A stretch of 64,000 nucleotides of DNA from Bifidobacterium pluvialisilvae (GTDB lineage Bacteria > Actinomycetota > Actinomycetes > Actinomycetales > Bifidobacteriaceae), in assembly GCF_019331695.1 (NCBI RefSeq), contig NZ_JAHBBI010000006.1, positions 124,001 through 188,000 of the forward strand. The letters run 5' to 3'. The notes below the pieces were generated by a model that was given only the letters and a program-made list of their open reading frames with translations, was not told the origin of the DNA and did not search any database. The number at the start of each line of letters is the position of its first letter. Positions within the stretch are counted from its first letter, which is position 1. The position numbers were made by a program, and so were the translations under genes. This document shows positions 1-64,000 of the stretch, in pieces.

Positions 1-327
1 CGGGGCGGTGAAGGCGATGAACACGGTGACGGCGAACGGAATGCACAGCCACAGGAACCACGGACGGCTCTGGCCCCACTTGGTGTTGGTGTGGTCCACG
101 ATCGATCCCCAGACGACCGCGGAGATGGCGTCGGCGAAGCGCGCCACCAGCAGGATGGTGCCCGCACCCAGGGCGCCTGCGGCCGGGATGTGGAACACGT
201 TGGTGTAGAAGTACATGATGTACGACGAGATCGTCACGTACAGCAGGTTGCCTGCCATATCAGTGAAGGAGTATGCGATTTTCTCCCTCACAGAATGTTT
301 CACTGAGGAGCTAACGTTGCTGCTCAT
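1..327 (-). CDS. GPH-family sugar:cation symporter, N-terminal part
   Basis: This is the 5' end of a gene that runs off the left edge; 109 residues are visible. The protein starts MSSNVSSS and carries the typical first two membrane segments of the glycoside-pentoside-hexuronide (MelB-like) family, followed by the family signature DxxxGxxVDxTxTKWGxxRPW near residues 66-90. Such proteins import oligosaccharides or glycosides with Na+ or H+. The ATG at 327 is preceded by a purine-rich stretch (GAAAGCGAGAAA). It diverges from an AraC-type regulator, the usual arrangement for a locally controlled sugar transporter, so the regulator probably controls it. The substrate cannot be told from this fragment. 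Confidence 0.85.
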   Translation of the reverse strand, partial: MSSNVSSSVKHSVREKIAYSFTDMAGNLLYVTISSYIMYFYTNVFHIPAAGALGAGTILLVARFADAISAVVWGSIVDHTNTKWGQSRPWFLWLCIPFAVTVFIAFTAP

Positions 328-634
328 AGTTTTCTCGCTTTCGTTGCGAACGTTTGTCGAAAATCATATTAATTATTTTCGCGTTTGCGAAAAGCCTTTT
401 CCTTTTGCTATCATGACAAAGTCTTTTGAGATATGACACTGCCCGACGCCGCGCATCACGCCTTATGATAGACCGCGCATGCACCGGCGGACAACGCGGA
501 AACCGCCGGAACCTTGCCGCTCAGGTGCGCAACCGCGTGCGCAACGGTGGATTCGACGGAATCATCCGACGATGCGGCACCGACCGGCGGCAGCGTCATC
601 TCCGGCAGCGACCCGACCGTTCGAAGGAGCACCT
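328..634. promoter_or_regulatory. Divergent control region with inverted-repeat operator candidate
   Basis: This 307-bp gap separates the divergent GPH transporter and AraC gene. It is AT-rich at 340-425. A perfect inverted repeat, TTTTCGC-GTTT-GCGAAAA, lies at 376-393, about 50 bp upstream of the transporter start. A partly similar TTGCGAACG sequence lies at 344-352. The position suggests an operator for the transporter, but which regulator binds is not known. No gene is seen in the gap. Confidence 0.5.
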
Positions 635-1531
635 ATGAACAGCGAATTCATATCGATATCGTGCATTCCGTCGCCGACCTTCATCGAAGGCGACTACGCG
701 GTGTTCCAGCCGGGCGACCGGCACCCCGACCGCAGCACGCTGCCGTATTTCATCTTCATCGTCGTCACGCACGGCCGGCTGTTCATCGCCGAGGACGGCA
801 ACAACATGACCGTCGACGCCGGCGAAAGCGTCGTTCTGCTGCCGAATCATCATCATTATTCATGGAAGTCGACCGCGGAGACCACGGAATACTACTGGCT
901 GCACTTCGCCGCCACCAGCGCATGGGACGTCGGGCCGCAACCGACGCCCATGCGCTCGTCGATCGACGTGCCGATCCTGCATTATCACACGCCGCAGCCG
1001 ACGATGTATCTGCTCAGACAGCGGCGAATCGAGGAGCCGCAGCCGTTGTATTCGCTGTTCAACCGCCTGTTCTCCGCCAGCACGAGCGCGATGCGGAACA
1101 ATTTCTGGCCGACGCAGCAGCTGTTTCTCGACGTATTGCAGACCGTGCAGATCATGGGCGAGGAGGAGTCGACCACGTTCCAGCTGGCCGAAAAGGTACG
1201 TCGCCATCTCGATGACCATTTCAGCGAGAACGTGACCTCGGCCACGCTTTCCGAGGCGTTCCATCTGCACTCGAGCTACATCATCCGGTCGTTCAAGGCC
1301 GCGATGGGCATGACGCCGAACGAATACCTCATCGCCTACCGCATGGAGCACGCGTACAAGGCGCTGTCGAACACCGACATCCCCGTGCAACGCGTGGCCG
1401 AAATGATCGGCTATCCGAACGCCAGCTACTTCTCCACGCTGTTCCGCAAGCACTACGGCATGCCACCCAGCACGGTGCGGTCGCTCAACCTCGTCCACAC
1501 CGGCGCCCAGCCGCACCCGGTGGACGTCTGA
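635..1531 (+). CDS. AraC/XylS-family transcriptional regulator
   Basis: 298 residues. The N-terminal half (about residues 10-160) is a cupin-like sensor domain (GDYAVFQPGDRHP, VVLLPNHHHYSW). The C-terminal 100 residues hold two helix-turn-helix motifs of the AraC type (SATLSEAFHLHSSYIIRSFK and a second with VAEMIGYPNASYFSTLFRKH). The ATG at 635 is chosen because GAAGGAG lies seven bases upstream; the frame is open further upstream without a good site. It diverges from a GPH sugar transporter, so it most likely senses the sugar and controls that transporter. The ligand is not known. Confidence 0.9.
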   Translation: MNSEFISISCIPSPTFIEGDYAVFQPGDRHPDRSTLPYFIFIVVTHGRLFIAEDGNNMTVDAGESVVLLPNHHHYSWKSTAETTEYYWLHFAATSAWDVGPQPTPMRSSIDVPILHYHTPQPTMYLLRQRRIEEPQPLYSLFNRLFSASTSAMRNNFWPTQQLFLDVLQTVQIMGEEESTTFQLAEKVRRHLDDHFSENVTSATLSEAFHLHSSYIIRSFKAAMGMTPNEYLIAYRMEHAYKALSNTDIPVQRVAEMIGYPNASYFSTLFRKHYGMPPSTVRSLNLVHTGAQPHPVDV

Positions 1532-1560
1532 TCACGTCGCGCCCTGCCGCACAATGAAAA

Positions 1561-1590
1561 AACGCCGGTCGTCGCGGAACGACCGGCGTT
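1561..1590 (-). terminator. Rho-independent terminator of the chaperone operon
   Basis: A perfect 12-bp stem (AACGCCGGTCGT / ACGACCGGCGTT) with a 6-nt loop lies 65 bp beyond hspR. Read on the minus strand it is followed by a T run (six A on the plus strand at 1557-1562), the form of an intrinsic terminator for the dnaK-grpE-dnaJ-hspR transcript. On the plus strand the hairpin also follows the AraC gene, but without a T run. Confidence 0.85.
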
Positions 1591-1654
1591 GAGAACCACG
1601 CGAAAACGCGCGCGGACAAGCAGATAGGAGCGTATGCCGATAATCGGCGGCGGA

Positions 1655-2155
1655 TCATCGTGCGGTGATCTGCAGGATGGTGCGTCGGTACGGCGACGGC
1701 TCGCGCACGCGGCGCACGCGCTGCACCTCGATGACCTCGCCGTCGGCACCCGCCTCGAACACGACGTTGCCCTCCATACGGCGACGCAGCTGGCGGTTCT
1801 GCCGTTTGAGCTGGCGGTTCTCCTCCATCAGCTGGAGAATCCTCGTGATGCCGGCGAGATTGATGGACTCCTCCTGGCTCATGCGCTGAGCCTGGGAAAG
1901 CCTGTCGATGTCACGCAGCGAATAACGTCGGGCCCCGCCCGGCGTACGCTGCGGCACGATCAGCCCAAGACGGTCGTACTGCCGCAGCGTCTGCGGATGG
2001 ATGTCGGCCAGTTCGCCGGCCTGTCCGACGCTGAAGATCGGAAAATCGACGTTCAGACCGAGCTCCTCGGCGGCGTCAAGACTGACGCGCTCGGCCACGA
2101 GGGCCTGGGCGCACATCGTGTACGCCTTGCGAAGCTTCGGTGCGATCCTTGCCAT
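1655..2155 (-). CDS. hspR: Heat-shock repressor HspR (MerR family)
   Basis: 166 residues. The MerR-type DNA-binding domain spans about residues 38-110 (FSVGQAGELADIHPQTLRQY, then YDRLGLIVPQRTPGGARRYS). It is followed by a glutamine/arginine-rich helix (residues 108-135) that probably mediates dimer formation. HspR is known in actinobacteria to bind HAIR inverted repeats, with DnaK as co-repressor. It is the last gene of the operon, 16 bp after dnaJ. HAIR-type operators are visible upstream of dnaK (6121-6141) and of an hsp20 gene (51336-51356). The first 37 residues are a basic extension not typical of the domain. Confidence 0.95.
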   Translation of the reverse strand: MARIAPKLRKAYTMCAQALVAERVSLDAAEELGLNVDFPIFSVGQAGELADIHPQTLRQYDRLGLIVPQRTPGGARRYSLRDIDRLSQAQRMSQEESINLAGITRILQLMEENRQLKRQNRQLRRRMEGNVVFEAGADGEVIEVQRVRRVREPSPYRRTILQITAR

Positions 2156-2171
2156 AATCGATCACCGCGTC

Positions 2172-3206
2172 TTATTCGCCAAGACGTTCGGACGCGACGC
2201 GATCGGCGAAATCGCTGCTGGCGGCGTCGAATTCCTTCAGCGTCTTCTTCTGCTTGAAGCCCAGGCCCTCGGGCACCTGAATCATCACGCGGCCGACCAG
2301 GTCGCCGTTGCCGCGCGGGCTGGCCACGCCCTTGCCCTTGAGACGGACCTCGGCGCCGCTGGACGAACCGGCGGGCACCTTGAACGTGACGACGTTGCCG
2401 TCGATGTCCTTGGCGGAGACCTTGCCGCCCAGCGCCGCCTCGGCGACGGTGACGGGCAGGTCCATGACGATGTCGCGGCCCGACATGCTGAACTTCGGGT
2501 CGGACTTCACATGCACGGCCAGGTACAGGTCGCCATGCGCGCCGCCATACTGGCCCGCGTGGCCCTTGCCGGCCAGACGAATCTTCTGGCCGTCCTTCAC
2601 GCCGGCGGGGATATGCGTCTTGAACTTGCCGCCATCCACGCTCAGCGAGACCGTGGCGCCCTTGACCGCCTGACGCAGCGTCAGGTTAATCTTGGAGTTG
2701 CGGTCCTTGCCACGCACCGGCTCCTGCGGTTCGCGATAGCTGCTGCGGCCGCCGCCGAATCCGGCGCCCGGACCGCCCGCGCCGGCCGCGCCGCCGAACG
2801 CCTGGAAGATGTCGTTGAGATCGGGGCCGCCCTGGCCGCCCGTGGAGAAGCGGATGCGCGAGGAGCCCTGCGGGCCGCCCGCACCGCCGCCGAACATCGA
2901 ACCGAAGATGTCGGAGAAGCCGCTGGCGTCGAAGCCGCCCTGGCCGGAGCCGCCGGCGAAGCGCGCGCCGCCCATGCCGAACTGGCGGATGGCGTCGTAC
3001 TTCTGACGCTGCTCCTTGTTGTTCAGCACATCGTAGGCCTCGGAGATGTCCTTGAACTTCTCCTCGGCCTCCTTGGTCTTGTTGAGATCGGGATGGTACT
3101 TGCGGGCCAGCTTGCGGTAGGCCTTGGTGATCTCCTCTTCGGAAGCGTCCTTGGAGACACCGAGGACCTTATAGAAATCCTTGTTCAGCCATTCATTCTC
3201 AGCCAT
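2172..3206 (-). CDS. dnaJ: DnaJ-type co-chaperone without zinc finger
   Basis: 344 residues from the chosen start. It has a J domain (residues about 9-73, with YHPDL), a Gly/Phe-rich region (75-140) and a CbpA-like C-terminal substrate domain. The four CxxCxGxG zinc repeats of classical DnaJ are absent, so it is a type II (class B) J protein. It stimulates DnaK ATPase activity and delivers substrates. The start at 3206 (MAENEWL) is preferred because AAAGGAG lies 8 nt upstream; the ATG at 3212 is only 2 nt from that site. Unlike the tightly coupled dnaK-grpE pair, a 267-bp structured gap separates it from grpE. Confidence 0.93.
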
Positions 3207-3268
3207 CTCCATGTCTCCTTTCTAAAAGAATCTGATGTATTGATATTTCGTTTCCAATGCTGTGGTCG

Positions 3269-3372
3269 AGGGAGGGCGGCATACATTGCGCGATACACTC
3301 AAGGCCGTTCGGCCCCGCGTCCGGACAAGCCGGCCGCTAGCCTACGATCGCGCAACGTACGCCGCCCTCCCT
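3269..3372 (-). promoter_or_regulatory. Structured leader-like element upstream of dnaJ (copy 3 of a family)
   Basis: On the minus strand this stretch folds into a long stem: AGGGAGGGCGGC pairs perfectly with its complement at 3361-3372 / 3269-3280, and TTGCGCGAT pairs at 3347-3355 / 3286-3294. The interior carries the core GGCCGAACGGCCTTGAGTGT and CGTAGGCTAG, which match elements at 61105-61214 and 63894-63983, while the outer stems differ completely. The element ends 63 nt before the dnaJ start, in the same orientation. Function is not known; a cis-acting RNA or a dispersed repeat are both possible. Confidence 0.6.
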
Positions 3373-3402
3373 CTTAGGTACAGCCGCATTCACTGCAATG
3401 TT

Positions 3403-3444
3403 CCTTTGCCGGCAATCCACATTGATCAGGACCGCCGGCAAAGG
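3403..3444. other. Hairpin between grpE and dnaJ
   Basis: An 11-bp perfect inverted repeat, CCTTTGCCGGC / GCCGGCAAAGG, lies 30 bp after the grpE stop. Its T-rich side (ATTTTT at 3445-3450) faces the plus strand, so it is not a standard terminator for the operon. It may reduce read-through from grpE into dnaJ or protect the upstream mRNA 3' end. Confidence 0.5.
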
Positions 3445-3473
3445 ATTTTTATAACGCCTCTTGGGAGGGAGGG

Positions 3474-4121
3474 TCAGTTCTGCGGGGAGGCGACGACGAC
3501 GCGGGCGGCGCGGATCACGCGGTCGCCGATGCGGTAGCCGGCCTCGACCACGGTGTCCACGGTCTCCTTCTCGGCGTCCGGATCCGGCTTGTGCAGGATG
3601 GCGTCGTGCTTCGTCGGGTCGAAGTCCTCGCCCTTCTCGCCGAACTTCTCCACGCCGAACTTCTCGAAGGCCTTGTCGATCTTCGCGGCCACGGCCTTGA
3701 AGGAGTCGTCCATCTCGCTGTGCTCGCGGATGCGGTCGATGTCGTCGAGCGCGGGCAGCAGCGCGGTCAGCACGTCGATGATGCCGTGCTGGCGGAAGAC
3801 GTCCTTCTCCTTGGCGCTGCGGTTGCGGAAGTTGATGAACTCCGCGCGTTCGCGCTGCAGGGCCTCGAGGTAGTCGGCGGCCTCCTTCTTGGCCTTGCCA
3901 AGCGGGGTGAGCTCGTCGGCGTCGTCGGCCTTGGCATCGCCGGAGCCGGCCTTGGCGTCAGCGGCGTCAGCGCCCTTGGCGTCGGCGTCGGCCTTGTCAT
4001 CCTTGCTGGCGGGGGCTTCCGAGGAGGAAGCGGCGGCAGAGCCGGCGGATGCCGGGTCGTTCTTCAGCGACTCGGCATCCTCCATGTCGTTCAGGTAATC
4101 GTCCTTGTTGAACTCAGACAT
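3474..4121 (-). CDS. grpE: Nucleotide exchange factor GrpE
   Basis: 215 residues. An acidic, Ala/Asp/Lys-rich low-complexity N-terminus (about 1-75) precedes the long helical dimerisation region (LGKAKKEAADYLEALQRERA) and the C-terminal beta domain (KHDAILHKPDPDAEKETV, then GYRIGDRVIRAARVVV), the GrpE signature. It releases ADP from DnaK. The gene starts 2 nt after the dnaK stop, so the two are translationally coupled. Confidence 0.97.
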   Translation of the reverse strand: MSEFNKDDYLNDMEDAESLKNDPASAGSAAASSSEAPASKDDKADADAKGADAADAKAGSGDAKADDADELTPLGKAKKEAADYLEALQRERAEFINFRNRSAKEKDVFRQHGIIDVLTALLPALDDIDRIREHSEMDDSFKAVAAKIDKAFEKFGVEKFGEKGEDFDPTKHDAILHKPDPDAEKETVDTVVEAGYRIGDRVIRAARVVVASPQN

Positions 4122-4123
4122 GA

Positions 4124-6001
<1,878 letters not shown>

Positions 6002-6120
6002 AATGTCCTCCTATGGTCTAGGTTCGTTCTACGTTTATCGCTCAAGCTTCCGGCCTCGGCGACCCCCGCGACCGACTGCGTCGATCGTCGAAGCCCGGTA
6101 GGCTTTTTCGCTTTCCAAAA

Positions 6121-6141
6121 CTTGAGCCTACACCACTCAAC
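6121..6141 (-). promoter_or_regulatory. HAIR operator (HspR binding site) of dnaK
   Basis: CTTGAGC-N7-ACTCAAC fits the published HAIR consensus CTTGAGT-N7-ACTCAAG with one change in each half. It overlaps the likely -10 region of the dnaK promoter. The same arrangement recurs upstream of the hsp20 gene at 51336. Confidence 0.88.
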
Positions 6142-6344
6142 TTTGGAAGTCCAACTTTTATTCCAGATATTCAGGAAATTTTTTGCCGGCCCGGTGAGGG
6201 CTATCGGAAAACCGCCGGCAATGCAGGCCCAAGACGCCGAAATCCGCGAATCACGATGCCTTCCGGTCGTTTTCCCGACGGAAAACGACCTTTGTGCACC
6301 ATCAATCGCGGATTTCGGGGATTTCAGCGGATGACCGGATGATG

Positions 6345-6380
6345 ACGGTCGGTCGATCGGTCAGTCAATCGACCGACCGT
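6345..6380 (-). terminator. Terminator-like hairpin after alkaline phosphatase
   Basis: A perfect 13-bp stem, ACGGTCGGTCGAT / ATCGACCGACCGT, with a 10-nt loop begins 12 bp beyond the phosphatase stop codon. No T run follows on the minus strand, so termination may be factor-assisted or weak. Confidence 0.6.
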
Positions 6381-6391
6381 CCATCAGTCGA

Positions 6392-8518
6392 TCAGTTGCG
6401 GGAACGAGCGAACTTGACGGCCATGCCGCCGGCCACCAGGGCCAGGGCGAACAGCAGCACGCCGAGCACGGTGGCGCCGGTCTTGCCGAGCGGGCCGTTC
6501 TGGCTGGCCTCGTTCACCTTGCCGGAGGCCGGCTTGCTGTTGTTGCCGGCGTTCGGGGTGACCTGGGCGCTGCCGCTGCCCTCGGTGCCGTTCGGACCGT
6601 TGAAGGACTTGATCTCCACGCTCTTGCCGGACTGCTGGCCGGTGACGGTCAGGCTGTACTGGGCATCGGAGGTGATGAACTTGCTCAGGTCGAGCACGGT
6701 GGTGCCGGCGGTCTGCACGCGCAGGCCGGAAAGCGGCGTGGAGGCGTCGGATGCGGAGACGACCTTGCCGTCCTTGTCCTTGAGCTCGTAGCGCAGCACG
6801 GCGTCGCCGTTGAATCCGGTGATGTCGAACACCTGGTTCTTGTTGTCCTGAGCCTTCACCTCGGCGCCCTTGGAGAGCTCGTTCTGGCCGGCCTTGTCGG
6901 TGGCGAGGCCGAGCGCGTGGCCGATGGTGTAGAAGTTGTCGGTCTGGTCGGTCAGGCCGTCGACGCGGGAGGCGCCGGGGCCGGAGGCCGCGATGCGCAG
7001 CTGGGTGCCGGTGTGGCTCATGTTGCCCTGGGCCTTGCTCGGGTCGGCCTTGCCCTCGACGTCGCCGCTGGTGTCGGAGCCGTTGCCGTACAGGTCCTCC
7101 TCGGAGGTGCCGTAGGAGATGGTGGTCTTGGAGCCGTCACGGTTCTTCAGCACGGTGCTCAGCGCGTAGATCGGCTGGGACTCCACGATCTGGGAGGTGT
7201 GGGCGTGGTCGGCGGTCACGATCACGAGGGTGTTGCTCAGGTCGATCTTGTTCAGCGCGGCGGAGATGGCCTTGTCGAGGTCGTCGGTCTCGCCGATCTG
7301 GCCGCAGGCGTTGGCGTTGTGGTCCTGCTTGTCGATGGACGCGCCCTCGACCTGCAGGAAGTAGCCGTTGTCCTTGCCGTTCTTGTTGTTCCGCAGCAGG
7401 TCGATGGCCTTGCTGGTGAAGTCGGCCAGGGAGGCGCCCTTCTTGCCGAGCCACTTGTCGTTCACGCTGCACTCGGTGGGGTTGGCGTCCTTGGCGGGAT
7501 CCTGCTTGGTGGCCACGGACGGGTTGAACTGCGTGGGCAGGTTGCCGTCGCCGAGCAGGGCGAGGACCGGCTTGTCCTGGTTGGCCTCGCCGAGGTTCCT
7601 GAAGCCGTCCACGTCACCGGACTTCACGGTCTGGAAGCCCTTGTCCGCGGCGTCCTGCCACAGGGTCTTGCCGGACTGGTCGAGCTGGTTGAAGTACTTG
7701 GCGCCACCGCCGATGGTCACGTCGGCGCGGGTGTCGAGCAGCTGCTCGGAGATGGAGCCGATGCCGCCGTTGGCCTTGAGCTGGTTGGCGAGACAGCTGC
7801 CGATGCCGGCCGCCTTGGCGTCCTCGAGGTCGACCTTGCCGTCGCCGTTCTTGTCGGTGCCGTCCCACTTGCCCTGCGGTCCGTAGCAGGCGCGCTCGGA
7901 GGAATGGGATTCCAGCACGGCCGGGGTGGCGTCCTGGATCTCGGCGGTGGTCACGTTGCCCGTTGCCTTGCCGGCGGCCTTGGCGAGCTCGATGAGGTTG
8001 AGCTGCGGGTTGCCTTCGACGTCCACGTCGACGGCGTTGTTGTAGGTCTTGGTTCCGGTGGACCAGCCCGAGCCGGAGGCGGAGGAGTCGGTTACCGGGG
8101 TGATCACGCCGGCGGTCTTGCTGCCGGTGAGCTGGCCGTTCTTGTCCTTGGCCATCAGCGAATCGTTGGAGCTGTTGCCCAGCGAGAACGTGGTGTACTG
8201 GCCGGTGCCGGTCTCCACGCCCTTGTTCAGGTTCGGCTGGCCGATCTTGTCGAGTCCGTCGAAGCTGCCGTTCACGCCGTGCAGGTAGTTGCGGGCCACG
8301 GTGATCTCGGAGTCTCCCATGCCGTCGCCGATGAACAGGATGACGTTCTTGGCCGTGGCGTTGCCGTAGATGCCGGCGATGCGCTGCGCGGCGCCGTGTT
8401 CCTTGAGCTGCTCGACGCCCTGCCCGTCGGCCGCGTTGGCCAGACCGGCGAAGCCGAACAGCGTGGCCGACGCGACAAGCGCGGCGACCGTCCCCTTCAA
8501 AGCTTTGCGAGTGTTCAC
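6392..8518 (-). CDS. phoA: Secreted, cell-wall-anchored alkaline phosphatase (PhoA family)
   Basis: About 708 residues. An N-terminal signal peptide ([16 protein letters not shown]) is followed by the PhoA fold: [11 protein letters not shown] (metal site), [18 protein letters not shown] (active-site Asp-Ser region), [14 protein letters not shown] and TADHAHT. A C-terminal extension of about 180 residues ends in LGKTG, a hydrophobic segment and a basic tail (KFARSRN), the layout of a sortase substrate with a non-standard L-x-K-T-G motif. It hydrolyses phosphate monoesters at the cell surface. The GTG at 8518 is preferred because GAGG lies 7 nt upstream; ATG at 8524 is the alternative. The calcium-loop-like [12 protein letters not shown] suggests an EF-hand insertion near residue 200. 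Confidence 0.92.
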
Positions 8519-8737
8519 TTCCATACCTCGTTTCCGTCTCATACGGCGAAGTGAACGTTCGGAGCACGACGGCCGAAACCACCGGACGCTGCTGGATTCC
8601 GACTCGCGCACCGCGTCGAGGGAGCATCGCTCCCTATCCGGCACGCTAACCGGCCAAAGCATCCGCAACACGGACGGGGGACGACGGGGAGATGAACCCC
8701 CGCAAACGGCGCATGAACAATCGGGGAACACCGCGCG

Positions 8738-10993
8738 CTACTCGCACCGCCAGATGCAGAACGAACGCGACGGAATGGCGATCTGCCGCTCATGGCCACG
8801 CGAATAGCTTTCCCAGTTCGCCTCGCCGCACGCCTCGGCCCCGCGAGAGCTGAACACGCACTGCCATGCCGAGTCGTCGAGCGGCGCGAACTGCCCCCAG
8901 TCGTTCATGGCCCGCAGCGCCGAGACGTTCTGCCATGCCATCTGCTTCGTGGGGTTGACCGTCACGCAGTCGCCGCCCACGCGGAACACGACCACGGAGT
9001 CGTCGCGTTGCGGCACGATGCGCGACCCGCCGAACACCGACGGATTCCGCCGCCGCCATCGAATCAGCGCGGAGTAATAGTCGACCAGGCCGGCGAGTCG
9101 GCGGGCGCGACGCCAGTCCAGCCAGTTCAGCGCGGCCGACTGGTTGTATGAGTTGTCGCAGCCGTGCTTGGTGCGCGCGAATTCCTCGCCGGAGAGCATG
9201 AACGGCACGCCGGCCGACATCATCACGATGCCGGCGGCCATGCGGTTCGCCTCCATGATGTCGCCGCTCAGGCTGGGGTCGGCGTCGTATTCGGCGTCGG
9301 TCGGGCCGGATTCGGCCGACCAGACGCCGCTGCCGGAATCGACGCCCGAACCGCCGCCGAACTCCCCCACATGACCGAACGCGACCGAACGCATGGCCAT
9401 GCACAGCTTGTCCCATAGCGTCAGGTCGTCGTGGGAGGAGACGTATTGCACGAACTGGCCGACACTGGCCACCTCGACCTCGGTGCCGCGCCACGCGTCG
9501 ACGGCGTGGCGGACGGCCGGCGCGAATTCGCGCGCCGCGCCGGAGACGTAGCCGGGCTTGTGATGATGGAAGATGTTGCCGCGGATGGAGTCGCGCGAAT
9601 CGTCGCTGAAGAATCCGATGCGCGGGTCGAGCCGAGAGAGGCCGCGTTTGCCGGCGAGCACGACGTCGGGCGAGACGGCGGTCATGTCGGCGGCCCACGG
9701 CTCGCCGTACATGATCTTCGCGGCGCCGCCCGGCAGCGCGTCCAACCGGTCGCGTATCGCGTTCATGGTGTCGACGTCCATCAATCCCATCAGGTCGAAT
9801 CGGAAGCCGTCGATATGGTATTCGCGGGCCCAGTATTCCACGGAATCGACGATGTATTTGCGCATCATCGGCCGTTCGGAGGCCATGTCGTTGCCGCAGC
9901 CGGAGCCGTTGGAGAGCGCGCCGCCGGCGTACCGGCGGCAGAAGTAGCCGGGCACCATGCGTTCCAGCCAGTTGTCGGCGCCATACATGTGGTTGTAGAC
10001 CACGTCCATGATGACCTTGAAGCCGTTTCTGTGCAGCGACTGGATCATCCGCTTGCATTCGCGGATGCGCACGGCGCCGTCGAACGGGTCGGTGCTGTAG
10101 GAGCCTTCGGGAACGTTGTAGTTGACCGGGTCGTAGCCCCAGTTGAAGGGCTTGTGCGCGGGATCGGCATCCGGCCTGGAGGCCTCACGCGCGGCGGCCT
10201 CGTCCACCGAGCCGAAGTCGAATATCGGCATCAGCTGCACGGCGGTGACGCCCAGGCGCCGCAGGTACGCCATGCATGTGGGGAATTCGCTGGTGTCGTC
10301 CACCCTCGTCTCGTCGTGGGTGAACGCCAGGTAGGTGCCTCGGTGTTCGGCGGGGATGCCGCTGTGAGGGTCGTTGCTGAAGTCGCCGACGTGCGTCTCC
10401 CATACGACGAGTTCGCTCAGCGGGATGGTCGGGGCCTTGTCGTCGGCCCATCCCTCGGGGTCGGTCCGTCGCAGGTCGACGACCATGCTGCGGCGGCCGT
10501 TCGCGCCGGCCGCGCGCGCCCATGGGTCGGCCGTGCGGGATACGTGACCGTCGGGGAAATACGCCACGTAGTCGTAGAACGTGCCGTGGCCGGCGCCGTC
10601 GATATGCACGACCCATGTGCCGTCGGGCCGGCCGTCGGCGCCCATGCCGGGCGCCATCGCATAGGTGGCGTATGGCTGGCGGGAGACGTCCGCGTCGCCT
10701 TCCTCGCCGGTGCTGGTGCTCGGCGGCAGGGCCGACTCGGCGTGCACGCCCGTGGTGCCGGCGACGCCGCAGCCGCTGCCGCAGCAGTCGCCGCCGTCAT
10801 GGAACAACCGCAATTCCACGCGGCTGGTGGTCGGCGCCCATACGCGGAACGTGGTGCCATCGCGATCGGCGCCTTCCGTTTCCCCGCCTCGGCCGCCTTT
10901 GCTCGCCGCTCGTTCGCCGTCGGGAATCGCCCCCAGATCGTCGCCGTCGTACGGCTGCAAATCGTCAATCGCCGGAATACCCGAAACACTCAT
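8738..10993 (-). CDS. pulA: Type I pullulanase (GH13, CBM48), intracellular
   Basis: About 751 residues. It has an N-terminal CBM48-like domain (GTTFRVWAPTTSRVELRLF), then the catalytic barrel with the four GH13 regions: DVVYNHMY, GFRFDLMGLMD (nucleophile Asp), YGEPW (acid Glu) and SSHDDLT. The motif NWGYDPVNYNVPEGSY is the type I pullulanase signature YNWGYDP. It cleaves alpha-1,6 branches in pullulan, glycogen or amylopectin fragments. There is no signal peptide. The start is uncertain: ATG at 10993 (MSVSGIP) is chosen; a TTG at 11047 has AGGAGG only 3 nt away, and ATG at 11014 is also possible. Confidence 0.9.
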   Translation of the reverse strand: MSVSGIPAIDDLQPYDGDDLGAIPDGERAASKGGRGGETEGADRDGTTFRVWAPTTSRVELRLFHDGGDCCGSGCGVAGTTGVHAESALPPSTSTGEEGDADVSRQPYATYAMAPGMGADGRPDGTWVVHIDGAGHGTFYDYVAYFPDGHVSRTADPWARAAGANGRRSMVVDLRRTDPEGWADDKAPTIPLSELVVWETHVGDFSNDPHSGIPAEHRGTYLAFTHDETRVDDTSEFPTCMAYLRRLGVTAVQLMPIFDFGSVDEAAAREASRPDADPAHKPFNWGYDPVNYNVPEGSYSTDPFDGAVRIRECKRMIQSLHRNGFKVIMDVVYNHMYGADNWLERMVPGYFCRRYAGGALSNGSGCGNDMASERPMMRKYIVDSVEYWAREYHIDGFRFDLMGLMDVDTMNAIRDRLDALPGGAAKIMYGEPWAADMTAVSPDVVLAGKRGLSRLDPRIGFFSDDSRDSIRGNIFHHHKPGYVSGAAREFAPAVRHAVDAWRGTEVEVASVGQFVQYVSSHDDLTLWDKLCMAMRSVAFGHVGEFGGGSGVDSGSGVWSAESGPTDAEYDADPSLSGDIMEANRMAAGIVMMSAGVPFMLSGEEFARTKHGCDNSYNQSAALNWLDWRRARRLAGLVDYYSALIRWRRRNPSVFGGSRIVPQRDDSVVVFRVGGDCVTVNPTKQMAWQNVSALRAMNDWGQFAPLDDSAWQCVFSSRGAEACGEANWESYSRGHERQIAIPSRSFCIWRCE

Positions 10994-11053
10994 CTCGCAC
11001 CCCCGTTGGCACATCGCTTCCACACAGCAATCTACCAGCAGGGGCAAAGACCT

Positions 11054-11087
11054 CCTACTTCGACACCTTGCCTACTTCGACACCTTG
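11054..11087 (-). repeat. 17-bp perfect tandem duplication across a stop codon
   Basis: The 17-bp unit CCTACTTCGACACCTTG occurs twice without a gap (11054-11070 and 11071-11087). The right copy contains the last codons and stop of the monooxygenase gene; the left copy repeats them downstream. It looks like a recent slippage event and brings an AGGAGG sequence to within 3 nt of a TTG codon of the next gene. Confidence 0.9.
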
Positions 11088-12478
11088 TACCGGTAGCCGC
11101 GGTGGTTGGGGTTGAGGTAGTCGCCCTTGCCGAAGAGCTTGTTGCGCAGCGTGCCGGGCGTGTATTCGGTCTGGTAGACGCCGCGCTCCTGCAGGATCGG
11201 CACCACGTAGTCGATGATGTCCTCGAACGTGCCGGGGTTGGTCACGTAGGCGAGGTTGAAGCCGTCCACGTCGGTGAGTTCGGCGATGCGCTGCAGCTCG
11301 TCGGCCACCTGCTCGCCGGAGCCGACGACGACCGGGCTGTTGCCGCCGATGGCGCGGCGCACGGCGATGTCGCGCACCGTCCAGCGCCTGCCGTCGTCGC
11401 CGGTCACCTTCTGCATGTTCGCGGCCGTGGACTGGATGGCGTTGGAGTCGATGCCGTCGAGCGGCTGGTCGAGGTCGTACTTCGAAAGGTCGGTGCCGAT
11501 CCAGCCGGAGTAGAGCGTGAGCGCGCCCTCGGTTGAGGCGTAGCGTTCATAGTCGTGGTACTTGTCCCACGCCTCCTGCTTGGTGTTCGCGGTGATGGCG
11601 GTGAGCATCATGAAGATTCGGGCGTCGTAACGGCCGCGGCCGGCGGCCTCCAGCGCGTCGCGCACCTTCTTCACCTGCGGGGCGACGAGTTCGGGCGTCG
11701 GGCCGGTGACGAAGATGGCCTCGGCGTTCTCGGCCGCGAACTTGATGCCGCGCGGCGAGGTACCGGCCTGGAAGATCACGGGCGTGCGCTGCGGCGACGG
11801 CTCGCACAGGTGGATGCCCGGCACGTCGAAGTATTCGCCGTGGTGGTTGATCTCATGCACCTTCGTGGGGTCGGCGTACACGTCGTTCGCCTTGTCCTTC
11901 ACGACGGCGTCGTCCTCCCACGAGCCTTCCCAGAGCTTGTAGAGCACCTCGAGGTATTCGTCGGCGTAGTCGTAGCGCTTGTCGTGCGGGATGTCCTGCT
12001 GGCCCATGTTGCGCAGAGCGGACGGCAGGTAGCCGGTCACCACGTTCCAGCCCACGCGGCCGTTCGTCAGATGGTCGAGCGAGCTCATGCGGCGGGCGAA
12101 CGTGTACGGGTGCTCGTAGAAGACGCCGGCCGTCACGCCGAAGCCGAGGTTCTCGGTGGCCACCGACATGGCCGAGACCAGCGTGGTCGGGTCGTTGATG
12201 GGCAGCTGCGAGGCGGTGCGCAGCGCGGAGTCCACGTTGCCGCCGTAGACGTCGAAGTATCCGACGAGGTCGGCGATGAACATCGAGTCGAACTTGCCGC
12301 GTTCGAACAGCTTCGCCAGTTCGACCCAGTGGTTGATGTCGGTGTAGTCGGCGGAACGGTCGCCGGGGTAGCGCCACATGCCGGACGACTGATGGCCCAC
12401 GCAGTCCTTGACGAATCCGTTGAAATGAATCTGTCGTTTGGCTGCGTTCGATTCGGTGCTGGCGGCGTTGGTCCCCAC
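11072..12478 (-). CDS. LLM-class flavin-dependent monooxygenase (NtaA/SnaA/DszA-like)
   Basis: 468 residues, with the features of the NtaA/SnaA/DszA branch of bacterial luciferase-like FMN-dependent monooxygenases: HWVELAKLFERGKFDSMFIAD near the start, RVGWNVVTG around residue 140, SPQRTPVIFQAGTSPRGIKFA around 230, and GFNLAYVTNPGTFEDIIDYV near the end. Family members oxidise S- or N-containing organics with FMNH2 and O2. The GTG start at 12478 has AAAGGA 7 nt upstream. It lies between pulA and the nickel transporter and appears monocistronic. An O2-dependent enzyme is odd in an anaerobe; the substrate is unknown, and a sulfur compound is only one possibility. Confidence 0.85.
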   Translation of the reverse strand: MGTNAASTESNAAKRQIHFNGFVKDCVGHQSSGMWRYPGDRSADYTDINHWVELAKLFERGKFDSMFIADLVGYFDVYGGNVDSALRTASQLPINDPTTLVSAMSVATENLGFGVTAGVFYEHPYTFARRMSSLDHLTNGRVGWNVVTGYLPSALRNMGQQDIPHDKRYDYADEYLEVLYKLWEGSWEDDAVVKDKANDVYADPTKVHEINHHGEYFDVPGIHLCEPSPQRTPVIFQAGTSPRGIKFAAENAEAIFVTGPTPELVAPQVKKVRDALEAAGRGRYDARIFMMLTAITANTKQEAWDKYHDYERYASTEGALTLYSGWIGTDLSKYDLDQPLDGIDSNAIQSTAANMQKVTGDDGRRWTVRDIAVRRAIGGNSPVVVGSGEQVADELQRIAELTDVDGFNLAYVTNPGTFEDIIDYVVPILQERGVYQTEYTPGTLRNKLFGKGDYLNPNHRGYRYKVSK

Positions 12479-12729
12479 TGCGACGTCCTTTCATGGCGGC
12501 ATCCTCGCGGCATCGTTCACCGGGGATGCGTTCGGCGGTTTCGGCGCACGCCTCCCCCGGCGTGCGTCATGGCTATCGCCATTATGGCGCCCGCGCATGG
12601 GCCGAAACCCCCAAAATCGCCAACCGCCGTATAGACGTTGCTTATCAACGCTTATCAAGCCGCGGAATTCAGCGTCAGTCCCCTATCGGGCCTCTGCCGG
12701 CCTCCATCGGTCTCCCTCCGGCCCTCCCG

Positions 12730-13437
12730 TCAGTCTTCGATGGGACGGACGGCGATGCGACGGGAATGCAGCGCCTCGACGATGTCGTGATGATGGGTGG
12801 AGACGAGGATGGTCTTGCCGGCGGCGACGAACCGGTTGAGCACACGCACGACGAGGGCGGTGTTGCGTTCGTCAAGACCGTCGGTGGGCTCGTCGAGCAC
12901 CAGCAGGTCGGGGTTGAGCGACATGCAGCAGGCGATGGCGACACGCTTCTTCTCGCCGCCGCTCAGCCGGTACGACGCGCGGTCGGCGAAGCGTTCGAGC
13001 TCGAACAGCCGCAGGACGTCGCGGGTCCGCCGCCGGATCTCATCGTCCGGCAATCCCATCTGCGCGGGCCCGAACGCGATCTCCTCCCCCACCGACGGGC
13101 AGAACAACTGGGTTTCGGAGTTCTGGAACACGAAGCCGATGCGCTGATGCAGACGCCTGGCGAACGTCTTGTCGGCGAGGGCGGCTTTGGTGATGGCCTC
13201 GCCGTCGAATCGGTATTCGCCGGAGTCGAGGAATTCCAGACCGTTGAGGATGCGCATGATGGTGGTCTTGCCGCTGCCGTTGGGGCCGAGCAATGCCACG
13301 GATTCACCACGGCCGATGGTCATGTCGAAGTCGCGCAGCACCACACGCGGCGGGTCTCCCTCCACCCCCGGATACGCGAAGCATGCCCCGCGCAGCTCCG
13401 CCAAGGGCCGTTCCGCCTCGCGCACTGTGCTCACCAT
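12730..13437 (-). CDS. cbiO: ECF transporter ATPase for nickel/cobalt (CbiO/NikO)
   Basis: 235 residues with a complete ABC ATPase set: Walker A GPNGSGKTT (residues about 51-59), Q-loop FVFQN, signature LSGGEKKR, Walker B LLVLDEPTDGLD and the H-loop STHHHD. The sequence is of the CbiO/NikO type. AAAGGAG lies just upstream of the ATG. It forms the energy-coupling module with CbiQ and the substrate component CbiM upstream. Its place beside the urease genes points to nickel rather than cobalt. Confidence 0.92.
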   Translation of the reverse strand: MVSTVREAERPLAELRGACFAYPGVEGDPPRVVLRDFDMTIGRGESVALLGPNGSGKTTIMRILNGLEFLDSGEYRFDGEAITKAALADKTFARRLHQRIGFVFQNSETQLFCPSVGEEIAFGPAQMGLPDDEIRRRTRDVLRLFELERFADRASYRLSGGEKKRVAIACCMSLNPDLLVLDEPTDGLDERNTALVVRVLNRFVAAGKTILVSTHHHDIVEALHSRRIAVRPIED

Positions 13438-13539
13438 CGCTCCTTTGGTCCTGAATCCCGAATCCGACTTCGACCACGCCGATTGCCTGCCTTACCGCTG
13501 ACGTTGCCAACGGAACGCCGTTGCCGATGACGGCCGACG

Positions 13540-14379
13540 CTACCCGAAATATACCGCCGCCGCAATCATCGCGGCAATCATGGCCGCGTAGGCCGCGTTC
13601 GGCGCGGTCAGCCAGCGTTGCTTCGGTATGCGGTATTCGCCTTCGAACCCGCGGCAGAGCATGGATTCGCCCATCTCCCTGGCGCGCCGGTTCGCCAGCA
13701 GGAACACGGCGCCGAGCACATGCCCGGCCGAGGCCATCTTGCGCCGGTCGCGGCCGACGCTGCGCAGGCTCAACGAGTCGAGCAGCGACAGCATCGACCG
13801 GCCGAGAATGTCGATGAACTGGATGGTCACGTCGCAGACGTACACCACCGAGTTCGGCACATGCAGCCCGCGAAGTCCCGCGATCAGCCGGTTCCATGGC
13901 ACCGTCCTCGCCAACCCGACGGTCAGCGACACGGTAATGAACGCCCTGATGAACAGCCGCATCGGCGAATTGTATTGCCCGAGAAATATCGCCGGCAAGG
14001 CGACCAGCGAGCTCAGTGCGGCGATGCCCAGGCCGGCGAACACCACGGTTCGCATCAGACGCACCGGCCGCACGGCCAGCACGGCCAGCACCACGGCCAA
14101 CAATATGTAATCGAATATCATATTGCTGGTCAGATTGGTGCAGACGATGGCAATGACCAATCCCAGCAGACGCAACGACGTGGAGACGTTTCCGAGCGCC
14201 CTGTCGATCGGACCGGCGACCAGCTCGGGCTGGCCGCCATCGGCGACGGCGGCCAGCGTCCTGCCGAATACGCCCAGGTTCCTTTCCACGAACGTCGACC
14301 GGTCATCGGCCGGCTCATAGGATTCGGAGACGCCCAGCCAATCGGGGAACGACGTCGGTTCGCCATCCACTCCGGTCAC
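13540..14379 (-). CDS. cbiQ: ECF transporter transmembrane protein CbiQ/NikQ
   Basis: 279 residues from GTG at 14379, which overlaps the TGA of cbiM. Several membrane segments (LGLVIAIVCTNL, DYILLAVVLAVLAV, VVFAGLGIAALSSLVALPAI) precede the cytoplasmic coupling region with LSLRSVGRDRR and ANRRAREMGESMLCRGF, the conserved Ala-Arg-Gly-type coupling helices of CbiQ. It links the ATPase to the S component. The start is uncertain because the frame is open upstream and the ribosome site is weak. Confidence 0.88.
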   Translation of the reverse strand: MTGVDGEPTSFPDWLGVSESYEPADDRSTFVERNLGVFGRTLAAVADGGQPELVAGPIDRALGNVSTSLRLLGLVIAIVCTNLTSNMIFDYILLAVVLAVLAVRPVRLMRTVVFAGLGIAALSSLVALPAIFLGQYNSPMRLFIRAFITVSLTVGLARTVPWNRLIAGLRGLHVPNSVVYVCDVTIQFIDILGRSMLSLLDSLSLRSVGRDRRKMASAGHVLGAVFLLANRRAREMGESMLCRGFEGEYRIPKQRWLTAPNAAYAAMIAAMIAAAVYFG

Positions 14380-15431
14380 GCCGTCTTCTTGCCGTTCGCG
14401 CCGCCGACCGCAGCACCCAGCAGACGGAACACAATGGTCATCACGGCGATGCCGATGACGGCGCAGAGTATATAGCCGGCCCAGTCGGGAAGCCCCTGCA
14501 TGGAGTAGTCCGGCAGCAAGGCGTTCCACGAGAATCCGTTGGCGATCCGGTCGGGCACATATGCCAGTCCGGTCGCGGCCTTGAACTCCTCGGCCCCCCA
14601 TTCGCCGTACGCGGTGCCGGTGGCCAGCAGTCCGATGGGTGAGATGACGGTCAGCGCTCCCAGGCCAATCCACACCGGCGTCTTCAGACCGCCTGCACCA
14701 TGAGTCGCGACTCCCCCACGTTCCGTAACGGCATCGGCCACAATCTCCGGCGCCGCACGACGCACGAATTCCACGACCGCCACGGTCACGATTCCCTCGA
14801 CGATGCTCGCCATGAGCAGGTGCGGAATCAGCATGGCCGGCACCGCAATCGCCATCGGATACGGGAAGTACAGCGCCTGACCGGCGGCATCATGGAACAG
14901 CACCGGCTGCACGCCGAGCTCAAGCGCCACCATCAGCGCCGCCGCCGTAAGACCGATGTATGCGCCGGCGAACACCGCCACGCGGGTCTTCCATCCGTCA
15001 TCAAGTATCTTATGCAATAACGCGTATACGCCATAGGCCACGAACGGCAGCACGAACGCCATGTTGAAGCAGTTCGCGCCATAGGTGATCAGCCCGCCGT
15101 CGCCGAACAGCAGCGCCTGCAGCAGCAGCGCCACCGAAACGGCGACCGTCGCGTACTGCGGTCCGAGCAGGATGGCGATGAGCGACCCTCCGACCGCATG
15201 CGCCGTCGTGCCTCCGGGGCACGGCACGTTGAACATCATGATGAGGAACGAGAACGCCGCACCGGCGCCGAGATACGCCATCTTCTCGTGGTTTGCGTGC
15301 GTCATCACATATTTCAGGCACAATGCCCACACCGGAATCATGATGAGGAAGAACACCAGCCCCGTCGACGGCGACAGATAATTATCGGGAATATGCATCG
15401 CCAGGGTGGCGGTGTTGTCGAACGTGGTCAT
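14376..15431 (-). CDS. cbiM: Nickel/cobalt ECF substrate-binding component CbiM/NikM with fused N part
   Basis: 351 residues. The CbiM/NikM core has MHIPDNYLSPSTG, NVPCPGGTTAHAVGGSL and FGDGGLITYGANCFNMAF; the C-terminal section with one segment near the end resembles the CbiN/NikN subunit fused to M. The substrate metal is normally bound by the N-terminal Met-His-x motif. Here MHIP is preceded by 11 residues (MTTFDNTATLA), and the good ribosome site (GGAAAGGG) serves the upstream ATG at 15431; none is visible for the internal ATG at 15398. Genomic context indicates nickel for urease. Confidence 0.92.
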   Translation of the reverse strand: MTTFDNTATLAMHIPDNYLSPSTGLVFFLIMIPVWALCLKYVMTHANHEKMAYLGAGAAFSFLIMMFNVPCPGGTTAHAVGGSLIAILLGPQYATVAVSVALLLQALLFGDGGLITYGANCFNMAFVLPFVAYGVYALLHKILDDGWKTRVAVFAGAYIGLTAAALMVALELGVQPVLFHDAAGQALYFPYPMAIAVPAMLIPHLLMASIVEGIVTVAVVEFVRRAAPEIVADAVTERGGVATHGAGGLKTPVWIGLGALTVISPIGLLATGTAYGEWGAEEFKAATGLAYVPDRIANGFSWNALLPDYSMQGLPDWAGYILCAVIGIAVMTIVFRLLGAAVGGANGKKTA

Positions 15432-15687
15432 TTTCGGCCCTTTCCTTCAGGATTTCGGGCCCAAAGACCCGAGAAATATGGTAGACAAGCCGATTTCACG
15501 CGTGTAAACGCCACATATCCAATGCGTTGTTTCGTTGCGATTCCAATGAAAATCAGGCATACCGGCATATGGGACACGCCGGCGGGGCAACGGTCGCCGT
15601 CGGTGATTTTCCCGTTACATAAGCGGTTTTTTTCGGCATTATTCTTGGCGGCAGATTTTCATGGCGATGCTCGCGAAAGGAATTCAC
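15432..15687. promoter_or_regulatory. Divergent promoter region of nickel transporter and ureEFGD
   Basis: This 256-bp gap separates cbiM (minus) from ureE (plus). It is AT-rich in the middle (15480-15560). It holds the partial inverted repeat GCATACCGGCATATG at 15556-15570. A nickel-responsive operator could be expected here, but no known NikR consensus is recognised with confidence. Confidence 0.35.
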
Positions 15688-16380
15688 ATGATAGCTGACC
15701 ACATCAGCGGCAACATCATCGAGAACCCGCCGAAGGACGGCAAGCTGAGCGTGCCCATCACGTTCGACTGGTTCGAGACCGACAAGAAGCGCATGGCCAA
15801 GGTTGCCGAGGACGGCACCGAGTTCGGCGTGATGGTCGGCCGGACCATCAAGGACGGCGACGTGCTCGCCGAGACCGACGACAAGCGCTACTACGCGAAG
15901 ATCAACACCGCGCAGCTCATCGAGATCCCCGTCTCATCGATGAAGGAGATGGGGCGCCTCTGCTTCGAGCTCGGCAACCGCCACCTGAGTCTGAAGGTGG
16001 AGGACGACCGCGTGCTCGTGCCGTACGACCATCCGACGATGGAATACACGAAGAAGATCGGCTTCGAGCCGCACATCATCGAAGGCGGATTCGACGGATT
16101 CCTCATCGTCAAGGCGCACGCCGGCTCGGGCACCATCATCCCCGGCACGAACAAGACCACGGGCGACGTGGCCGAGGAGGAGCAGGAGGCCGCGGCCGAC
16201 GAGGCGTGGAAGAGCGAGCATGACGGCGGGCACGAGCACGGTGACCACTCGCACGGCGAACATCATCACGAGCATGGCGAGCACGAGCACGTCGCCGGCG
16301 AATACGAGGTCAACGGCGTGCTGCATCGCCCCGACGGCACGCACAGCCACGACGGCGGCCACACCTGGCACAGGCACTGA
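15688..16380 (+). CDS. ureE: Urease accessory protein UreE with histidine-rich tail
   Basis: 230 residues. The N-terminal domain and the metal-binding domain (ELGNRHLSLKVEDDRVLVPYDHP) are of the UreE type. From about residue 180 the protein becomes very rich in histidine (HEHGDHSHGEHHHEHGEHEH and a second cluster HSHDGGHTWHRH at the end), a nickel store. It is the metallochaperone that delivers Ni2+ through UreG. GAAAGG upstream of the ATG at 15688 decides the start. It is first in the ureEFGD operon. Confidence 0.95.
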   Translation: MIADHISGNIIENPPKDGKLSVPITFDWFETDKKRMAKVAEDGTEFGVMVGRTIKDGDVLAETDDKRYYAKINTAQLIEIPVSSMKEMGRLCFELGNRHLSLKVEDDRVLVPYDHPTMEYTKKIGFEPHIIEGGFDGFLIVKAHAGSGTIIPGTNKTTGDVAEEEQEAAADEAWKSEHDGGHEHGDHSHGEHHHEHGEHEHVAGEYEVNGVLHRPDGTHSHDGGHTWHRH

Positions 16381-16438
16381 CCGGCCACAACCCCATCCAT
16401 CATCCATCCGCACTTCCGATTCCGCGAAAGGAGGAGCA

Positions 16439-17215
16439 ATGGCGCAAGCGGCAACCGCGACCATGAGCGACGACGAGATCGAATCGCGTCATCTCGCCAT
16501 GTTGCAGGTGTGCGACAGCGTGTTCCCCATCGGTGCGTTCGCCTTGTCGAACGGCATGGAGACGTTCGTGCAGCGCGACTTCCTTCGCAAGGGCCCTGAT
16601 TTCGAGCAGTATCTCAAGAACTATCTCGAGGTCGCGCCCTACAAGGAAATCGGCCAGATGGTCATCGCCGGCAAGTACGCGCAGGACGCGCGGCTCTCCG
16701 CGAAAGGACTGGAACGCAAGATCACCGAATTGGACGAGCTGGCGTCGGCGCTGCAGTCCGCACGCGAGATTCGCGAGGGCAGCGAGCGCATGTGCGCCCG
16801 GCTCATCAAGCTCGTCGACAAGATGGATGCGGGACAGGGCGTCGGCAATGCCGACATCGACTCGCGCAGCCCGCATCTGTCGACGTACCGCTCGCTGATC
16901 GCCGCCGGGCGTTGCCGCGGCCTGCACTCCATCGCGATGGGCCTGTATGCGGCCGACCATGCGGCGAGTCTGCGCAGCGCGGCGGTCACGTATGGCTATT
17001 CGCTCATCAGCGCGCTCACCATGTGCGCGGCGAAGGCGATTCCGCTCAGCCAGTTCGCCGGTCAGGTGGCATTGCACGACTCGTTCCCGAACCTCGTGCA
17101 TGCGGTCGACGTGGCGTTCACGCTCAGACCCGACGACCTCGGCATCTCGGGCGCCTATCTCGACATCGCCGCCATGCAGCACGAGACCCTGTATTCGAGG
17201 CTCTATATGAGCTGA
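16439..17215 (+). CDS. ureF: Urease accessory protein UreF
   Basis: 258 residues; helical protein with the UreF landmarks [20 protein letters not shown] near residue 26 and [20 protein letters not shown] in the middle. It binds UreD and UreG and gates nickel insertion into apo-urease. A strong site, AAAGGAGGAG, precedes the ATG at 16439. It lies 58 bp after ureE. Confidence 0.94.
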
Positions 17216-17259
17216 CGGCACCACGCCGCACCGCATCAAACAACACAAAGGAGAATCCC

Positions 17260-17868
17260 ATGTCCTACGTACGCATCGGCGTCGCCGGCCCGGTCGGTTC
17301 CGGCAAGACCGCCCTCATCGAACGCCTGACCCGCAAGATGGCCGACGAATACAGCATCTGCGTCGTCACGAACGACATCTACACCAAGGAGGACGCCGAG
17401 TTCCTCATCGCGAACTCGCGCCTGCCCGAAGACCGCATCGTCGGCGTGGAGACGGGCGGCTGCCCGCACACCGCCATCCGTGAGGACTGCTCGATGAACC
17501 TCGAGGCGTGCGAGGCCATGGCCGAGGCGCACCCGGACGTCGACATCATCTTCGTGGAATCGGGCGGCGACAACCTTTCCGCCACGTTCAGCCCCGACCT
17601 CGCCGACGCCACGATCTATGTGATCGCCACGGACGAGGGCGACAAGATCCCGCGCAAGGGCGGCCCCGGCGTCACCCGCTCCGACCTGCTGGTCATCAAC
17701 AAGGCCGACCTCGCGCCGCTCGTGCACGCCGACCTCGACGTGATGGCCCGCGACAGCAAGAAGATGCGCGGCGATCGCCCGTACATCTTCACCGATCTGA
17801 TGGGCGGCGCCGGCGTGGACGACGTCATCAATTGGATAAAGAAGGACGTCCTCTTCGAAGGCAAGTAA
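17260..17868 (+). CDS. ureG: Urease accessory GTPase UreG
   Basis: 202 residues, standard length. P-loop GPVGSGKT at residues 10-17, the metal-binding [13 protein letters not shown] motif, [19 protein letters not shown] (switch region) and the NKAD guanine-specificity motif are intact. It hydrolyses GTP to drive nickel transfer from UreE into urease. AAAGGAG precedes the ATG. It is the third gene of ureEFGD. Confidence 0.97.
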
Positions 17869-17915
17869 CCGTTCATTCCACGCCATAGCCCATGCCTTAG
17901 GTTTCGAGGATCACC

Positions 17916-18929
17916 ATGCCCAGCAGCACCTTCCGTCTCGCCACCGCGTTCCGCAACGGCCGGACCAAAATCGACGACGTGTATTTCGAGGCGCCGTTCA
18001 AGCTCATGACGCCGTTCGTGAACGGCCGTCATGCCGACTTCATCGTGATGCTCGCCTCGCCCGGTTTCCTCAAGGGCGACGACGCGCATATCGTATGTGA
18101 TTTCGGCCCCGGCACCGATTCCACGATGAAGACGCAGAGCTACGAGAAGGTGCTGGACACGGCCGACGGCGAGGCGAACCGCACCATCGACCTGACCGCG
18201 CGAGGCGACGCGAAGGCCGTGTTCCTGCCGTTCCCGGTGATTCCGTTCCATAACAGCACGTTTACGAATGTAACCAAGGCACATATCAGTCCCGAGTCGA
18301 CGTTCGTATATGCGGACGTAGTCACATGCGGACGCGTGGGCATGGGCGAGCGCTGGCAGATGCGACGTTTCACGAACCGGCTGCGCGTGACGCTTGACGA
18401 GTCGCTGGCGTCGGAGGAGTATCGGGAGGCATTGCACGCCGCGGATTCAGCGTCGAAGCCCCAACCGAAGCGCGGCCGTCCCCGCAAGCCGGAGCATCGT
18501 TCGCAGCTCGTGTTCGCCGACCGGCTGCTGCTCGAACCCGAGCACTTCGATTACGAGGAGATGGGCATGTGGCGCGAGTACACGCATTGCGGCGTGCTGT
18601 ACGCCCACATTCCCGAAACCGACCCCGGCTACGACCCCGACGCGCTGTCCGACGCCGAGCATTCACCGTACGCCGCGTCGTCGGGTGCGGCGACCGGCTC
18701 GAAGGACCCGAGGCTGATTCCCGATACCCGCCAGCGCATCGCCGCCGCACGCGTGGCCGCCGAGGATGCGCTGATCGAACGCATCCGAACATTCGCCGAG
18801 GAAACGAACTTCGAGGGCGAATTCGGCGCAAGCCGCGTCACGAACGGCATCTGCATCCGCATCCTCACCAGGCGCGGCGACGACGCCTTCGATTTCATCA
18901 AGTCGGCCGCCGGCATCATCGCCGCGTAA
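17916..18929 (+). CDS. ureD: Urease accessory protein UreD (UreH) with basic insertion
   Basis: 337 residues, beta-rich. It carries UreD landmarks such as FEAPFKLMTPF near residue 25, VFLPFPVIPFHNSTF and FADRLLLEPE. It forms the UreD-UreF-UreG-urease activation complex. Between strands there is a basic segment around residues 183-196 containing RGRPRKP, a sequence identical to a canonical AT-hook; it is unusual in this family. The ATG at 17916 follows GAGG. It is the last gene of ureEFGD and converges on ureC. Confidence 0.93.
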   Translation: MPSSTFRLATAFRNGRTKIDDVYFEAPFKLMTPFVNGRHADFIVMLASPGFLKGDDAHIVCDFGPGTDSTMKTQSYEKVLDTADGEANRTIDLTARGDAKAVFLPFPVIPFHNSTFTNVTKAHISPESTFVYADVVTCGRVGMGERWQMRRFTNRLRVTLDESLASEEYREALHAADSASKPQPKRGRPRKPEHRSQLVFADRLLLEPEHFDYEEMGMWREYTHCGVLYAHIPETDPGYDPDALSDAEHSPYAASSGAATGSKDPRLIPDTRQRIAAARVAAEDALIERIRTFAEETNFEGEFGASRVTNGICIRILTRRGDDAFDFIKSAAGIIAA

Positions 18930-18956
18930 GGCGATATTCTTCTTTTTCGATTTCCC

Positions 18957-18998
18957 GGTCTGGGGCTGGCTCAAATCAATCTCAACCAGCCCCAGACC
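18957..18998. terminator. Bidirectional hairpin between ureD and ureC
   Basis: A perfect 13-bp stem (GGTCTGGGGCTGG and its complement) with a 16-nt loop lies between the convergent ends of ureD and ureC. A further CCAGCCCC copy follows at 18998-19006. There is a T-rich patch at 18939-18953 that would serve the minus-strand transcript. Confidence 0.75.
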
Positions 18999-19012
18999 AG
19001 CCCCAGCCGGTC

Positions 19013-20737
19013 TCAGAACAGGAAGTAGCGCTGCGTGAGCGGCAGCTCGTTCGCCGGATCGGAGTGGATGAGCTCGCCGTCGACCGTCACCTGGAACGTC
19101 TCGGGGTTCACCTGGATATCGGCCAACGTGTCGTTGAACTTGAGGTCCTTCTTGCCGACCGTGCGGCAGCCGTGCACCGGCAGCACCTGACGCTGCAGGC
19201 CGAGCTTGCCCTTGATGTCGTCGTCGATGGCGGCCTGCGAGACGAACGTCGCGCAGGAGCTGCCCAACGCCCGTCCCAGAGCGCCGAACATGTCGCGGTA
19301 GTACACGGGTTCCGGCGTCGGGATGGAGGCGTTCGCGTCGCCCATGCGCGAGTAGGCGATGGACCCGCCCTTGATGACCATCTCGGGCTTGGCGCCGAAC
19401 ATGGCCGGCTGCCACAGCACGAGGTCCGCCATCTTGCCGACCTCCACGGAGCCGACGTAATCCGAAATGCCGTGCGTGATGGCCGGGTTGATGGTGAACT
19501 TCGAGACGTAGCGCTTCACACGGAAGTTGTCGTTGCGGTTGTTGTCGTGCTCGTCTTCGGGGAGCGGGCCACGCTGCTTCTTCATCTTGTCGGCGGTCTG
19601 GATGGTGCGGGTGATGACCTCGCCCACACGACCCATGGCCTGCGAGTCGGAGCTCATCATGGAGATGATGCCCATGTCGTGCAGCACGTCCTCCGCGCCG
19701 ATGGTCTCGGGGCGGATTCGCGAGTCGGCGAACGAGATGTCCTCGGGAACGTTGCGGTCGAGGTGATGGCAGACCATCATCATGTCGAGATGCTCGTCGA
19801 CGGTGTTGCGCGTGAACGGCATGGTCGGGTTCGTGGAGCTCGGCAGCACGTTGGGGAAGCCGGCCGCGCGGATGATGTCGGGCGCATGGCCGCCGCCCGC
19901 GCCCTCGGTGTGGTACGTGTGGATGGCGCGGCCCTTGAACGCGGCGATGGTGTCCTCCACGCAGCCGCCCTCGTTCAGGGTGTCGGTGTGGATGGCCACC
20001 TGCACGTCCATCTCGTCGGCGACGCCGAGGCAGGTGTCGATGACGGCGGGCGTGGAGCCCCAGTCCTCGTGGATCTTCAGGCCTGCGGCGCCGGCGCGGA
20101 TCTGCTCGCGCAGCGGTTCGGGCGAGGAGTCGTTGCCCTTGCCGAGGTAGGCGATGTTGACGGGCAGCGCCTCGGCCGCTTCGATCATGCGGGCCAGGTG
20201 GAAGGCGCCGGGGTTGCAGGTGGTGGCGTTGGTGCCGTCGGCCGGACCGGTGCCGCCGCCGACCATGGTGGTCACGCCGCCGGCGAGCGCGGTGCGCACC
20301 TGCTGCGGCGAGATGAAGTGGATGTGGGTGTCGAGTCCGCCGGCCGTTACGATCATGCCTTCGCCGGCGAGAGCCTCGGTGCCTGAGCCGACGGCCAGGC
20401 CGGGCGTGACGCCGTCCATGGTCTGCGGGTTGCCGGCCTTGCCGATGGCCGAGATCTTGCCGTTCTTGATGCCGATGTCGGCCTTGTAGATGCCGGTGTA
20501 GTCGACGATGAGGGCGTTGGTGATGACGGTGTCGGGCGATTCGGCGTCGAGCTGCACGGAGCTTTGGCCCATGCCGTCGCGGAATGACTTGCCGCCGCCG
20601 AACTTGAGTTCGTCGCCGTAGTTCGTGTAGTCCTTTTCGACTTCGATGATGAGGTCGGTGTCGCCGAGGCGTACGCGGTCGCCCGTCGTCGGGCCGAACA
20701 TGCCGGCGTAGTCGCTGCGTGTAATCGTCTTGCTCAT
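19013..20737 (-). CDS. ureC: Urease alpha subunit UreC
   Basis: 574 residues. The active site is intact: HIHF (metal His pair), GLKIHEDWG with Lys221 as the carbamylated ligand, a DTLNEGGC segment, [13 protein letters not shown] and the mobile-flap motif VCHHLD. It hydrolyses urea to ammonia and carbamate in complex with UreA-UreB. It follows the ureAB fusion by 12 bp. Nickel supply comes from cbiMQO and UreEFGD next door. Confidence 0.98.
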
Positions 20738-20749
20738 GATTTCAAGTCC

Positions 20750-21430
20750 TTAAATCCCCAAAAATCCTTGTTCCTTGGCCTTGGCGAATGCGGCTTCGCG
20801 TACGGTCGGGTCGTCGAGCCTGCCGTCGACGAGGGCGCTGAAGCCGTGCACTTCGCGCGTGCCGGCGATGTCGATGAGCTGCACGCGGTGCGATTCGCCC
20901 GGTTCGAAGCGCACGGCCGTGCCGGCGGGGATGTCGAGTCGCTTGCCGTAGGCGGCTTTGCGGTCGAACTTGAGGTATTTGTTGACTTCGAAGAAGTGGA
21001 AGTGCGAGCCGATCTGAATCGGACGGTCGGCGGTGTTGACCACGTCGAGTTCGATGCTTTCACGACCGGCGTTGATGGTGAGGTCGCCGTCGGCGAAGAA
21101 GTATTCGCCCGGCTTGAGCTTTTCGGTGGTCTCGATGGGGTTGTGCACGGAGACGAGCTTGGTGCCGTCGGGGAACGTGGCCTCGACCTCAACGACGTCG
21201 ATCATCTCGGCCACGCCGTCCATCACGTCTTCAGGCTTGAGGAGCGTGCGGCCGTACTGCATGAGCTCGGCGACGGTCGCGCCCTCGCGCGCGCGTTCCA
21301 CGCATTCGGAGCTGATGAGCGCCACAGCCTCCGGATAGTTGAGCTTCACGCCGCGGTTTTTCCGTTCCTTGGCAAGCTCGCCCGCCTGATGCAGCAGCAG
21401 CTTGTCGATCTCCCTAGGAGTAAGTCTCAT
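20750..21430 (-). CDS. ureA: Urease gamma-beta fusion (UreA-UreB)
   Basis: 226 residues from ATG at 21430. Residues 1-100 are urease gamma ([44 protein letters not shown]); residues about 108-226 are urease beta ([46 protein letters not shown]). Both subunits are complete in one chain, as in Helicobacter UreA and other urease-positive bifidobacteria. Only a weak GGGGG lies before the start. Confidence 0.95.
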
Positions 21431-21588
21431 CAGACCCCCATCGCTCGATATGCCTGTTTCGTCGGTGGCGGGGCGCCGCGCATTAGCGCGCAAGCCCCGC
21501 CACCGCCACGAATTCGGGGATATTGTATGGCGACTATGAGAACGGGAGGTTTCCTGAAGAATCCTGATAAAAAAGTAAAATACAGCAT

Positions 21589-22800
21589 GTGTCTAGCAAT
21601 TACATCTACCAAAGTCACTCGGATTTCAATCTAAGTGATCACAACATTAAAATGTCCAAAGACGAAGAAATCAAACAACGACAACGCTTAAGTTCCTATG
21701 GTTCTTACCGCCCAGAAAAATGCATGATTTGCGGAACAACATTTCAGGACCAACGGCCATGCAACTCACATTCAATTCCGCAATTTGTATTAAAGAGCCT
21801 TAACAATGGCGCGTCTGGCAACGATAAGTCAGGGCAATTTTATCCACTTAACTCGTTTCTTCAAATTCCGTGGGTAAATAAAGTTAACGGCCGCAATAAC
21901 ACCGGCACTTTTTCGCTATTATGCAAAAAATGCGATGGCAGCTGTTTCCAAAACTACGAACGCGCTGATATCTATACAAAGTCATTGCTTGGCAACGCTA
22001 ACCTGCAAACAATTCTCAACGAAATTGCAATGAAAAACTACCTATATTCGTACTATGACGCAAAAAAGACGATTGCCCGAATAGAAAAAGAGTTGCGGCA
22101 GGAGGAAACCTCTTCCTTTACATCAAGGAAAGAATTGAACCGTCGAATTCAAATCTTAAACCAACAGCTTGATGCAGAAACAGCTAATGCCAAGGACAGC
22201 TTTCAAGGATTCAAGAACACATGCAGTATTAGAGCCAAATTACAATCTAAGCCATCTACGATACTTTATACAGTAGATTTCTACCATCAATATAATCGTC
22301 TTTTCCCCTTAGCTTTTCAAGGGAAAATCACTATTGAATACGATTGCTGGGGCAATCATATAAACAACTTATTTGCTTTTGATCAAGCGACTCAGGATAT
22401 GCATTTATGTATTTTTCCAATTCGCGGGACCACCATGGTTCTTTCTTTTTCAAGACGTAAGGATAAAAAGATACAACTCATACGCAAGAATCTCAATAAG
22501 AAGAAAGTCGATGAAACAGCCAAAGCATTAACCGCAATGGCTATGACTGCATCGGGAAATTTTGCCGTGTATATCAACACACCAGAATCTATATTCAATA
22601 ACCAATATTTACGGTCATTGGCGGGGGAAACAGGAACCATTCTTACTCATACTTACACTCAAAATAACAATGTTTCCCCATCGCAAGCACAGAAATTAGC
22701 ACACCAATCTGTGAGGGAAAACCACATTACAGGAGCCCGGAAACATCTAACTGACTATTTAAAAATCCCCAATAAACTCATTGGACTAAATAATGTTTGA
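21589..22800 (+). CDS. AT-rich orphan with CxxC...SHxIP...CxxCD (HNH-like) N-terminus
   Basis: Up to 403 residues from a GTG at 21589; an ATG at 21652 is the alternative, and neither has a clear ribosome site. Residues 45-115 hold CMICG, then [12 protein letters not shown] and [15 protein letters not shown]. This spacing resembles uncharacterised bacterial proteins with a CxxC-SHxIP-CxxC zinc/HNH-like module. A coiled stretch (about 160-215, rich in Lys/Glu/Gln) and a C-terminal domain of unknown type follow. Base composition is clearly lower in GC than both neighbours, with rare-codon usage (AAA, ATA, TTA), which indicates recent transfer. Function is unknown; a nuclease or defence role is only inference. 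Confidence 0.6.
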
Positions 22801-22806
22801 CGTGAG

Positions 22807-22845
22807 GATGAATATTTGCGTATCGTCACACCGCAAATATTCATC
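22807..22845 (+). terminator. Terminator of the AT-rich gene
   Basis: A perfect 14-bp stem GATGAATATTTGCG / CGCAAATATTCATC with an 11-nt loop begins 7 bp after the stop codon and is followed by a T-rich stretch (TTCCTTCATATC). Confidence 0.8.
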
Positions 22846-22898
22846 TTCCTTCATATCATCTTTCATCCATATCAACAACTTTCACCACCCACAATCCC

Positions 22899-23144
22899 CT
22901 ACTCCCCAACACAAAACGCCGCATATAGCGGTACGCTGCGGATGCCGTTGTCGACTCCGAAATTCTTGGCCGAAAGACGCAACACCTTATCAGGCTCATA
23001 TTTGCCTAGGTACACCGACAGACTCCGCAATCTGGTGTTATCGGGACGACTTCACCCCACCGGCACACCGGCGACACTGTCGTTCATCTGCATGATGAAA
23101 TCCACCTCGGCAGTGGCGCCGCTGGTCCAATACCGCAACAGTAT
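22899..23144 (-). pseudogene. Remnant of a DUF4143-type AAA ATPase (C-terminal end)
   Basis: Minus-strand translation gives the C-terminal end typical of ATPases with a DUF4143 domain: RYWTSGATAEVDFIMQ, then after an in-frame TGA the segment RSLSVYLGKYEPDKVLRLSA and SVPLYAAF before a stop at 22899. The conserved PVEVKS junction is broken at the TGA, which points to at least one lesion there. The whole N-terminal ATPase part is missing; upstream only a tandem repeat is found. It is therefore a dead fragment, probably left by a deletion. Confidence 0.75.
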
Positions 23145-23180
23145 GCGGCCGCCGCAAACACCAACCACACATCCACCCTT

Positions 23181-23217
23181 TTATATCTTTTTATAAGTTT
23201 TATATCTTTTATAAGTT
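23181..23217. repeat. Two tandem 18-19-bp AT-rich units upstream of the ATPase remnant
   Basis: TTATATCTTTTTATAAGTT (23181-23199) is followed directly by TTATATCTTTTATAAGTT (23200-23217), differing by one T. Each unit contains the palindrome TTATAA. The position just before the remnant suggests a leftover promoter or operator of the deleted gene. Confidence 0.7.
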
Positions 23218-23236
23218 GGAAGGCATAAACCCGAAT

Positions 23237-23258
23237 AAACGTTGATATTCCAACGTTT
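23237..23258 (-). terminator. Hairpin after the toxin-antitoxin-like operon
   Basis: AAACGTTG / CAACGTTT form an 8-bp stem with a 6-nt loop, about 65 bp beyond the stop of the 127-residue gene on the minus strand. A second weak hairpin (ACAACG / CGTTGT) lies at 23263-23286. T-runs are poor, so this is only a likely terminator. Confidence 0.4.
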
Positions 23259-23324
23259 CTGCCACAACGACACCAATCCCCGTTGTGACCCCTAAATAGA
23301 CCTTTTAACTACCCTTTTCTCAGA

Positions 23325-23708
23325 TCACCGAGTCGCCTCAGCCAAGCGTCGGTAGATATCCGATGGCAGGTGCCGGTTTCCGAAGCCGCGCACTCGGATG
23401 CCGAAGTCCGTACGCCGATACACGATGCGCATGTCGGCGCGAGCCCCCTGGAAGCGGTGATGCTGAAAATGGTAGGACCGCCATTGCGCGAGACCATACT
23501 TCAACGCAGCGCCTTCCACGCGGCCGGCGACGAGTTTGGCGAGTGCATCATGCACACTGACGACTGCGGTCTTGAATTCGGCTTCGTCCGGCCACACATA
23601 TGCCAGCAGAATCACGTCATCGGACAACGATTCCGGATCCATTTCCACACCATCAACTCCGGCGAGAATGGCAATGGCATCGGTAAGCAACGCATTGGGA
23701 ATAGCCAT
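23325..23708 (-). CDS. Putative toxin of a type II toxin-antitoxin pair
   Basis: 127 residues. The C-terminal end (RADMRIVYRRTDFGIRVRGF, then GNRHLPSDIYRRL) resembles the strand-rich end of RelE/ParE-like toxins, though overall similarity is faint. The start overlaps the stop of the upstream gene by one base (TGATG), so both are translated together, as in toxin-antitoxin operons. It lies in the accessory patch between urease and urea transporter genes. The family assignment is inference from operon form and the C-terminal sequence. Confidence 0.5.
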   Translation of the reverse strand: MAIPNALLTDAIAILAGVDGVEMDPESLSDDVILLAYVWPDEAEFKTAVVSVHDALAKLVAGRVEGAALKYGLAQWRSYHFQHHRFQGARADMRIVYRRTDFGIRVRGFGNRHLPSDIYRRLAEATR

Positions 23709-24169
23709 CAGGCACCAACTTCGCCGGATTTACCTTCGCCCACCCCGCGCGCATCATCCGACTGGGCATCACCAGTATCACCAACATCACCGGTCGAAGA
23801 ATCCCCATCGACCCCATCAAGGAACTCACGCACCTTGTTGCCGCGTCGAAGAAGGCTCTCCTGTGCGGCCGCCGCAAGTGCTTCGCCGGACTTCCAATCC
23901 TCTCTGGCTCCACGAGCAATGAACATCTGCTGTACGGCGACGCGCTCCACCTCAGACTCCAGCACGTTGATGGAATCCAGCAGTTCGTTCATCGCATCGA
24001 CCGACACCAGATATCCCGTCGTATCGGAACGATCCACGATCTCCATGATGCCCTGCTCCACCAACGATTTACGCCACGCGTTCGACCGCGCCAATTCCGT
24101 CAGTCCGATGCGAGAACCAGGTGCTGCCGCCTCGCGCAACGCCTTCGCACGCTCCTTGATATCCGTCAT
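23708..24169 (-). CDS. Putative antitoxin (Phd/YefM-like context)
   Basis: 153 residues. The N-terminal half may bind DNA (IGLTELARSNAWRKSLVEQG); the middle (GYLVSVDAMNELLDSINVLE) resembles the end of Phd/YefM-type antitoxins. The last 40 residues are acidic and Gly/Asp-rich, probably disordered, which suits an antitoxin tail. The gene precedes and overlaps the putative toxin gene. A perfect 9-bp inverted repeat is found 79 bp upstream. No catalytic motif is visible. Confidence 0.5.
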   Translation of the reverse strand: MTDIKERAKALREAAAPGSRIGLTELARSNAWRKSLVEQGIMEIVDRSDTTGYLVSVDAMNELLDSINVLESEVERVAVQQMFIARGAREDWKSGEALAAAAQESLLRRGNKVREFLDGVDGDSSTGDVGDTGDAQSDDARGVGEGKSGEVGA

Positions 24170-24247
24170 CGCATACCGCCTTCCACCGCACTTACCCTAC
24201 TCCGGCCGTCATCACCGCCGACTGCAATCACTTGAGCCGCAATATTC

Positions 24248-24279
24248 AATCACATTTTACATCATAGAATAATGTGATT
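24248..24279. promoter_or_regulatory. Inverted repeat upstream of the toxin-antitoxin-like operon
   Basis: AATCACATT and AATGTGATT form a perfect 9-bp inverted repeat with a 14-nt AT-rich spacer. It lies about 80 bp upstream of the antitoxin start, a position suited to autoregulation; it could also be a terminator hairpin. Confidence 0.45.
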
Positions 24280-24297
24280 TCAGGCAACACAGAAAAA

Positions 24298-24345
24298 GGC
24301 GGGGCGGTCGCTGCCACGGACAGTTACAGCAACGGCCGTCCCGCC
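24298..24345 (-). terminator. Terminator of the urea transporter operon
   Basis: An imperfect GC-rich stem (GGCGGGACGGCCG against CGGTCGCCCCGCC-type sequence at 24298-24345), read on the minus strand, is followed by five T (AAAAA at 24293-24297 on the plus strand). It lies about 160 bp beyond urtE. The stretch 24170-24505 holds no gene. Confidence 0.7.
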
Positions 24346-24505
24346 GGAACAGACCTTCCCCGACGGGCTTCGATGCCGGCGTCAGGGAAGGAGCATTGAA
24401 AGGCGCGCCACACGAGATGCGGCGCATCGCACGGGTCGAGGGACATGCGGAACGAGCAGACCGTATGACGCACGCCCCGCCATGCCGCGCGACCGCACAC
24501 CGCAC

Positions 24506-25207
24506 CTACACGCGCATGGCTTCCTTCGCGGTCTCGACCTGGTCGGCGCCGCCCTTGCCGGAGGCGATGAACCGGCCGGATGCGAGCACATGGTACGTGT
24601 CGCAGCGTTCGACGGCGAACTGCACCTTCTGCTCGACCAGCACAACGCCGATGCCGCGGTCCTCCACCATCGAACGGATCGAACGCTGGATGTCGGCCAC
24701 GATGTTCGGCTGGATGCCTTCGGTCGGCTCGTCGAGAATCATGAGCTTCGGCCGCGTAATCAAGGCCCTAGCAATCGAGAGCTGCTGACGCTGGCCGCCG
24801 GAGAGCAGGCCGGCGCGACGACCGGCAAACTCCTTCAGCACGGGGAACGCCTCCACGGCCTCGTCGTAGCGGGCCTGCGCCTCGGAACCGTAGCGGTCGG
24901 CGACCACATGCAGGTTCTCGTCGACGGTCATGGTGCCGAACGACTGCTGCCCCTGCGGCACGAACGCCATGCCCGCGCGGATGCGCTGGTTCGGCGCGGC
25001 CTTGGTCACGTCCTTGCCGTCGAACTTCACCGAGCCGCCGGTGGCGGGCAGCAGACCGAGAATCGCCTTGAGCAGCGAGGTCTTGCCGGCGCCGTTGTTG
25101 CCGATGATGCTGACCCATTTGCCTTCGGACACGTCGAAGCTGATGTCGTTGACCACGGTCACCTTGCCGTAGCCGGTGCTCAGCCCGTTCACTTCCAACA
25201 TTGCCAT
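24506..25207 (-). CDS. urtE: Urea ABC transporter ATPase UrtE
   Basis: 233 residues, LivF-like. Walker A GNNGAGKTSLLK, Q-loop FVPQGQQ, signature LSGGQRQQLSIARAL and Walker B LMILDEPTEGIQPNIV are intact; IQPNIVADI is typical of UrtE. It pairs with UrtD to energise urea import. Its start codon overlaps the urtD stop by one base. It is the last gene of urtABCDE. Confidence 0.94.
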   Translation of the reverse strand: MAMLEVNGLSTGYGKVTVVNDISFDVSEGKWVSIIGNNGAGKTSLLKAILGLLPATGGSVKFDGKDVTKAAPNQRIRAGMAFVPQGQQSFGTMTVDENLHVVADRYGSEAQARYDEAVEAFPVLKEFAGRRAGLLSGGQRQQLSIARALITRPKLMILDEPTEGIQPNIVADIQRSIRSMVEDRGIGVVLVEQKVQFAVERCDTYHVLASGRFIASGKGGADQVETAKEAMRV

Positions 25208-26196
25208 TAGTTTTCGCCTCCGCCCAGGTAAATGCTTACGACTTCGTCGTTGTTCTGAATCTCTTCAACGCTGCCTTCGGCGAGGATCTCGCCTTGATTG
25301 AGCACGGTGACGGAGTCGGCGAACTTGCGCATGAATTCCATGTCGTGTTCGACGATGATGACCGTGCGGTTGCGGCTGCATCGCTTGAGCAGCTCGCCGG
25401 TCTGCTGCCGTTCCTCGGGGGTCATGCCGGCGACGGGCTCGTCGAGCAGCAGCAGATGGGCGTCCTGCACGAGCAGCATGCCGATCTCGAGCCACTGCTT
25501 CTTGCCGTGCGGCAGGATGCCGGCCGGCTTGTAGGCGTCGGAGGTCAGGCCGGTGACGTCCATCATGTACTGGATGTTCTGCGAGACGCCCTTGACCGGC
25601 CGGAACAGGTCGCGCGTCTTCTTGCGGAACCCTTCGGCCAGCTGCAGGTTCTCCAGCACCGACAGCTCTTCCACGACCGATGCGGTCTGGAAGGTTCGTC
25701 CGACACCGAGCTTGACGATGTCGTTGGGCTTCCTGCCCAGCAGCTGCTCGCCGCGGAATTTGGCGGAGCCGGTCGCCGGCGTCAGGCCGGTGATCGCGTC
25801 GATGATGGTGGTCTTGCCGGCGCCGTTCGGGCCGATGAGGAATCGCAGATCGCCATGCTGCACCGTAAGGTTCAAGTCCTTGACGGCGACGAATCCGTCG
25901 AATTCCACATGCAGGCCCTGGATTTCGAGATAGTCGCTCCACTGGCCGCCACGGTCGTCGAGCACGGAAAGCTCGTCCTTCAAATCCTGCATGCGCTTGC
26001 GTTCGGAGACGATCTCGTCCTTCATGCGGCTGACTTCGTCGCGCATCTGTCGGGCCTCGTCGCGCAGCTGCTGTGCCTCGGCGCGAAGCTGCGCGGCATC
26101 GGAGACGTCGTTCTTCCCGGCCTCGTTGTTCTTCTCGGTCACGTCGCTCACCTCTTCCCTCGTATCGATTCCGTCGGTTCCGTCGATTCCGCTCAT
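25207..26196 (-). CDS. urtD: Urea ABC transporter ATPase UrtD with N-terminal coiled-coil extension
   Basis: 329 residues, about 80 longer than usual LivG/UrtD. The ATPase begins near residue 85 (LEIQGLHVEFDGFVAVKDLN) with Walker A GPNGAGKTTIIDAITG, VGRTFQT, and Walker B LLLLDEPVAGM; the signature motif is degenerate (LPHGKKQWLEIGM), normal for UrtD. The N-terminal extension is a heptad-rich Arg/Glu helix (repeats of QLRDEARQMRDE) that should form a coiled coil. Start and urtC stop overlap as ATGA. Confidence 0.93.
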   Translation of the reverse strand: MSGIDGTDGIDTREEVSDVTEKNNEAGKNDVSDAAQLRAEAQQLRDEARQMRDEVSRMKDEIVSERKRMQDLKDELSVLDDRGGQWSDYLEIQGLHVEFDGFVAVKDLNLTVQHGDLRFLIGPNGAGKTTIIDAITGLTPATGSAKFRGEQLLGRKPNDIVKLGVGRTFQTASVVEELSVLENLQLAEGFRKKTRDLFRPVKGVSQNIQYMMDVTGLTSDAYKPAGILPHGKKQWLEIGMLLVQDAHLLLLDEPVAGMTPEERQQTGELLKRCSRNRTVIIVEHDMEFMRKFADSVTVLNQGEILAEGSVEEIQNNDEVVSIYLGGGEN

Positions 26197-27344
26197 GCTT
26201 CCACCGCTTTCGCCTCGGAGGCCACGACCGCCACGTCACCGACGGTCGAGCCGGCACCTCCGCCGAACCTCTCCTTCAGCCACGGCCACAGGTCCTTGGC
26301 CTGGCCGAGTCCGTACGGTGCGAACGCGATGACGAGGATGAAGATGAGGCCTTCGATGTACGTCCAGGCGGACGGATAGGCGTCCGACAGCTGCGTTTCG
26401 GCGAAGCGGATGAGCAGCGTGCCGACGACCGGGCCGAGCAGCGTGGTTCGTCCGCCGATCACCACGCCGGCGAGCATCAGGATAGACGGCGTCACGCCGA
26501 TGTCGGACGGCGAGATGATGCCGACGACGGGCACGAACATCGCGCCGCCGATGCCGGCGAACATGGCTGCCAGCGAGAACGCGAAAACCTTGATGGACGC
26601 GGGGTTGTAGCCAAGGAACTTCATGCGGTTCTCCTGGTCGCGCACGCCGATGATGAGCTCGCCCATGAACGACCTGCGGATCCAGCGCACGATGAGCACC
26701 ATGGCCAGCACGAGGAACGCGCAGATGTAGTAGATCATCTGCTTGTTGGCGGGGTCGGTGAGGTCGTAGCCGAAGAATCCGGAGAAGTCACTGAGGCCGT
26801 TGGCGCCGCCGGTGGTCTTGGACTGTCCGACGAGCAGCACGGAGAACGCCGCGACCAGCGCCTGCGAAAGAATCGCGAAGTAGGCGCCGCGCACGCCGCG
26901 TCCGAACACGAGGATGCCAAGCACGGCGGCGACCGCGCCGGGGACGACGGCCACGCCGATCACGGCGACGACGGGATTGCGGAACAGGTCCCAGAATCCC
27001 GGCAGGTCGGTGATGCCGTACTGCGCCATGAAGTCGGGCACCTGGCCGGGGCCAAGCTCCTCGAGTTTCAGATGAATGGCCATCACGTATGCGCCGAGGC
27101 CGAAGAACAGGCCCTGTCCCAGCGTCAGCATGCCGCCCTGGCCCCAGGCCAGTCCGATGCCGACGGCCACCATCGCATAGCACAGGTACTTCGACAGCAG
27201 ACCGAGGCTGTAGCCGCTCAACACGGCCGGCATGAGGAAGATCAACGCCACGGTGACGACGATTCCCACCCATACACGATATTTTTCGAATACGGCGCCA
27301 GCCGACTTGTCGCTGCCGATGCCCTGAACGATACCGTTGCTCAT
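26193..27344 (-). CDS. urtC: Urea ABC transporter permease UrtC
   Basis: 383 residues, LivM-like with about ten membrane segments. Landmarks: GLAWGQGGMLTLGQGLFFGLGAY near residue 65, FLGYNPASIKVFAFSLAAMFAGIGGAMF, and the GGRTTLLGPVVG coupling region. QGGMLTLGQGLFFGLGAY is typical of UrtC. It forms the membrane channel with UrtB, which ends 15 bp upstream. Confidence 0.94.
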   Translation of the reverse strand: MSNGIVQGIGSDKSAGAVFEKYRVWVGIVVTVALIFLMPAVLSGYSLGLLSKYLCYAMVAVGIGLAWGQGGMLTLGQGLFFGLGAYVMAIHLKLEELGPGQVPDFMAQYGITDLPGFWDLFRNPVVAVIGVAVVPGAVAAVLGILVFGRGVRGAYFAILSQALVAAFSVLLVGQSKTTGGANGLSDFSGFFGYDLTDPANKQMIYYICAFLVLAMVLIVRWIRRSFMGELIIGVRDQENRMKFLGYNPASIKVFAFSLAAMFAGIGGAMFVPVVGIISPSDIGVTPSILMLAGVVIGGRTTLLGPVVGTLLIRFAETQLSDAYPSAWTYIEGLIFILVIAFAPYGLGQAKDLWPWLKERFGGGAGSTVGDVAVVASEAKAVEA

Positions 27345-27359
27345 TGCAATCCCCTTCCC

Positions 27360-28244
27360 TTACGCCAGATTCCTAGAACGGATGGCCACAAGGCCCTGCG
27401 GGCGGAACTGCAGGAAGATGACCACGATGAGGAACACCGACATCTGCGCGATGGACGACGACGTGGGCAGTTCGACGGCCGACTGGCACAGGCCGAGCAC
27501 AAACGACGCGATCACGGCGCCCTTGAGCTGGCCGACGCCGCCGGCGACGACCACGAGGAACGCCTGCACGATGAACGAGGTTCCGAAGTTGTAGCTGATG
27601 GAGTTCAGCAGGCTCAGTGCCACGCCGGCCACGCCGGCGATGCCCGAGCCGATGAAGAACGTCACATGGTCGACGGCCTTGGTGGAGATGCCCGACACCT
27701 CGGCGAGGTCGCGGTTCTCGGAGGTCGCGCGAATCTGGCGTCCCAGCGGCGTGAGCTTCAGCACTGCGTACAACGCCGCCACGCACACGATGGCCAGGAT
27801 GAAGATGAACAGTCGGGCGGCCGGGAAGCTGTAGCCGAAGATGGTCACCGGCTTGGTCAGCGCCTCGGGGGCCTGCGCATACACGCCGGTCGAGCCGAAG
27901 ATGTCACGCGCGACTTGCTGCAATACCAGCGAGACGCCGAACGTCACGAGCAGCGTGTCCAACGGCCTGGTGCGCATGCGTTCGAGCAGCAGCACATCGA
28001 GCAGCAGGCCCAGCAGGCCGGCCACCACGAATCCGACGACCAGCGCGAGCGCCAGCGACGCCGCGTTGCCACCGATGAGCGAGCTCATCACGTAGGCCGT
28101 GTAGGCGCCGGCCATCATGAACTCGCCGTGGGCGTTGTTGATGACGCCCATCTGGCCGAAGGTCAGCGACAGGCCGAGCGCGGCCAGCAGCAGAATCGAT
28201 CCGTTCGACAATCCCGCGACTATCTGCGGAAACAACATATTCAT
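27360..28244 (-). CDS. urtB: Urea ABC transporter permease UrtB
   Basis: 294 residues from ATG at 28244 (MNMLFPQIVAGLSNGSILLL), with GAGG 7 nt upstream; a longer reading frame has no membrane character. LivH-like: GLSLTFGQMGVINNAHGEFMMAGAYTAY is the UrtB-type motif, followed by about eight membrane segments and the EAA-like loop RATSENRDLAEVSGI. It starts 25 nt after the urtA stop. Confidence 0.94.
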   Translation of the reverse strand: MNMLFPQIVAGLSNGSILLLAALGLSLTFGQMGVINNAHGEFMMAGAYTAYVMSSLIGGNAASLALALVVGFVVAGLLGLLLDVLLLERMRTRPLDTLLVTFGVSLVLQQVARDIFGSTGVYAQAPEALTKPVTIFGYSFPAARLFIFILAIVCVAALYAVLKLTPLGRQIRATSENRDLAEVSGISTKAVDHVTFFIGSGIAGVAGVALSLLNSISYNFGTSFIVQAFLVVVAGGVGQLKGAVIASFVLGLCQSAVELPTSSSIAQMSVFLIVVIFLQFRPQGLVAIRSRNLA

Positions 28245-28269
28245 AGCGGTTCCTCTCCTTGGCTCCCGA

Positions 28270-29583
28270 TCACTCGCCGGACCCGTCCGAACCGGACGTG
28301 CTGGCGCTGAGGCTCTTCGCCCAGTCATAGGTCTTCAGATACGGGTCGGGCGCGATGGGCCCGTCGGACTTCCATACGGTGTGGATCAGCTTGTCGGAGC
28401 CGATCTTGCCGATGTACGACGTCTTGTAGATGTGGTGGTTCTTGCCGTCGACCTTCACCTGGCCTTCGGGGGCGTCGAACGTGACGCCGTCGGCCGCGGC
28501 CTTGACCTTGTCCACGTCGAACGACTTGGCCTTCTCGACCATCTTCTTCCACAGGTACACGGACGTGTACGCGGATTCCATTGGGTCGGAGGTCGGTCGG
28601 CTTTCGCCGTACTTGGCCTTGAAGTTCTTCACGAACTTCTTGTTCTCGGGGTTGTCGAGCGTCTGATAGTAGTTCCAGGCGGTCAGCTGGTCCTTGACGT
28701 TGTCGACGCCGATCGAGGCGACCTCCTCCTCGGCGATGGACATCGAGATGACCGGCACCTTGTCGGCGGAAAGGCCGGAGGCCTTGTATTCCTTGAAGAA
28801 CGCGACGTTGGAGTCGCCGTTCAGCGTGTTCACGACGGCGTCGGCACCGGAGAACTTGAGCTTGTTGACGATGGTGGTGAAGTCGGTCGATCCCATCGGG
28901 GTGTATTCCTCGCCGACGACCTCCATGCCGTTGCCTTCGGCGTAGGCCTTGACCACGCGGTTGGCGGTCTGTGGGAACACGTAGTCGGATCCGACGAGGA
29001 ACAGCTTTTTATGGCCCTGCTCCTTGAGGTAGTCGAGCGCGGGAACGATCTGCTGGTTCGGGGCGGCGCCGGAGTAGAAGATGTTCGGCGAGGATTCCAT
29101 GCCCTCGTATTGCAGCGGATAGAACAGCAGCGCGTTGTCCTCCTCGAAGACCGGCAGCATGGCCTTGCGCGAGCTGGACGTCCAGCCGCCGAACACGGCG
29201 GCGACGCACTGCTTTTCGATGAGCGTGCGGGCCTTTTCGGCGAACGTGGCGGGCTCGGACTTGCCGTCCTGCTGTTCGATCTGGATCTGCTTGCCGAGCA
29301 CACCGCCGTCCGCGTTTATCTCGTCGACGGCCATGTGCAGCGAATCGCTGACGGTTTTCTCGGAGATGGCCATCGTTCCGGAAAGCGAGTTCACGAAACC
29401 GACCTTGATGGTGTTGCCCGACGTGTCCACGCACGACGTGGCCGAGGCGTTCGACGCCGAGCTCTTGTCGAGGGCCTCCTTTTCGGCGACGGTGCGTCCC
29501 CATCCGCAGCCGCCGAGGCCCATGATCGCGGCGACCGCGAGGGCCGCCGCTCCGGCGCGCAACGCTAGTGATGTTCTGCCCAT
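28270..29583 (-). CDS. urtA: Urea-binding lipoprotein UrtA
   Basis: 437 residues. A lipoprotein signal (AAIMGLGGC, Cys26) is followed by a periplasmic-binding fold of the LivK/UrtA type: KVGFVNSLSGTMAISEKTV, AVFGGWTSSSRKAMLPVFEE and NALLFYPLQYEGMESSPNIF are UrtA signatures. It captures urea at the cell surface for UrtBCDE. GGGGAGAGG precedes the ATG. It is the first gene of urtABCDE; a palindrome lies 50 bp upstream. Confidence 0.96.
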   Translation of the reverse strand: MGRTSLALRAGAAALAVAAIMGLGGCGWGRTVAEKEALDKSSASNASATSCVDTSGNTIKVGFVNSLSGTMAISEKTVSDSLHMAVDEINADGGVLGKQIQIEQQDGKSEPATFAEKARTLIEKQCVAAVFGGWTSSSRKAMLPVFEEDNALLFYPLQYEGMESSPNIFYSGAAPNQQIVPALDYLKEQGHKKLFLVGSDYVFPQTANRVVKAYAEGNGMEVVGEEYTPMGSTDFTTIVNKLKFSGADAVVNTLNGDSNVAFFKEYKASGLSADKVPVISMSIAEEEVASIGVDNVKDQLTAWNYYQTLDNPENKKFVKNFKAKYGESRPTSDPMESAYTSVYLWKKMVEKAKSFDVDKVKAAADGVTFDAPEGQVKVDGKNHHIYKTSYIGKIGSDKLIHTVWKSDGPIAPDPYLKTYDWAKSLSASTSGSDGSGE

Positions 29584-29632
29584 GCGTTCCTCTCCCCTTT
29601 ACCCTATGAATGCAACAGGGAACAGCATGGCA

Positions 29633-29650
29633 ACGTTCGGCATCGAACGT
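29633..29650. promoter_or_regulatory. Palindromic operator candidate upstream of urtA
   Basis: ACGTTCG-GCAT-CGAACGT, a perfect 7-bp inverted repeat, lies 50 bp upstream of the urtA start within the only promoter-sized gap of the operon. Its form fits a dimeric repressor or activator. The binding protein is unknown. Confidence 0.45.
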
Positions 29651-29722
29651 GTTGCCCGATTATTTCGATTCCGTCTCGAAGATGACGGGCAGGTTACAGA
29701 GTGTGACGCAGACTCCATATAT

Positions 29723-29766
29723 ACGCAACGTCCCGTCCGGAATGTTGAGTCCGGACGGGACGTTGC
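29723..29766. terminator. Strong hairpin after the TcyP-like gene
   Basis: A perfect 18-bp stem (CGCAACGTCCCGTCCGGA and its complement) with an 8-nt loop lies 35 bp beyond the stop of the symporter gene (minus strand). It probably ends that transcript and insulates the urtA promoter. Confidence 0.8.
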
Positions 29767-29800
29767 GATTGCTATTGGTTTCGGCCGCTACGTCGATGAT

Positions 29801-31339
29801 TTATTCGGCGTTTTTGGACGAACCCGCCTTGGACGGCAGACGCACGCCGCACAGGTCCTCGCCCTGGCCGGCGAGCACCGCGCCCGGCGTGAGCTCAAGC
29901 GGGTTCGACGACGTGGCGGCGAACACGGACGCGGCGGACGTGGATGCGGCGGATGCGTTCGCGGATTCGGATTCGAGTGCGGCGGCGCCACGGGCGGCCT
30001 CGATCGCATCCTCCTCGGTCTCCACGAACTCCTTGCGCTGGTAGTAGAGGTCCTCGTCCAGCTGGTTCTCGCTCGCCGCCACGGCCACGGCCGTGTTGGC
30101 GGCGCCGGCCACGTTGAGCGCGGTGCGGCCCATGTCCACGATTTGCGAGATCGGCTGCGTGATGGCGATGAACGGCACCGGCAGGCCGGCCGCGGCGAAC
30201 AGCGAGGTGGCGGTGATGGTGGCGGTACCGGGCACGCCCACCGTGCCGATGGATACGAGCAGCGCCAGCACCACGAGGAAGCCGTACTGCGCGGGCGAGT
30301 AATCCAGGCCCTGCGCGTTCACGGCGAACACGGCGAGCAGCACGGGCCACACACCGGCGCAGCCGGGCATGCCGAGGTTGGCGCCGATGCCGGCCACGAA
30401 CGACGCGATGTCGCCGGGCACGCCCGCACTGCGCAGCTGACGCACGGTCACCGGAATCGTGCCGATGCTGCTTTCGGAGGTGAACGCCACCACGCCGGCG
30501 GTCCAGAACGTCTTGAAGAAGTACACCGGGTTGAGGCGGGTCACGCCGGCCAGCACGAGCGGCTGCACCACGAACAGCTGCAGCGCCATGGCGATGTACG
30601 CCACCAGCAGCACCACGAGCAACGGCAGCAGGGCCGCCACGTCGCTGCCGCTCACGGCCGCGGCGATGAGCGAGAGCACGGCGTAGGGCGTGAAGCCGAC
30701 CACGATCTGCGTGGCGCGTGAAAGCACCACGTTGCCAGCGTCGATGAACGCCTTGAACGGCGCGATGGCCGCGCGGGCCTTGTCGGTGGCGCCGGCGGCG
30801 TTATAGGCCACGGCCACCAGGATGGCGAAGATCACCACGGGAACCACCTGGTTCTCGGACCAGTTCGCGGCCAGGTTCGTGGGGAACAGGTTCACGATGG
30901 TGTCGAGCACGGCCGGCACCTCGCGCTGCTGGTAATCGGTGGGCAGCGTGTACTGGAACCCCTTGCCGATGCCGAACGCAAGCGACAGGGCGAGCGTGAT
31001 CGCCGCCGCCGTGAACGTGTTGAGCAGCAGCAGGAACACGGCCTTGATGCCGATGTTCTTCAGTCGGATGGATTCCCCGAGGTTGGTGATGCTGGCGATG
31101 ATGCTGAACAGCAGCAGCGGCACCACGATGGCGGAGATCACGTTGGACCACACGGTGCCGAACGCGGCCACGTAGTCGGTGTGCCCCTTGAACAGCACGC
31201 CCATGCCGATGCCCAGCGCGGTGGCGAGCAGCACACGCGCGGTGAATCCGGCCTTCTTCTTCACGCTCAGCAGTCCAAGTCCCGCGAACAGGACGACGGT
31301 GACGCCGAGCGCCACCCAGTTGAGTGCGATGTCTGACAT
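29801..31339 (-). CDS. L-cystine/dicarboxylate:cation symporter (TcyP-like)
   Basis: 512 residues from ATG at 31339 (MSDIALNW); a TTG at 31399 would add 20 residues without membrane character. DAACS fold: IVVPLLLFSIIASITNLG, VVPVVIFAILVAVAYN, GFTPYAVLSLIAAAVSGSD, PGCAGVWPVLLAVFA and QIVDMGRTALNVAGA with LDEDLY near the end; these fit the TcyP/YhcL cystine branch better than glutamate transporters. The C-terminal 60 residues are an Ala/Ser-rich tail. It lies next to the sulfur region, so cystine uptake is plausible; dicarboxylate transport is not excluded. Confidence 0.8.
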   Translation of the reverse strand: MSDIALNWVALGVTVVLFAGLGLLSVKKKAGFTARVLLATALGIGMGVLFKGHTDYVAAFGTVWSNVISAIVVPLLLFSIIASITNLGESIRLKNIGIKAVFLLLLNTFTAAAITLALSLAFGIGKGFQYTLPTDYQQREVPAVLDTIVNLFPTNLAANWSENQVVPVVIFAILVAVAYNAAGATDKARAAIAPFKAFIDAGNVVLSRATQIVVGFTPYAVLSLIAAAVSGSDVAALLPLLVVLLVAYIAMALQLFVVQPLVLAGVTRLNPVYFFKTFWTAGVVAFTSESSIGTIPVTVRQLRSAGVPGDIASFVAGIGANLGMPGCAGVWPVLLAVFAVNAQGLDYSPAQYGFLVVLALLVSIGTVGVPGTATITATSLFAAAGLPVPFIAITQPISQIVDMGRTALNVAGAANTAVAVAASENQLDEDLYYQRKEFVETEEDAIEAARGAAALESESANASAASTSAASVFAATSSNPLELTPGAVLAGQGEDLCGVRLPSKAGSSKNAE

Positions 31340-31581
31340 TGCCTCGATATTCCCCTCGTATATATTCTGCGAAAAATTACAATTCAGCGATTCGGACAAA
31401 ATACCATACCGTCTTCCGATATCGCCGCCGGCTATAAACCGTCCATCTTGCGAGGTACTGTTAGAACGTTCAAATCGACATGACGAATATGCGTTCCACT
31501 ATCGCGACCAACACTTGCGACACCGACGTCAGTATTGGATTGCGCGACGAACACACGAATCGATGATGAAAGGGGACGTCA

Positions 31582-33405
31582 ATGACGGCGAACAACGAGC
31601 ATGACGACTGGTGGAAGCAGGCGGTGGTCTATCAGGTCTACCCCCGCAGCTTCAAGGACATGAACGGCGACGGCCTCGGCGACATCGCCGGTGTGACCGA
31701 CCGCATGGACTATCTCAGGGAGCTCGGCGTCGACGCCATCTGGCTGTCGCCGTTCTACCCGTCCGAACTGCATGACGGCGGCTACGACGTCATCGACTAT
31801 CGCAACGTCGACCCGCGCCTCGGCACGATGGACGATTTCGACGCGATGGTCGCCGCCGCGCATACGGCCGGCATCAAGGTCGTCGTCGACATCGTGCCGA
31901 ACCATACGGCCGACAAGCACGTATGGTTCCAGGAGGCGCTGGCCGCAGGACGCGGCTCGGCCGCCCGCGAGCGCTATATCTTCCGCGAGGGCCGCGGCGA
32001 GCACGGCGAGATCCCGCCGAACGACTGGGAGTCGATCTTCGGCGGACCGGCGTGGGAGCGCGTGGATGACGGCCAGTGGTATCTGCATCTGTTCGCCAAG
32101 CAGCAGCCGGACCTCAACTGGAAGAACCCGGAGGTGCACGAGGAGTTCCTCAAGACGCTGCGCTTCTGGTCGGACCATGGCACGGACGGCTTCCGCGTGG
32201 ACGTGGCGCATGGCATGGCGAAGGACCTGGAGTCGAAGCCGCTGGAGGAGCTTGGCCATTGGTCCACGCTGGACCAGTTCAATCCGAACGGCGACAATCC
32301 GCTGTTCGACCGCGCCGAGGTGCACGACATCTATCGCGAGTGGCGCAAGGTGTTCAACGAGTACGATCCGCCGCGCTTTGCGGTCGCCGAGGCGTGGATC
32401 GCGCCGGAGCATCAGGCGCTGTACGCCTCGCCGGACGAATTGGGCCAGGTGTTCAATTTCGAGTTCGCGAAGGCGGATTGGGATTGCGCTGCGATGCGCG
32501 CGGCCATCGAGGAGGGCCTGGCTTCGGCGGACCGTTCCGGATCTACGACCACGTGGGTGATGAACAATCATGATGTGCCACGTTCGGCGAGCCGCTACGC
32601 ACTGCCGCAGGTGAAGACGCACGTGTATCACCAGATGGCGCAGGCGTGGCTGCTGCGCAACGGCGACCTGTTCGACGAGGACCGCGAGCTGGGCACGCGT
32701 CGTGCGCGCGCGGCGGCGCTGATGGAGCTTGGCCTGCCGGGTGCGGCCTATATCTATCAGGGCGAGGAGCTGGGCCTGTTCGAGGTGGCGAATATTCCGT
32801 GGGACCGTCTGGAGGACCCGTATTCGCGCACGAGCCGCCATCAGTTCGCGGTGAAGGGACGCGACGGCTGCCGTGTGCCGCTGCCGTGGACGGCGTCGGA
32901 CGAGCCGTCGCTGGCCGCGTGGAGCGACGAGAAGATCGGCAGCAGTGACGACAGCAACGCGGACGGCCGCAACGCGAGCCTGTGGAAGTTCGGCGACGGC
33001 CGGACCGGTACGTTCGGGTTCTCGCCGGCCGGCTCGAAGGCGGAGCCGCATCTGCCGCAGCCGCTGTGGTTCAAGGATTTCGCGGCCGACACGGAGGACG
33101 CCGACGCCGATTCCATGCTGAACCTGTATCGTGCGGCATTGGCGCTGCGCCAGGAGCTGCTCACCCCGACCGGCGACATCGGCCTCGCATGGCTGGATGA
33201 CGAGGTGGGCGCCGGTGCGGATGCGGCCGCGCGCACGGCGATCGCCTATTCGCGCCCGACCACGGACGGCCGCCGGTTCGCCAGCATCACCAACTTCGCC
33301 GCCGAACCGCTCGCGCTGCCGGCAGGCGAGGTGAAGCTCGCGTCCGCCCCGCTGGTGGATGGCCGTCTGCCGCAGGACGCCACCGCCTGGCTCCTGCTGG
33401 AGTAG
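31582..33405 (+). CDS. GH13 alpha-glucosidase / oligo-1,6-glucosidase
   Basis: 607 residues, cytoplasmic. GH13 regions: DIVPNHTA, GFRVDVAHGM (nucleophile Asp207), FAVAEAW (acid Glu) and NNHDVPR, with QPDLNWKNPEV typical of alpha-glucosidases. AWVVYQVYPRSF-type start (QAVVYQVYPRSFKD) and GDLGDIAG-like loop place it in the oligo-1,6-glucosidase/alpha-glucosidase group (AglA/AglB of bifidobacteria). It releases glucose from maltose-, isomaltose- or sucrose-type oligosaccharides. GAAAGGGG precedes the ATG. Confidence 0.93.
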   Translation: MTANNEHDDWWKQAVVYQVYPRSFKDMNGDGLGDIAGVTDRMDYLRELGVDAIWLSPFYPSELHDGGYDVIDYRNVDPRLGTMDDFDAMVAAAHTAGIKVVVDIVPNHTADKHVWFQEALAAGRGSAARERYIFREGRGEHGEIPPNDWESIFGGPAWERVDDGQWYLHLFAKQQPDLNWKNPEVHEEFLKTLRFWSDHGTDGFRVDVAHGMAKDLESKPLEELGHWSTLDQFNPNGDNPLFDRAEVHDIYREWRKVFNEYDPPRFAVAEAWIAPEHQALYASPDELGQVFNFEFAKADWDCAAMRAAIEEGLASADRSGSTTTWVMNNHDVPRSASRYALPQVKTHVYHQMAQAWLLRNGDLFDEDRELGTRRARAAALMELGLPGAAYIYQGEELGLFEVANIPWDRLEDPYSRTSRHQFAVKGRDGCRVPLPWTASDEPSLAAWSDEKIGSSDDSNADGRNASLWKFGDGRTGTFGFSPAGSKAEPHLPQPLWFKDFAADTEDADADSMLNLYRAALALRQELLTPTGDIGLAWLDDEVGAGADAAARTAIAYSRPTTDGRRFASITNFAAEPLALPAGEVKLASAPLVDGRLPQDATAWLLLE

Positions 33406-33406
33406 G

Positions 33407-33424
33407 CATAACTTTTCCCTATAG
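33407..33424 (+). promoter_or_regulatory. CATAA-N7-CTATAG box at hemC promoter
   Basis: CATAA-CTTTTCC-CTATAG begins 2 bp after the alpha-glucosidase stop and 81 bp before hemC. The same box with the same 7-nt spacer recurs upstream of hemB, the MFS gene, the glycyl radical gene and (inverted) the aminotransferase gene. The ATA-N9-TAT dyad and T-N11-A pattern resemble LysR-type sites. TTATAG at 33456-33461 could be the -10 of hemC. Confidence 0.6.
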
Positions 33425-33487
33425 CCGCACGGCTCCTCGTCCATCGCCCAAATGTTATAGTGGGGCTCGCTTGGACGAGGAGCTTGC

Positions 33488-34399
33488 ATGACACACGTAT
33501 TTCGGGTCGGTACCCGCAAAAGCCGGTTGGCGCTGCGCCAGACCGAGCTCATCATCGACGCCCTGCGCGAGCGTCATCCCGAATGCGAGTTCATCGTCAG
33601 GCCGATCGTCACCCAGGGCGACCGCGACCTGAATTCCAGTCTGCAGAAGATCGGCGGCAAGGGCGTGTTCGTCAAGGAGATCGAACGCGAACTGCTTGAC
33701 GGCACCATCGATTTCGCCGCCCACAGCCTCAAGGACGTGCAGCCCGTGCTGCCGGAATCGTTGACGCTCGGCTGTTTTCCCAAGCGTGACTCCCCGTTCG
33801 ACTGTCTGATTTCCGCACGGCCGTTCTCCGGCATCGATGATTTGCCGCAGGGCGCCCGCATCGGCACGAACAGCCTGCGACGTCAGGCGCAGATTCTGCG
33901 GCTGCGGCCCGATATCGTCATCGTGCCGATTCGCGGCAATGTGGAGACCCGTCTGCACAAAATCGAAACCGAGCATCTTGACGGCGTTATTCTCGCCGAA
34001 GCCGGATTGAACCGTCTGCGCCCGGATCTGAGCGGATATCACCGTCTGTCGCTGCGCGATGTGATTCTGCCGGCGGCAGGCCAGGGCGCGATGACCGTGG
34101 AATGCCGAGCCGACGACGCCGATACACTGACGATGCTCGCCTCCGTCGACGATGATGCCACCCGCGCCGCCGTACATGCCGAACGCGAGTTCATGACCGC
34201 GCTCGGCGGAAGCTGCACGTTCCCCATCGGCGCATACGCACGTTACGAAAGCAATCAACTCACATTTGACGGCCTGGTGGCGTCCGCCGACGGCCGCCAT
34301 TGCTTCACCCGCCATCTCACGGGAACGGCGGCCGACCATCTCGGCAAGCAGGCCGCCGAATCACTGATCTCCGCCGGCGCCCTCACCTATTTACAGTAG
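33488..34399 (+). CDS. hemC: Hydroxymethylbilane synthase HemC
   Basis: 303 residues. RVGTRKSRLALRQTE at the start, KGVFVKEIERELLDGTIDFAAHSLKD, and the cofactor site LGGSCTFPIGA with Cys243 that holds the dipyrromethane. It joins four porphobilinogen units into hydroxymethylbilane. GAGGAG lies 7 nt upstream. Its neighbours are other genes of the uroporphyrinogen III to siroheme route. Confidence 0.97.
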   Translation: MTHVFRVGTRKSRLALRQTELIIDALRERHPECEFIVRPIVTQGDRDLNSSLQKIGGKGVFVKEIERELLDGTIDFAAHSLKDVQPVLPESLTLGCFPKRDSPFDCLISARPFSGIDDLPQGARIGTNSLRRQAQILRLRPDIVIVPIRGNVETRLHKIETEHLDGVILAEAGLNRLRPDLSGYHRLSLRDVILPAAGQGAMTVECRADDADTLTMLASVDDDATRAAVHAEREFMTALGGSCTFPIGAYARYESNQLTFDGLVASADGRHCFTRHLTGTAADHLGKQAAESLISAGALTYLQ

Positions 34400-34426
34400 C
34401 CATTTCACCCCGAACCATTCAGCCCC

Positions 34427-34476
34427 GGCTCCCCTCAAGATTGAGGGGAGCCGTCGGCAAAGCCGACTGAGGGGAG
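34427..34476 (+). repeat. Intergenic hairpin repeat (family A)
   Basis: GGCTCCCCTC-loop-GAGGGGAGCC followed by GTCGGCAAAGCCGAC and TGAGGGGA. Two adjacent hairpins with this layout recur at many gaps in the window. Here it sits between the convergent hemC and precorrin-2 dehydrogenase genes and may act as terminator. Confidence 0.8.
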
Positions 34477-34494
34477 TTGACACAGACTGCAAAA

Positions 34495-34995
34495 TCACAT
34501 CATTCCCCCGACCCATTCACACAACTCCTGCTTGAGGCGTCGCGCGCGGGCGGGGTCACGTCCTTTGGTGGAGACGGTGAGCAGGCAGTCGTCGGTTTCG
34601 ATTTTCGCAACGTTATAGAAATCCGACTGCGCGGGGTCGCCGACGTTGTTGGTCAACGGAACGCCGGCGGCCTGGGCGTCACGCACGACCTGTGCGTTCA
34701 CGTTGGCGTCGTCGGTGCACGCCAGCACGACGAACGGCACGTCGGCCGCCATCCCATCGCCGGCCGCGAGGATATCCCCAGACTTGTAGGACTTTTCCCG
34801 CCAATCCACACGCGACCGGTCGATGCGCGGATCCAATGCGGGACTGATGACGACCACCTTCGCGCCGCAATGCAGCAGCGTACCGACCTTGCGTGCGGCC
34901 ACGGCACCGCCGCCGACCACGAAGGCAAGCCGGCCGCGCATGTCGATGTTCACGGGGTAGGGATGCTCGGGAAGCCCCGATGCCACGCCGCTCAC
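34495..34995 (-). CDS. Precorrin-2 dehydrogenase (Met8/SirC-like), short form
   Basis: 166 residues. Rossmann motif VVGGGAVAARKV near residue 27; YPVNIDMRGR and TNNVGDPAQSDFYNVAKIE are conserved in the CysG N-terminal domain/Met8 family, as is STKGRDPARARRLK. It oxidises precorrin-2 to sirohydrochlorin with NAD+. It lacks the C-terminal helical extension of Met8, as in short bacterial SirC/YlnF proteins, so iron insertion probably relies on the SirB-like protein at 61273. The start overlaps the SUMT stop (ATGA). Confidence 0.93.
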   Translation of the reverse strand: MSGVASGLPEHPYPVNIDMRGRLAFVVGGGAVAARKVGTLLHCGAKVVVISPALDPRIDRSRVDWREKSYKSGDILAAGDGMAADVPFVVLACTDDANVNAQVVRDAQAAGVPLTNNVGDPAQSDFYNVAKIETDDCLLTVSTKGRDPARARRLKQELCEWVGGMM

Positions 34996-35780
34996 GACCG
35001 TCCCGACCCGGCCGAGTCCGATGACGAGGCCGCGTCGCCGCCGGCGGCCCCATCCTCCAGCAGCGAGGCCACGCCGCCGACCACGATCAACGCCGGAGCA
35101 CCCAATCCCGCCTTCTCAACGGTCGCCTCAATACCCTGCAAATCGGATTTCACGGCGCGCTGGTTCTCGCGAGTGGCCCACTGGATCACGGCGATCGGCG
35201 TATCGGCAGGCTTGCCGTTGGCCAGCAGCTCGCCGACGATGCGCCCCAGCGACTCCATGCCCATGAGGAACACGAGCGTGCCCTCCATATGCGCGATGTT
35301 GTTCCAGTCGAGCTCATGCCCCGCGCGCTTGCGATGGCCGGCGATCACATGGAAGCTCGACGCATAGTCGCGATGCGTCACCGGAATGCCCACCGACGCC
35401 GGTCCGGCGATGGCGCTGGTGATGCCCGGCACCACCTCCACCTGCACGCCGAGGCCGCGCAGATACTGCTGTTCCTCGCCGCCGCGGCCGAACACGAACG
35501 GGTCGCCGGACTTCAACCGGACCACACGCTTGCCGTCGAGCGCGAGCCGCGCCAGCAGGTCGTTGATTTCCCGCTGCTTGACGGGATGATGATGCGCGGA
35601 CTTGCCCACGTCGATGCGTTCGGCGTCCTCACGCGCGAATTCCAGCAGCTCCGGATTCACCAGCCGGTCGTACACGACGGCATCGGCCTCCTCCAGCCGA
35701 CGCTTGCCGTGCAGCGTCAACAGCTCCGGATCGCCCGGTCCGGCTCCCACCAACGACACGAGACCCTGCCGCTCACTCAT
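34992..35780 (-). CDS. cobA: Uroporphyrinogen-III C-methyltransferase (SUMT)
   Basis: 262 residues. Signature motifs LVGAGPGDPELLT, DAVVYDRLVNPELL, VRLKSGDPFVFGRGGEE, VPGITSAIAGPASVGIPVTHR and TLVFLMGM are intact. It uses two S-adenosylmethionine molecules to convert uroporphyrinogen III to precorrin-2, the entry step of siroheme synthesis. It diverges from hemB and overlaps the precorrin-2 dehydrogenase gene by 4 nt. The last 20 residues are a Ser/Gly/Ala tail. Confidence 0.97.
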   Translation of the reverse strand: MSERQGLVSLVGAGPGDPELLTLHGKRRLEEADAVVYDRLVNPELLEFAREDAERIDVGKSAHHHPVKQREINDLLARLALDGKRVVRLKSGDPFVFGRGGEEQQYLRGLGVQVEVVPGITSAIAGPASVGIPVTHRDYASSFHVIAGHRKRAGHELDWNNIAHMEGTLVFLMGMESLGRIVGELLANGKPADTPIAVIQWATRENQRAVKSDLQGIEATVEKAGLGAPALIVVGGVASLLEDGAAGGDAASSSDSAGSGRS

Positions 35781-35902
35781 GACATCTCCTTCCGCACCAT
35801 GACTCGACGTATCTCAACCATCTATTGTCAACCATGCCGGGCATGGCCTCCGCACACGCGCAACGCACCGCAACACCGCAAATCCGGCGATGTATCGCCC
35901 GT

Positions 35903-35920
35903 CATAACTAACCGATATAG
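35903..35920 (+). promoter_or_regulatory. CATAA-N7-ATATAG box between SUMT and hemB
   Basis: CATAA-CTAACCG-ATATAG, 78 bp upstream of hemB and about 120 bp from the divergent SUMT start. It is one of five boxes of the same type near sulfur and siroheme genes, so it may control both directions. Confidence 0.6.
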
Positions 35921-35997
35921 GCTATACCCTTCCCGGCCCGGCGAACACGCCATCCACCGCATATTCTTGAAAGTCGGAAACATCAGGGGGATTCATC

Positions 35998-36981
35998 ATG
36001 TCATTGGTTTTCGACCGTCATCGTCGCCTGCGCACCAGCGCGGCGATGCGCGGTCTGGTACGCGAAACGACCGTCACCAAGAACGACCTCATCATGCCGG
36101 TGTTCGTCGACGCGACGATCGACGGCGTCGCGCCGATTCCCTCGATGCCCGGCATCAACCGCTACGGGCTCGATGCGCTGCCCGACGAGATCAGGGCCAT
36201 CGAGGATCTGGGCATCACGTCGGTCATCGTGTTCGGCATCCCCGACCATAAGGACGACGTCGGGTCCGACGCTTGGAGCGACGACGGCATCGTGCAATGC
36301 GGCATCCGCGTCATCAAGGCCGTCTGCCCCGGTCTGGTGGTGATCGCCGACGACTGCATGTGCGAATACACGTCCACCGGCCATTGCGGCATCGTGCGCG
36401 ACGGCGAGGTCGTCAACGACGAATCATTGGAATACATCGTTCGCATCGCCGTCAGTCAGGCGAAGGCGGGCGCCGATATCATCGCTCCGTCGAACGCCAT
36501 GGACGGTTATGTCGCGGCGATTCGTCAAGGCCTTGATAAGGCCGGATATATCAACGTTCCAATCATGTCGTATTCGGTTAAATATGCATCGAGTTTCTAC
36601 GGACCGTTCCGCGACGCCGCCGATGGGGCGCCGCAGTTCGGCGACCGCAGCGGCTACCAGATGGACCCCGCGAACCGGCTCGAGGCCATGCGCGAGGCGG
36701 CCAGCGACGAGCGCGAGGGCGCCGACTTCCTCATGGTCAAGCCGGCGATGGCGTTCCTCGACATCGTCCGCGACATACGCAACGCCAGCAATCTGCCGCT
36801 GGTCGCGTACAACGTCTCGGGCGAATACGCCATGATCAAGGCGGCCGCGGCGAACGGCTGGATAGACGAGGCACGCATCGTGAGGGAGACGCTGACCGGC
36901 ATCAAACGCGCCGGCGCCGACCTCATCATCACGTACTTCGCCAAGGACGTGGCCGCACGCATCGACCGCGATGAATGGTGA
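35998..36981 (+). CDS. hemB: 5-Aminolevulinate dehydratase (porphobilinogen synthase) HemB
   Basis: 327 residues. Catalytic Lys195 (YSVKYASSFYGPFRDA) and Lys248 (MVKPAMAFLD) are present. The segment DDCMCEYTSTGHCG has three Cys residues, marking the zinc-dependent type. It condenses two 5-aminolevulinate molecules to porphobilinogen. CAGGGGG precedes the ATG. No hemA or hemL is in the window, so the source of aminolevulinate is not visible here. hemD follows 78 bp downstream. Confidence 0.97.
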   Translation: MSLVFDRHRRLRTSAAMRGLVRETTVTKNDLIMPVFVDATIDGVAPIPSMPGINRYGLDALPDEIRAIEDLGITSVIVFGIPDHKDDVGSDAWSDDGIVQCGIRVIKAVCPGLVVIADDCMCEYTSTGHCGIVRDGEVVNDESLEYIVRIAVSQAKAGADIIAPSNAMDGYVAAIRQGLDKAGYINVPIMSYSVKYASSFYGPFRDAADGAPQFGDRSGYQMDPANRLEAMREAASDEREGADFLMVKPAMAFLDIVRDIRNASNLPLVAYNVSGEYAMIKAAAANGWIDEARIVRETLTGIKRAGADLIITYFAKDVAARIDRDEW

Positions 36982-37059
36982 CGTCGACCGGCATCCCGAC
37001 AACGGCATCACGACAACGACATACGGCAATGAGAGAATGCTACCGGCAAGGAGGATGAC

Positions 37060-37788
37060 ATGACCGTGCTGATCACGTATCCGCAGGACCATATCGGCGA
37101 AGCACTGCGTCGGCGGCTCGACGACGCCGCGCGCCCTGCCGGAGGCGTCGTGTACTGCCCGCTGCGCAGGCTGCAGGCCACCGTGCCGAGCGAATCCGAT
37201 CTGCGCGCGATCGCGAGCAGCGATTATCTGATCATCACGAGCAATTTCGCACTCACGCTGTATCTGGAGCGTTACCGGCATCTCAACTGGCTGGCCACGG
37301 TCGTGGTGCTGAGCCGCAAGATGGCGACGCAGGCCGAACGATACGGCCTGCCGCACGTATTGACGCCCGACGAGGAGAACCAGCGGGGACTGGCGCGTCT
37401 GCTGGCGACGCTGCCGCACGCCCGCATGGCGATGCTCGGCGGCGACCTGCGCGTGCCGCACGACCATATCCCCGAGGAAATCCCGCGGATTCGCATCTAC
37501 GAGAATATGTGGAACGATGAATTGGAGCAGTCGGCGATCGAGACGATTGCCGACGGTGCCGGAGCGGCCCATCCCATCGACCGCATTCTGGTGACGAGCC
37601 CGTCGTCGTATCGGCGGCTGCGGGCGATCATCGGAAAAATCCCTCATCGTTTCGCGGAGAATCCCACGTATTATGCGTTGGGCCCGAGTACGGCGGATAT
37701 CATCCGCGAAGACGGCGGAATCGTCATCGTGCCCGAATCGAATGATGTGCTGAGGCGGGCCGTGGAGCTCATTATCGGCAACCGCTAG
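37060..37788 (+). CDS. hemD: Uroporphyrinogen-III synthase HemD
   Basis: 242 residues. Sequence similarity in this family is low, but the two-lobed alpha/beta layout, LRAIASSDYLIITSNFAL in the first lobe and DRILVTSPSSYRRL followed by YYALGPSTADIIRED in the second, together with the position after hemB, fit HemD. It closes hydroxymethylbilane with inversion of ring D. AAGGAGG lies upstream of the ATG. Confidence 0.88.
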   Translation: MTVLITYPQDHIGEALRRRLDDAARPAGGVVYCPLRRLQATVPSESDLRAIASSDYLIITSNFALTLYLERYRHLNWLATVVVLSRKMATQAERYGLPHVLTPDEENQRGLARLLATLPHARMAMLGGDLRVPHDHIPEEIPRIRIYENMWNDELEQSAIETIADGAGAAHPIDRILVTSPSSYRRLRAIIGKIPHRFAENPTYYALGPSTADIIREDGGIVIVPESNDVLRRAVELIIGNR

Positions 37789-37854
37789 GTACACGAATCG
37801 TCGGATACCGGCCGCGAAAACCTTTTTTCGCGTGGCATCCGACGATTCGTGTAC
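37789..37854. terminator. Near-perfect 66-bp palindrome after hemD
   Basis: An 18-bp perfect outer stem (GTACACGAATCGTCGGAT and complement) encloses a second stem (GCCGCGAA / TTCGCGTGGC) around an A/T loop. It starts at the hemD stop codon and separates it from the convergent 111-residue gene, so it may end both transcripts. Confidence 0.8.
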
Positions 37855-37870
37855 AAGGAAGAAACGGAAT

Positions 37871-38206
37871 TTACAGCATTCCCCACGAACGCGCGTATTC
37901 CACGCGCACGGCGAAATCATCGGCGGTGAACCCCGCGTCGTACAGCTGCTGTTCCAGCTGCTCGAACGCGGCGCCGTCGCGTTCCGCGCGCAGCCCCTTC
38001 CACGAGAGCGCCAGCTGCCAGTCGCCGTCCTCGTCGGCAGGGCTCAATTCCCGTAATTTCGCCAATACGCGCTGCGCGATCTTCGCGCGGTCGATACGCT
38101 CCTGCAAGTCGTTCGTCGCGTCGTCGATGCTCAGTCCCGTGCTGCGGAACGGCCTGCCCGTAAATGGGATATCGACGATGACATGCCAGACGACCGGTAG
38201 ATTCAT
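37871..38206 (-). CDS. Conserved-looking hypothetical protein
   Basis: 111 residues, not recognised. It starts with a beta-like stretch (MNLPVVWHVIVDIPFTGRPF), has a charged helical middle (ATNDLQERIDRAKIAQRVLA) and an acidic C-terminal half. No membrane segment, signal peptide or known motif is seen. AGAG lies upstream of the ATG. It is flanked on both sides by long palindromes, so it is probably transcribed alone. Confidence 0.55.
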   Translation of the reverse strand: MNLPVVWHVIVDIPFTGRPFRSTGLSIDDATNDLQERIDRAKIAQRVLAKLRELSPADEDGDWQLALSWKGLRAERDGAAFEQLEQQLYDAGFTADDFAVRVEYARSWGML

Positions 38207-38231
38207 GGGGTTCTCTTTATCAAAGAATCAA

Positions 38232-38301
38232 GGCCTCGCAACCCGGGTTTTCGTCACGATACGAACACTCGTATCGTGACGAAAACCTGGGTTGCGAGGC
38301 C
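38232..38301 (-). terminator. 33-bp hairpin after the YeiH-like gene
   Basis: The 33-nt arms 38232-38264 and 38269-38301 pair along their whole length with a single G-T pair and an ACAC loop. It lies 7 bp beyond the exporter stop. Such length is beyond a normal terminator and suggests either a strong bidirectional barrier or a repeat element. Confidence 0.75.
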
Positions 38302-38308
38302 GGCAAGA

Positions 38309-39787
38309 TCAGGCGACCGGAATATTGGCCCAGAAGCCGGGCAGCAGCACGGCCGAGAGCACGAATCCGAGGATGATGTTGACGACCGCGCCGATGCTGA
38401 ACGCGGCGATGGGCTTCCACCCGAGCGACGACAGCTGCTTGAAGCGAGTCGTCAGACCGATGGAGAGGAACGTGAACGTGAAGGCCCACGTACGCAGCTC
38501 CTTGACCGGCGTGATCAGGTCGCTTGTGATGCCCGCCGAGGCCGAGGCGCCGGCAGTGGCGATCACGATGGTGAGGAAGATCGACGCCACGAAGAAGCCG
38601 ATGACGAACTTCGGGAAGCGGTGCCAGATCTGCGCCACGTCGAGCTTCTGCTTCGGCAGCTTCGTCACGTCCTTGCCGGCGGCCTTGGCCTCGGCCACGC
38701 GGTCCTGACGGTCCCAGTAGGTGATGGCCACGAACGCGAGGATGAGGCACCACACGCCGATGAAGATGTCGCGGCCGACGACCTTCATGAGGGTGAACGC
38801 CGCGATGCCCTGATCTCCGAAGCTGGCGGCCGCGGTGATGCCGGCCGCGTCGGCGAATTCGGAGGTGCCGACCCAGGCGCCGGCCACGCCGTCCGCCAGA
38901 CCGAGCGCCTTGCCGAGGCCCGTAAGCAGGAAGATGGAGATGATGGCCCACACCACCACGATGGAGATCACCGCGGAGACGTGCTCCTTGCGGGTCTTGA
39001 CGGCGCTGCCCACGGCGATGCCGGCGGAGACGCCGCAGATGGAGCCGCCGGCGCCGAGCGTCGCGGCGAAGCGCTTGTCGAGGCCGAACAGACGGGTGGC
39101 GGCGAAGTAGATCACGAGGAACGTGGAGACGGCGATGAACGTTGCCTGCAGGAACGCGACCGGACCGGCCGAGATGATGGTGGTGAACGGCAGCGTGGCG
39201 CCGAGCAGCACGATGCCGACCTTCACATAAAGCTCGGTACGCAGGCTGCCGCCGAAGAATCCTTCGAGGTTGAGGATGTTGCCGAGCAGCAGGCCCACGA
39301 CGAGCGCGACCAGCGGCGCCTCGAGATTGTAGGAGTTGGCGAACTTCGAGGTGCTGAACACGTTGACGGCGAAGCTCAGCACGAACAGCGCCACGAATCC
39401 GCCGAGGAACGCCGGCACCCTGAGCCTGAGGAAGCGTGCGGCCACGCCGAACACGACGGCGAACAGCGCGAACAGCGCAAGGATGTTCGGCCAGCGCTGC
39501 GCGAGACCGGCCGCATGGGTGGTCGCGCCGTTCTTCACGACGTCGCCGCCCTCGAACAGGAACGACCAGGATCCCCAGCTGGGGATCTTCGCGGCGAAGA
39601 TGTTCAGCGAGCTGCCGGCCGCCCACAGCACGAACGCCAGCACGACGATGCCGAGGCCGATGAACACGGCCCACCAGTCCTCGCTGCCGAGGATCTTGTT
39701 GCCTTCGGCGGCCGCCGGAACGGTCTCCTTGGCCTTGGTCTTGGCCTTCGCCGCCGCAGCGGCGGAAGGCGTGATGGATGTAGTCAC
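38309..39787 (-). CDS. yeiH: YeiH/TauZ-family putative sulfate/sulfite exporter (UPF0324)
   Basis: 492 residues with about eleven membrane segments. Family landmarks: LYVKVGIVLLGATLPFTTI, LGAGGSICGVSAGIAVGSAV (the conserved GxxICGxSA loop), FTLMKVVGRD and IGLTTRFKQLSSLGWKPI. Members of this family (PF03601) are found with taurine and sulfonate degradation genes and are proposed to export sulfate or sulfite. A lysine/alanine-rich N-terminus of 30 residues precedes the first segment. GTG start with GGGGAGAG upstream. Here it would relieve excess sulfite from sulfonate cleavage; this role is inference. Confidence 0.85.
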   Translation of the reverse strand: MTTSITPSAAAAAKAKTKAKETVPAAAEGNKILGSEDWWAVFIGLGIVVLAFVLWAAGSSLNIFAAKIPSWGSWSFLFEGGDVVKNGATTHAAGLAQRWPNILALFALFAVVFGVAARFLRLRVPAFLGGFVALFVLSFAVNVFSTSKFANSYNLEAPLVALVVGLLLGNILNLEGFFGGSLRTELYVKVGIVLLGATLPFTTIISAGPVAFLQATFIAVSTFLVIYFAATRLFGLDKRFAATLGAGGSICGVSAGIAVGSAVKTRKEHVSAVISIVVVWAIISIFLLTGLGKALGLADGVAGAWVGTSEFADAAGITAAASFGDQGIAAFTLMKVVGRDIFIGVWCLILAFVAITYWDRQDRVAEAKAAGKDVTKLPKQKLDVAQIWHRFPKFVIGFFVASIFLTIVIATAGASASAGITSDLITPVKELRTWAFTFTFLSIGLTTRFKQLSSLGWKPIAAFSIGAVVNIILGFVLSAVLLPGFWANIPVA

Positions 39788-39970
39788 GATGCTCTCTCCC
39801 CTTGTTGGTGCGACGCCGGTTCCGGCGTCGGTCCGATGATTTCCCTTGATTCGAATCCCGCCGAACGACGATCGACATCCCCCGATATCAGGCCGTCATC
39901 CGGTGTTCGTCTTCGATGCTAACGGGGCGGATCGGCCGCGCGCAAGCTTGGAATTAGTGGAAAAAACAGC

Positions 39971-40001
39971 GTGCCGCTATCGAAAAATCCGATAGCGGCA
40001 C
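39971..40001 (-). terminator. Terminator of the first sulfonate-type ABC operon
   Basis: A perfect 12-bp stem, GTGCCGCTATCG / CGATAGCGGCAC, read on the minus strand, is followed by GCTG and a T run (six A at 39961-39966). It lies 90 bp beyond the ATPase gene. Confidence 0.85.
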
Positions 40002-40091
40002 TTTGTTATATACGGCGATAGATTCGCATTATTACGTAGTTTCCCAGTTGATGCGACGACCGTCCCACCCGACAGCCGGTCGCGACGACGC

Positions 40092-40871
40092 CTACTCCTG
40101 CGCGAAGAACTCCTGGTATATCGAGTCCTTGGCGCGGTTGAACCGTTCGCCGACGCGAGTGCGCGGCGTTCCCAGGTCGACGTGCTCCACGCGCTTGATC
40201 TCGCCGGGATGTGGCTTCATCACCACGACGGTCTCGCCCAGATACACGGCCTCGTCGATGTCGTGCGTCACGATCACCATCGTGATGCCTTCGGACTGCC
40301 AGATGCGCAGCAACTGGTCCTGAAGCTTGATTTTCGTAATCGCGTCGAGCGCGCCGAACGGCTCGTCGAGCAGCAGGACCTTCGGCCGGTTGGCGAGCGC
40401 GCGGGCGATGGCCACGCGCTGCGACATGCCGCCGGAGAGCTGCTTGGGCAGCGCATCCTCGAATCCGTTCAATCCGACGAGATCGATGTTCTCCTGGATC
40501 AGCTCGTCGTTGTGCTTCTCCGAGTCGGGCAGCGCGAACCGGATGTTCTCGCGCACGGAGAACCATGGCAGCAGGCGATGGTCCTGGAAGACGAAGCCCT
40601 TGTCGCGGCCGGGGCCGGGAATCGGCCGGCCGTCCATCAGGGCCTCGCCGTCGTATTCGGTGTCGAGGCCGCCGATGATGCGCAGCAGCGTGGATTTTCC
40701 GCAGCCGGATGGTCCGATGATGGAGGTGAATCCTCCGCGCGGCAGCGAGATCGAAACGTCGTGCAACGCCTCGACCGGCCCGTGTTCCGAGGGGAACACC
40801 TTGGTCAGATGTCTGATGTCGATGATGTTGTCGGCGTTGCCGCCGTCGATGTTGTCGTTGTTGTCGCTCAT
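40092..40871 (-). CDS. ABC transporter ATPase, nitrate/sulfonate/taurine type (SsuB/TauB-like)
   Basis: 259 residues. Walker A GPSGCGKSTLLR, signature LSGGMSQRVAIARAL, Walker B VLLLDEPFGALDAIT and H-loop VTHDIDEAVYLG give the NrtD/SsuB/TauB subfamily. It drives import through the permease and binding protein encoded just upstream. The substrate is not set by the ATPase; the neighbouring sulfur genes suggest a sulfonate. Confidence 0.9.
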   Translation of the reverse strand: MSDNNDNIDGGNADNIIDIRHLTKVFPSEHGPVEALHDVSISLPRGGFTSIIGPSGCGKSTLLRIIGGLDTEYDGEALMDGRPIPGPGRDKGFVFQDHRLLPWFSVRENIRFALPDSEKHNDELIQENIDLVGLNGFEDALPKQLSGGMSQRVAIARALANRPKVLLLDEPFGALDAITKIKLQDQLLRIWQSEGITMVIVTHDIDEAVYLGETVVVMKPHPGEIKRVEHVDLGTPRTRVGERFNRAKDSIYQEFFAQE

Positions 40872-40946
40872 GCCACGCTTCCAGTCGTTTTCCGGGTCGG
40901 TGCCTTGGTCGGCGTCTTGCGCGCCGTCGGCGTTATGCCGCGCGCC

Positions 40947-41885
40947 TCACAGCCAGTTGACGATGCGGCGGCGCTGCCATTCGACGACGTCGTCCATGAG
41001 CTTGCCGACGATGCCGATGATGAGCATGGCGAGGATGACCACGTCGGGGCGGGACATCGAACGGCCGTCGGAGAGCATGAAGCCGACGCCGCTGGTCGCG
41101 CCGATCATTTCGGCGGCGACCACGCAGATCCATGCGCCGGAGAGGCCGAGGCGGATGCCGGTGAGCATCTGCGGCAGCGCGGCCGGCACGACGACCTGGC
41201 GGATGAACCGCCACTTGGGAATCTCATAGACGCGGCCGAGTTCGAAGTAGCGCTTGTCGATGCCCTTGATGCCGTCGACGAAGTTGACGAACATGGGGAA
41301 GAACGCGCCGATGAAGATGATGTAGACCTTGGAGTTCTCGCCGATGCCGAACCACAGGATGGCCAGCGGAATCCATGCGATGCCGGGGATGGGGCGCAGC
41401 ACCTGCATGACCAGGTCGATGAAGCGTTCGAATCGTCGCGAGACGCCGGCGGCGACGCCGAGCACGGCGGCCGCGACGAACGCGACGAGGAATCCTTCGA
41501 GCACGCGTGCGATGCTGACGGCGATGTTGAGCCACAGCTCGCCGCTGCCCGCGTATTCGATGGTGGCCGAGACGATCTGCTGCGGCGTGGCCATGGCGTA
41601 GGAGGCGCTGCGTGCGCCGACGAACGCCCATACGGCCACGAGGATGACGGGCAGCGCGAGGTACAGCGCCCATTTGCCGGCCTTGGCGGAGACCTTGCCG
41701 ACGACGCCGTTCCCGGCCGCCGTCTTGCGAACGGCGACGGGCTTTGCAGCGGCACCCGCCGCGGCGCCGGTCTTCACGGCGGCGTCAACGGTTTTCTTCG
41801 GCTTGACGACGGTCGTCACGCCCGAGGCCGCCTTCGACGCCGCGACGGTAAACGATGAGATTCCTGTCAGCACCTTTTCCACCAT
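40947..41885 (-). CDS. ABC transporter permease, SsuC/TauC-like
   Basis: 312 residues. A 60-residue Lys/Ala/Val-rich N-terminus precedes six membrane segments. The EAA loop (ELGRVYEIPKWRFIRQVVVP, then GIRLGLSGAWICVVAAEMIG) is typical of NrtB/SsuC/TauC permeases. It starts 6 nt after the binding protein stop. The long N-terminal extension is unusual. Confidence 0.9.
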   Translation of the reverse strand: MVEKVLTGISSFTVAASKAASGVTTVVKPKKTVDAAVKTGAAAGAAAKPVAVRKTAAGNGVVGKVSAKAGKWALYLALPVILVAVWAFVGARSASYAMATPQQIVSATIEYAGSGELWLNIAVSIARVLEGFLVAFVAAAVLGVAAGVSRRFERFIDLVMQVLRPIPGIAWIPLAILWFGIGENSKVYIIFIGAFFPMFVNFVDGIKGIDKRYFELGRVYEIPKWRFIRQVVVPAALPQMLTGIRLGLSGAWICVVAAEMIGATSGVGFMLSDGRSMSRPDVVILAMLIIGIVGKLMDDVVEWQRRRIVNWL

Positions 41886-41891
41886 GTGCGA

Positions 41892-42971
41892 TCATTGCCC
41901 CTTAGTCGTATCGTTCGTATTCGTGGTTTTCGAGTTGACGTTTGCGGTCAGGTAGCCGGTGTCGATGAGTTTGTCGACGTCCACCTGGGATTTGAGAATG
42001 CCGTTCTTCCACGCGAAGTCGGCGACCTCGCGGATGGCGGCGATGTCGTCGGGCTTGAGCTCCGTGGTGAACGTGAAGTGCTTCCAGATCTTCTTGAGCA
42101 GGTCGGCGCTGACGCCGAAGTCCTTGGCCACGGCGTTGGCGGCCTTGTCGGGGTCGCTGTTGATTTCGTCGGCGCCGCGCTGCACGGCGCGGTTGTAGGC
42201 GCGCACGATGTCGGGATGCGCCTTGGCGTAGCTGGTCGTGAAGTAGGAGACCATGTTGCCGCGCTTGACGCCCGTGCCGTCGGCCAGCACGCGGGCCGTG
42301 CCCTCGGTTTCGAGCTTGGTGACGTACTGCTCCCAGATGACGATGGCGTCGACGTTATGGGCCTGGATGGCGGCCACCTGATCCTCGGCGGAGAGGTTGG
42401 CGGTGTCCACGTCGTTGAGGGTCATGCCCTGTTTGGCGAGCAGCAGCGCGAGCAGATGCTGCGCGTACGAACCCGTGGCGTAGCCAACCTTCTTGCCGCG
42501 CAGGTCGGCGACCGTTTTGATTGGAGAGTCTTTGGGGACCATGATGGCGAGCGCCTTCTCGCCGTAGGCCACGTTGGAGACGATGGTGACGTCCTGTCCG
42601 GTGGATTTCGCGATGACGGCGGGCAGGTCGGCGGCGTATCCGACGTCGTCGTTGCCGGCGGCCATGGCCTCGTTCACGAGCGGGCCGCTTTTGAACGAAT
42701 CCCACGTGTAGGAGGCGTGCTCCTTGGCGAGCTCCTCCTTGAGGTAGCCGAGCTCGTGGGCCACCCAGACGTCGGAGTAAAGCGGGTAAGGCTGGGCGGC
42801 GATGCGCAGGGTCGTGGTGCTGCCGTCGGAGCCGGCGTTACGTATCGCCTTGCTGCCGGCGTCGGCGATGTATTCGCTGGGCCATGCGCAGCCGGCCAGC
42901 GCCACGGCCATCACGCCGGCCAGTATGACCGCCGTGATGCGTGTGATCGCACCGCCGATTCGTGACCGCAT
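41892..42971 (-). CDS. Sulfonate-type ABC substrate-binding lipoprotein (SsuA-like)
   Basis: 359 residues. Lipoprotein signal with lipobox LAGC (Cys27). The mature part has the NMT1/SsuA fold: LRIAAQPYPLYSDVWVAHELG, AAGNDDVGYAADLPAVIAKS, DLRGKKVGYATGSYAQHLLA and AIVIWEQYV. It is first in a three-gene operon with permease and ATPase and diverges from the MFS-amidohydrolase pair, sharing a control region with a CATAA-N7-CTATAG box. Substrate candidates are alkanesulfonates, taurine or isethionate. Confidence 0.9.
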   Translation of the reverse strand: MRSRIGGAITRITAVILAGVMAVALAGCAWPSEYIADAGSKAIRNAGSDGSTTTLRIAAQPYPLYSDVWVAHELGYLKEELAKEHASYTWDSFKSGPLVNEAMAAGNDDVGYAADLPAVIAKSTGQDVTIVSNVAYGEKALAIMVPKDSPIKTVADLRGKKVGYATGSYAQHLLALLLAKQGMTLNDVDTANLSAEDQVAAIQAHNVDAIVIWEQYVTKLETEGTARVLADGTGVKRGNMVSYFTTSYAKAHPDIVRAYNRAVQRGADEINSDPDKAANAVAKDFGVSADLLKKIWKHFTFTTELKPDDIAAIREVADFAWKNGILKSQVDVDKLIDTGYLTANVNSKTTNTNDTTKGQ

Positions 42972-43192
42972 GTGTTCCCCTTACCGCCTGTGCCGAAGAT
43001 GTTTCGGACTTTGGAGCTTCCCCGTCATATACCGCCGCGTACGGCGTTCCTCGATGGGAACCGTATGCGTTGCGGCTTGATTTCATTATTCCTGCGCAAT
43101 ATGTCGGCGACCACGAAAATCGGCATATTGGGGTAGTCCAAAAATCTTGAGCGGTTTATTAACCGGCACGATTCCGCGGTTTTGCATGATTT

Positions 43193-43210
43193 CATAAGCA
43201 GCCGCTATAG
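43193..43210 (+). promoter_or_regulatory. CATAA-N7-CTATAG box in the ABC/MFS divergent region
   Basis: CATAA-GCAGCCG-CTATAG. It overlaps the palindrome CCGCTATAGCGG (43202-43213). It lies 133 bp upstream of the MFS gene and about 220 bp from the divergent binding-protein gene, in a 371-bp gap (42972-43342) without other recognisable features except AT-rich promoter-like sequence at 43090-43200. Confidence 0.6.
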
Positions 43211-43342
43211 CGGGGCGGCCTGTCGACCCGACGACGTCCGTTACGGTGGTTGGCGAAGGGACCGGCCGGTAACGGACGGAGGATGAATTGAACGCGTGGC
43301 GGTTCGGGGGAACCGCCGACGTTCCCAACGAAAGGACGTCAT

Positions 43343-45019
43343 ATGACGTCGATTACACGATCAACCACACTCGAGGCCGATGCGTCGGCCGCGCAATCGC
43401 AACCGATATCGCAATCGAAGGCCGCCACGAGATTCCTGGTGTTCCCGGTCGTCACGCTGATTCTCGCGCAGATGGGCACGTCGGGAGACAACGGCGCCCT
43501 GGCCATCGCCACGTCGGCGTTGACGACGCAACTTCATGCGAACATGGCGAGCATCCAATTGTCGAACATGATGTATCCGCTGATCGCCGGCTCGTTCATG
43601 GTGGCCGGCGGCTTCATCGGCACGTTGTTCGGTTGGAAGCGCACGTTCCGCACGGGTGCCGTTCTGTGCGCGATCGGCGAGCTGATTTCCGCGATTTCGC
43701 CGAACATCGACGTGTTCAATTGGGGCGGGCGTACGTTCGTCGGTCTTGGCGCGAGTCTGCTGATTCCGTCCGTGCTCGGTCTGATTCCGAAGATCTACAA
43801 GGGCTCGCAGCGCACGCTTGCGTTTGGTTGCGTGGGCGCGGCCGCGGGCGGTTTCTCGTCGTTTCTGCCGCTGGCGCTCGGCATCATCATGGGCGTGAGC
43901 GGTTTCCGCGTGGTGTATGGCGTGCTGGCCGCGTATTTCATCGTGCTGCTGCTGCTGTTGTCGTTCCGTCTGCCGCCGATCACGAAGACGGAGGTCAATC
44001 ACCGGTTCGATGTGCCGGGCGTTACGTTGGCTGCCATCGGGTTCTTCCTGGTGTTGTTCGGATTGTCGCGTATTTCGGCGTGGGGTCTGGCGAAGGCGTT
44101 CCCGCAGGCGCCGTTCACGGTGTTTGGGTTGTCTCCGGCGATTCCGTTGGTCGTGCTTGGCGCCGTTGTGCTGGTCGTGCTTGGTTTCGTGGAGAAGGGC
44201 GTGGAGGAGCGTAATGGCGTGGCCTTGCTGCCGCAGTCGTTTTTGAAGACGCCGCAGGTGCTTGCCGGCCTGTATGCGTGGCTGATCACGTTCCTGTTCC
44301 TTGGTGTGCAGGGCATTCTGATGGGACCGTATCTGCAGTTGGTGGCCGGATGGTCGCCGGCCAAGGTCGGCGTGATTTCGGTGTTGTCCGGTCTGCCGAC
44401 GATTCTTGTGGCGATTGGTCTGCCGAAGCTGTTGCCGGATGCGAATCCGAAGCGGGTGATTCAGTTGGGATATGTCGTCATGATTGCGGCGCTGATCATC
44501 CGCTCGTTCTCGATCACGTTGCATAGTGCGATTGGTTGGCTAGTGTTTCTTGGCACGATCATCACCGGCATCGGCGTCGGCCTGATCAATTCCCAGGCGT
44601 CGAATGTGGTGGCGTTGGCGGTGAACGAGCGTGACGCCTCGCAGTCGGGCGGCGTGCAGGGCGTGGCCCGCAATATCGGCCAGGCGTTGGGCGTGGGTAT
44701 TCTCGGCGCGGTGCTGCTGTTCGGCATCACCGCGAACGTGGGTAATGCCGTGCGCGGTTCCGATGTCATCTCGCCCGAGGTCGCGAATGCGGTGACGAGC
44801 AAGAGCATCACGCTGGTCGGCGACCGGCAGTTCGAGCAGGAGATCGCCGACGTGGACGCCACGCCCGCGGAGAAGGCCGAACTGGTGAAGATCAACGCCC
44901 GGGAACGCTACAACGTCACGAGGGTCGCGTATATCGTGGCCGCCGTCATCGTCGCGTTCGGCCTGTTCACCACCCGCGGCATCACCAAGTTCAAAGAGGC
45001 CGAGGAGCGTAAAAACTGA
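43343..45019 (+). CDS. MFS transporter, DHA2-like (14 membrane segments)
   Basis: 558 residues. After a 28-residue Ser/Ala-rich start come about fourteen hydrophobic segments; LFGWKRTFRTGAVLCAIGEL is the MFS loop 2-3 motif and FVGLGASLLIPSVLGLIPK motif C-like. The last segment ends shortly before the C-terminus. AAAGGA precedes the ATG. It is cotranscribed with the amidohydrolase gene that starts 2 bp after its stop. Import of an amide or export of a product are both possible; the substrate is unknown. Confidence 0.88.
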   Translation: MTSITRSTTLEADASAAQSQPISQSKAATRFLVFPVVTLILAQMGTSGDNGALAIATSALTTQLHANMASIQLSNMMYPLIAGSFMVAGGFIGTLFGWKRTFRTGAVLCAIGELISAISPNIDVFNWGGRTFVGLGASLLIPSVLGLIPKIYKGSQRTLAFGCVGAAAGGFSSFLPLALGIIMGVSGFRVVYGVLAAYFIVLLLLLSFRLPPITKTEVNHRFDVPGVTLAAIGFFLVLFGLSRISAWGLAKAFPQAPFTVFGLSPAIPLVVLGAVVLVVLGFVEKGVEERNGVALLPQSFLKTPQVLAGLYAWLITFLFLGVQGILMGPYLQLVAGWSPAKVGVISVLSGLPTILVAIGLPKLLPDANPKRVIQLGYVVMIAALIIRSFSITLHSAIGWLVFLGTIITGIGVGLINSQASNVVALAVNERDASQSGGVQGVARNIGQALGVGILGAVLLFGITANVGNAVRGSDVISPEVANAVTSKSITLVGDRQFEQEIADVDATPAEKAELVKINARERYNVTRVAYIVAAVIVAFGLFTTRGITKFKEAEERKN

Positions 45020-45020
45020 T

Positions 45021-46691
45021 ATGCCAAGCCACACTCCACAGCTCTTCCGCAACGGCGCCATCCTTACGATGACGCCGGGGTTCGAGCATCGTCCGCTTCC
45101 AGAAGCGTTGCTCACCGACACCGACGGCCGCATCGCGTTCGTCGGTTCGCTCGACGACGCCCGCACGCGCGCCGCACGTATGGAGGCGCATGTTCGCGAG
45201 GTCGATCTGCGGGGTGCCGCGCTGCTGCCGGGACTCATCGACGCGCATAGTCATTTTTCGGGAATATCGCAGTATTTCACGGCCGCCGACCTGACCGACG
45301 CCACGTCCGTCGACGACATCGTCACCCGGCTGCAGGACTTCGCCACGCATAGCGACATTCCGCTCGACAACGGCGTGATTCTGGGCGTCGGATACGACAA
45401 CACCACGCTTGCCGGGCATCGGCATCCCACCCGTCATGATCTCGACAAGGTGACGACGGATGTGCCGGTGCTGGCCGTGCACGTCTCCAGCCATATGATC
45501 GTCGCCAATTCCAAGGCGTTGGCGATGGCCGGCATCACGCGAGATACGCCGGACCCGGCGGGCGCGCGCTTCGGCCGTGAGCCCGACGGCACGCCGGACG
45601 GCCTGTGCCAGGAGCCGGCCGCCATGTTCGCCGTCTATCGTGCGCTCGACTCCCGTATGAAGATCAATCCGCTGGTCTTGGCCGATGCCATGCAGGACGA
45701 GTATCTGTCGCATGGCATCACCACCGCGCAGGATGGCGCGACGACGGCCGGCTGGGCCGACAATCTCGCGTTGCTGGCGTCGGCACGTCGGCTGCGTCTG
45801 GACGCGGTCGCGTATCCGATGCATGGTCAGGACATCGACGGCATTTTCGACCGTCACCGCGGGTATGTGGGATCGCATTACGTCAATCATCTGCGGTTCG
45901 GCGGCGTCAAGCTGATTCTTGACGGTTCGCCGCAAGGACGGACCGCCTGGGTGAGCGAACCGTATGCGCCCGGTCCGGAGGGCGATGACTTCCACGGCAA
46001 TCAGGCGCTTGACGATGCCAACGTTCGTGCGTTCGCCAAATGGGCCATCGACGATGGTCTGCAGGTGATGGCGCATTGCAACGGCGACGCGGCGAACGAA
46101 CAGTTCCTTGACGAATACGGCCGCGCGTACGACGAGTCGACGAACGCACGCAAGGACGAACTGCGTCCGGTGATGATTCACTGCCAGCTGACGCGCCGCG
46201 ACCAGCTTTCACGTTTTAACGACTATCATATGATTCCTTCGTTCTTTGTATCGCACTGCTGGTACTGGGGGGACGTGCATCTGAAGAACTTCGGCGAGGA
46301 GCGCGGACGTCGTATCTCCGCGGTGCGCGACGCGGCGGATTTCGCCCTGCCGTACACGTTCCATACGGATTCGCCGATCATCCGGCCGAACCTGCTGGAA
46401 GCGGTCTGGTGCGCGGCCGCCCGACGGACGAAGTCGGGCGTGGAACTCAATCCGGCGCAACGGGTCGACGTGGTAGACGGCCTGCGCGCCATCACGGCCA
46501 ACGCCGCGTATCAGTACGGGGAGGAGCATGACAAGGGCACGCTGGAGGTCGGCAAGCTGGCCGACCTGTGCGTGCTGGAACATAATCCGCTCGCCGTGCC
46601 GCTCGATGCGGACGGCGTTCCCGACGAATCGCTGCGCCGGCTTCGCGTACTGCGCACCTACAAATCCGGCACCCAGATCTGGCCCCGCTGA
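45021..46691 (+). CDS. YtcJ-like metal-dependent amidohydrolase
   Basis: 556 residues. Amidohydrolase-3 (YtcJ/Nfda) family: LLPGLIDAHSHF (metal HxH), GGVKLILDGSPQGRTAWVSE, VMAHCNGDAANEQFLDEY, YTFHTDSPII, and the final AAYQYGEEHDKGTLEVGKLAD. These enzymes hydrolyse amide or formamide bonds in cytoplasmic substrates. It is paired with the MFS gene and lies under the same box-bearing promoter as sulfur genes, so a sulfonated amide (such as a taurine conjugate) is a possible substrate; that is inference only. Confidence 0.88.
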   Translation: MPSHTPQLFRNGAILTMTPGFEHRPLPEALLTDTDGRIAFVGSLDDARTRAARMEAHVREVDLRGAALLPGLIDAHSHFSGISQYFTAADLTDATSVDDIVTRLQDFATHSDIPLDNGVILGVGYDNTTLAGHRHPTRHDLDKVTTDVPVLAVHVSSHMIVANSKALAMAGITRDTPDPAGARFGREPDGTPDGLCQEPAAMFAVYRALDSRMKINPLVLADAMQDEYLSHGITTAQDGATTAGWADNLALLASARRLRLDAVAYPMHGQDIDGIFDRHRGYVGSHYVNHLRFGGVKLILDGSPQGRTAWVSEPYAPGPEGDDFHGNQALDDANVRAFAKWAIDDGLQVMAHCNGDAANEQFLDEYGRAYDESTNARKDELRPVMIHCQLTRRDQLSRFNDYHMIPSFFVSHCWYWGDVHLKNFGEERGRRISAVRDAADFALPYTFHTDSPIIRPNLLEAVWCAAARRTKSGVELNPAQRVDVVDGLRAITANAAYQYGEEHDKGTLEVGKLADLCVLEHNPLAVPLDADGVPDESLRRLRVLRTYKSGTQIWPR

Positions 46692-46742
46692 CCCCGCCGT
46701 CACAAGCCCCGCCGACAGAGGGCCGACTGGGCAAATGTCTCC

Positions 46743-46860
46743 GCCCCCCGCCGGCGGGGGCTGGCTGCCGTCAGGCAGACTGGGGGTGGCCTGACACCAC
46801 CTCAGTAATGCACCAACCACCCTCAGTCGGCTTCGCCGACAGCTCCCGCCAGCGGGAGCC
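46743..46860. repeat. Two copies of hairpin repeat family A, opposite orientations
   Basis: Copy one (46743-46789) GCCCCCCGCCGGCGGGGGC followed by GCTGCCGTCAGGCAGAC; copy two (46820-46860, inverted) CCCTCAGTCGGCTTCGCCGAC followed by AGCTCCCGCCAGCGGGAGC. They follow the amidohydrolase gene and may end its transcript. Confidence 0.75.
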
Positions 46861-46910
46861 GAGCCACCGTCACCCCAAGCGGAGCCGCCCTCGCCATCCC
46901 AAGCAACACC

Positions 46911-47160
46911 GCCCCACTGTCATCCTGCGCGACGCCACACCTCCCACTGTCATCCCGCACAACGCCGCACCTCCCACTGTCATCCCGCGCGGCGCCGCAC
47001 CTCCCACTGTCATCCCGCGCGGCGCCGTACCTCCCACTGTCATCCTGCGCGACGCCGTACCTCCCACTGTCATCCTGAGCGGAGGCCGAAGGCCGGAGTC
47101 GAAGGATCTCAACCACACCCAACAGATCCTGCGACTCGCTACGCTCGCTCAGGATGACAG
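46911..47160. repeat. 30-bp tandem repeat block plus GTCATCCTGAGCG inverted element
   Basis: Units of exactly 30 bp starting CCACTGTCATCC begin at 46913, 46943, 46973, 47003, 47033 and 47063, with changes mostly in the second half. The last unit runs into an inverted element: GTCATCCTGAGCG at 47070 and CGCTCAGGATGAC at about 47146-47158, around GGAGTCGAAGGATC. Units are directly adjacent with no spacers, so this is not a CRISPR array. The same core element occurs at 57220-57421. Confidence 0.85.
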
Positions 47161-47251
47161 GAGGGGGAAGGCTCGCTCAGGATGACATAAGTCCCGCTAT
47201 AACCCAGGATGATATAAGTCCCCCACTCAAATCCCACAAACCCCAATAATC

Positions 47252-47288
47252 CCAACGATTTATGAGGCATCATAAGCAACTCCTATAC
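47252..47288 (+). promoter_or_regulatory. Control sites of the glycyl radical enzyme gene
   Basis: CATAA-GCAACTC-CTATAC at 47271-47288 is one of five boxes of this type. Just upstream, TTATGA-GGCA-TCATAA forms a 6-bp dyad (47260-47275), and CCAACGATT at 47252-47260 equals one arm of the palindromes at the sulfite reductase promoter. The start codon of the enzyme is 115 bp further. Confidence 0.6.
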
Positions 47289-47403
47289 AGCATTCGGCAT
47301 AAAACGGCCCGTCAATACGGTCGCCGCCGTTAGGCTGAAATCATTGTCGTATTCGCTGGGATGTCGGATACGACGCCAAATAATTGATGGGAGACCAACA
47401 CCG

Positions 47404-49884
47404 ATGACCACAGCAGTACTTTCACCGCAGGAAACGCGAATCAAGGAGCAGATCGAGCACAAGCCGGTCAAGCTCGAACATCATACGCGCGCGAACGATA
47501 TCCTCGCCCGCATCCGCGCCGAGAAGCCGCACGTCGATGTGGAACGCGGCCTGCTGTTCACCGAAAGCTTCCGCGAGACCGAAGGCGAGCCGCTCGTGCT
47601 GCGCTGGGCGAAGGCGCTGTACCACTACGCCGAGAAGGCCACCGTCTACGTGGACAAGGACCAGCTGATCGTCGGCCGCGGCGGCGGCGAGGGCCGTTAC
47701 GGCCTGCTGTATCCGGAACTCGACGGCGATACGCTCGACCTGGCCATCAAGAAGCTGCCGACGCGCGAAAGCTCGCCGTTCGACATCGACCCGGCCGACG
47801 CGAAGATCATCGTCGAGGAGATCGCCCCGTACTGGAAGGGCAAGACCTTCCACGAGGATCTGGCCAAGGCGCTCGGCCCCGAGACCATGAAGCTCACGTA
47901 CAATCCCGACGAGGCGCTGACCTCCCGTTACGTGGTCAACGAGACCGCGTCGTTCCGTTCCAGCCTCCAGTGGGTGCATGACTACGACATCGTGCTGAAG
48001 AAGGGGTTCGGCGGCCTGAAGGCCGAGGCCGAGGCCCGTCTGGCCGAATTGGACGAGTTCTCGCCAATCGACAACTGCGAGAAGCGCCCGTTCCTCGAGG
48101 CGGAAATTTTGACCGCCGACGCGATCATCCTGTGGGCCAACCGTCACGCCGACCTGGCCGAACGTCAGGCCGCCGAGGAGACCGATCCGAAGCGCGTCGC
48201 CGAGCTGCGCCGCATCGCCGAGACCTGCCGCTGGGTGCCGGAGCATCCGGCCCGCACGTTCTACGAGGCCATGCAGAGCCAGTGGTTCACGCAGTTGTTC
48301 AGCCGCATCGAGCAGAAGACCGGCACGATTATCTCCAACGGCCGCATGGACCAGTACCTCTACCCGTTCTACAAGGCCGACAAGGAGGCGGGCCGCATCA
48401 CCGCCGACGAGGCGCAGGAGCTGTTCGAATGCATGTGGGTCGACATGGCCCAGTACATCGACCTCTACCTGTCCGACGCGGGCGGCGCCTTCAACGAGGG
48501 CTACGCGCACTGGGAGGCCGTGACCATCGGAGGCCAGACCCCGGAGGGCTATGACGCGACGAACGAGCTGACGTACATCCTGCTCAAGTCGAAGCGCGAG
48601 TTCCCGCTGAACTACCCCGATCTGGCCGCGCGCATCCACACGCGCTCCCCGAAGCGCTATCTGCGCGAGGTGGCGCTGACCATCAAGAGCGGCGAAGGCT
48701 TCCCGAAGCTGCTCAACGACGAGGACGTGGTGCCGCTGCTGCTGAGCAAGGGCGCGAAGTTCGACGAAGCGCTCGACTACTCGGTCTCCGGCTGCGCCGA
48801 ATGCCGCATGCCGAACCGCGACACCTACACCAGCCCGAACGCGTACATCAACTTCGCCGCCGCGCTGGAGATGGTGATGTACAACGGCCGCATGCTCAAG
48901 TACGGCGACGAGGTGCTGGGTCTCCAGACCGGCGAGTTCGAGGACTTCACGAGCTTCGACGACCTGTTCGCCGCGTTCCTCAAGCAGCAGAACAACCTGC
49001 TCAAGCACGCGTTCATCCAGCAGCATGAGATCATCCGCCTGCGCGCCGAGCACTTCGCCACGCCGCTGGGCTCGATGCTGCAGAAGCTGTGCCGCGACTC
49101 GTGCATCGACCTGCACCAGCCGAAGATCCCGGGAGGCATCGACCTCGGCTATCTCGAGTACATGGGCTATGCCACCGTCATTGATTCGCTGGCCGCCATC
49201 AAGAAACTGGTGTTCGAGGAGCATGTGCTCAGCCTGCACGAGCTCAAGGAGGCATGCGAGCACAACTTCGAAGGCTACGAGGTGATTCGCCAGCTGCTGA
49301 AGAACGCCCCGGCCTACGGCAACGACGACCCGTACGCGGACGAGATCGGCAAGATTCTCGACCGTACGGCGCAGGAGTTCACCGCCAAGTACTCCGAGCA
49401 GATCGGCGTGCACATGGACATCCGTCTGGTGCCGTTCACCAGCCATGTGCCCTTCGGCAAGGTCGTTTCGGCCACGCCCGACGGACGTCAGGCGTTCACG
49501 CCGCTCTCCGACGGCTCGTCCGCCGCGCAGGGCGCCGACCATGAGGGCCCGACCGCCATCCTGCTGTCGAACTACCTGACCAAGAACTTCGACCACAACG
49601 AGCACGCGGGCCGTCTGCTGAACATCAAGCTCTCCCCGGGCTGCGTGGCCGGCAAGGAAGGCACCGAGAAGCTCGTGGAATTCATCGAGACCTGGCGCGA
49701 CCTCAAGCTGTGGCACGTGCAGTTCAACGTGATGAACAACGATACGCTGCGTGAGGCCCAGAAGCATCCGGAGCTGTACCGCAACCTCATCGTGCGCATC
49801 GCAGGCTACTCCGCGTTCTTCACCGAGTTGTCGAAGGACCTGCAGGACGAGCTCATCTCCCGCAACGAGCAGGAAACCTTCTAA
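47404..49884 (+). CDS. islA: Glycyl radical enzyme, isethionate sulfite-lyase-like (IslA)
   Basis: 826 residues from ATG at 47404. The thiyl-radical site is SGCAEC with Cys464 and Glu466; the glycyl radical is Gly801 in RIAGYSAF. This is a C-x-E eliminase, not pyruvate formate-lyase (no Cys-Cys pair). As I recall from the Bilophila IslA structure, the key residues are C468, E470, G805, R189, Q193, R678 and F682. Every one is matched here at a constant offset of four: C464, E466, G801, R185, Q189, R674, F678. The predicted reaction is isethionate to acetaldehyde and sulfite under anoxia. A related sulfolyase (for dihydroxypropanesulfonate) is the main alternative. The activase gene follows, after a repeat-rich gap. 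Confidence 0.85.
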   Translation: MTTAVLSPQETRIKEQIEHKPVKLEHHTRANDILARIRAEKPHVDVERGLLFTESFRETEGEPLVLRWAKALYHYAEKATVYVDKDQLIVGRGGGEGRYGLLYPELDGDTLDLAIKKLPTRESSPFDIDPADAKIIVEEIAPYWKGKTFHEDLAKALGPETMKLTYNPDEALTSRYVVNETASFRSSLQWVHDYDIVLKKGFGGLKAEAEARLAELDEFSPIDNCEKRPFLEAEILTADAIILWANRHADLAERQAAEETDPKRVAELRRIAETCRWVPEHPARTFYEAMQSQWFTQLFSRIEQKTGTIISNGRMDQYLYPFYKADKEAGRITADEAQELFECMWVDMAQYIDLYLSDAGGAFNEGYAHWEAVTIGGQTPEGYDATNELTYILLKSKREFPLNYPDLAARIHTRSPKRYLREVALTIKSGEGFPKLLNDEDVVPLLLSKGAKFDEALDYSVSGCAECRMPNRDTYTSPNAYINFAAALEMVMYNGRMLKYGDEVLGLQTGEFEDFTSFDDLFAAFLKQQNNLLKHAFIQQHEIIRLRAEHFATPLGSMLQKLCRDSCIDLHQPKIPGGIDLGYLEYMGYATVIDSLAAIKKLVFEEHVLSLHELKEACEHNFEGYEVIRQLLKNAPAYGNDDPYADEIGKILDRTAQEFTAKYSEQIGVHMDIRLVPFTSHVPFGKVVSATPDGRQAFTPLSDGSSAAQGADHEGPTAILLSNYLTKNFDHNEHAGRLLNIKLSPGCVAGKEGTEKLVEFIETWRDLKLWHVQFNVMNNDTLREAQKHPELYRNLIVRIAGYSAFFTELSKDLQDELISRNEQETF

Positions 49885-49889
49885 CCCCC

Positions 49890-49993
49890 GGCTTCCTCCG
49901 ACGAGGAAGCCGCCATGCGCAGCATGACCGAAAAAGCAATTCCGCCTCGGCTCCCTCTGACGAGGGAGCTGTCAGGCGAAGCCTGACTGAGGG
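49890..49993. repeat. Terminator-like hairpin and repeat family A copy after islA
   Basis: GGCTTCCTC-CGAC-GAGGAAGCC (49890-49911) begins 6 bp after the islA stop. A family A repeat, GGCTCCCTCTGACGAGGGAGC plus GTCAGGCGAAGCCTGAC, follows at 49949-49993. The hairpins could reduce expression of the activase relative to the lyase. Confidence 0.75.
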
Positions 49994-50079
49994 CTGAGCC
50001 GTCAAGCGGGCGGTCCAGTGGACTGCCCGTAGGCGATGCGAGCGCGAAGCATCGAGCGCGAGGACACCCCTCTTGCCTC

Positions 50080-50126
50080 GGCTCCCTCTGACGAGGGAGC
50101 TGTCAGGCGAAGCCTGACTGAGGGAG
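50080..50126 (+). repeat. Repeat family A copy
   Basis: This is a copy identical in its first 40 positions to 49949-49993 and lies 90 bp upstream of the activase start. Two near-identical copies 131 bp apart make this gap prone to recombination. The 331-bp gap 49885-50215 holds no gene. Confidence 0.8.
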
Positions 50127-50215
50127 AGACCGCGGCGACAGCCGCAAAAAACATCCATCGGCCACAGGCCGATTCCACATTCCGATTCCATCCCATCACC
50201 CCACAGAAACCCATC

Positions 50216-51340
50216 ATGCAGCAATCCCTCACCAGCCGAATCCTCGCGGACCGCGAGCAGTCGTCACGCCCCACCGGCGAATGGCGCCGCCTGATGCCCA
50301 AGGATTCGGCCCTGGTGTTCAACATCCAGCATTATTCGCTGCATGATGGTCCGGGAATCCGCACCATCGTATTCCTCAAGGGCTGCCCACTACGCTGCCC
50401 GTGGTGCAGCAATCCCGAATCGCAACGGTTCGGCCCCGAGGTCAGCTATGTGGCCGACAAGTGCATCGCCGCCATGGGCTGCGACCGCTGCGCCCTCGCC
50501 TGCCCCTCCGCCGTCACACCCAATATTCCTTCTGGCTCCCCCTCCCAGGGGGAGCTGTCGGCGAAGCCGACTGAGGGGGTCAACCCGCCCAACAGCACCA
50601 CTTCTCCCATCACCCTCAACCGCCCCACTCTCGACCGTCTCGACCTCACCGAACTCACGTCGTTCGCCAAATCCTGCCCGTCCAAGGCGCTCACCCTCGA
50701 AGGCAAGCCGATGACCGTCGACGAGGTCCTCGACGTCGTGGAACGCGACGAGGTCTTCTTCGACCGTTCCGGCGGCGGTCTCACGGTCTCGGGCGGCGAA
50801 CCGCTCGCACACCGCACGTTCCTGACGAATCTGCTCGCCGGCGCCCACGAGCGCGGCATCACAACGGCCATCGAGACCTGCGGCTATGCGCCCTACGCGT
50901 CGTTGGCGAGCGCCGCCGAGCATCTCGACACCATCCTGTTCGACATCAAGTCGATGGATTCGTCCGTGCATCGTGAATGGACCGGTTTCGGCAACGAACG
51001 CATCCTTGATAATTTCTCCCGTCTGTGCGTCGACCATCCCGAGATGCCGAAGCTGGTCCGTACGCCCGTGATTCCCGGTTTCAACGATTCGCGCGAGGAC
51101 ATCGCCGCGATCATCGATTTTCTGCATGGTCTTGGCGGTCGCGATGCGAACATCACGTATCAGCCGTTGAAATACCATCGTTTCGGCGAGGGCAAGTATC
51201 ATGCCTTGGGCCGCGAATACCCCATGGGCTCCGTCAAACTCAGCGACGATCTGTTCAACGAGATCCGCGACGACGTGCTCGCCTCCGGCCTCGCCGCCGA
51301 CGCCCTCTACCACGACGACGACCGACTACCCAAAACTTGA
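50216..51340 (+). CDS. islB: Glycyl radical enzyme activase (radical SAM, IslB-like)
   Basis: 374 residues from ATG at 50216. The radical-SAM cluster motif is GCPLRCPWCSNPESQ (Cx3Cx2C) after HYSLHDGPGIRTIVFLKG. A ferredoxin-like cluster motif CIAAMGCDRCALACP follows. The second such cluster, usual in activases of this group, keeps only the Cys of SCPSKAL; the other ligands are lost. Between them, residues about 107-122 are encoded by an intergenic-type repeat (50534-50579). Downstream motifs are intact: LTVSGGEPLAH, ETCGYAPY, LFDIKSMD and VRTPVIPGFN. It installs the glycyl radical on the upstream enzyme. The ribosome site is weak. Confidence 0.85.
   Translation: MQQSLTSRILADREQSSRPTGEWRRLMPKDSALVFNIQHYSLHDGPGIRTIVFLKGCPLRCPWCSNPESQRFGPEVSYVADKCIAAMGCDRCALACPSAVTPNIPSGSPSQGELSAKPTEGVNPPNSTTSPITLNRPTLDRLDLTELTSFAKSCPSKALTLEGKPMTVDEVLDVVERDEVFFDRSGGGLTVSGGEPLAHRTFLTNLLAGAHERGITTAIETCGYAPYASLASAAEHLDTILFDIKSMDSSVHREWTGFGNERILDNFSRLCVDHPEMPKLVRTPVIPGFNDSREDIAAIIDFLHGLGGRDANITYQPLKYHRFGEGKYHALGREYPMGSVKLSDDLFNEIRDDVLASGLAADALYHDDDRLPKT
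50534..50579 (+). repeat. Repeat family A copy inside the activase reading frame
   Basis: GGCTCCCCCTCCCAGGGGGAGC followed by GTCGGCGAAGCCGAC and TGAGGGGG: the full layout of the intergenic repeat, here translated in frame as GSPSQGELSAKPTEG. It falls in the linker between iron-sulfur motifs, where an insertion can be tolerated. Confidence 0.88.
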
Positions 51341-51356
51341 GTCATCATCACTCAAC
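51336..51356 (+). promoter_or_regulatory. HAIR operator (HspR site) of hsp20
   Basis: CTTGAGT-N7-ACTCAAC differs from the HAIR consensus in one base. It overlaps the end of the activase gene and lies 182 bp upstream of the hsp20 start. It matches the site before dnaK. Confidence 0.85.
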
Positions 51357-51537
51357 TTTTTCACTCCCAGCAAAATTCGGGAACACTATCCGGGAATACC
51401 GGTTGGGTGAAGTGAAAGGACAAGGCAGGAGCTCCGGAAGGGGTTCCGAGGACGGCCACGATAAACCGAGCGCCCGCGAGGGAGCTTGGGAAGCCAACCC
51501 GCCCTACTCCAAGATTTCAATTCAAGGAGTATTGATT

Positions 51538-51993
51538 ATGGCTATGTTTCCGGCTTTGATGAATGACACGATGTTCTCGGATCTGTTTGACGACCCGTTC
51601 TTCGAGGGCTGGCGCTCCGCGGGTAACAACGCCGCGGCCGCTATGCCCACCACGATGATGAGCACGGATGTTCGTGAGACCGACAAGGCGTACGACGTCG
51701 ATATCGATATGCCTGGCTTCGATAAGGACGACATCAACGTTGAGCTCAACAACGGCTACCTGACCGTTTCCGCCCACAAGGACGAGGACCACGGCGACAA
51801 GGACGACGCCGGCAAGTGGCTGCGTCGCGAGCGCTACGTCGGCACCTGCTCTCGTAGCTTCTACGTCGGCGAGGACGTGAAGGAGTCCGACATCCACGCC
51901 TCGTACAAGAACGGCACGCTGTGCCTCGAGGTTCCGAAGATCGAGGCGAAGCCGCAGGTCGAGGCCAAGCACCAGATTGCCATCGAGGGCTGA
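51538..51993 (+). CDS. hsp20: Small heat-shock protein Hsp20 (alpha-crystallin family)
   Basis: 151 residues. Alpha-crystallin domain at about residues 38-140: YDVDIDMPGFDKDDINVELN, GYLTVSAHKD, RSFYVGEDVKESDIHASYKN and GTLCLEVPK; the C-terminal IxI-type tail is only IAI. It holds unfolding proteins under heat stress for DnaK. AAGGAG 9 nt upstream of the ATG supports the start. It is preceded by a HAIR operator, so it probably belongs to the HspR regulon; its place inside the sulfur region has no functional link that I can see. Confidence 0.95.
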   Translation: MAMFPALMNDTMFSDLFDDPFFEGWRSAGNNAAAAMPTTMMSTDVRETDKAYDVDIDMPGFDKDDINVELNNGYLTVSAHKDEDHGDKDDAGKWLRRERYVGTCSRSFYVGEDVKESDIHASYKNGTLCLEVPKIEAKPQVEAKHQIAIEG

Positions 51994-52161
51994 TTTTCTC
52001 CCCGACGACACGAACGTTATCCCCAGAGTTTCGTCGATTGTGCACATCGCATGGTTGACGAGCCCCGGTTGATGCTTGGATTGTTCCGTCGCCGTCTCCG
52101 CCCTACGTTCTCTACGCGGACTAGATTGACGGACCGGCGAGGAAACAAGCCAAGTCATATA

Positions 52162-52201
52162 AAAGCCGTGATGATTGTGACGACAACCATCACGGCTTTT
52201 T
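52162..52201 (+). terminator. Intrinsic terminator downstream of hsp20
   Basis: AAAAGCCGTGATG pairs with CATCACGGCTTTT around a shorter inner stem, followed by TTTTGTTTTG. It is 168 bp after the hsp20 stop. Confidence 0.88.
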
Positions 52202-52231
52202 TGTTTTGCATGTCGTTTTCCGCGCGTATGC

Positions 52232-52391
52232 GTGACCGGGTGCACGTCCGTGTGACCAGGTGCATATCATGCGTGACCGGGTACACCTGCACCCGGTCAC
52301 GGTCATTGAAAAACGTTGAAATTGCAACAATCTGATATTGGCATGACCGGGTACACCTGCACCCGGTCACGATGCCCCGCACCCGGTCACA
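52232..52391. repeat. Cluster of seven GTGACCGGGT half-sites
   Basis: Half-sites GTGACCGGGT or close variants occur at 52232, 52252, 52274 and 52344 (plus) and as ACCCGGTCAC ending at 52301, 52371 and 52391 (minus). Two pairs form palindromes with an 8-nt ACACCTGC spacer (52274-52301 and 52344-52371). It lies between hsp20 and the end of the second ABC operon. It may be a terminator repeat or a multi-site operator; the gap 51994-52398 has no gene. Confidence 0.8.
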
Positions 52392-52398
52392 CCCTCCC

Positions 52399-53235
52399 CT
52401 ACTGGTGAATCGCCGCGTCGACGCGCGTGACCAGTTCGCGGTATTCGCGCGTCGACCGCACCGCTTCGATGTCCTCGGGACGCTCCGGATCGCGCGGGAT
52501 GTCGACGGGGATGTCCATGAGCACGGTGCCGGGATGCGAGCTGAGCACAATCACGCGTGTGCCGAGGAATATCGCCTCGTCGACGCTGTGCGTGATGAAG
52601 AACACGGTTTTGCGTTTCTCCTGCCAGATGCGCCGCAGTTCCACCTGAAGATTTTCGCGGGTCAGCGCGTCCAGGGCGCCGAACGGCTCGTCCATCAGCA
52701 CGAGGTCAGGGTCGGCGGCCAGCACGCGCGCGATCTGCGCACGCTGCTGCATGCCGCCGGAAAGCTCGTACGGCTTACGGTCCGCGGCGTCGGATAGCCC
52801 CACGATATGCAGGTATTCCTTGGCCGTCCGCGCACGCGACGCCGCATCGACGCCCTGGACCTTCATACCGAACTCCACGTTGCGCTGAACGTTCAGCCAC
52901 GGATACAGTTGCGGCTTCTGGAACACCACGCCGCGTTTGGGACTCGGTCCGGCGATCTTCTCGCCGCCGATGAGAATCTCGCCTTCGGTGGGCTTCTCGA
53001 ATCCGGCGAGCATGTTGAGCAGCGTGGTCTTGCCGCAGCCGGAACGTCCGACAACGGTGATGAAGTCGTGCCGGCGGATGGCGAAGTTGATGTCGTTCAG
53101 CGCGGTCACGTCCTCGCCACGGTCGGTGTGGAACCGTTTGACGACGTGCCGGATGTCGACGGCCACGTCGTTTGCCGCACCTACCGTATTATCGCCCGTC
53201 GTACTTCCGGATGCGATGTTGTCGCTGTCGCTCAC
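52399..53235 (-). CDS. ABC transporter ATPase, taurine/sulfonate type (TauB/SsuB-like)
   Basis: 278 residues. Walker A GRSGCGKTTLLNMLAG, VVFQKPQLYPWLNVQRNV, signature LSGGMQQRAQIARVL, Walker B LVLMDEPFGALDALT and H-loop THSVDEAIFLG. GRSGCGKTT with LYPWLNVxxNVEFG is close to TauB. The GTG start overlaps the TGA of the binding-protein gene (GTGA). It is the last gene of the operon. Confidence 0.9.
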   Translation of the reverse strand: MSDSDNIASGSTTGDNTVGAANDVAVDIRHVVKRFHTDRGEDVTALNDINFAIRRHDFITVVGRSGCGKTTLLNMLAGFEKPTEGEILIGGEKIAGPSPKRGVVFQKPQLYPWLNVQRNVEFGMKVQGVDAASRARTAKEYLHIVGLSDAADRKPYELSGGMQQRAQIARVLAADPDLVLMDEPFGALDALTRENLQVELRRIWQEKRKTVFFITHSVDEAIFLGTRVIVLSSHPGTVLMDIPVDIPRDPERPEDIEAVRSTREYRELVTRVDAAIHQ

Positions 53236-54326
53236 TTGGCGGAGACCTCCTTTATGGCGTCGGCATAGAACGCCGAATCGTAGCTGCTGTTCACCGAGTC
53301 CACGCCGCCCTGCGATTTGAGGAACTTGGCGGTTTTGGCGAACACGTCCGGCAACTGCGCGAAGCTCTTCTCCTGGTCGGCGGCGGCGAGGTACGAATAC
53401 CCCTTGAGCTGCTGCTTCACCTGATCAGGCTTTTCGTTCAGTTGCACGGCGATGGAGTCGATGGCGGCGGCGTCACCGTCGCGCACCTGTCCGACGGCAT
53501 GGTTCTCCACGGCGGTCCAGGTCTTGAGCACGCCCGGATTGGCCTTGACGAACGCGCTGGTCGCGAGTTCGAGATCATAGGTCGGGGCGCCGGTCTTCGC
53601 GGTTTCGGCGCTCGACGTCACGGTTTTGCCGCCGTTGGATTTGAGTTCGCTGAGCACCGGATCCCACACCCAGGCGGCGTCGATTTCACCGCGCTGCCAG
53701 GCTGCGGGCATCTTGTCCGGGTCGAGGTTGACGAGCTTCACGTCGGAATCGTTCAGTCCCGCGTCGGACAATGCCGACAGCAGCGAGAAGTGCGACGTCG
53801 ATCCGAACGGCACGGCGATCGTCTTGCCTTTGAGGTCCTTGATGGACGACACCCCGGAGTCGCGGGTGACCAACGATTCGGCATCACCGATCACATCGTT
53901 GATCCATACGACCTGCACCGGCAGGTCGAGAGGCTTGCTCACGGCCTTGACCGACGGGCTGGAGCCCAGCAGCGCGATATCCAGCGACTTCGCGCCGAAC
54001 GCCTGCAATACGTCCGCTCCCGAGTTGAACTGGCTCCATTGGATTTTCGCCTTGGGCAGGCAGTTCTCGAGCAGCTTCTGGTCCTTGACGACCAGGTCGG
54101 CGTTCGGAATGGCCTGCCAGCCGACCCGCAGCGTGCCGGTGAAGTCGTTGTTCACGTCGGTCGGGCACTTGCCGGCGGCCGATGACGCGCCGGAATCCCC
54201 CGTGTTGCCGGCTATCTGATCGGCGGTCTTCATCTGCCCGCAGGCCGCCATCGACAGTACGGCCGCCCCCACGGCCAGCAACGACAGCGCCTTGCGTGTC
54301 AGAGTCTTGTTCAATCCGATAGACAT
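53232..54326 (-). CDS. Taurine/sulfonate ABC substrate-binding lipoprotein (TauA-like)
   Basis: 364 residues from ATG at 54326, with AGGGGG upstream; the open frame further upstream only translates repeats. Lipobox MAAC. The mature protein has TLRVGWQAIPNADLVVKDQ, SGADVLQAFGAKSLDIALLGSSP, LKGKTIAVPFGSTSHFSLLS and PAAWQRGEIDAAWVWDPVLSEL, all characteristic of TauA-type taurine binders. It supplies taurine or a related sulfonate for the aminotransferase and lyase encoded nearby. Confidence 0.9.
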   Translation of the reverse strand: MSIGLNKTLTRKALSLLAVGAAVLSMAACGQMKTADQIAGNTGDSGASSAAGKCPTDVNNDFTGTLRVGWQAIPNADLVVKDQKLLENCLPKAKIQWSQFNSGADVLQAFGAKSLDIALLGSSPSVKAVSKPLDLPVQVVWINDVIGDAESLVTRDSGVSSIKDLKGKTIAVPFGSTSHFSLLSALSDAGLNDSDVKLVNLDPDKMPAAWQRGEIDAAWVWDPVLSELKSNGGKTVTSSAETAKTGAPTYDLELATSAFVKANPGVLKTWTAVENHAVGQVRDGDAAAIDSIAVQLNEKPDQVKQQLKGYSYLAAADQEKSFAQLPDVFAKTAKFLKSQGGVDSVNSSYDSAFYADAIKEVSAK

Positions 54327-54365
54327 AGTTATCCCCCTAGTTATTCCTACATTCCACATACCCCT

Positions 54366-54570
54366 GGCTCCCTCTGACGAGGGAGCTGTCAGGCGACGCC
54401 TGACTGAGGGAGAGACGCGAGCCACGTCCACGCATTCCACCTCGGCTCCCTCTGACGAGGGAGCTGGCCGCCGAAGGCGGTCTGAGGGAGAGAAGACACG
54501 TTGCCTCGCCAGACCGTTCACCACCCCTCAGCCCGACATGCGTCGGCCAGCTCCCCTGACAAGGGGAGCC
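54366..54570. repeat. Three repeat family A copies between tauC- and tauA-like genes
   Basis: Copies at 54366-54410 and 54444-54489 (plus orientation) and 54526-54570 (inverted) fill nearly all of the gap 54327-54600 inside the operon. In other TauABC operons the genes are close together, so the repeats seem to have accumulated here. Confidence 0.85.
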
Positions 54571-54600
54571 CCTGCCGGGCACGCATCCCGTCTCGCGGCC

Positions 54601-55494
54601 CTACTCCTTGCCGACCCACGGCGTGAGCACGCGGATGACGAGCTGGATGATGCCGTCGAGCACCAGCGCGGCCACGCCGATCACGAGGATGCACGCGATG
54701 GTCAGCGGCGTGTTCATCTCGGTGCCGGAAAGGTACGCCAACGCGCCGATGCCGGGGATGCCGTTGTTGAGTTCGGCGGCCACGACGGTCGTCCATGCGA
54801 ATCCGACGGCCAGACGGATGCCGTTCAACACCGACGGCAGTGCGCTCGGGAACATGACCAGGGCCACGAGCTGGGCCCGGTTGGCGCCGAGCGACAACGC
54901 CGAGTTGATGCGGTCGCGGTTCACGCTTTTCAGTCCGTCGATGGTGGCGAGCACGATCGGCGGGAACGCGGCGAGGAACAGCAGCCAGATCTTCGTGGTG
55001 TCGCCGATGCCGAACCAGACGATGAGCAGGCCGATGTAGCCGAGCGGCGGCAGCGCACGAACGAAGTTGATGTACGGCATGATGAGCCGGTTCAGCCAGC
55101 GCACGCCGGACAGCACGAATCCCAACACCACGCCGACGACGATGGACAACGCAAGTCCCACGCCGATGCGTTCGAGGCTCATGAGCAGATGCTGCCAGAG
55201 GAAGTACTGCTGTACACCGCAGACGATGCGCGTGGAGCCCGCCGCAATGGGATTGCACGTGTTGGCGCGCACGAACGCGTTCCACACGGCGCCCGGGCTG
55301 GGCAGATACAGCGGGTTGACGAGCTTCGCCGCCGTCACGGCCCACCATGCCGCCACGAATACCAGCAGCGATACCAATCCCTGCGCCTTGCCGACCGGCA
55401 ATTTTCTCCGCGCGACGGCATTGTTTCCAGGTTCCGGCGCAATGGAGCTGATACGCTCCTTCACCTTGCCGGCAGGTATGCTTACTGCGGTCAT
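54601..55494 (-). CDS. Taurine/sulfonate ABC permease (TauC/SsuC-like)
   Basis: 297 residues from ATG at 55494, with AAGGGGACG upstream. Six membrane segments; YLPSPGAVWNAF and the EAA loop (NSALSLGANRAQLVALVMFP, then GIRLAVGFAWTTVVAAELN) are typical of TauC/SsuC. A 30-residue insertion with two cysteines (NTCNPIAAGSTRIVCGVQQ) lies after the first segment. It is first in the operon, followed by the repeat-filled gap and the binding protein and ATPase genes. Confidence 0.9.
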   Translation of the reverse strand: MTAVSIPAGKVKERISSIAPEPGNNAVARRKLPVGKAQGLVSLLVFVAAWWAVTAAKLVNPLYLPSPGAVWNAFVRANTCNPIAAGSTRIVCGVQQYFLWQHLLMSLERIGVGLALSIVVGVVLGFVLSGVRWLNRLIMPYINFVRALPPLGYIGLLIVWFGIGDTTKIWLLFLAAFPPIVLATIDGLKSVNRDRINSALSLGANRAQLVALVMFPSALPSVLNGIRLAVGFAWTTVVAAELNNGIPGIGALAYLSGTEMNTPLTIACILVIGVAALVLDGIIQLVIRVLTPWVGKE

Positions 55495-55706
55495 AGTCGT
55501 TCGTCCCCTTCTGCGTTTCCGATTGCGTCCCGCCGTCGTTCCGCCGACGTCCCGTATTCGGCGACCCATGATGTTGCATCACGAGGAGGCGAGCAGTCGG
55601 AATCCCCATGACATCCTGAAATCTTCAGCTTCCCCAACCAACCGGAAAGCTTGCTCCCCACATTAATCCCGCCGCATGGGCCCGAGGCCCGATATGGCGA
55701 AAACGC

Positions 55707-55724
55707 TTATAGGCTTTCGCTATG
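55707..55724 (-). promoter_or_regulatory. CATAG-N7-CTATAA box (inverted) at the aminotransferase promoter
   Basis: On the minus strand it reads CATAG-CGAAAGC-CTATAA. It lies 143 bp upstream of the aminotransferase and about 210 bp from the divergent permease gene, in a 373-bp gap. AATCGTTG half-sites like those of the sulfite reductase palindromes occur at 55736 and AATCGTTA at 55837. Confidence 0.55.
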
Positions 55725-55867
55725 ACGTATTCCCAATCGTTGATTTCCCTAGTAAAACACAGGTCGTTGTCGTCTTTTTCCGTAAATCGTTTTCTGCGTA
55801 TACTGCCAATCAGCCTACGACAATCGTAGTGTTTGCAATCGTTATTTCATACGAGGGGGATGTCCAT

Positions 55868-57214
55868 ATGAGTAGTCTGTCCGGCGAGGAAGTCGCGCGC
55901 CTGCATGAGGAATACGTGCTGCAACCATGGGCCAAGCAAGGTGCCCCGGCCACGCCGGTCAAGCGCGCGGAAGGCATCTACTTCTGGGATTATGACGGCA
56001 AACGCTATGCCGATATGAGTTCGCAGATGGTGTGCTCGAACCTTGGCCATCAGAACCAGGTGGTCGTCGACGCCATCAAGAAGCAGGCCGACGAACTGTG
56101 CTATATCGCGCCGAGCTTCGCGGTCGAACCGCGTGGCAGGCTGGCCAAGTTGCTGGTCGACATCGCCGGCGCCGAGCATTTCCAGCGGGTGTTCTTCACG
56201 CTGGGTGGTTCGGATTCCAATGAGAACGCCATCGAAATCGCGCGGTTCTATACGGGACGTCCGAAGATTCTCTCCTGCTACCGGTCGTACCACGGTTCCA
56301 CGCTGGGTTCGGCGTTCGCCAGCGGCGACTGGCGTCGTTTCGCCTATGAGACGGGCGGCGCCGCCCCGTCGTTCGTGCATTTTCTCAATCCGAGCGTGTA
56401 TGAGGACGGTTTCGACCGTACGCCGGAGGATGAGGCCCGTTGCACGCGGCAGTATCTTCGCCAGCTGGAGCAGCAGATTGACTATGAGGGCCCGGAGACG
56501 ATCGCCGCAGTGCTCATGGAGTCGATCGTGGGCGCGAACGGCGTGCTGATTCCGCCGAAGGGCTATATGGAGGGCGTTGCGGAACTGTGCCGCAAGCATG
56601 GCATCCTGCTGATCTGCGACGAGGTGATGGCCGGGTTCGCGCGTTCGGGGAAGATGTTCACGTGGCAGAACTTCGATCTCGTGCCCGATCTCATCACGTT
56701 CGCCAAGGGTGTGACCGGCGCGATGGTCCCGCTCGGCGGCGTGATTGCCAGCAAGGAAATCTCGAAGTTCTTCGAAAGCCATCCGTTGCCCTGCGGACTG
56801 ACGTATTCGGGGCACCCGCTGGCGTGCGCGGCCGGCGTCGCCGCCACGCAGTACTACCTCGACCACGACATCTGCGCCCACGTGAAGCAGCTCGAAGGCG
56901 TGCTCAAGCCGCGTCTTGAGGAGTTCGCCGAGCGTCACGCCTGCGTGGGCGAGGCCCGCTGCATCGGCCTGTTCGCCGCGCTGACGCTGGTGAAGGACAA
57001 GACGACCCGTGAGCTGTTGGCCCCGTATCACACCGCGAACGGCCGCATGCCCGCCATCTTCGCCGAACTGAAGAAGCGTGGCTTCTACACGTTCGGCCGC
57101 GAGTCGAACCTCAACGTCTGCCCGCCGCTCATCATCACCGAGGACGAGCTCAACGAGCAGCTCGATATCCTCGACGAGGTCCTCACCTGGGCCGACCACG
57201 AATTCTGCGAATAG
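55868..57214 (+). CDS. toa: Class III aminotransferase, taurine:2-oxoglutarate (or pyruvate) type
   Basis: 448 residues from ATG at 55868 (GAGGGGG upstream). PLP fold type I class III: GGSDSNENAIEIARFYTGRP, SYHGSTLGSAFASGD, LICDEVMAGFARSGKMF and DLITFAKGVTGAMVPLGGV with Lys280 as the PLP lysine. The sequence is close in form to the taurine aminotransferase described from Bifidobacterium kashiwanohense (recalled, not compared here). It would convert taurine to sulfoacetaldehyde. The divergent tau-type importer supports this. A sulfoacetaldehyde reductase needed to reach isethionate is not in the window. Confidence 0.82.
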   Translation: MSSLSGEEVARLHEEYVLQPWAKQGAPATPVKRAEGIYFWDYDGKRYADMSSQMVCSNLGHQNQVVVDAIKKQADELCYIAPSFAVEPRGRLAKLLVDIAGAEHFQRVFFTLGGSDSNENAIEIARFYTGRPKILSCYRSYHGSTLGSAFASGDWRRFAYETGGAAPSFVHFLNPSVYEDGFDRTPEDEARCTRQYLRQLEQQIDYEGPETIAAVLMESIVGANGVLIPPKGYMEGVAELCRKHGILLICDEVMAGFARSGKMFTWQNFDLVPDLITFAKGVTGAMVPLGGVIASKEISKFFESHPLPCGLTYSGHPLACAAGVAATQYYLDHDICAHVKQLEGVLKPRLEEFAERHACVGEARCIGLFAALTLVKDKTTRELLAPYHTANGRMPAIFAELKKRGFYTFGRESNLNVCPPLIITEDELNEQLDILDEVLTWADHEFCE

Positions 57215-57219
57215 CCCCA

Positions 57220-57421
57220 TGTCATCCTGAGCGAGCGCCCCTCCCTGTCATCCTGAGCGAGCGCCCCTCCCTGTCATCCTGAGCGAGCGCCCCTCCCTGT
57301 CATCCTGAGCGAGCGCCCCCCTTCACCCTTGTCATCCTGAGCGGAGGCCGTAGGCCGGAGTCGAAGGATCTTCAATCAACGCAAAGATCCTTCGCCTCGC
57401 TCCGCTCGCTCAGGATGACAG
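57220..57421. repeat. 26-bp tandem repeats and TGTCATCCTGAGCG inverted element
   Basis: TGTCATCCTGAGCGAGCG units of 26 bp start at 57220, 57246, 57272 and 57298. At 57330 the unit joins an inverted element, with TGTCATCCTGAGCG matched by CGCTCAGGATGACA at its right end near 57421 and GAAGGATCTT / AAGATCCTTC in the middle. The core sequence is the same as in 47063-47160. Confidence 0.85.
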
Positions 57422-57432
57422 CAGTGAGTACG

Positions 57433-57473
57433 AAAAGGCCCGCGTGGTGCAATATGCATCGCGCGGGCCTTTT
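57433..57473. terminator. Bidirectional terminator between aminotransferase and reductase genes
   Basis: AAAAGGCCCGCG / CGCGGGCCTTTT, 12-bp perfect stem, with A run on one side and T run on the other, between convergent genes. Confidence 0.9.
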
Positions 57474-57493
57474 CCGTTCTGCCGAAGCCCCCG

Positions 57494-58495
57494 TCAGCTG
57501 TGCAGCGGCTGCTTGCGGTCGGGATACAGTTCCTCCGAAAGGTGGTTCACCGCGCGCGGCACCTCGCCGAAGCCCGCGGAGATGAGCTTCACCTTACCCG
57601 GATAGTTCACCGCGTCGCCCACGCCGTAGATGCCCGGCACCGACGTCTCCAGGAACTCGTTCACCTGCAGGTCGCCGCGCTTGACCGGCAGTCCCCAGTC
57701 GCGCAGCAGATGGTTGTCGGACGTGAACCCGTAGTTCACCAGCAGGGCGTCGACGTGCAGCGACGGCTGGTCGTCGCCCTTCACCTGCGCCAGGTCGACG
57801 CGCAATCCCTCGTTCTCGTCCACCACGTCCACGAACTTGTACGGGGTCAGGATCTCCACGGAGGATTCCTTGAGCTGTGCGACGCTGGACTCCAGCGCAC
57901 GGAAGTTGTCGCGTCGGTGGATGAGCGTCACGTGGGCCGCGATCTTCTCGAGTTCGAGAGCCCAGTCGATGGCCGCGTCGCCGCCGCCGGCCACGACCAC
58001 GTTCTTGCCTTCGAAGTCGGCCAGCCTCTTGACGAAGTAGAACACCTTGTTGCCGTCGAGTCCGTCTCGGTCGTAGTCGATGGCGAGCGGTCGGGGTGCG
58101 AACGCGCCGCTGCCGATGGCCACGATCACGCTGCGCGTGTGCACGGAACGGGTTTTCGTCGTCAATACGAACGTGCCGTCGTCGAGCCGTTCCAGTCCCT
58201 GCACCTCTTCGTTCACGTGTACGCCGATGCGGTCGCCGAATGAGTCGATCTGCCGCTGCAGGTTGGCGATGAGTTCGGCGCCGGTGCCGGAGACGAAGCC
58301 GGCGATGTCGTGGATCGGCTTCTCCGGATACAATGCCGCCACCTGGCCGCCCAGCTGCGGCAGACTGTCGATGAGCTGCACGCTGAGATTGCGCATGGCC
58401 GAGTAGAACGCCGTGAACATGCCGACCGGGCCGCCGCCGATCACCACGACGTCGGTCGTTCCACCGTCCGCGGTCACGTTATCGGTATCGCTCAT
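57494..58495 (-). CDS. Ferredoxin/flavodoxin-NADP+ reductase (YumC type)
   Basis: 333 residues from ATG at 58495 (GGGGG upstream); an in-frame start at 58519 is possible. FAD motif VVVIGGGPVGMFTAFYSAM, SLPQLGGQVAALYPEKPIHD (typical of TrxR-like FNR, no CxxC), NADP motif VVVAGGGDAAIDWALEL, and YGVGDAVNYPGKVKLISAGFGE. It transfers electrons from NADPH to flavodoxin or ferredoxin. It diverges from the sulfite reductase-flavodoxin pair across a region with two palindromes, giving the chain NADPH - this enzyme - flavodoxin - sulfite reductase. Confidence 0.92.
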   Translation of the reverse strand: MSDTDNVTADGGTTDVVVIGGGPVGMFTAFYSAMRNLSVQLIDSLPQLGGQVAALYPEKPIHDIAGFVSGTGAELIANLQRQIDSFGDRIGVHVNEEVQGLERLDDGTFVLTTKTRSVHTRSVIVAIGSGAFAPRPLAIDYDRDGLDGNKVFYFVKRLADFEGKNVVVAGGGDAAIDWALELEKIAAHVTLIHRRDNFRALESSVAQLKESSVEILTPYKFVDVVDENEGLRVDLAQVKGDDQPSLHVDALLVNYGFTSDNHLLRDWGLPVKRGDLQVNEFLETSVPGIYGVGDAVNYPGKVKLISAGFGEVPRAVNHLSEELYPDRKQPLHS

Positions 58496-58591
58496 AATCG
58501 AAAATCCCCCATGAATCATAAGAAAACGGTTGACGATACGCGTCAGTATACGGATTCATCCCCGTCCGCGAAACGATGCCACATTCCCGCG

Positions 58592-58700
58592 AATCGTTGG
58601 AATTCCAACGATTGATAACGACTCACAAATAGAACCGTCACCGCATTCGACGCCCACGTAACACGACCGACGTCATATAATCGTTGCAATTCCAACGATT
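58592..58700. promoter_or_regulatory. Two 22-bp palindromic operators between FNR and sulfite reductase genes
   Basis: AATCGTTGG and CCAACGATT arms around AATT form a perfect palindrome at 58592-58613. A second with one mismatch is at 58679-58700. Centres are 87 bp apart. A cooperative dimeric repressor controlling both directions is likely. Single arms also occur near islA (47252) and the aminotransferase (55736). Confidence 0.75.
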
Positions 58701-58848
58701 TGACGCGTTTTTGGCACCCTTCGCCCGTTTTGACAGCCACCCTCGCGGATTTGTACGCTTCCGTCTTGTTACAAGACATTACAGGGCCAGTCGTCGCTGC
58801 CATCGACACCGACATCGACGACGCGTTGGAAGGGGACGAGCCGGGGCC

Positions 58849-60480
58849 ATGAGTTACACCGCAACCTGGGCGGATCAGAAACTGAACGCCAACGAGATCA
58901 GCAAGCTCAAGGAGGACGGCCTTGACGTGTTCAAGGACCTTCCCGAACTGGTGAAGAAGCCGTTCTCGGAAGTCGATAAAAGCTACTTCATGTACTTCAA
59001 GTACGCCGGTCTTACGGTGCAGAAGCCGCAGGACGAGGGCTACTTCATGATGCGCATCAAGATTCCCGGTGGCCGCATCAACATCAAGCAGGCCGACCAT
59101 ATCGCATGGATCGGCGAGCATTACGGCCATGGCGTCATCGACCTGACGACCCGTCAGGCGGTGCAATATCATTGGATTCCGTTCGCCGAGCTGGTCGATA
59201 TCTTCGCCGGCATCGAGAACGTGGGTCTGACGACGGTCGGCGCCGAGGGCGATATCACGCGTAACGTCATCGACAACACGCTGTCGGGCATCGATCCGAA
59301 CGAACTGTTCGACACCCGTCAGACCGTGCTTGACGTGTACCGTCGCTTCCAGGGCAACTACGACTATTCCAACCTGCCGCGCAAGTTCAAAATCTCCATC
59401 AGCAGCAACCTGTACAACGCCGCCGACGCCGAGATCAACGACCTGGCGTTTGTGCCGGCGACGAAGCGCATCGGCCGCCATACGGTCAAGGGCTTCAACG
59501 TGAAGGTGGGCGGCGGCCTTGGCATGAAGCCGTATCTGGCGCAGCAGCTCAACATCTTCGTGACGCCGGATCGTGTGGCCGACGTGGCCGAGGTGGTCTG
59601 CCGCATCTACCGTGACTACGGCTATCGTCGCAGCCGCTCGAAGGCCCGCCTCAAGTTCCTGGTCAAGGATTGGGGTGCGGAGAAGTTCGAGGACAAGGTG
59701 CGCGAGTACATGCCCGACCTGCAGACCAAGGGCCGCGACCGGACCAAGGGTTGGAACAACGGCAACGCGCTCGGCGTGCACCGCCAGCTGCAGAAGGACT
59801 TCTATTATGTCGGCGTCTCCGTGCCGTCGGGCCGTATTTCGGCCGATGATTTCAAGGCGCTGGTGGACGTGGCCCGTGAGTACGGCAAGGATGAGATCCG
59901 TTTCGACCACTGCCAGAACATGATCATCCCGTGGATTCCCGCGGACAGGATCAAGGAGGTCGAGGCGCTGCCGATCTTCGAGAAGTTCTCGCTGCACCCG
60001 CATCTCATCGCCGACTACGGCAACACGTGCACGGGCGCCGAATACTGCAATCTCGCCAACACGCTGACGAAGTCCATCTTCAAGCCGCTGGTCGAGGAGC
60101 TTGACAGCCGCTTCTCGTTCGACAGCCCGTTGAACGTGACGATGACCGGCTGCGGCAACAACTGCGCGCACCGTTCCATCGCCGACATCGGCGTGGAGGG
60201 CGTGCACGCCCGTACGCCCGACCGTCAGCATGTGCCGGGCTTCAAGCTGTCGGTGGGCGGCAGCCTGGTGAACGGCGGCCATTTCAACGAGCAGTTGAAG
60301 GGCACGTTCTCCCAGGCTCAGCTGGCCGATTCCATTTCGGCGCTGCTGGCCGACTACCGCGACAACCATGAGGGGTCCGAGACGTTCTACGAGTACTACT
60401 CGCGTACCGGCACGGACCACTTCCAGGAAGTTTTGAACAATTACACCGCAACCATTCCCGCAACGGAGGTACTGAGATAA
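58849..60480 (+). CDS. sir: Siroheme-dependent sulfite (or nitrite) reductase, ferredoxin type
   Basis: 543 residues from ATG at 58849. Two-fold nitrite/sulfite reductase layout; siroheme/4Fe-4S ligands Cys394-x5-Cys400 (TCTGAEYC) and Cys435-x3-Cys439 (GCGNNCAHR). Arg/Lys-rich siroheme-binding segments such as TRQAVQYHW and DHCQNMIIPW are present. It makes six-electron reductions; the presence of sulfonate uptake, sulfite-lyase and siroheme genes argues for sulfite to sulfide. Nitrite cannot be excluded by sequence reading alone. The flavodoxin start overlaps its stop by one base (TAATG). Confidence 0.9.
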   Translation: MSYTATWADQKLNANEISKLKEDGLDVFKDLPELVKKPFSEVDKSYFMYFKYAGLTVQKPQDEGYFMMRIKIPGGRINIKQADHIAWIGEHYGHGVIDLTTRQAVQYHWIPFAELVDIFAGIENVGLTTVGAEGDITRNVIDNTLSGIDPNELFDTRQTVLDVYRRFQGNYDYSNLPRKFKISISSNLYNAADAEINDLAFVPATKRIGRHTVKGFNVKVGGGLGMKPYLAQQLNIFVTPDRVADVAEVVCRIYRDYGYRRSRSKARLKFLVKDWGAEKFEDKVREYMPDLQTKGRDRTKGWNNGNALGVHRQLQKDFYYVGVSVPSGRISADDFKALVDVAREYGKDEIRFDHCQNMIIPWIPADRIKEVEALPIFEKFSLHPHLIADYGNTCTGAEYCNLANTLTKSIFKPLVEELDSRFSFDSPLNVTMTGCGNNCAHRSIADIGVEGVHARTPDRQHVPGFKLSVGGSLVNGGHFNEQLKGTFSQAQLADSISALLADYRDNHEGSETFYEYYSRTGTDHFQEVLNNYTATIPATEVLR

Positions 60481-60920
60481 TGAGCACCAAGATCATCTTC
60501 ACCAGCGCGACTGGCAACACCAAGGAGGCCGTCGAGCTTCTGGAGGAAGCCCTTCAGGACCTCGATCAGGACGTTGAGGTGTTCGATGCCGAGGACGGCG
60601 TGGAAGTCGACGAGTTCTTCGATGACGCCGACAACTACGTCGTGGCCAGCTGGAGCGACGGCGACAACGGCGAGGTCCCCGGCGGCATCGTGGACTTCTA
60701 CGACGACCTTGACGGCTACGACCTGTCCGGCAAGAAGGTCGCGGTGCTGGGCACCGGCGACACCAGCTACCCACACTTCTGCGCGGCGGTGGACATCTTC
60801 GAGAAGCTCCTCAAGGAGGACGGCGCCGAACTCGTGGCCGAGCCGCTGAAGATCGAGCTCGCTCCCGATGACGACGCCATCGAGAAGATCAAGGCCCTCG
60901 CCAAGACCCTCGCCGACTGA
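60480..60920 (+). CDS. fld: Flavodoxin
   Basis: 146 residues. FMN phosphate loop TSATGNTKEAVELL at residues 8-21, the loop VASWSDGDNGEVPGGIVDFY and the GTGDTSYPHFCAAVDIFEKLL motif give a short-chain flavodoxin. It is strongly acidic. Translation is coupled to the reductase. It most likely carries electrons from the divergent NADPH reductase to the siroheme enzyme. Confidence 0.93.
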   Translation: MSTKIIFTSATGNTKEAVELLEEALQDLDQDVEVFDAEDGVEVDEFFDDADNYVVASWSDGDNGEVPGGIVDFYDDLDGYDLSGKKVAVLGTGDTSYPHFCAAVDIFEKLLKEDGAELVAEPLKIELAPDDDAIEKIKALAKTLAD

Positions 60921-60971
60921 GCATCTACTCTCTGTCCGCTGGGATGGGCGATATGCGACGCGCCTCTTCTT

Positions 60972-61018
60972 GGCTCCCCTCTTGGAGGGGAGCTGTCGGC
61001 ACAGCCGACTGAGGGGAG
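60972..61018 (+). repeat. Repeat family A copy after flavodoxin
   Basis: GGCTCCCCTCTTGGAGGGGAGC followed by GTCGGCACAGCCGAC and TGAGGGGAGG, 50 bp after the flavodoxin stop; it can act as a terminator. Confidence 0.8.
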
Positions 61019-61104
61019 GCCACCCACCCCAACCCTAAGTACGAGAGCCGGCGGTCATGACATCCTCGTGACTGCCGGCGTTTTAAGTACTCCCTAGTGC
61101 CGAT

Positions 61105-61214
61105 GGGGCATATGGTGCCCGACCGTAAGCTAGTGAAGGCGTCTGCTAGGCTTGCCAAGCAGACGTCGGAACGGCGGCCGAACGGCCTTGAGTGTGTCGG
61201 GCACCATATGTCCC
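61105..61214 (+). promoter_or_regulatory. Structured leader-like element upstream of sirB (copy 1)
   Basis: GGGGCATATGGTGCCCGAC (61105-61123) pairs with its complement at 61196-61214 over 19 bp including one G-T pair. Inside are a 7-bp hairpin CGTCTGC / GCAGACG (61140-61146 / 61159-61165) with loop TAGGCTTGCCAA and a small GGCC-GAAC-GGCC hairpin followed by TTGAGTGTGTCG. The element ends 59 nt before the SirB-like start. Compared with the copy at 63894, two base pairs of the hairpin show compensatory change. Confidence 0.65.
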
Positions 61215-61272
61215 ACCGGCGCCCTCGCACCACCCAAACGCGTCATTATTCACCAGTCCAAAGGAGCACCCC

Positions 61273-61965
61273 ATGACCACCGGCTACCTCTACGTCCTGC
61301 ATGGACGCCGCGGCAAGATTCCCGAGTCGAATCTCGAACTGCTGGGCGATTTCATCAAGGACGCCGGCCAGAACGGTCGTATCGCGTTCCTAGAGGGCGA
61401 GGAGCAGACGTTGGAGGATGGCATCCGTGTGTTGCAGGCCGGAAACGACCATCTGGTCATCGTGCCGGTGCTGTTGTATTCGGCGACGCATATGCGCTGG
61501 GACATTCCGCAGCGTACGCGTGAGGTCATCGATCCGAATGTATCGCTTGAGGTGACGGAGCCGTTGGCCACGACGAAGGCCGTGCATGATTATCTGCTGG
61601 ATTTGCTGGGCAGGGCGGTGAAGGAGCATCCGGAGCGCAAGGTGCTGCTGGTGGCGCATGGCACGCCGCATTTCCCGGAACCGTTCGAGCAGCTGACCTC
61701 GCTGGCGGAGGATATCGAACGCCGTATCGGTGTGCCGATCATCTGCACGAATCATATCGGTTCGCCGCGTATCGAGGATACGTTGGCGCATCCGGAGGCG
61801 CAGGGTCCGTTGATTGTGGAGCGTCTGTTCCTGACGGATGGTCGTTTGGCGAATAAGATCAAGGCCCGTGTGGAGGCGTTGAACGACGATACGGTGTTCC
61901 TGCCGACGATGGAGGATGATCCGGTCATCGTCGACGCCATCAAGGAGCGTCTCGCCGAACTATAG
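61273..61965 (+). CDS. sirB: Sirohydrochlorin ferrochelatase-like protein (SirB/CbiX family)
   Basis: 230 residues. The N-terminal lobe has YLYVLHGRRGKIPESNLEL with His10 and VPVLLYSATHMRWDIP; the second lobe has VLLVAHGTPHFPEP and FLTDGRLANKIK. These are the two His-bearing lobes of the CbiX/SirB chelatase family. It would insert Fe2+ into sirohydrochlorin, the last step of siroheme synthesis, consistent with a short precorrin-2 dehydrogenase lacking a chelatase part. AAAGGAG lies before the ATG. A structured element is in its leader. Confidence 0.87.
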   Translation: MTTGYLYVLHGRRGKIPESNLELLGDFIKDAGQNGRIAFLEGEEQTLEDGIRVLQAGNDHLVIVPVLLYSATHMRWDIPQRTREVIDPNVSLEVTEPLATTKAVHDYLLDLLGRAVKEHPERKVLLVAHGTPHFPEPFEQLTSLAEDIERRIGVPIICTNHIGSPRIEDTLAHPEAQGPLIVERLFLTDGRLANKIKARVEALNDDTVFLPTMEDDPVIVDAIKERLAEL

Positions 61966-61984
61966 CCGTCCCTTCTCCCAACGT

Positions 61985-62360
61985 TGTAGCCCTATCCGTT
62001 TTGTGTCACTATCCGCGTTGCGGCTCTATTCGTTTTGTGGTCCTCTCCGTTTTGTGTCACTATCCGTTTTGTGGGTCTCTCCGTTCATTAATCGGTTTGT
62101 GGGCCTAATGAAACGGATTCGTGGGTCCAACGGAACGGATTCGTGGGCTCACCCGTTCCCTATCCGGTTTTGTGGGTCTAAAGAAATGGTCTTGTGGGTC
62201 TATCGGATTGCGCTGCGGGATTTGTGGGCCTAGCCCATTCAATAACCGTGGGTCTATCCGTTCATTAACGGGTTTGTGGGTCTACGACATACATGAGGAA
62301 GCCAAAAACACCTTCCTCGCGAACGCATAGACCCACTTTCATTTTTCGCGACCTGATAGA
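61985..62360 (+). repeat. Degenerate tandem repeats (TCCGTTTTGTGGGTCTA-like)
   Basis: About fifteen imperfect units built from TATCCGTTTTGTGGGTCT and TCGTTCATTAACGGGTTTGTGGG variants fill the gap between the sirB-like gene and the DUF4235 gene. Unit spacing is irregular (about 17-35 bp). Short frames through it have no known product. The region 61966-62393 otherwise holds nothing recognisable; an AT-rich promoter-like stretch precedes 62394. Confidence 0.7.
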
Positions 62361-62393
62361 CCCGCAAATTGGAATCATGGGATAATGGTGCGT

Positions 62394-62756
62394 ATGACTG
62401 ATTCCCGTGAAGATGCACTAAGCCCTACCGCGCGCGACATCGTGGAGGGCATCGATGCCTTCAATGAGAAAGTGACCGACATGCGTAAGAATTTCGAAGC
62501 CGATCCCGATGATGCGATCGACAAGCTCGTCAAGCTCGCTTTTCCCGCGGTCGCCGGTTTTGTGGCGAGCAAGGCGTTGGAGATGATGTGGAACCACGGG
62601 ACGCCCAAGCATGCGCCGAAGATCGGCGTCGTGCGCGGCATGGTCAATTCGGCCGTGTTCGCGGGGATTTCGGCCGCCGTGGGCGCAATGGTCTCGCAGG
62701 CCAGTGAGCATGGTTCCCAAGCGCTGGTGAATCGTCGTCACCGTAAGAACCGTTGA
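62394..62756 (+). CDS. DUF4235-type small membrane protein
   Basis: 120 residues from ATG at 62394 (ATG at 62385 also possible). A charged N-terminal helix (GIDAFNEKVTDMRKNFEADP) is followed by two hydrophobic stretches (LAFPAVAGFVASKALEMMWN and SAVFAGISAAVGAMVSQA) and a basic end (RRHRKNR). The pattern ASKALEMMWNHGTPKHAP fits the actinobacterial DUF4235 family. Function is unknown. Confidence 0.78.
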   Translation: MTDSREDALSPTARDIVEGIDAFNEKVTDMRKNFEADPDDAIDKLVKLAFPAVAGFVASKALEMMWNHGTPKHAPKIGVVRGMVNSAVFAGISAAVGAMVSQASEHGSQALVNRRHRKNR

Positions 62757-62916
62757 TTCCGGCTGTATCCCCAAAGTTGTTCCGATAATCACCATATGAC
62801 TGGTGACGTGCGCCCTAACTATTCAACAATACTGAAACCGGTCTGCCGTATCCCGTCACTTCACCGATGATGAAATGCCCCTCCGGCTTGGCCGCTATCG
62901 GTGCCAGAATCGATAT

Positions 62917-63702
62917 ATGGCAAATACCTCATATGATCTTCATAATCCGACCATCGAGACGCTGCTGAATCGTCGTTCCATTCGTGCGTTCGCCGATGAG
63001 GCGATTCCGGACGATGTCGTCGATACGTTGGAATCCGTGGCGCAGCATGCGGCGTCAAGCCAGTATCTCAATGACTGGTCTGCTATTCGCATCTCCGATT
63101 CGAAGACTGCTGCGAAACTGGCTGAGATTGGCAAACAGCCGTATATCGCACAGGCGCCGTTGCTGTATGTTTTCGTGCTGGACGAGCATCGCAATGCGCA
63201 GATCGCCGCGGCGAAGGGCGTGGACGTGGATTCCGATGCGTTTACGCTGAACGGCAGCTACCGCTTCTCGCAGGCGCAGAACGATGCCGTCCTGGCGTTG
63301 CATGCGATGGAGACCGCGGCATATTCGCTGGGCTTGGGTTGTGTGATTCTGGGTTCGTTGCTGAATGATGTGGACGCGTTGATTGATGTGCTGAAGCTGC
63401 CGAAGTACACGTATCCGGTGCTGGGTTTGGCGATTGGCAAGCCGGCGCAGGAGCCGGCGTTGAAGCCGCGTATGCCGAAGAGTGTGCAGTTCTTCGAAAA
63501 TGAATATCCCCAGAGTTTCGATGATGTGTTGACAACCATCGCTGATTTCGACGCGGATGTGCATCAGTACTATGATTTGCGGAACACTGAGCGTCCGGTG
63601 GATGCGTTCAGCGACCAGATTGCGAAGAACGCCGTGGCCGATATGACCGGCCGCACGGTTGGAGAACCGGCCGCCCGTCAGGGGTTCCGCTTGGACAGGT
63701 GA
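62917..63702 (+). CDS. Nitroreductase-family NAD(P)H:FMN oxidoreductase
   Basis: 261 residues from ATG at 62917 (MANTSYDL). NfsA-like: TIETLLNRRSIRAFADEAIP at the start (FMN phosphate contacts RRSIR), QHAASSQYLNDWSAIRISD, and METAAYSLGLGCVILGSLLND. It reduces quinones, flavins or nitro compounds. No strong ribosome site is visible. No link to its neighbours is evident. Confidence 0.9.
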   Translation: MANTSYDLHNPTIETLLNRRSIRAFADEAIPDDVVDTLESVAQHAASSQYLNDWSAIRISDSKTAAKLAEIGKQPYIAQAPLLYVFVLDEHRNAQIAAAKGVDVDSDAFTLNGSYRFSQAQNDAVLALHAMETAAYSLGLGCVILGSLLNDVDALIDVLKLPKYTYPVLGLAIGKPAQEPALKPRMPKSVQFFENEYPQSFDDVLTTIADFDADVHQYYDLRNTERPVDAFSDQIAKNAVADMTGRTVGEPAARQGFRLDR

Positions 63703-63726
63703 ATCCGGCTGTGTAGTAATCGCTAC

Positions 63727-63827
63727 CCCTCAGTCTGCCTTCGGCACCAGCTCCCCTGACAAGGGGAGCCGAGGGTTCGAGCCTCAGCCCGACCAGCCCA
63801 GGCCAGTTCCCCTGACAAAGGGAGCCC
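63727..63827 (-). repeat. Two repeat family A copies, inverted
   Basis: CCTCAGTCTGCCTTCGGCAC followed by AGCTCCCCTGACAAGGGGAGC (63727-63770) and a decayed copy at 63782-63827 ending CCCCTGACAAAGGGAGC. They follow the nitroreductase gene. Confidence 0.75.
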
Positions 63828-63893
63828 ACGCTTCCGCTATCACACCAGTAGCCGCCCCTCCATAGCCTCCACCTAGCGGGAGGAGCGATATGT

Positions 63894-63983
63894 GTTTCCA
63901 GACCGTAAGCAGCGAAGGCACCTGCTAGGCTTGCCAAGCAGGTGCCGGAGTGAGGCCGAACGGCCTTGAGTGTGTCGAGAAAC
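63894..63983 (+). promoter_or_regulatory. Structured leader-like element at right edge (copy 2)
   Basis: The core is nearly identical to copy 1: GACCGTAAGC, a 7-bp hairpin CACCTGC / GCAGGTG (63919-63925 / 63938-63944) around TAGGCTTGCCAA, then GGCCGAACGGCC and TTGAGTGTGTCG. The outer stem is different (GTTTC / GAAAC at 63894-63898 and 63979-63983, and GAC / GTC). The next gene lies outside the window. Confidence 0.62.
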
Positions 63984-64000
63984 CTGTACCGGCCTCTCGC

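Follow-up and report, generated by a model that had tools for sequence, protein, structure and literature searches.

A putative sulfonate-to-sulfide gene cluster in Bifidobacterium pluvialisilvae

Could a fermenting bifidobacterium convert sulfonates to sulfide? The question is raised by the 64,000-nucleotide stretch of the B. pluvialisilvae genome analysed here (the window), in which the initial annotation placed, within 29 kb, genes for sulfonate import, sulfite release and sulfite reduction. All the genes that it named were found as open frames where it had placed them, and they match the expected families or solved structures. Gene family identity, synteny, co-occurrence and a shared promoter box were observed directly; from these we infer the reactions, what each transporter carries and what the pathway is for.

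Candidate genes for sulfonate uptake and sulfite release

The central gene, islA-like (47404..49884, + strand), encodes a glycyl radical enzyme (PF02901, 597 bits) that was assigned as an isethionate sulfite-lyase by its identity to solved lyases and by a residue check. It is 63.2 and 64.4% identical to the isethionate lyases IslA (7kq3) and IseG (5ymr), respectively, and 59.2% identical to the DHPS sulfolyase HpsG (6lon); thus, in the alignment, HpsG is not its nearest characterised relative, both isethionate lyases being nearer. The hallmarks of glycyl radical enzymes are kept, namely the catalytic Cys and Glu (C468 and E470) and the C-terminal Gly (G805). The window enzyme equals IslA at 12 of the 13 aligned residues inspected, for which the IslA residues probed by mutation were taken from the available text of PMC8473560. 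F188, S191, H196 and F682 match IslA/IseG, whereas R189, Q193, W374, R678 and V680 are present in HpsG as well, and F682 is Ile in HpsG. I192 of IslA is replaced by Leu, the same letter as in HpsG. According to the same text, Bilophila IslA with the I192A substitution retains activity, indicating that I192 is not an essential residue. R189, Q193, W374, C468, E470, R678, V680, F682 and G805 are conserved in all seven aligned bifidobacterial sequences (the window enzyme and six relatives, the split eighth sequence being left out). Of the 102 sites where IslA and IseG share a letter that differs from that of HpsG, and where the window enzyme carries one of these two letters, 27 match HpsG. The NCBIfam model that the enzyme passes above cut-off bears the HpsG name; as the known IslA and HpsG score alike on it (1499 and 1508 bits, against 1457 for the window enzyme), the model has no discriminating power. 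Taken together, the alignments point to an isethionate sulfite-lyase rather than HpsG.

In support of that, the gene of an islB-like radical SAM activase (50294..51340, +; TIGR02494 307 bits, cut-off 174; PF04055) adjoins islA, as expected of an IslA/IseG pair. Its product stays under the cut-off of the HpsH model (366 versus 430 bits). The islA gene is carried by named isolates, such as B. tissieri DSM 100201, and the 96% protein identity to the B. callimiconis and B. tissieri enzymes, at a fourfold-site identity of 73–74%, indicates purifying selection.

The claim of SsuABC- and TauABC-type importers held at the cut-off for SsuA, while TauA fell below it. The ssuA-like sulfonate-binding protein gene (41892..42971, −) has a product that reaches 189 bits with TIGR01728 (cut-off 163.5); the ssuC-like permease (40947..41885, −) was assigned from its place within ssuABC and its orthologues in relatives, and for the ssuB-like ABC ATPase (40092..40871, −) none of the best 25 of 160 families passes its cut-off. 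The tauA-like taurine-binding protein (53232..54524, −, start uncertain) has TIGR01729 as its best model, at 201 bits, under the cut-off of 304. It is accompanied by open frames for a tauB-like ABC ATPase (52399..53235, −), with orthologues beside tauA/tauC in relatives, and a tauC-like permease (54601..55569, −), with orthologues in relatives.

The toa gene (55865..57214, +; PF00202) encodes a taurine:2-oxoglutarate aminotransferase, whose orthology to the characterised Toa is indicated by its best solved match (6jix, 732 bits; the next at 234). A bifidobacterial cluster for taurine import and transamination has already been published (PMC6616044). The sulfoacetaldehyde reductase gene tauF, which in B. 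callimiconis and B. tissieri separates tauC from toa, was not found among the five Fe-ADH matches searched in the window genome, four of which align to TauF, at 26–33% identity. Taurine-derived sulfide would therefore require some other sulfoacetaldehyde reductase. As read from the genes, the taurine branch misses one known step and the isethionate branch none; the proposed passage from sulfonate to sulfide was thus borne out as a set of genes encoded together for isethionate, via sulfite, and is incomplete for taurine.

Outside the region initially annotated lies a gene for a DmoA/NtaA-family FMN monooxygenase (11072..12478, −; TIGR03860 538 bits, cut-off 280), with dimethyl-sulfide monooxygenase 6ak1 as its best solved match. 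It adjoins islA in two relatives, and a weak copy of the promoter box described below lies at 12629–12646 (13.8 bits, within the range of random maxima). Possibly, it belongs to the regulon of the cluster.

Putative sulfite reductase and siroheme genes

The sir gene (58849..60480, +; PF01077, PF03460) encodes a siroheme sulfite (or nitrite) reductase of the NirA type, in which both the NIR_SIR and the ferredoxin-like half domains are duplicated. It thus resembles M. tuberculosis NirA and the plant nitrite reductases, which are also single-chain enzymes with duplicated NIR_SIR domains. Its profile calls are ferredoxin-nitrite reductase or NirA, all under cut-off, and its best solved matches are nitrite reductases. 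Its solved relatives include 1zj8, the M. tuberculosis NirA, which acts on sulfite, and nitrite reductases of plants. Unlike the plant enzymes, Sir lies in a sulfite gene context and has Lys at the Asn of tobacco nitrite reductase, a replacement that would favour sulfite.

Of the flavodoxin and NADPH reductase initially ascribed to Sir, the flavodoxin is encoded by fld (60480..60920, +; TIGR01753 115 bits, slightly under the cut-off of 123). The fnr gene (57494..58519, −; PF07992) encodes a thioredoxin-reductase-like flavoprotein that passes no cut-off among the best 25 of 51 NCBIfam families. It adjoins sir in all 10 sir genomes and lies at the contig end in G100, and from its position its product is a probable NADPH:flavodoxin reductase. 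Two palindromes lie between fnr and sir (58592–58613 and 58679–58700, within 58592..58700). Operators of this type have 24 forward matches in the window genome and are present also in genomes without Sir, which suggests a general regulator that is not specific to the pathway. The putative sulfite exporter (38309..39787, −), a membrane protein, matches the YeiH family by PF03601 (157 bits, cut-off 24.5), and stays under the cut-off of TIGR00698 (76 versus 232.6 bits).

The cofactor genes had been described as leading from porphobilinogen to siroheme. They are present, and with HemB encoded the start moves back to 5-aminolevulinate: hemB (35998..36981, +; PF00490 476 bits), hemC (33488..34399, +; PF01379), hemD (37060..37788, +; PF02602 54 bits, cut-off 27.5), sumT (34992..35780, −; TIGR01469 312 bits, cut-off 185), a sirC-like precorrin-2 dehydrogenase domain (34495..34995, −; TIGR01470 72 bits, cut-off 62.3; PF13241) and a cbiX-like sirohydrochlorin ferrochelatase candidate (61276..61965, +; PF01903 57 bits, cut-off 22). 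HemA was found in none of the 13 genomes searched (controls, 10/14). Siroheme would thus not be makeable from glutamate by the HemA route, and precursor uptake is likely. Bacteria that salvage tetrapyrrole precursors, which likewise keep the later genes and lack HemA, are known; those in the available text of PMC6461909 are cobamide makers, mostly Firmicutes, whereas here the product would be siroheme. The module also contains orf111 (37871..38206, −), encoding a 111-aa protein with no Pfam match, 48 invariant columns in an alignment of 10 sequences, and a predicted beta-alpha-beta-beta-alpha-beta fold (mean pLDDT 83).

A shared promoter box and two putative modules

A box with the consensus CATAR-N8-TATAR precedes hemC (33407..33424, +; PWM 28.2 bits), hemB (35903..35920, +, between sumT and hemB; 29.8 bits) and tauC/toa (55707..55724, −, between the two; 26.4 bits). 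Before islA it occurs with a spacer one base shorter (47186..47202, +, a regular-expression match), followed by a weak second copy (47271..47288, +; 13.5 bits, within the range of random maxima). A further box between ssuA and an MFS gene (43193..43210, +; 25.6 bits) has an uncertain target and may belong to the MFS gene. It is by position alone that SsuABC is tied to isethionate, because no box was found before ssuA in the relatives G004, G007 and G038.

The pattern CATA[AG]-N7/8-TATA[AG], one further base allowed, occurs five times in the 64 kb, each time in a promoter region of the cluster. This exceeds chance: 30 random sequences matched for dinucleotide composition had 0.07 occurrences on average and at most one. 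The best PWM score elsewhere on the contig (the other 125 kb) is 14.2, against 25.6–29.8 at four cluster sites. Since the pattern was derived from the window itself, whether relatives keep it is a stronger test than these counts. The box precedes toa and islA in all eight IslA genomes, the window genome counted, with varying strength before islA. It also precedes hemC and hemB in 7/7 core-bearing genomes of the window's genus: the six with IslA, and G008, which has the core without IslA. None of 18 TauF-type Toa loci has it. The claim of shared promoter boxes thus stands for these genes; sir, fnr, yeiH and cbiX have no box.

The proposed search for co-occurrence of islA, sir and siroheme genes covered 189 Bifidobacteriaceae genomes. 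Sir is present in 10, and HemC and orf111 in precisely the same 10. IslA is present in eight, as is the close form of Toa, in the same genomes. Seven of these eight have Sir, and the eighth is a MAG of 78% completeness in which the contig breaks off within fnr; three genomes have Sir without IslA. In the six IslA genomes with a contiguous stretch, the sulfonate genes lie between yeiH and fnr. The shared gene order points to two modules: a core for siroheme and sulfite reduction, and the set of sulfonate genes.

Proposed route, its alternatives and its meaning

The cluster probably encodes an anaerobic sulfonate-to-sulfide route. SsuABC would take up isethionate or a similar alkyl sulfonate, and TauABC taurine, which Toa would transaminate to sulfoacetaldehyde, yielding glutamate. 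Sulfoacetaldehyde would be reduced to isethionate by TauF where encoded, and by another dehydrogenase in the window genome. IslA, activated by IslB, would split isethionate into sulfite and acetaldehyde, and Sir would reduce the sulfite to sulfide with NADPH electrons delivered via the flavoprotein and flavodoxin, YeiH being a probable outlet for excess sulfite. HemBCD, SumT, SirC and CbiX would make siroheme from imported 5-aminolevulinate. The sulfide could serve as a sulfur source, and the reductions perhaps also as an electron sink. The initially proposed use of the sulfide for cysteine is doubtful as far as the E. coli pathway is concerned, as no serine acetyltransferase (CysE) reaches the curated cut-off in the window genome.

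Other readings of single components were weighed against this route. If the glycyl radical enzyme were HpsG or a related C3-sulfonate enzyme, as its 59% identity, the HpsG-named model and the shared L192 might suggest, sulfite would still be made, from sulfoquinovose breakdown products; the greater closeness of both isethionate lyases, the four IslA/IseG-like residues and the neighbouring C2-sulfonate genes (tau, toa) make this unlikely. It is likewise improbable that Sir reduces nitrite to ammonia and lies beside the sulfonate genes incidentally. Nitrite reductases do top both its profiles and its solved matches, but Lys replaces Asn, Sir is missing only from the incomplete MAG among the IslA genomes, and the core includes a YeiH-family gene, a Salmonella member of which confers sulfite resistance (PMC12880088, available text). 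Least probable is that the siroheme pathway is a non-working relic for want of 5-aminolevulinate synthesis. HemA, the one enzyme of that synthesis searched for, was found in none of the 13 genomes, and HemB is missing from the Sir-bearing genomes G038, G090 and G094; against this, hemB, hemC, hemD, sumT, sirC and cbiX are all open alongside Sir in the window genome, precursor salvagers exist, and a family-5 binding protein gene lies between sirC and hemC in G038, with similar frames seen by eye in G090 and G094.

A more serious alternative, which we regard as possible though somewhat doubtful, concerns purpose: the core (siroheme reductase and YeiH) would detoxify sulfite, the sulfonate module would supply nitrogen and energy, and sulfide would be waste. 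Three of the 10 genomes with the core have neither IslA nor the close Toa, the Salmonella resistance is described as separate from sulfur assimilation, and the lack of CysE above cut-off and the glutamate from Toa fit as well. However, the hemC/hemB box is common with the sulfonate genes in the IslA genomes of the genus and kept in G008, and the possibly co-regulated DmoA-like enzyme suggests sulfur supply.

The sulfonate-to-sulfide route would resemble that of Bilophila wadsworthia, in which IslA/IslB split isethionate to sulfite and acetaldehyde and the sulfite is then reduced; Bilophila uses SarD (PMC6616044) and a dissimilatory sulfite reductase, Dsr (PMC11540073). In contrast, the window belongs to a fermenting member of Actinomycetota, has ABC importers, siroheme genes inside the cluster and a single-chain NirA-type reductase beside a flavodoxin, and does not imply respiration. 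With B. kashiwanohense, for which putative taurine nitrogen assimilation by TauABC, Toa and TauF with isethionate as waste has been described (PMC6616044, available text), it shares TauABC and Toa; it adds IslA and Sir, and lacks TauF. As for the novelty initially claimed, the available text of a 2024 paper (PMC11540073) describes bifidobacteria as cysteine-dependent and without sulfite reductase, and our literature search did not find sulfite release and reduction in bifidobacteria; taurine import and transamination are not new.

More tentatively, and as something that may well prove otherwise, a group of bifidobacteria might use host taurine and isethionate as both sulfur source and electron acceptor, giving sulfide. 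A dedicated regulon would then combine oxygen-independent radical C–S cleavage of the IslA type, the oxygen-dependent DmoA-like FMN monooxygenase, and the making of siroheme from scavenged 5-aminolevulinate, and the orf111 product would be a novel factor in siroheme or sulfite handling. Should the pathway work, a genus used as a probiotic has members that release sulfide from bile-derived sulfonates and are not sulfate or sulfite respirers, and surveys of gut H2S genes based on dsrAB only would overlook such bifidobacteria.

Organization and distribution of the cluster

The cluster, located between 33.4 and 62.0 kb of the window (G000:C18:124001-188000, in a genome of 2.66 Mb), quite probably encodes proteins that import sulfonates, cleave them by a radical mechanism to give sulfite, and reduce the latter to sulfide. 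Its first half is formed by hemC, sirC and sumT (reverse), hemB, hemD, and a 111-aa frame and a YeiH-family gene (reverse). These are followed by ssuBCA (reverse), an MFS gene, an amidohydrolase gene, islA, islB, and hsp20, and finally by tauBAC (reverse), toa, fnr (reverse; a thioredoxin-reductase-like flavoprotein gene), sir, the flavodoxin gene fld, and cbiX. The initial annotation had the siroheme genes start from porphobilinogen; hemC, hemD, sumT, sirC, and cbiX are indeed in the cluster, but the starting point has to be revised, as HemB is present here. HemB was found in all seven genomes of the window's genus that encode Sir, the NirA-type siroheme reductase, and was absent from G038, G090, and G094. 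HemA was absent from all 13 genomes searched; cells that lack it and take up 5-aminolevulinate from outside are known (PMC6461909). Just upstream, at 12730-29583, we named by eye genes of nickel/cobalt-type uptake, urease, and a urea-type ABC importer.

The co-occurrence of islA, sir and siroheme genes, which the initial annotation had proposed to look for, was confirmed in a set of 189 Bifidobacteriaceae genomes, in which the counts represent related species and not independent events. Sir is encoded by 10 genomes and HemC by exactly the same 10, and Sir accompanies IslA in 7 of the 8 genomes that have the latter. The eighth is a 78% complete MAG, in which the contig ends inside fnr, beside the expected position of sir. 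In 6/8 IslA genomes, a single contig carries the sulfonate genes flanked by yeiH and fnr; those of G002 are spread over three contigs, and those of G100 are truncated by a contig end. G090 and G094 have neither IslA nor a close Toa (taurine:2-oxoglutarate aminotransferase); their yeiH–fnr gaps contain one other frame (G090) or no gene of the set (G094). In G008, this gap (L091:7771-12355) is occupied by genes of a binding-protein/permease fusion, an ATPase, and an arylsulfotransferase-like protein (the fusion and the last of these were checked with Pfam in L091 only). Synteny suggests that the cluster consists of two modules, the siroheme/sulfite-reduction core and the sulfonate genes. In B. 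callitrichos, frames similar to the G008 set adjoin fnr (L093:8844-13658).

The gene of the 111-aa protein (37871-38206) adjoins hemD or yeiH and is confined to exactly the 10/189 genomes encoding Sir. The protein belongs to no Pfam family and is predicted to fold as beta-alpha-beta-beta-alpha-beta, and a fold search gave no PDB match at E <= 0.001.

The glycyl radical enzyme

The closest solved structures to the IslA of the window were 7kq3 (Bilophila IslA, 1194 bits), 5ymr (Desulfovibrio IseG, 1178 bits), and 6lon (1100 bits), which we take to be HpsG; the identities were 63.2% to IslA, 64.4% to IseG, and 59.2% to HpsG. According to their papers, 7kq3 and 5ymr are isethionate lyases. Of the residues mutated in an IslA study (PMC8473560), C468, E470, G805, R189, Q193, W374, R678, V680, and F682 are conserved in 7/7 aligned bifidobacterial sequences, the split-frame IslA of B. 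callitrichos being excluded from the alignment. Position 682 is Ile in HpsG and remains Phe in bifidobacterial IslA, residues F188, S191, and H196 of the window protein side with the isethionate lyases, and I192, likewise a mutated residue of that study, is replaced by Leu. The NCBIfam name pointing to HpsG was dropped as a test, as the same model scores a known IslA at 1499 and HpsG at 1508.

A scan of named genomes with one query sequence, which detects close relatives only, revealed seven relatives of 93-98% identity, all from Bifidobacterium: B. saimiriisciurei, catulorum, primatium, callimiconis, tissieri, callitrichos, and one MAG. Several of these species presumably come from New World monkeys. 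Such high identity, exceeding that of Sir (82-98%), could be a trace of a recent horizontal transfer of islA, but the gap between the two genes is smaller at fourfold sites, which are 73-74% identical in islA and 61-64% in sir in comparisons with B. callimiconis and B. tissieri. Because fourfold sites differ less, constraint accounts for much of the excess identity of islA. As judged from the sequences, this constraint, seen as 96% identity of the protein versus 73-74% at fourfold sites, indicates that islA is in use.

In B. callitrichos DSM 23973 (L094:3768-8014), islA and the adjoining monooxygenase gene are each broken into two frames, through sequencing error or decay. In the B. saimiriisciurei record (L087 and L088 compared with 28273-60917), protein identity is 100% from the PF00375 symporter to the MFS protein and 85-99% onward from the amidohydrolase; this step represents either a mosaic junction close to islA or a mixture of sequences, the genome being listed with 9% contamination.

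Promoter boxes and a palindrome

The putative promoter element CATA[AG]-N7/8-TATA[AG] has five matches in the window, one each upstream of hemC and islA and one each in the sumT/hemB, ssuA/MFS, and tauC/toa gaps, as compared with a mean of 0.07 and a maximum of 1 for 30 random sequences with the same dinucleotide composition. Since the pattern was derived from the window itself, relatives weigh more as a test, even though they are close and their sites are hence not independent. A weight matrix built from 23 distinct sites of relatives gave 25.6-29.8 bits at four window sites, while 15 random sequences peaked at 8-15 bits; the best 27-base match at islA of the window scored just 13.5 bits, and the top score in the remaining 125 kb of the contig was 14.2. 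The box is present at toa and at islA in 8/8 IslA genomes (best scores at islA from 13.5 to 28.5 bits), and at hemC and hemB in 7/7 core-bearing genomes of the window's genus. G038 has it, at >= 19 bits, at toa and islA only, and in the parts of G090 and G094 examined no site reaches 11.5 bits. The shared promoter boxes of the initial annotation recur in relatives; hemC, hemB, islA, and toa have them, and sir, fnr, yeiH, and cbiX do not.

The box between ssuA and the MFS gene, found also in G005, was dropped as an ssuA promoter: ssuA is preceded by no box in G004, G007, or G038, and in G002 it is the MFS gene that has a copy, of 19 bits, before it. The box at 43193 may belong to the MFS/amidohydrolase genes. 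The MFS transporter and Amidohydro_3 hydrolase genes (43343-46691) lie next to islA, and related amidohydrolase genes occur near islA in 5/7 other IslA genomes in varying orientation. A weak box (13.8 bits) precedes, about 35 kb from islA, the gene of a DmoA/NtaA-family FMN monooxygenase (11072-12478), whose best solved match is dimethyl-sulfide monooxygenase. A DmoA-like gene adjoins islA in two relatives: in B. callitrichos, boxes of 23.6 and 19.4 bits separate the two genes, and the MAG has a box copy of 28.5 bits.

The fnr–sir gap contains a palindrome, AATCGTTG..CAACGATT, which was rejected as a pathway operator because of the spread of its degenerate form AAnCGTTGnnATTnCAACGnTT (58592-58700 and 23237-23258). 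With one mismatch allowed, this form occurs at 24 forward places in the window genome and in 12/12 genomes searched, two of them without Sir, and the backward control gave no matches; by its distribution, it is a putative site of a general regulator.

Taurine branch, reductase, and fate of sulfur

Toa matched the solved taurine:2-oxoglutarate aminotransferase 6jix, presumably the B. kashiwanohense enzyme, at 732 bits, the next match having 234. At E <= 1e-120, Toa was found in 24/189 genomes. Its close form (83-100%) occurs in 8, which are exactly those with IslA, and 16 have only a form of 62-68%; G004 and G005 carry a 70% form besides the close one. The gene of TauF, a sulfoacetaldehyde reductase, adjoins 18/18 toa loci of the second kind and 2/8 of the close form (B. 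callimiconis and B. tissieri); the TauF reference sequence matches BkTauF (6jko) at 624 bits. The role proposed for TauF in B. kashiwanohense is the reduction of sulfoacetaldehyde to isethionate, which would then be exported (PMC6616044). No TauF was found in the window genome: of its five Fe-ADH matches, the four alignable to TauF are 26-33% identical to it, which leaves a gap in the taurine branch of this genome. Isethionate, if imported by SsuABC, would require no TauF-type step. Two Fe-ADHs were considered as sulfoacetaldehyde reductases, and neither was assigned. The one beside a GabT-like frame in L007 had a Cvir-Hbd2 chain as the sole solved match at E <= 1e-40, and that of L004 matched methanol/alcohol dehydrogenases best, with TauF lower (152 bits).

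The reductase contains both NIR_SIR domain types twice. Its top profiles were NirA and ferredoxin-nitrite reductase, both under cut-off, and its top solved matches were nitrite reductases, with 3b0l, which we take to be the tobacco enzyme, as the first. The window protein has Lys at an Asn position of 3b0l, as does the entry set 3vlx. This site is presumably tobacco Asn226, at which an Asn to Lys change reportedly confers sulfite reductase activity; the term N226K was absent from the 10 papers listed of 99 in a literature search.

No CysE exceeded the cut-off in the window genome, and weak matches occurred in 14/15 genomes, so this search says little more. Sulfide use for methionine via direct sulfurylation was reported for B. 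longum (PMC11540073). Salmonella YeiH was linked, in the abstract of PMC12880088, to sulfite resistance, distinct from assimilation; the YeiH-family protein is a putative sulfite exporter.

The individual parts of the cluster are already known. Their combination in a fermenting member of the Actinomycetota, with siroheme genes and a common box, was not found in the accessible portions of the open-licence PMC literature searched. The presence of Sir in 10 of the 189 family genomes contradicts, at the gene level, a 2024 paper that describes bifidobacteria as lacking sulfite reductase (PMC11540073). In the proposed pathway, isethionate and taurine would be taken up by the importers, the radical enzyme would cleave the sulfonate to sulfite, and sulfite would be reduced to sulfide as a sulfur supply, with sulfide formation possibly serving also as an electron sink.
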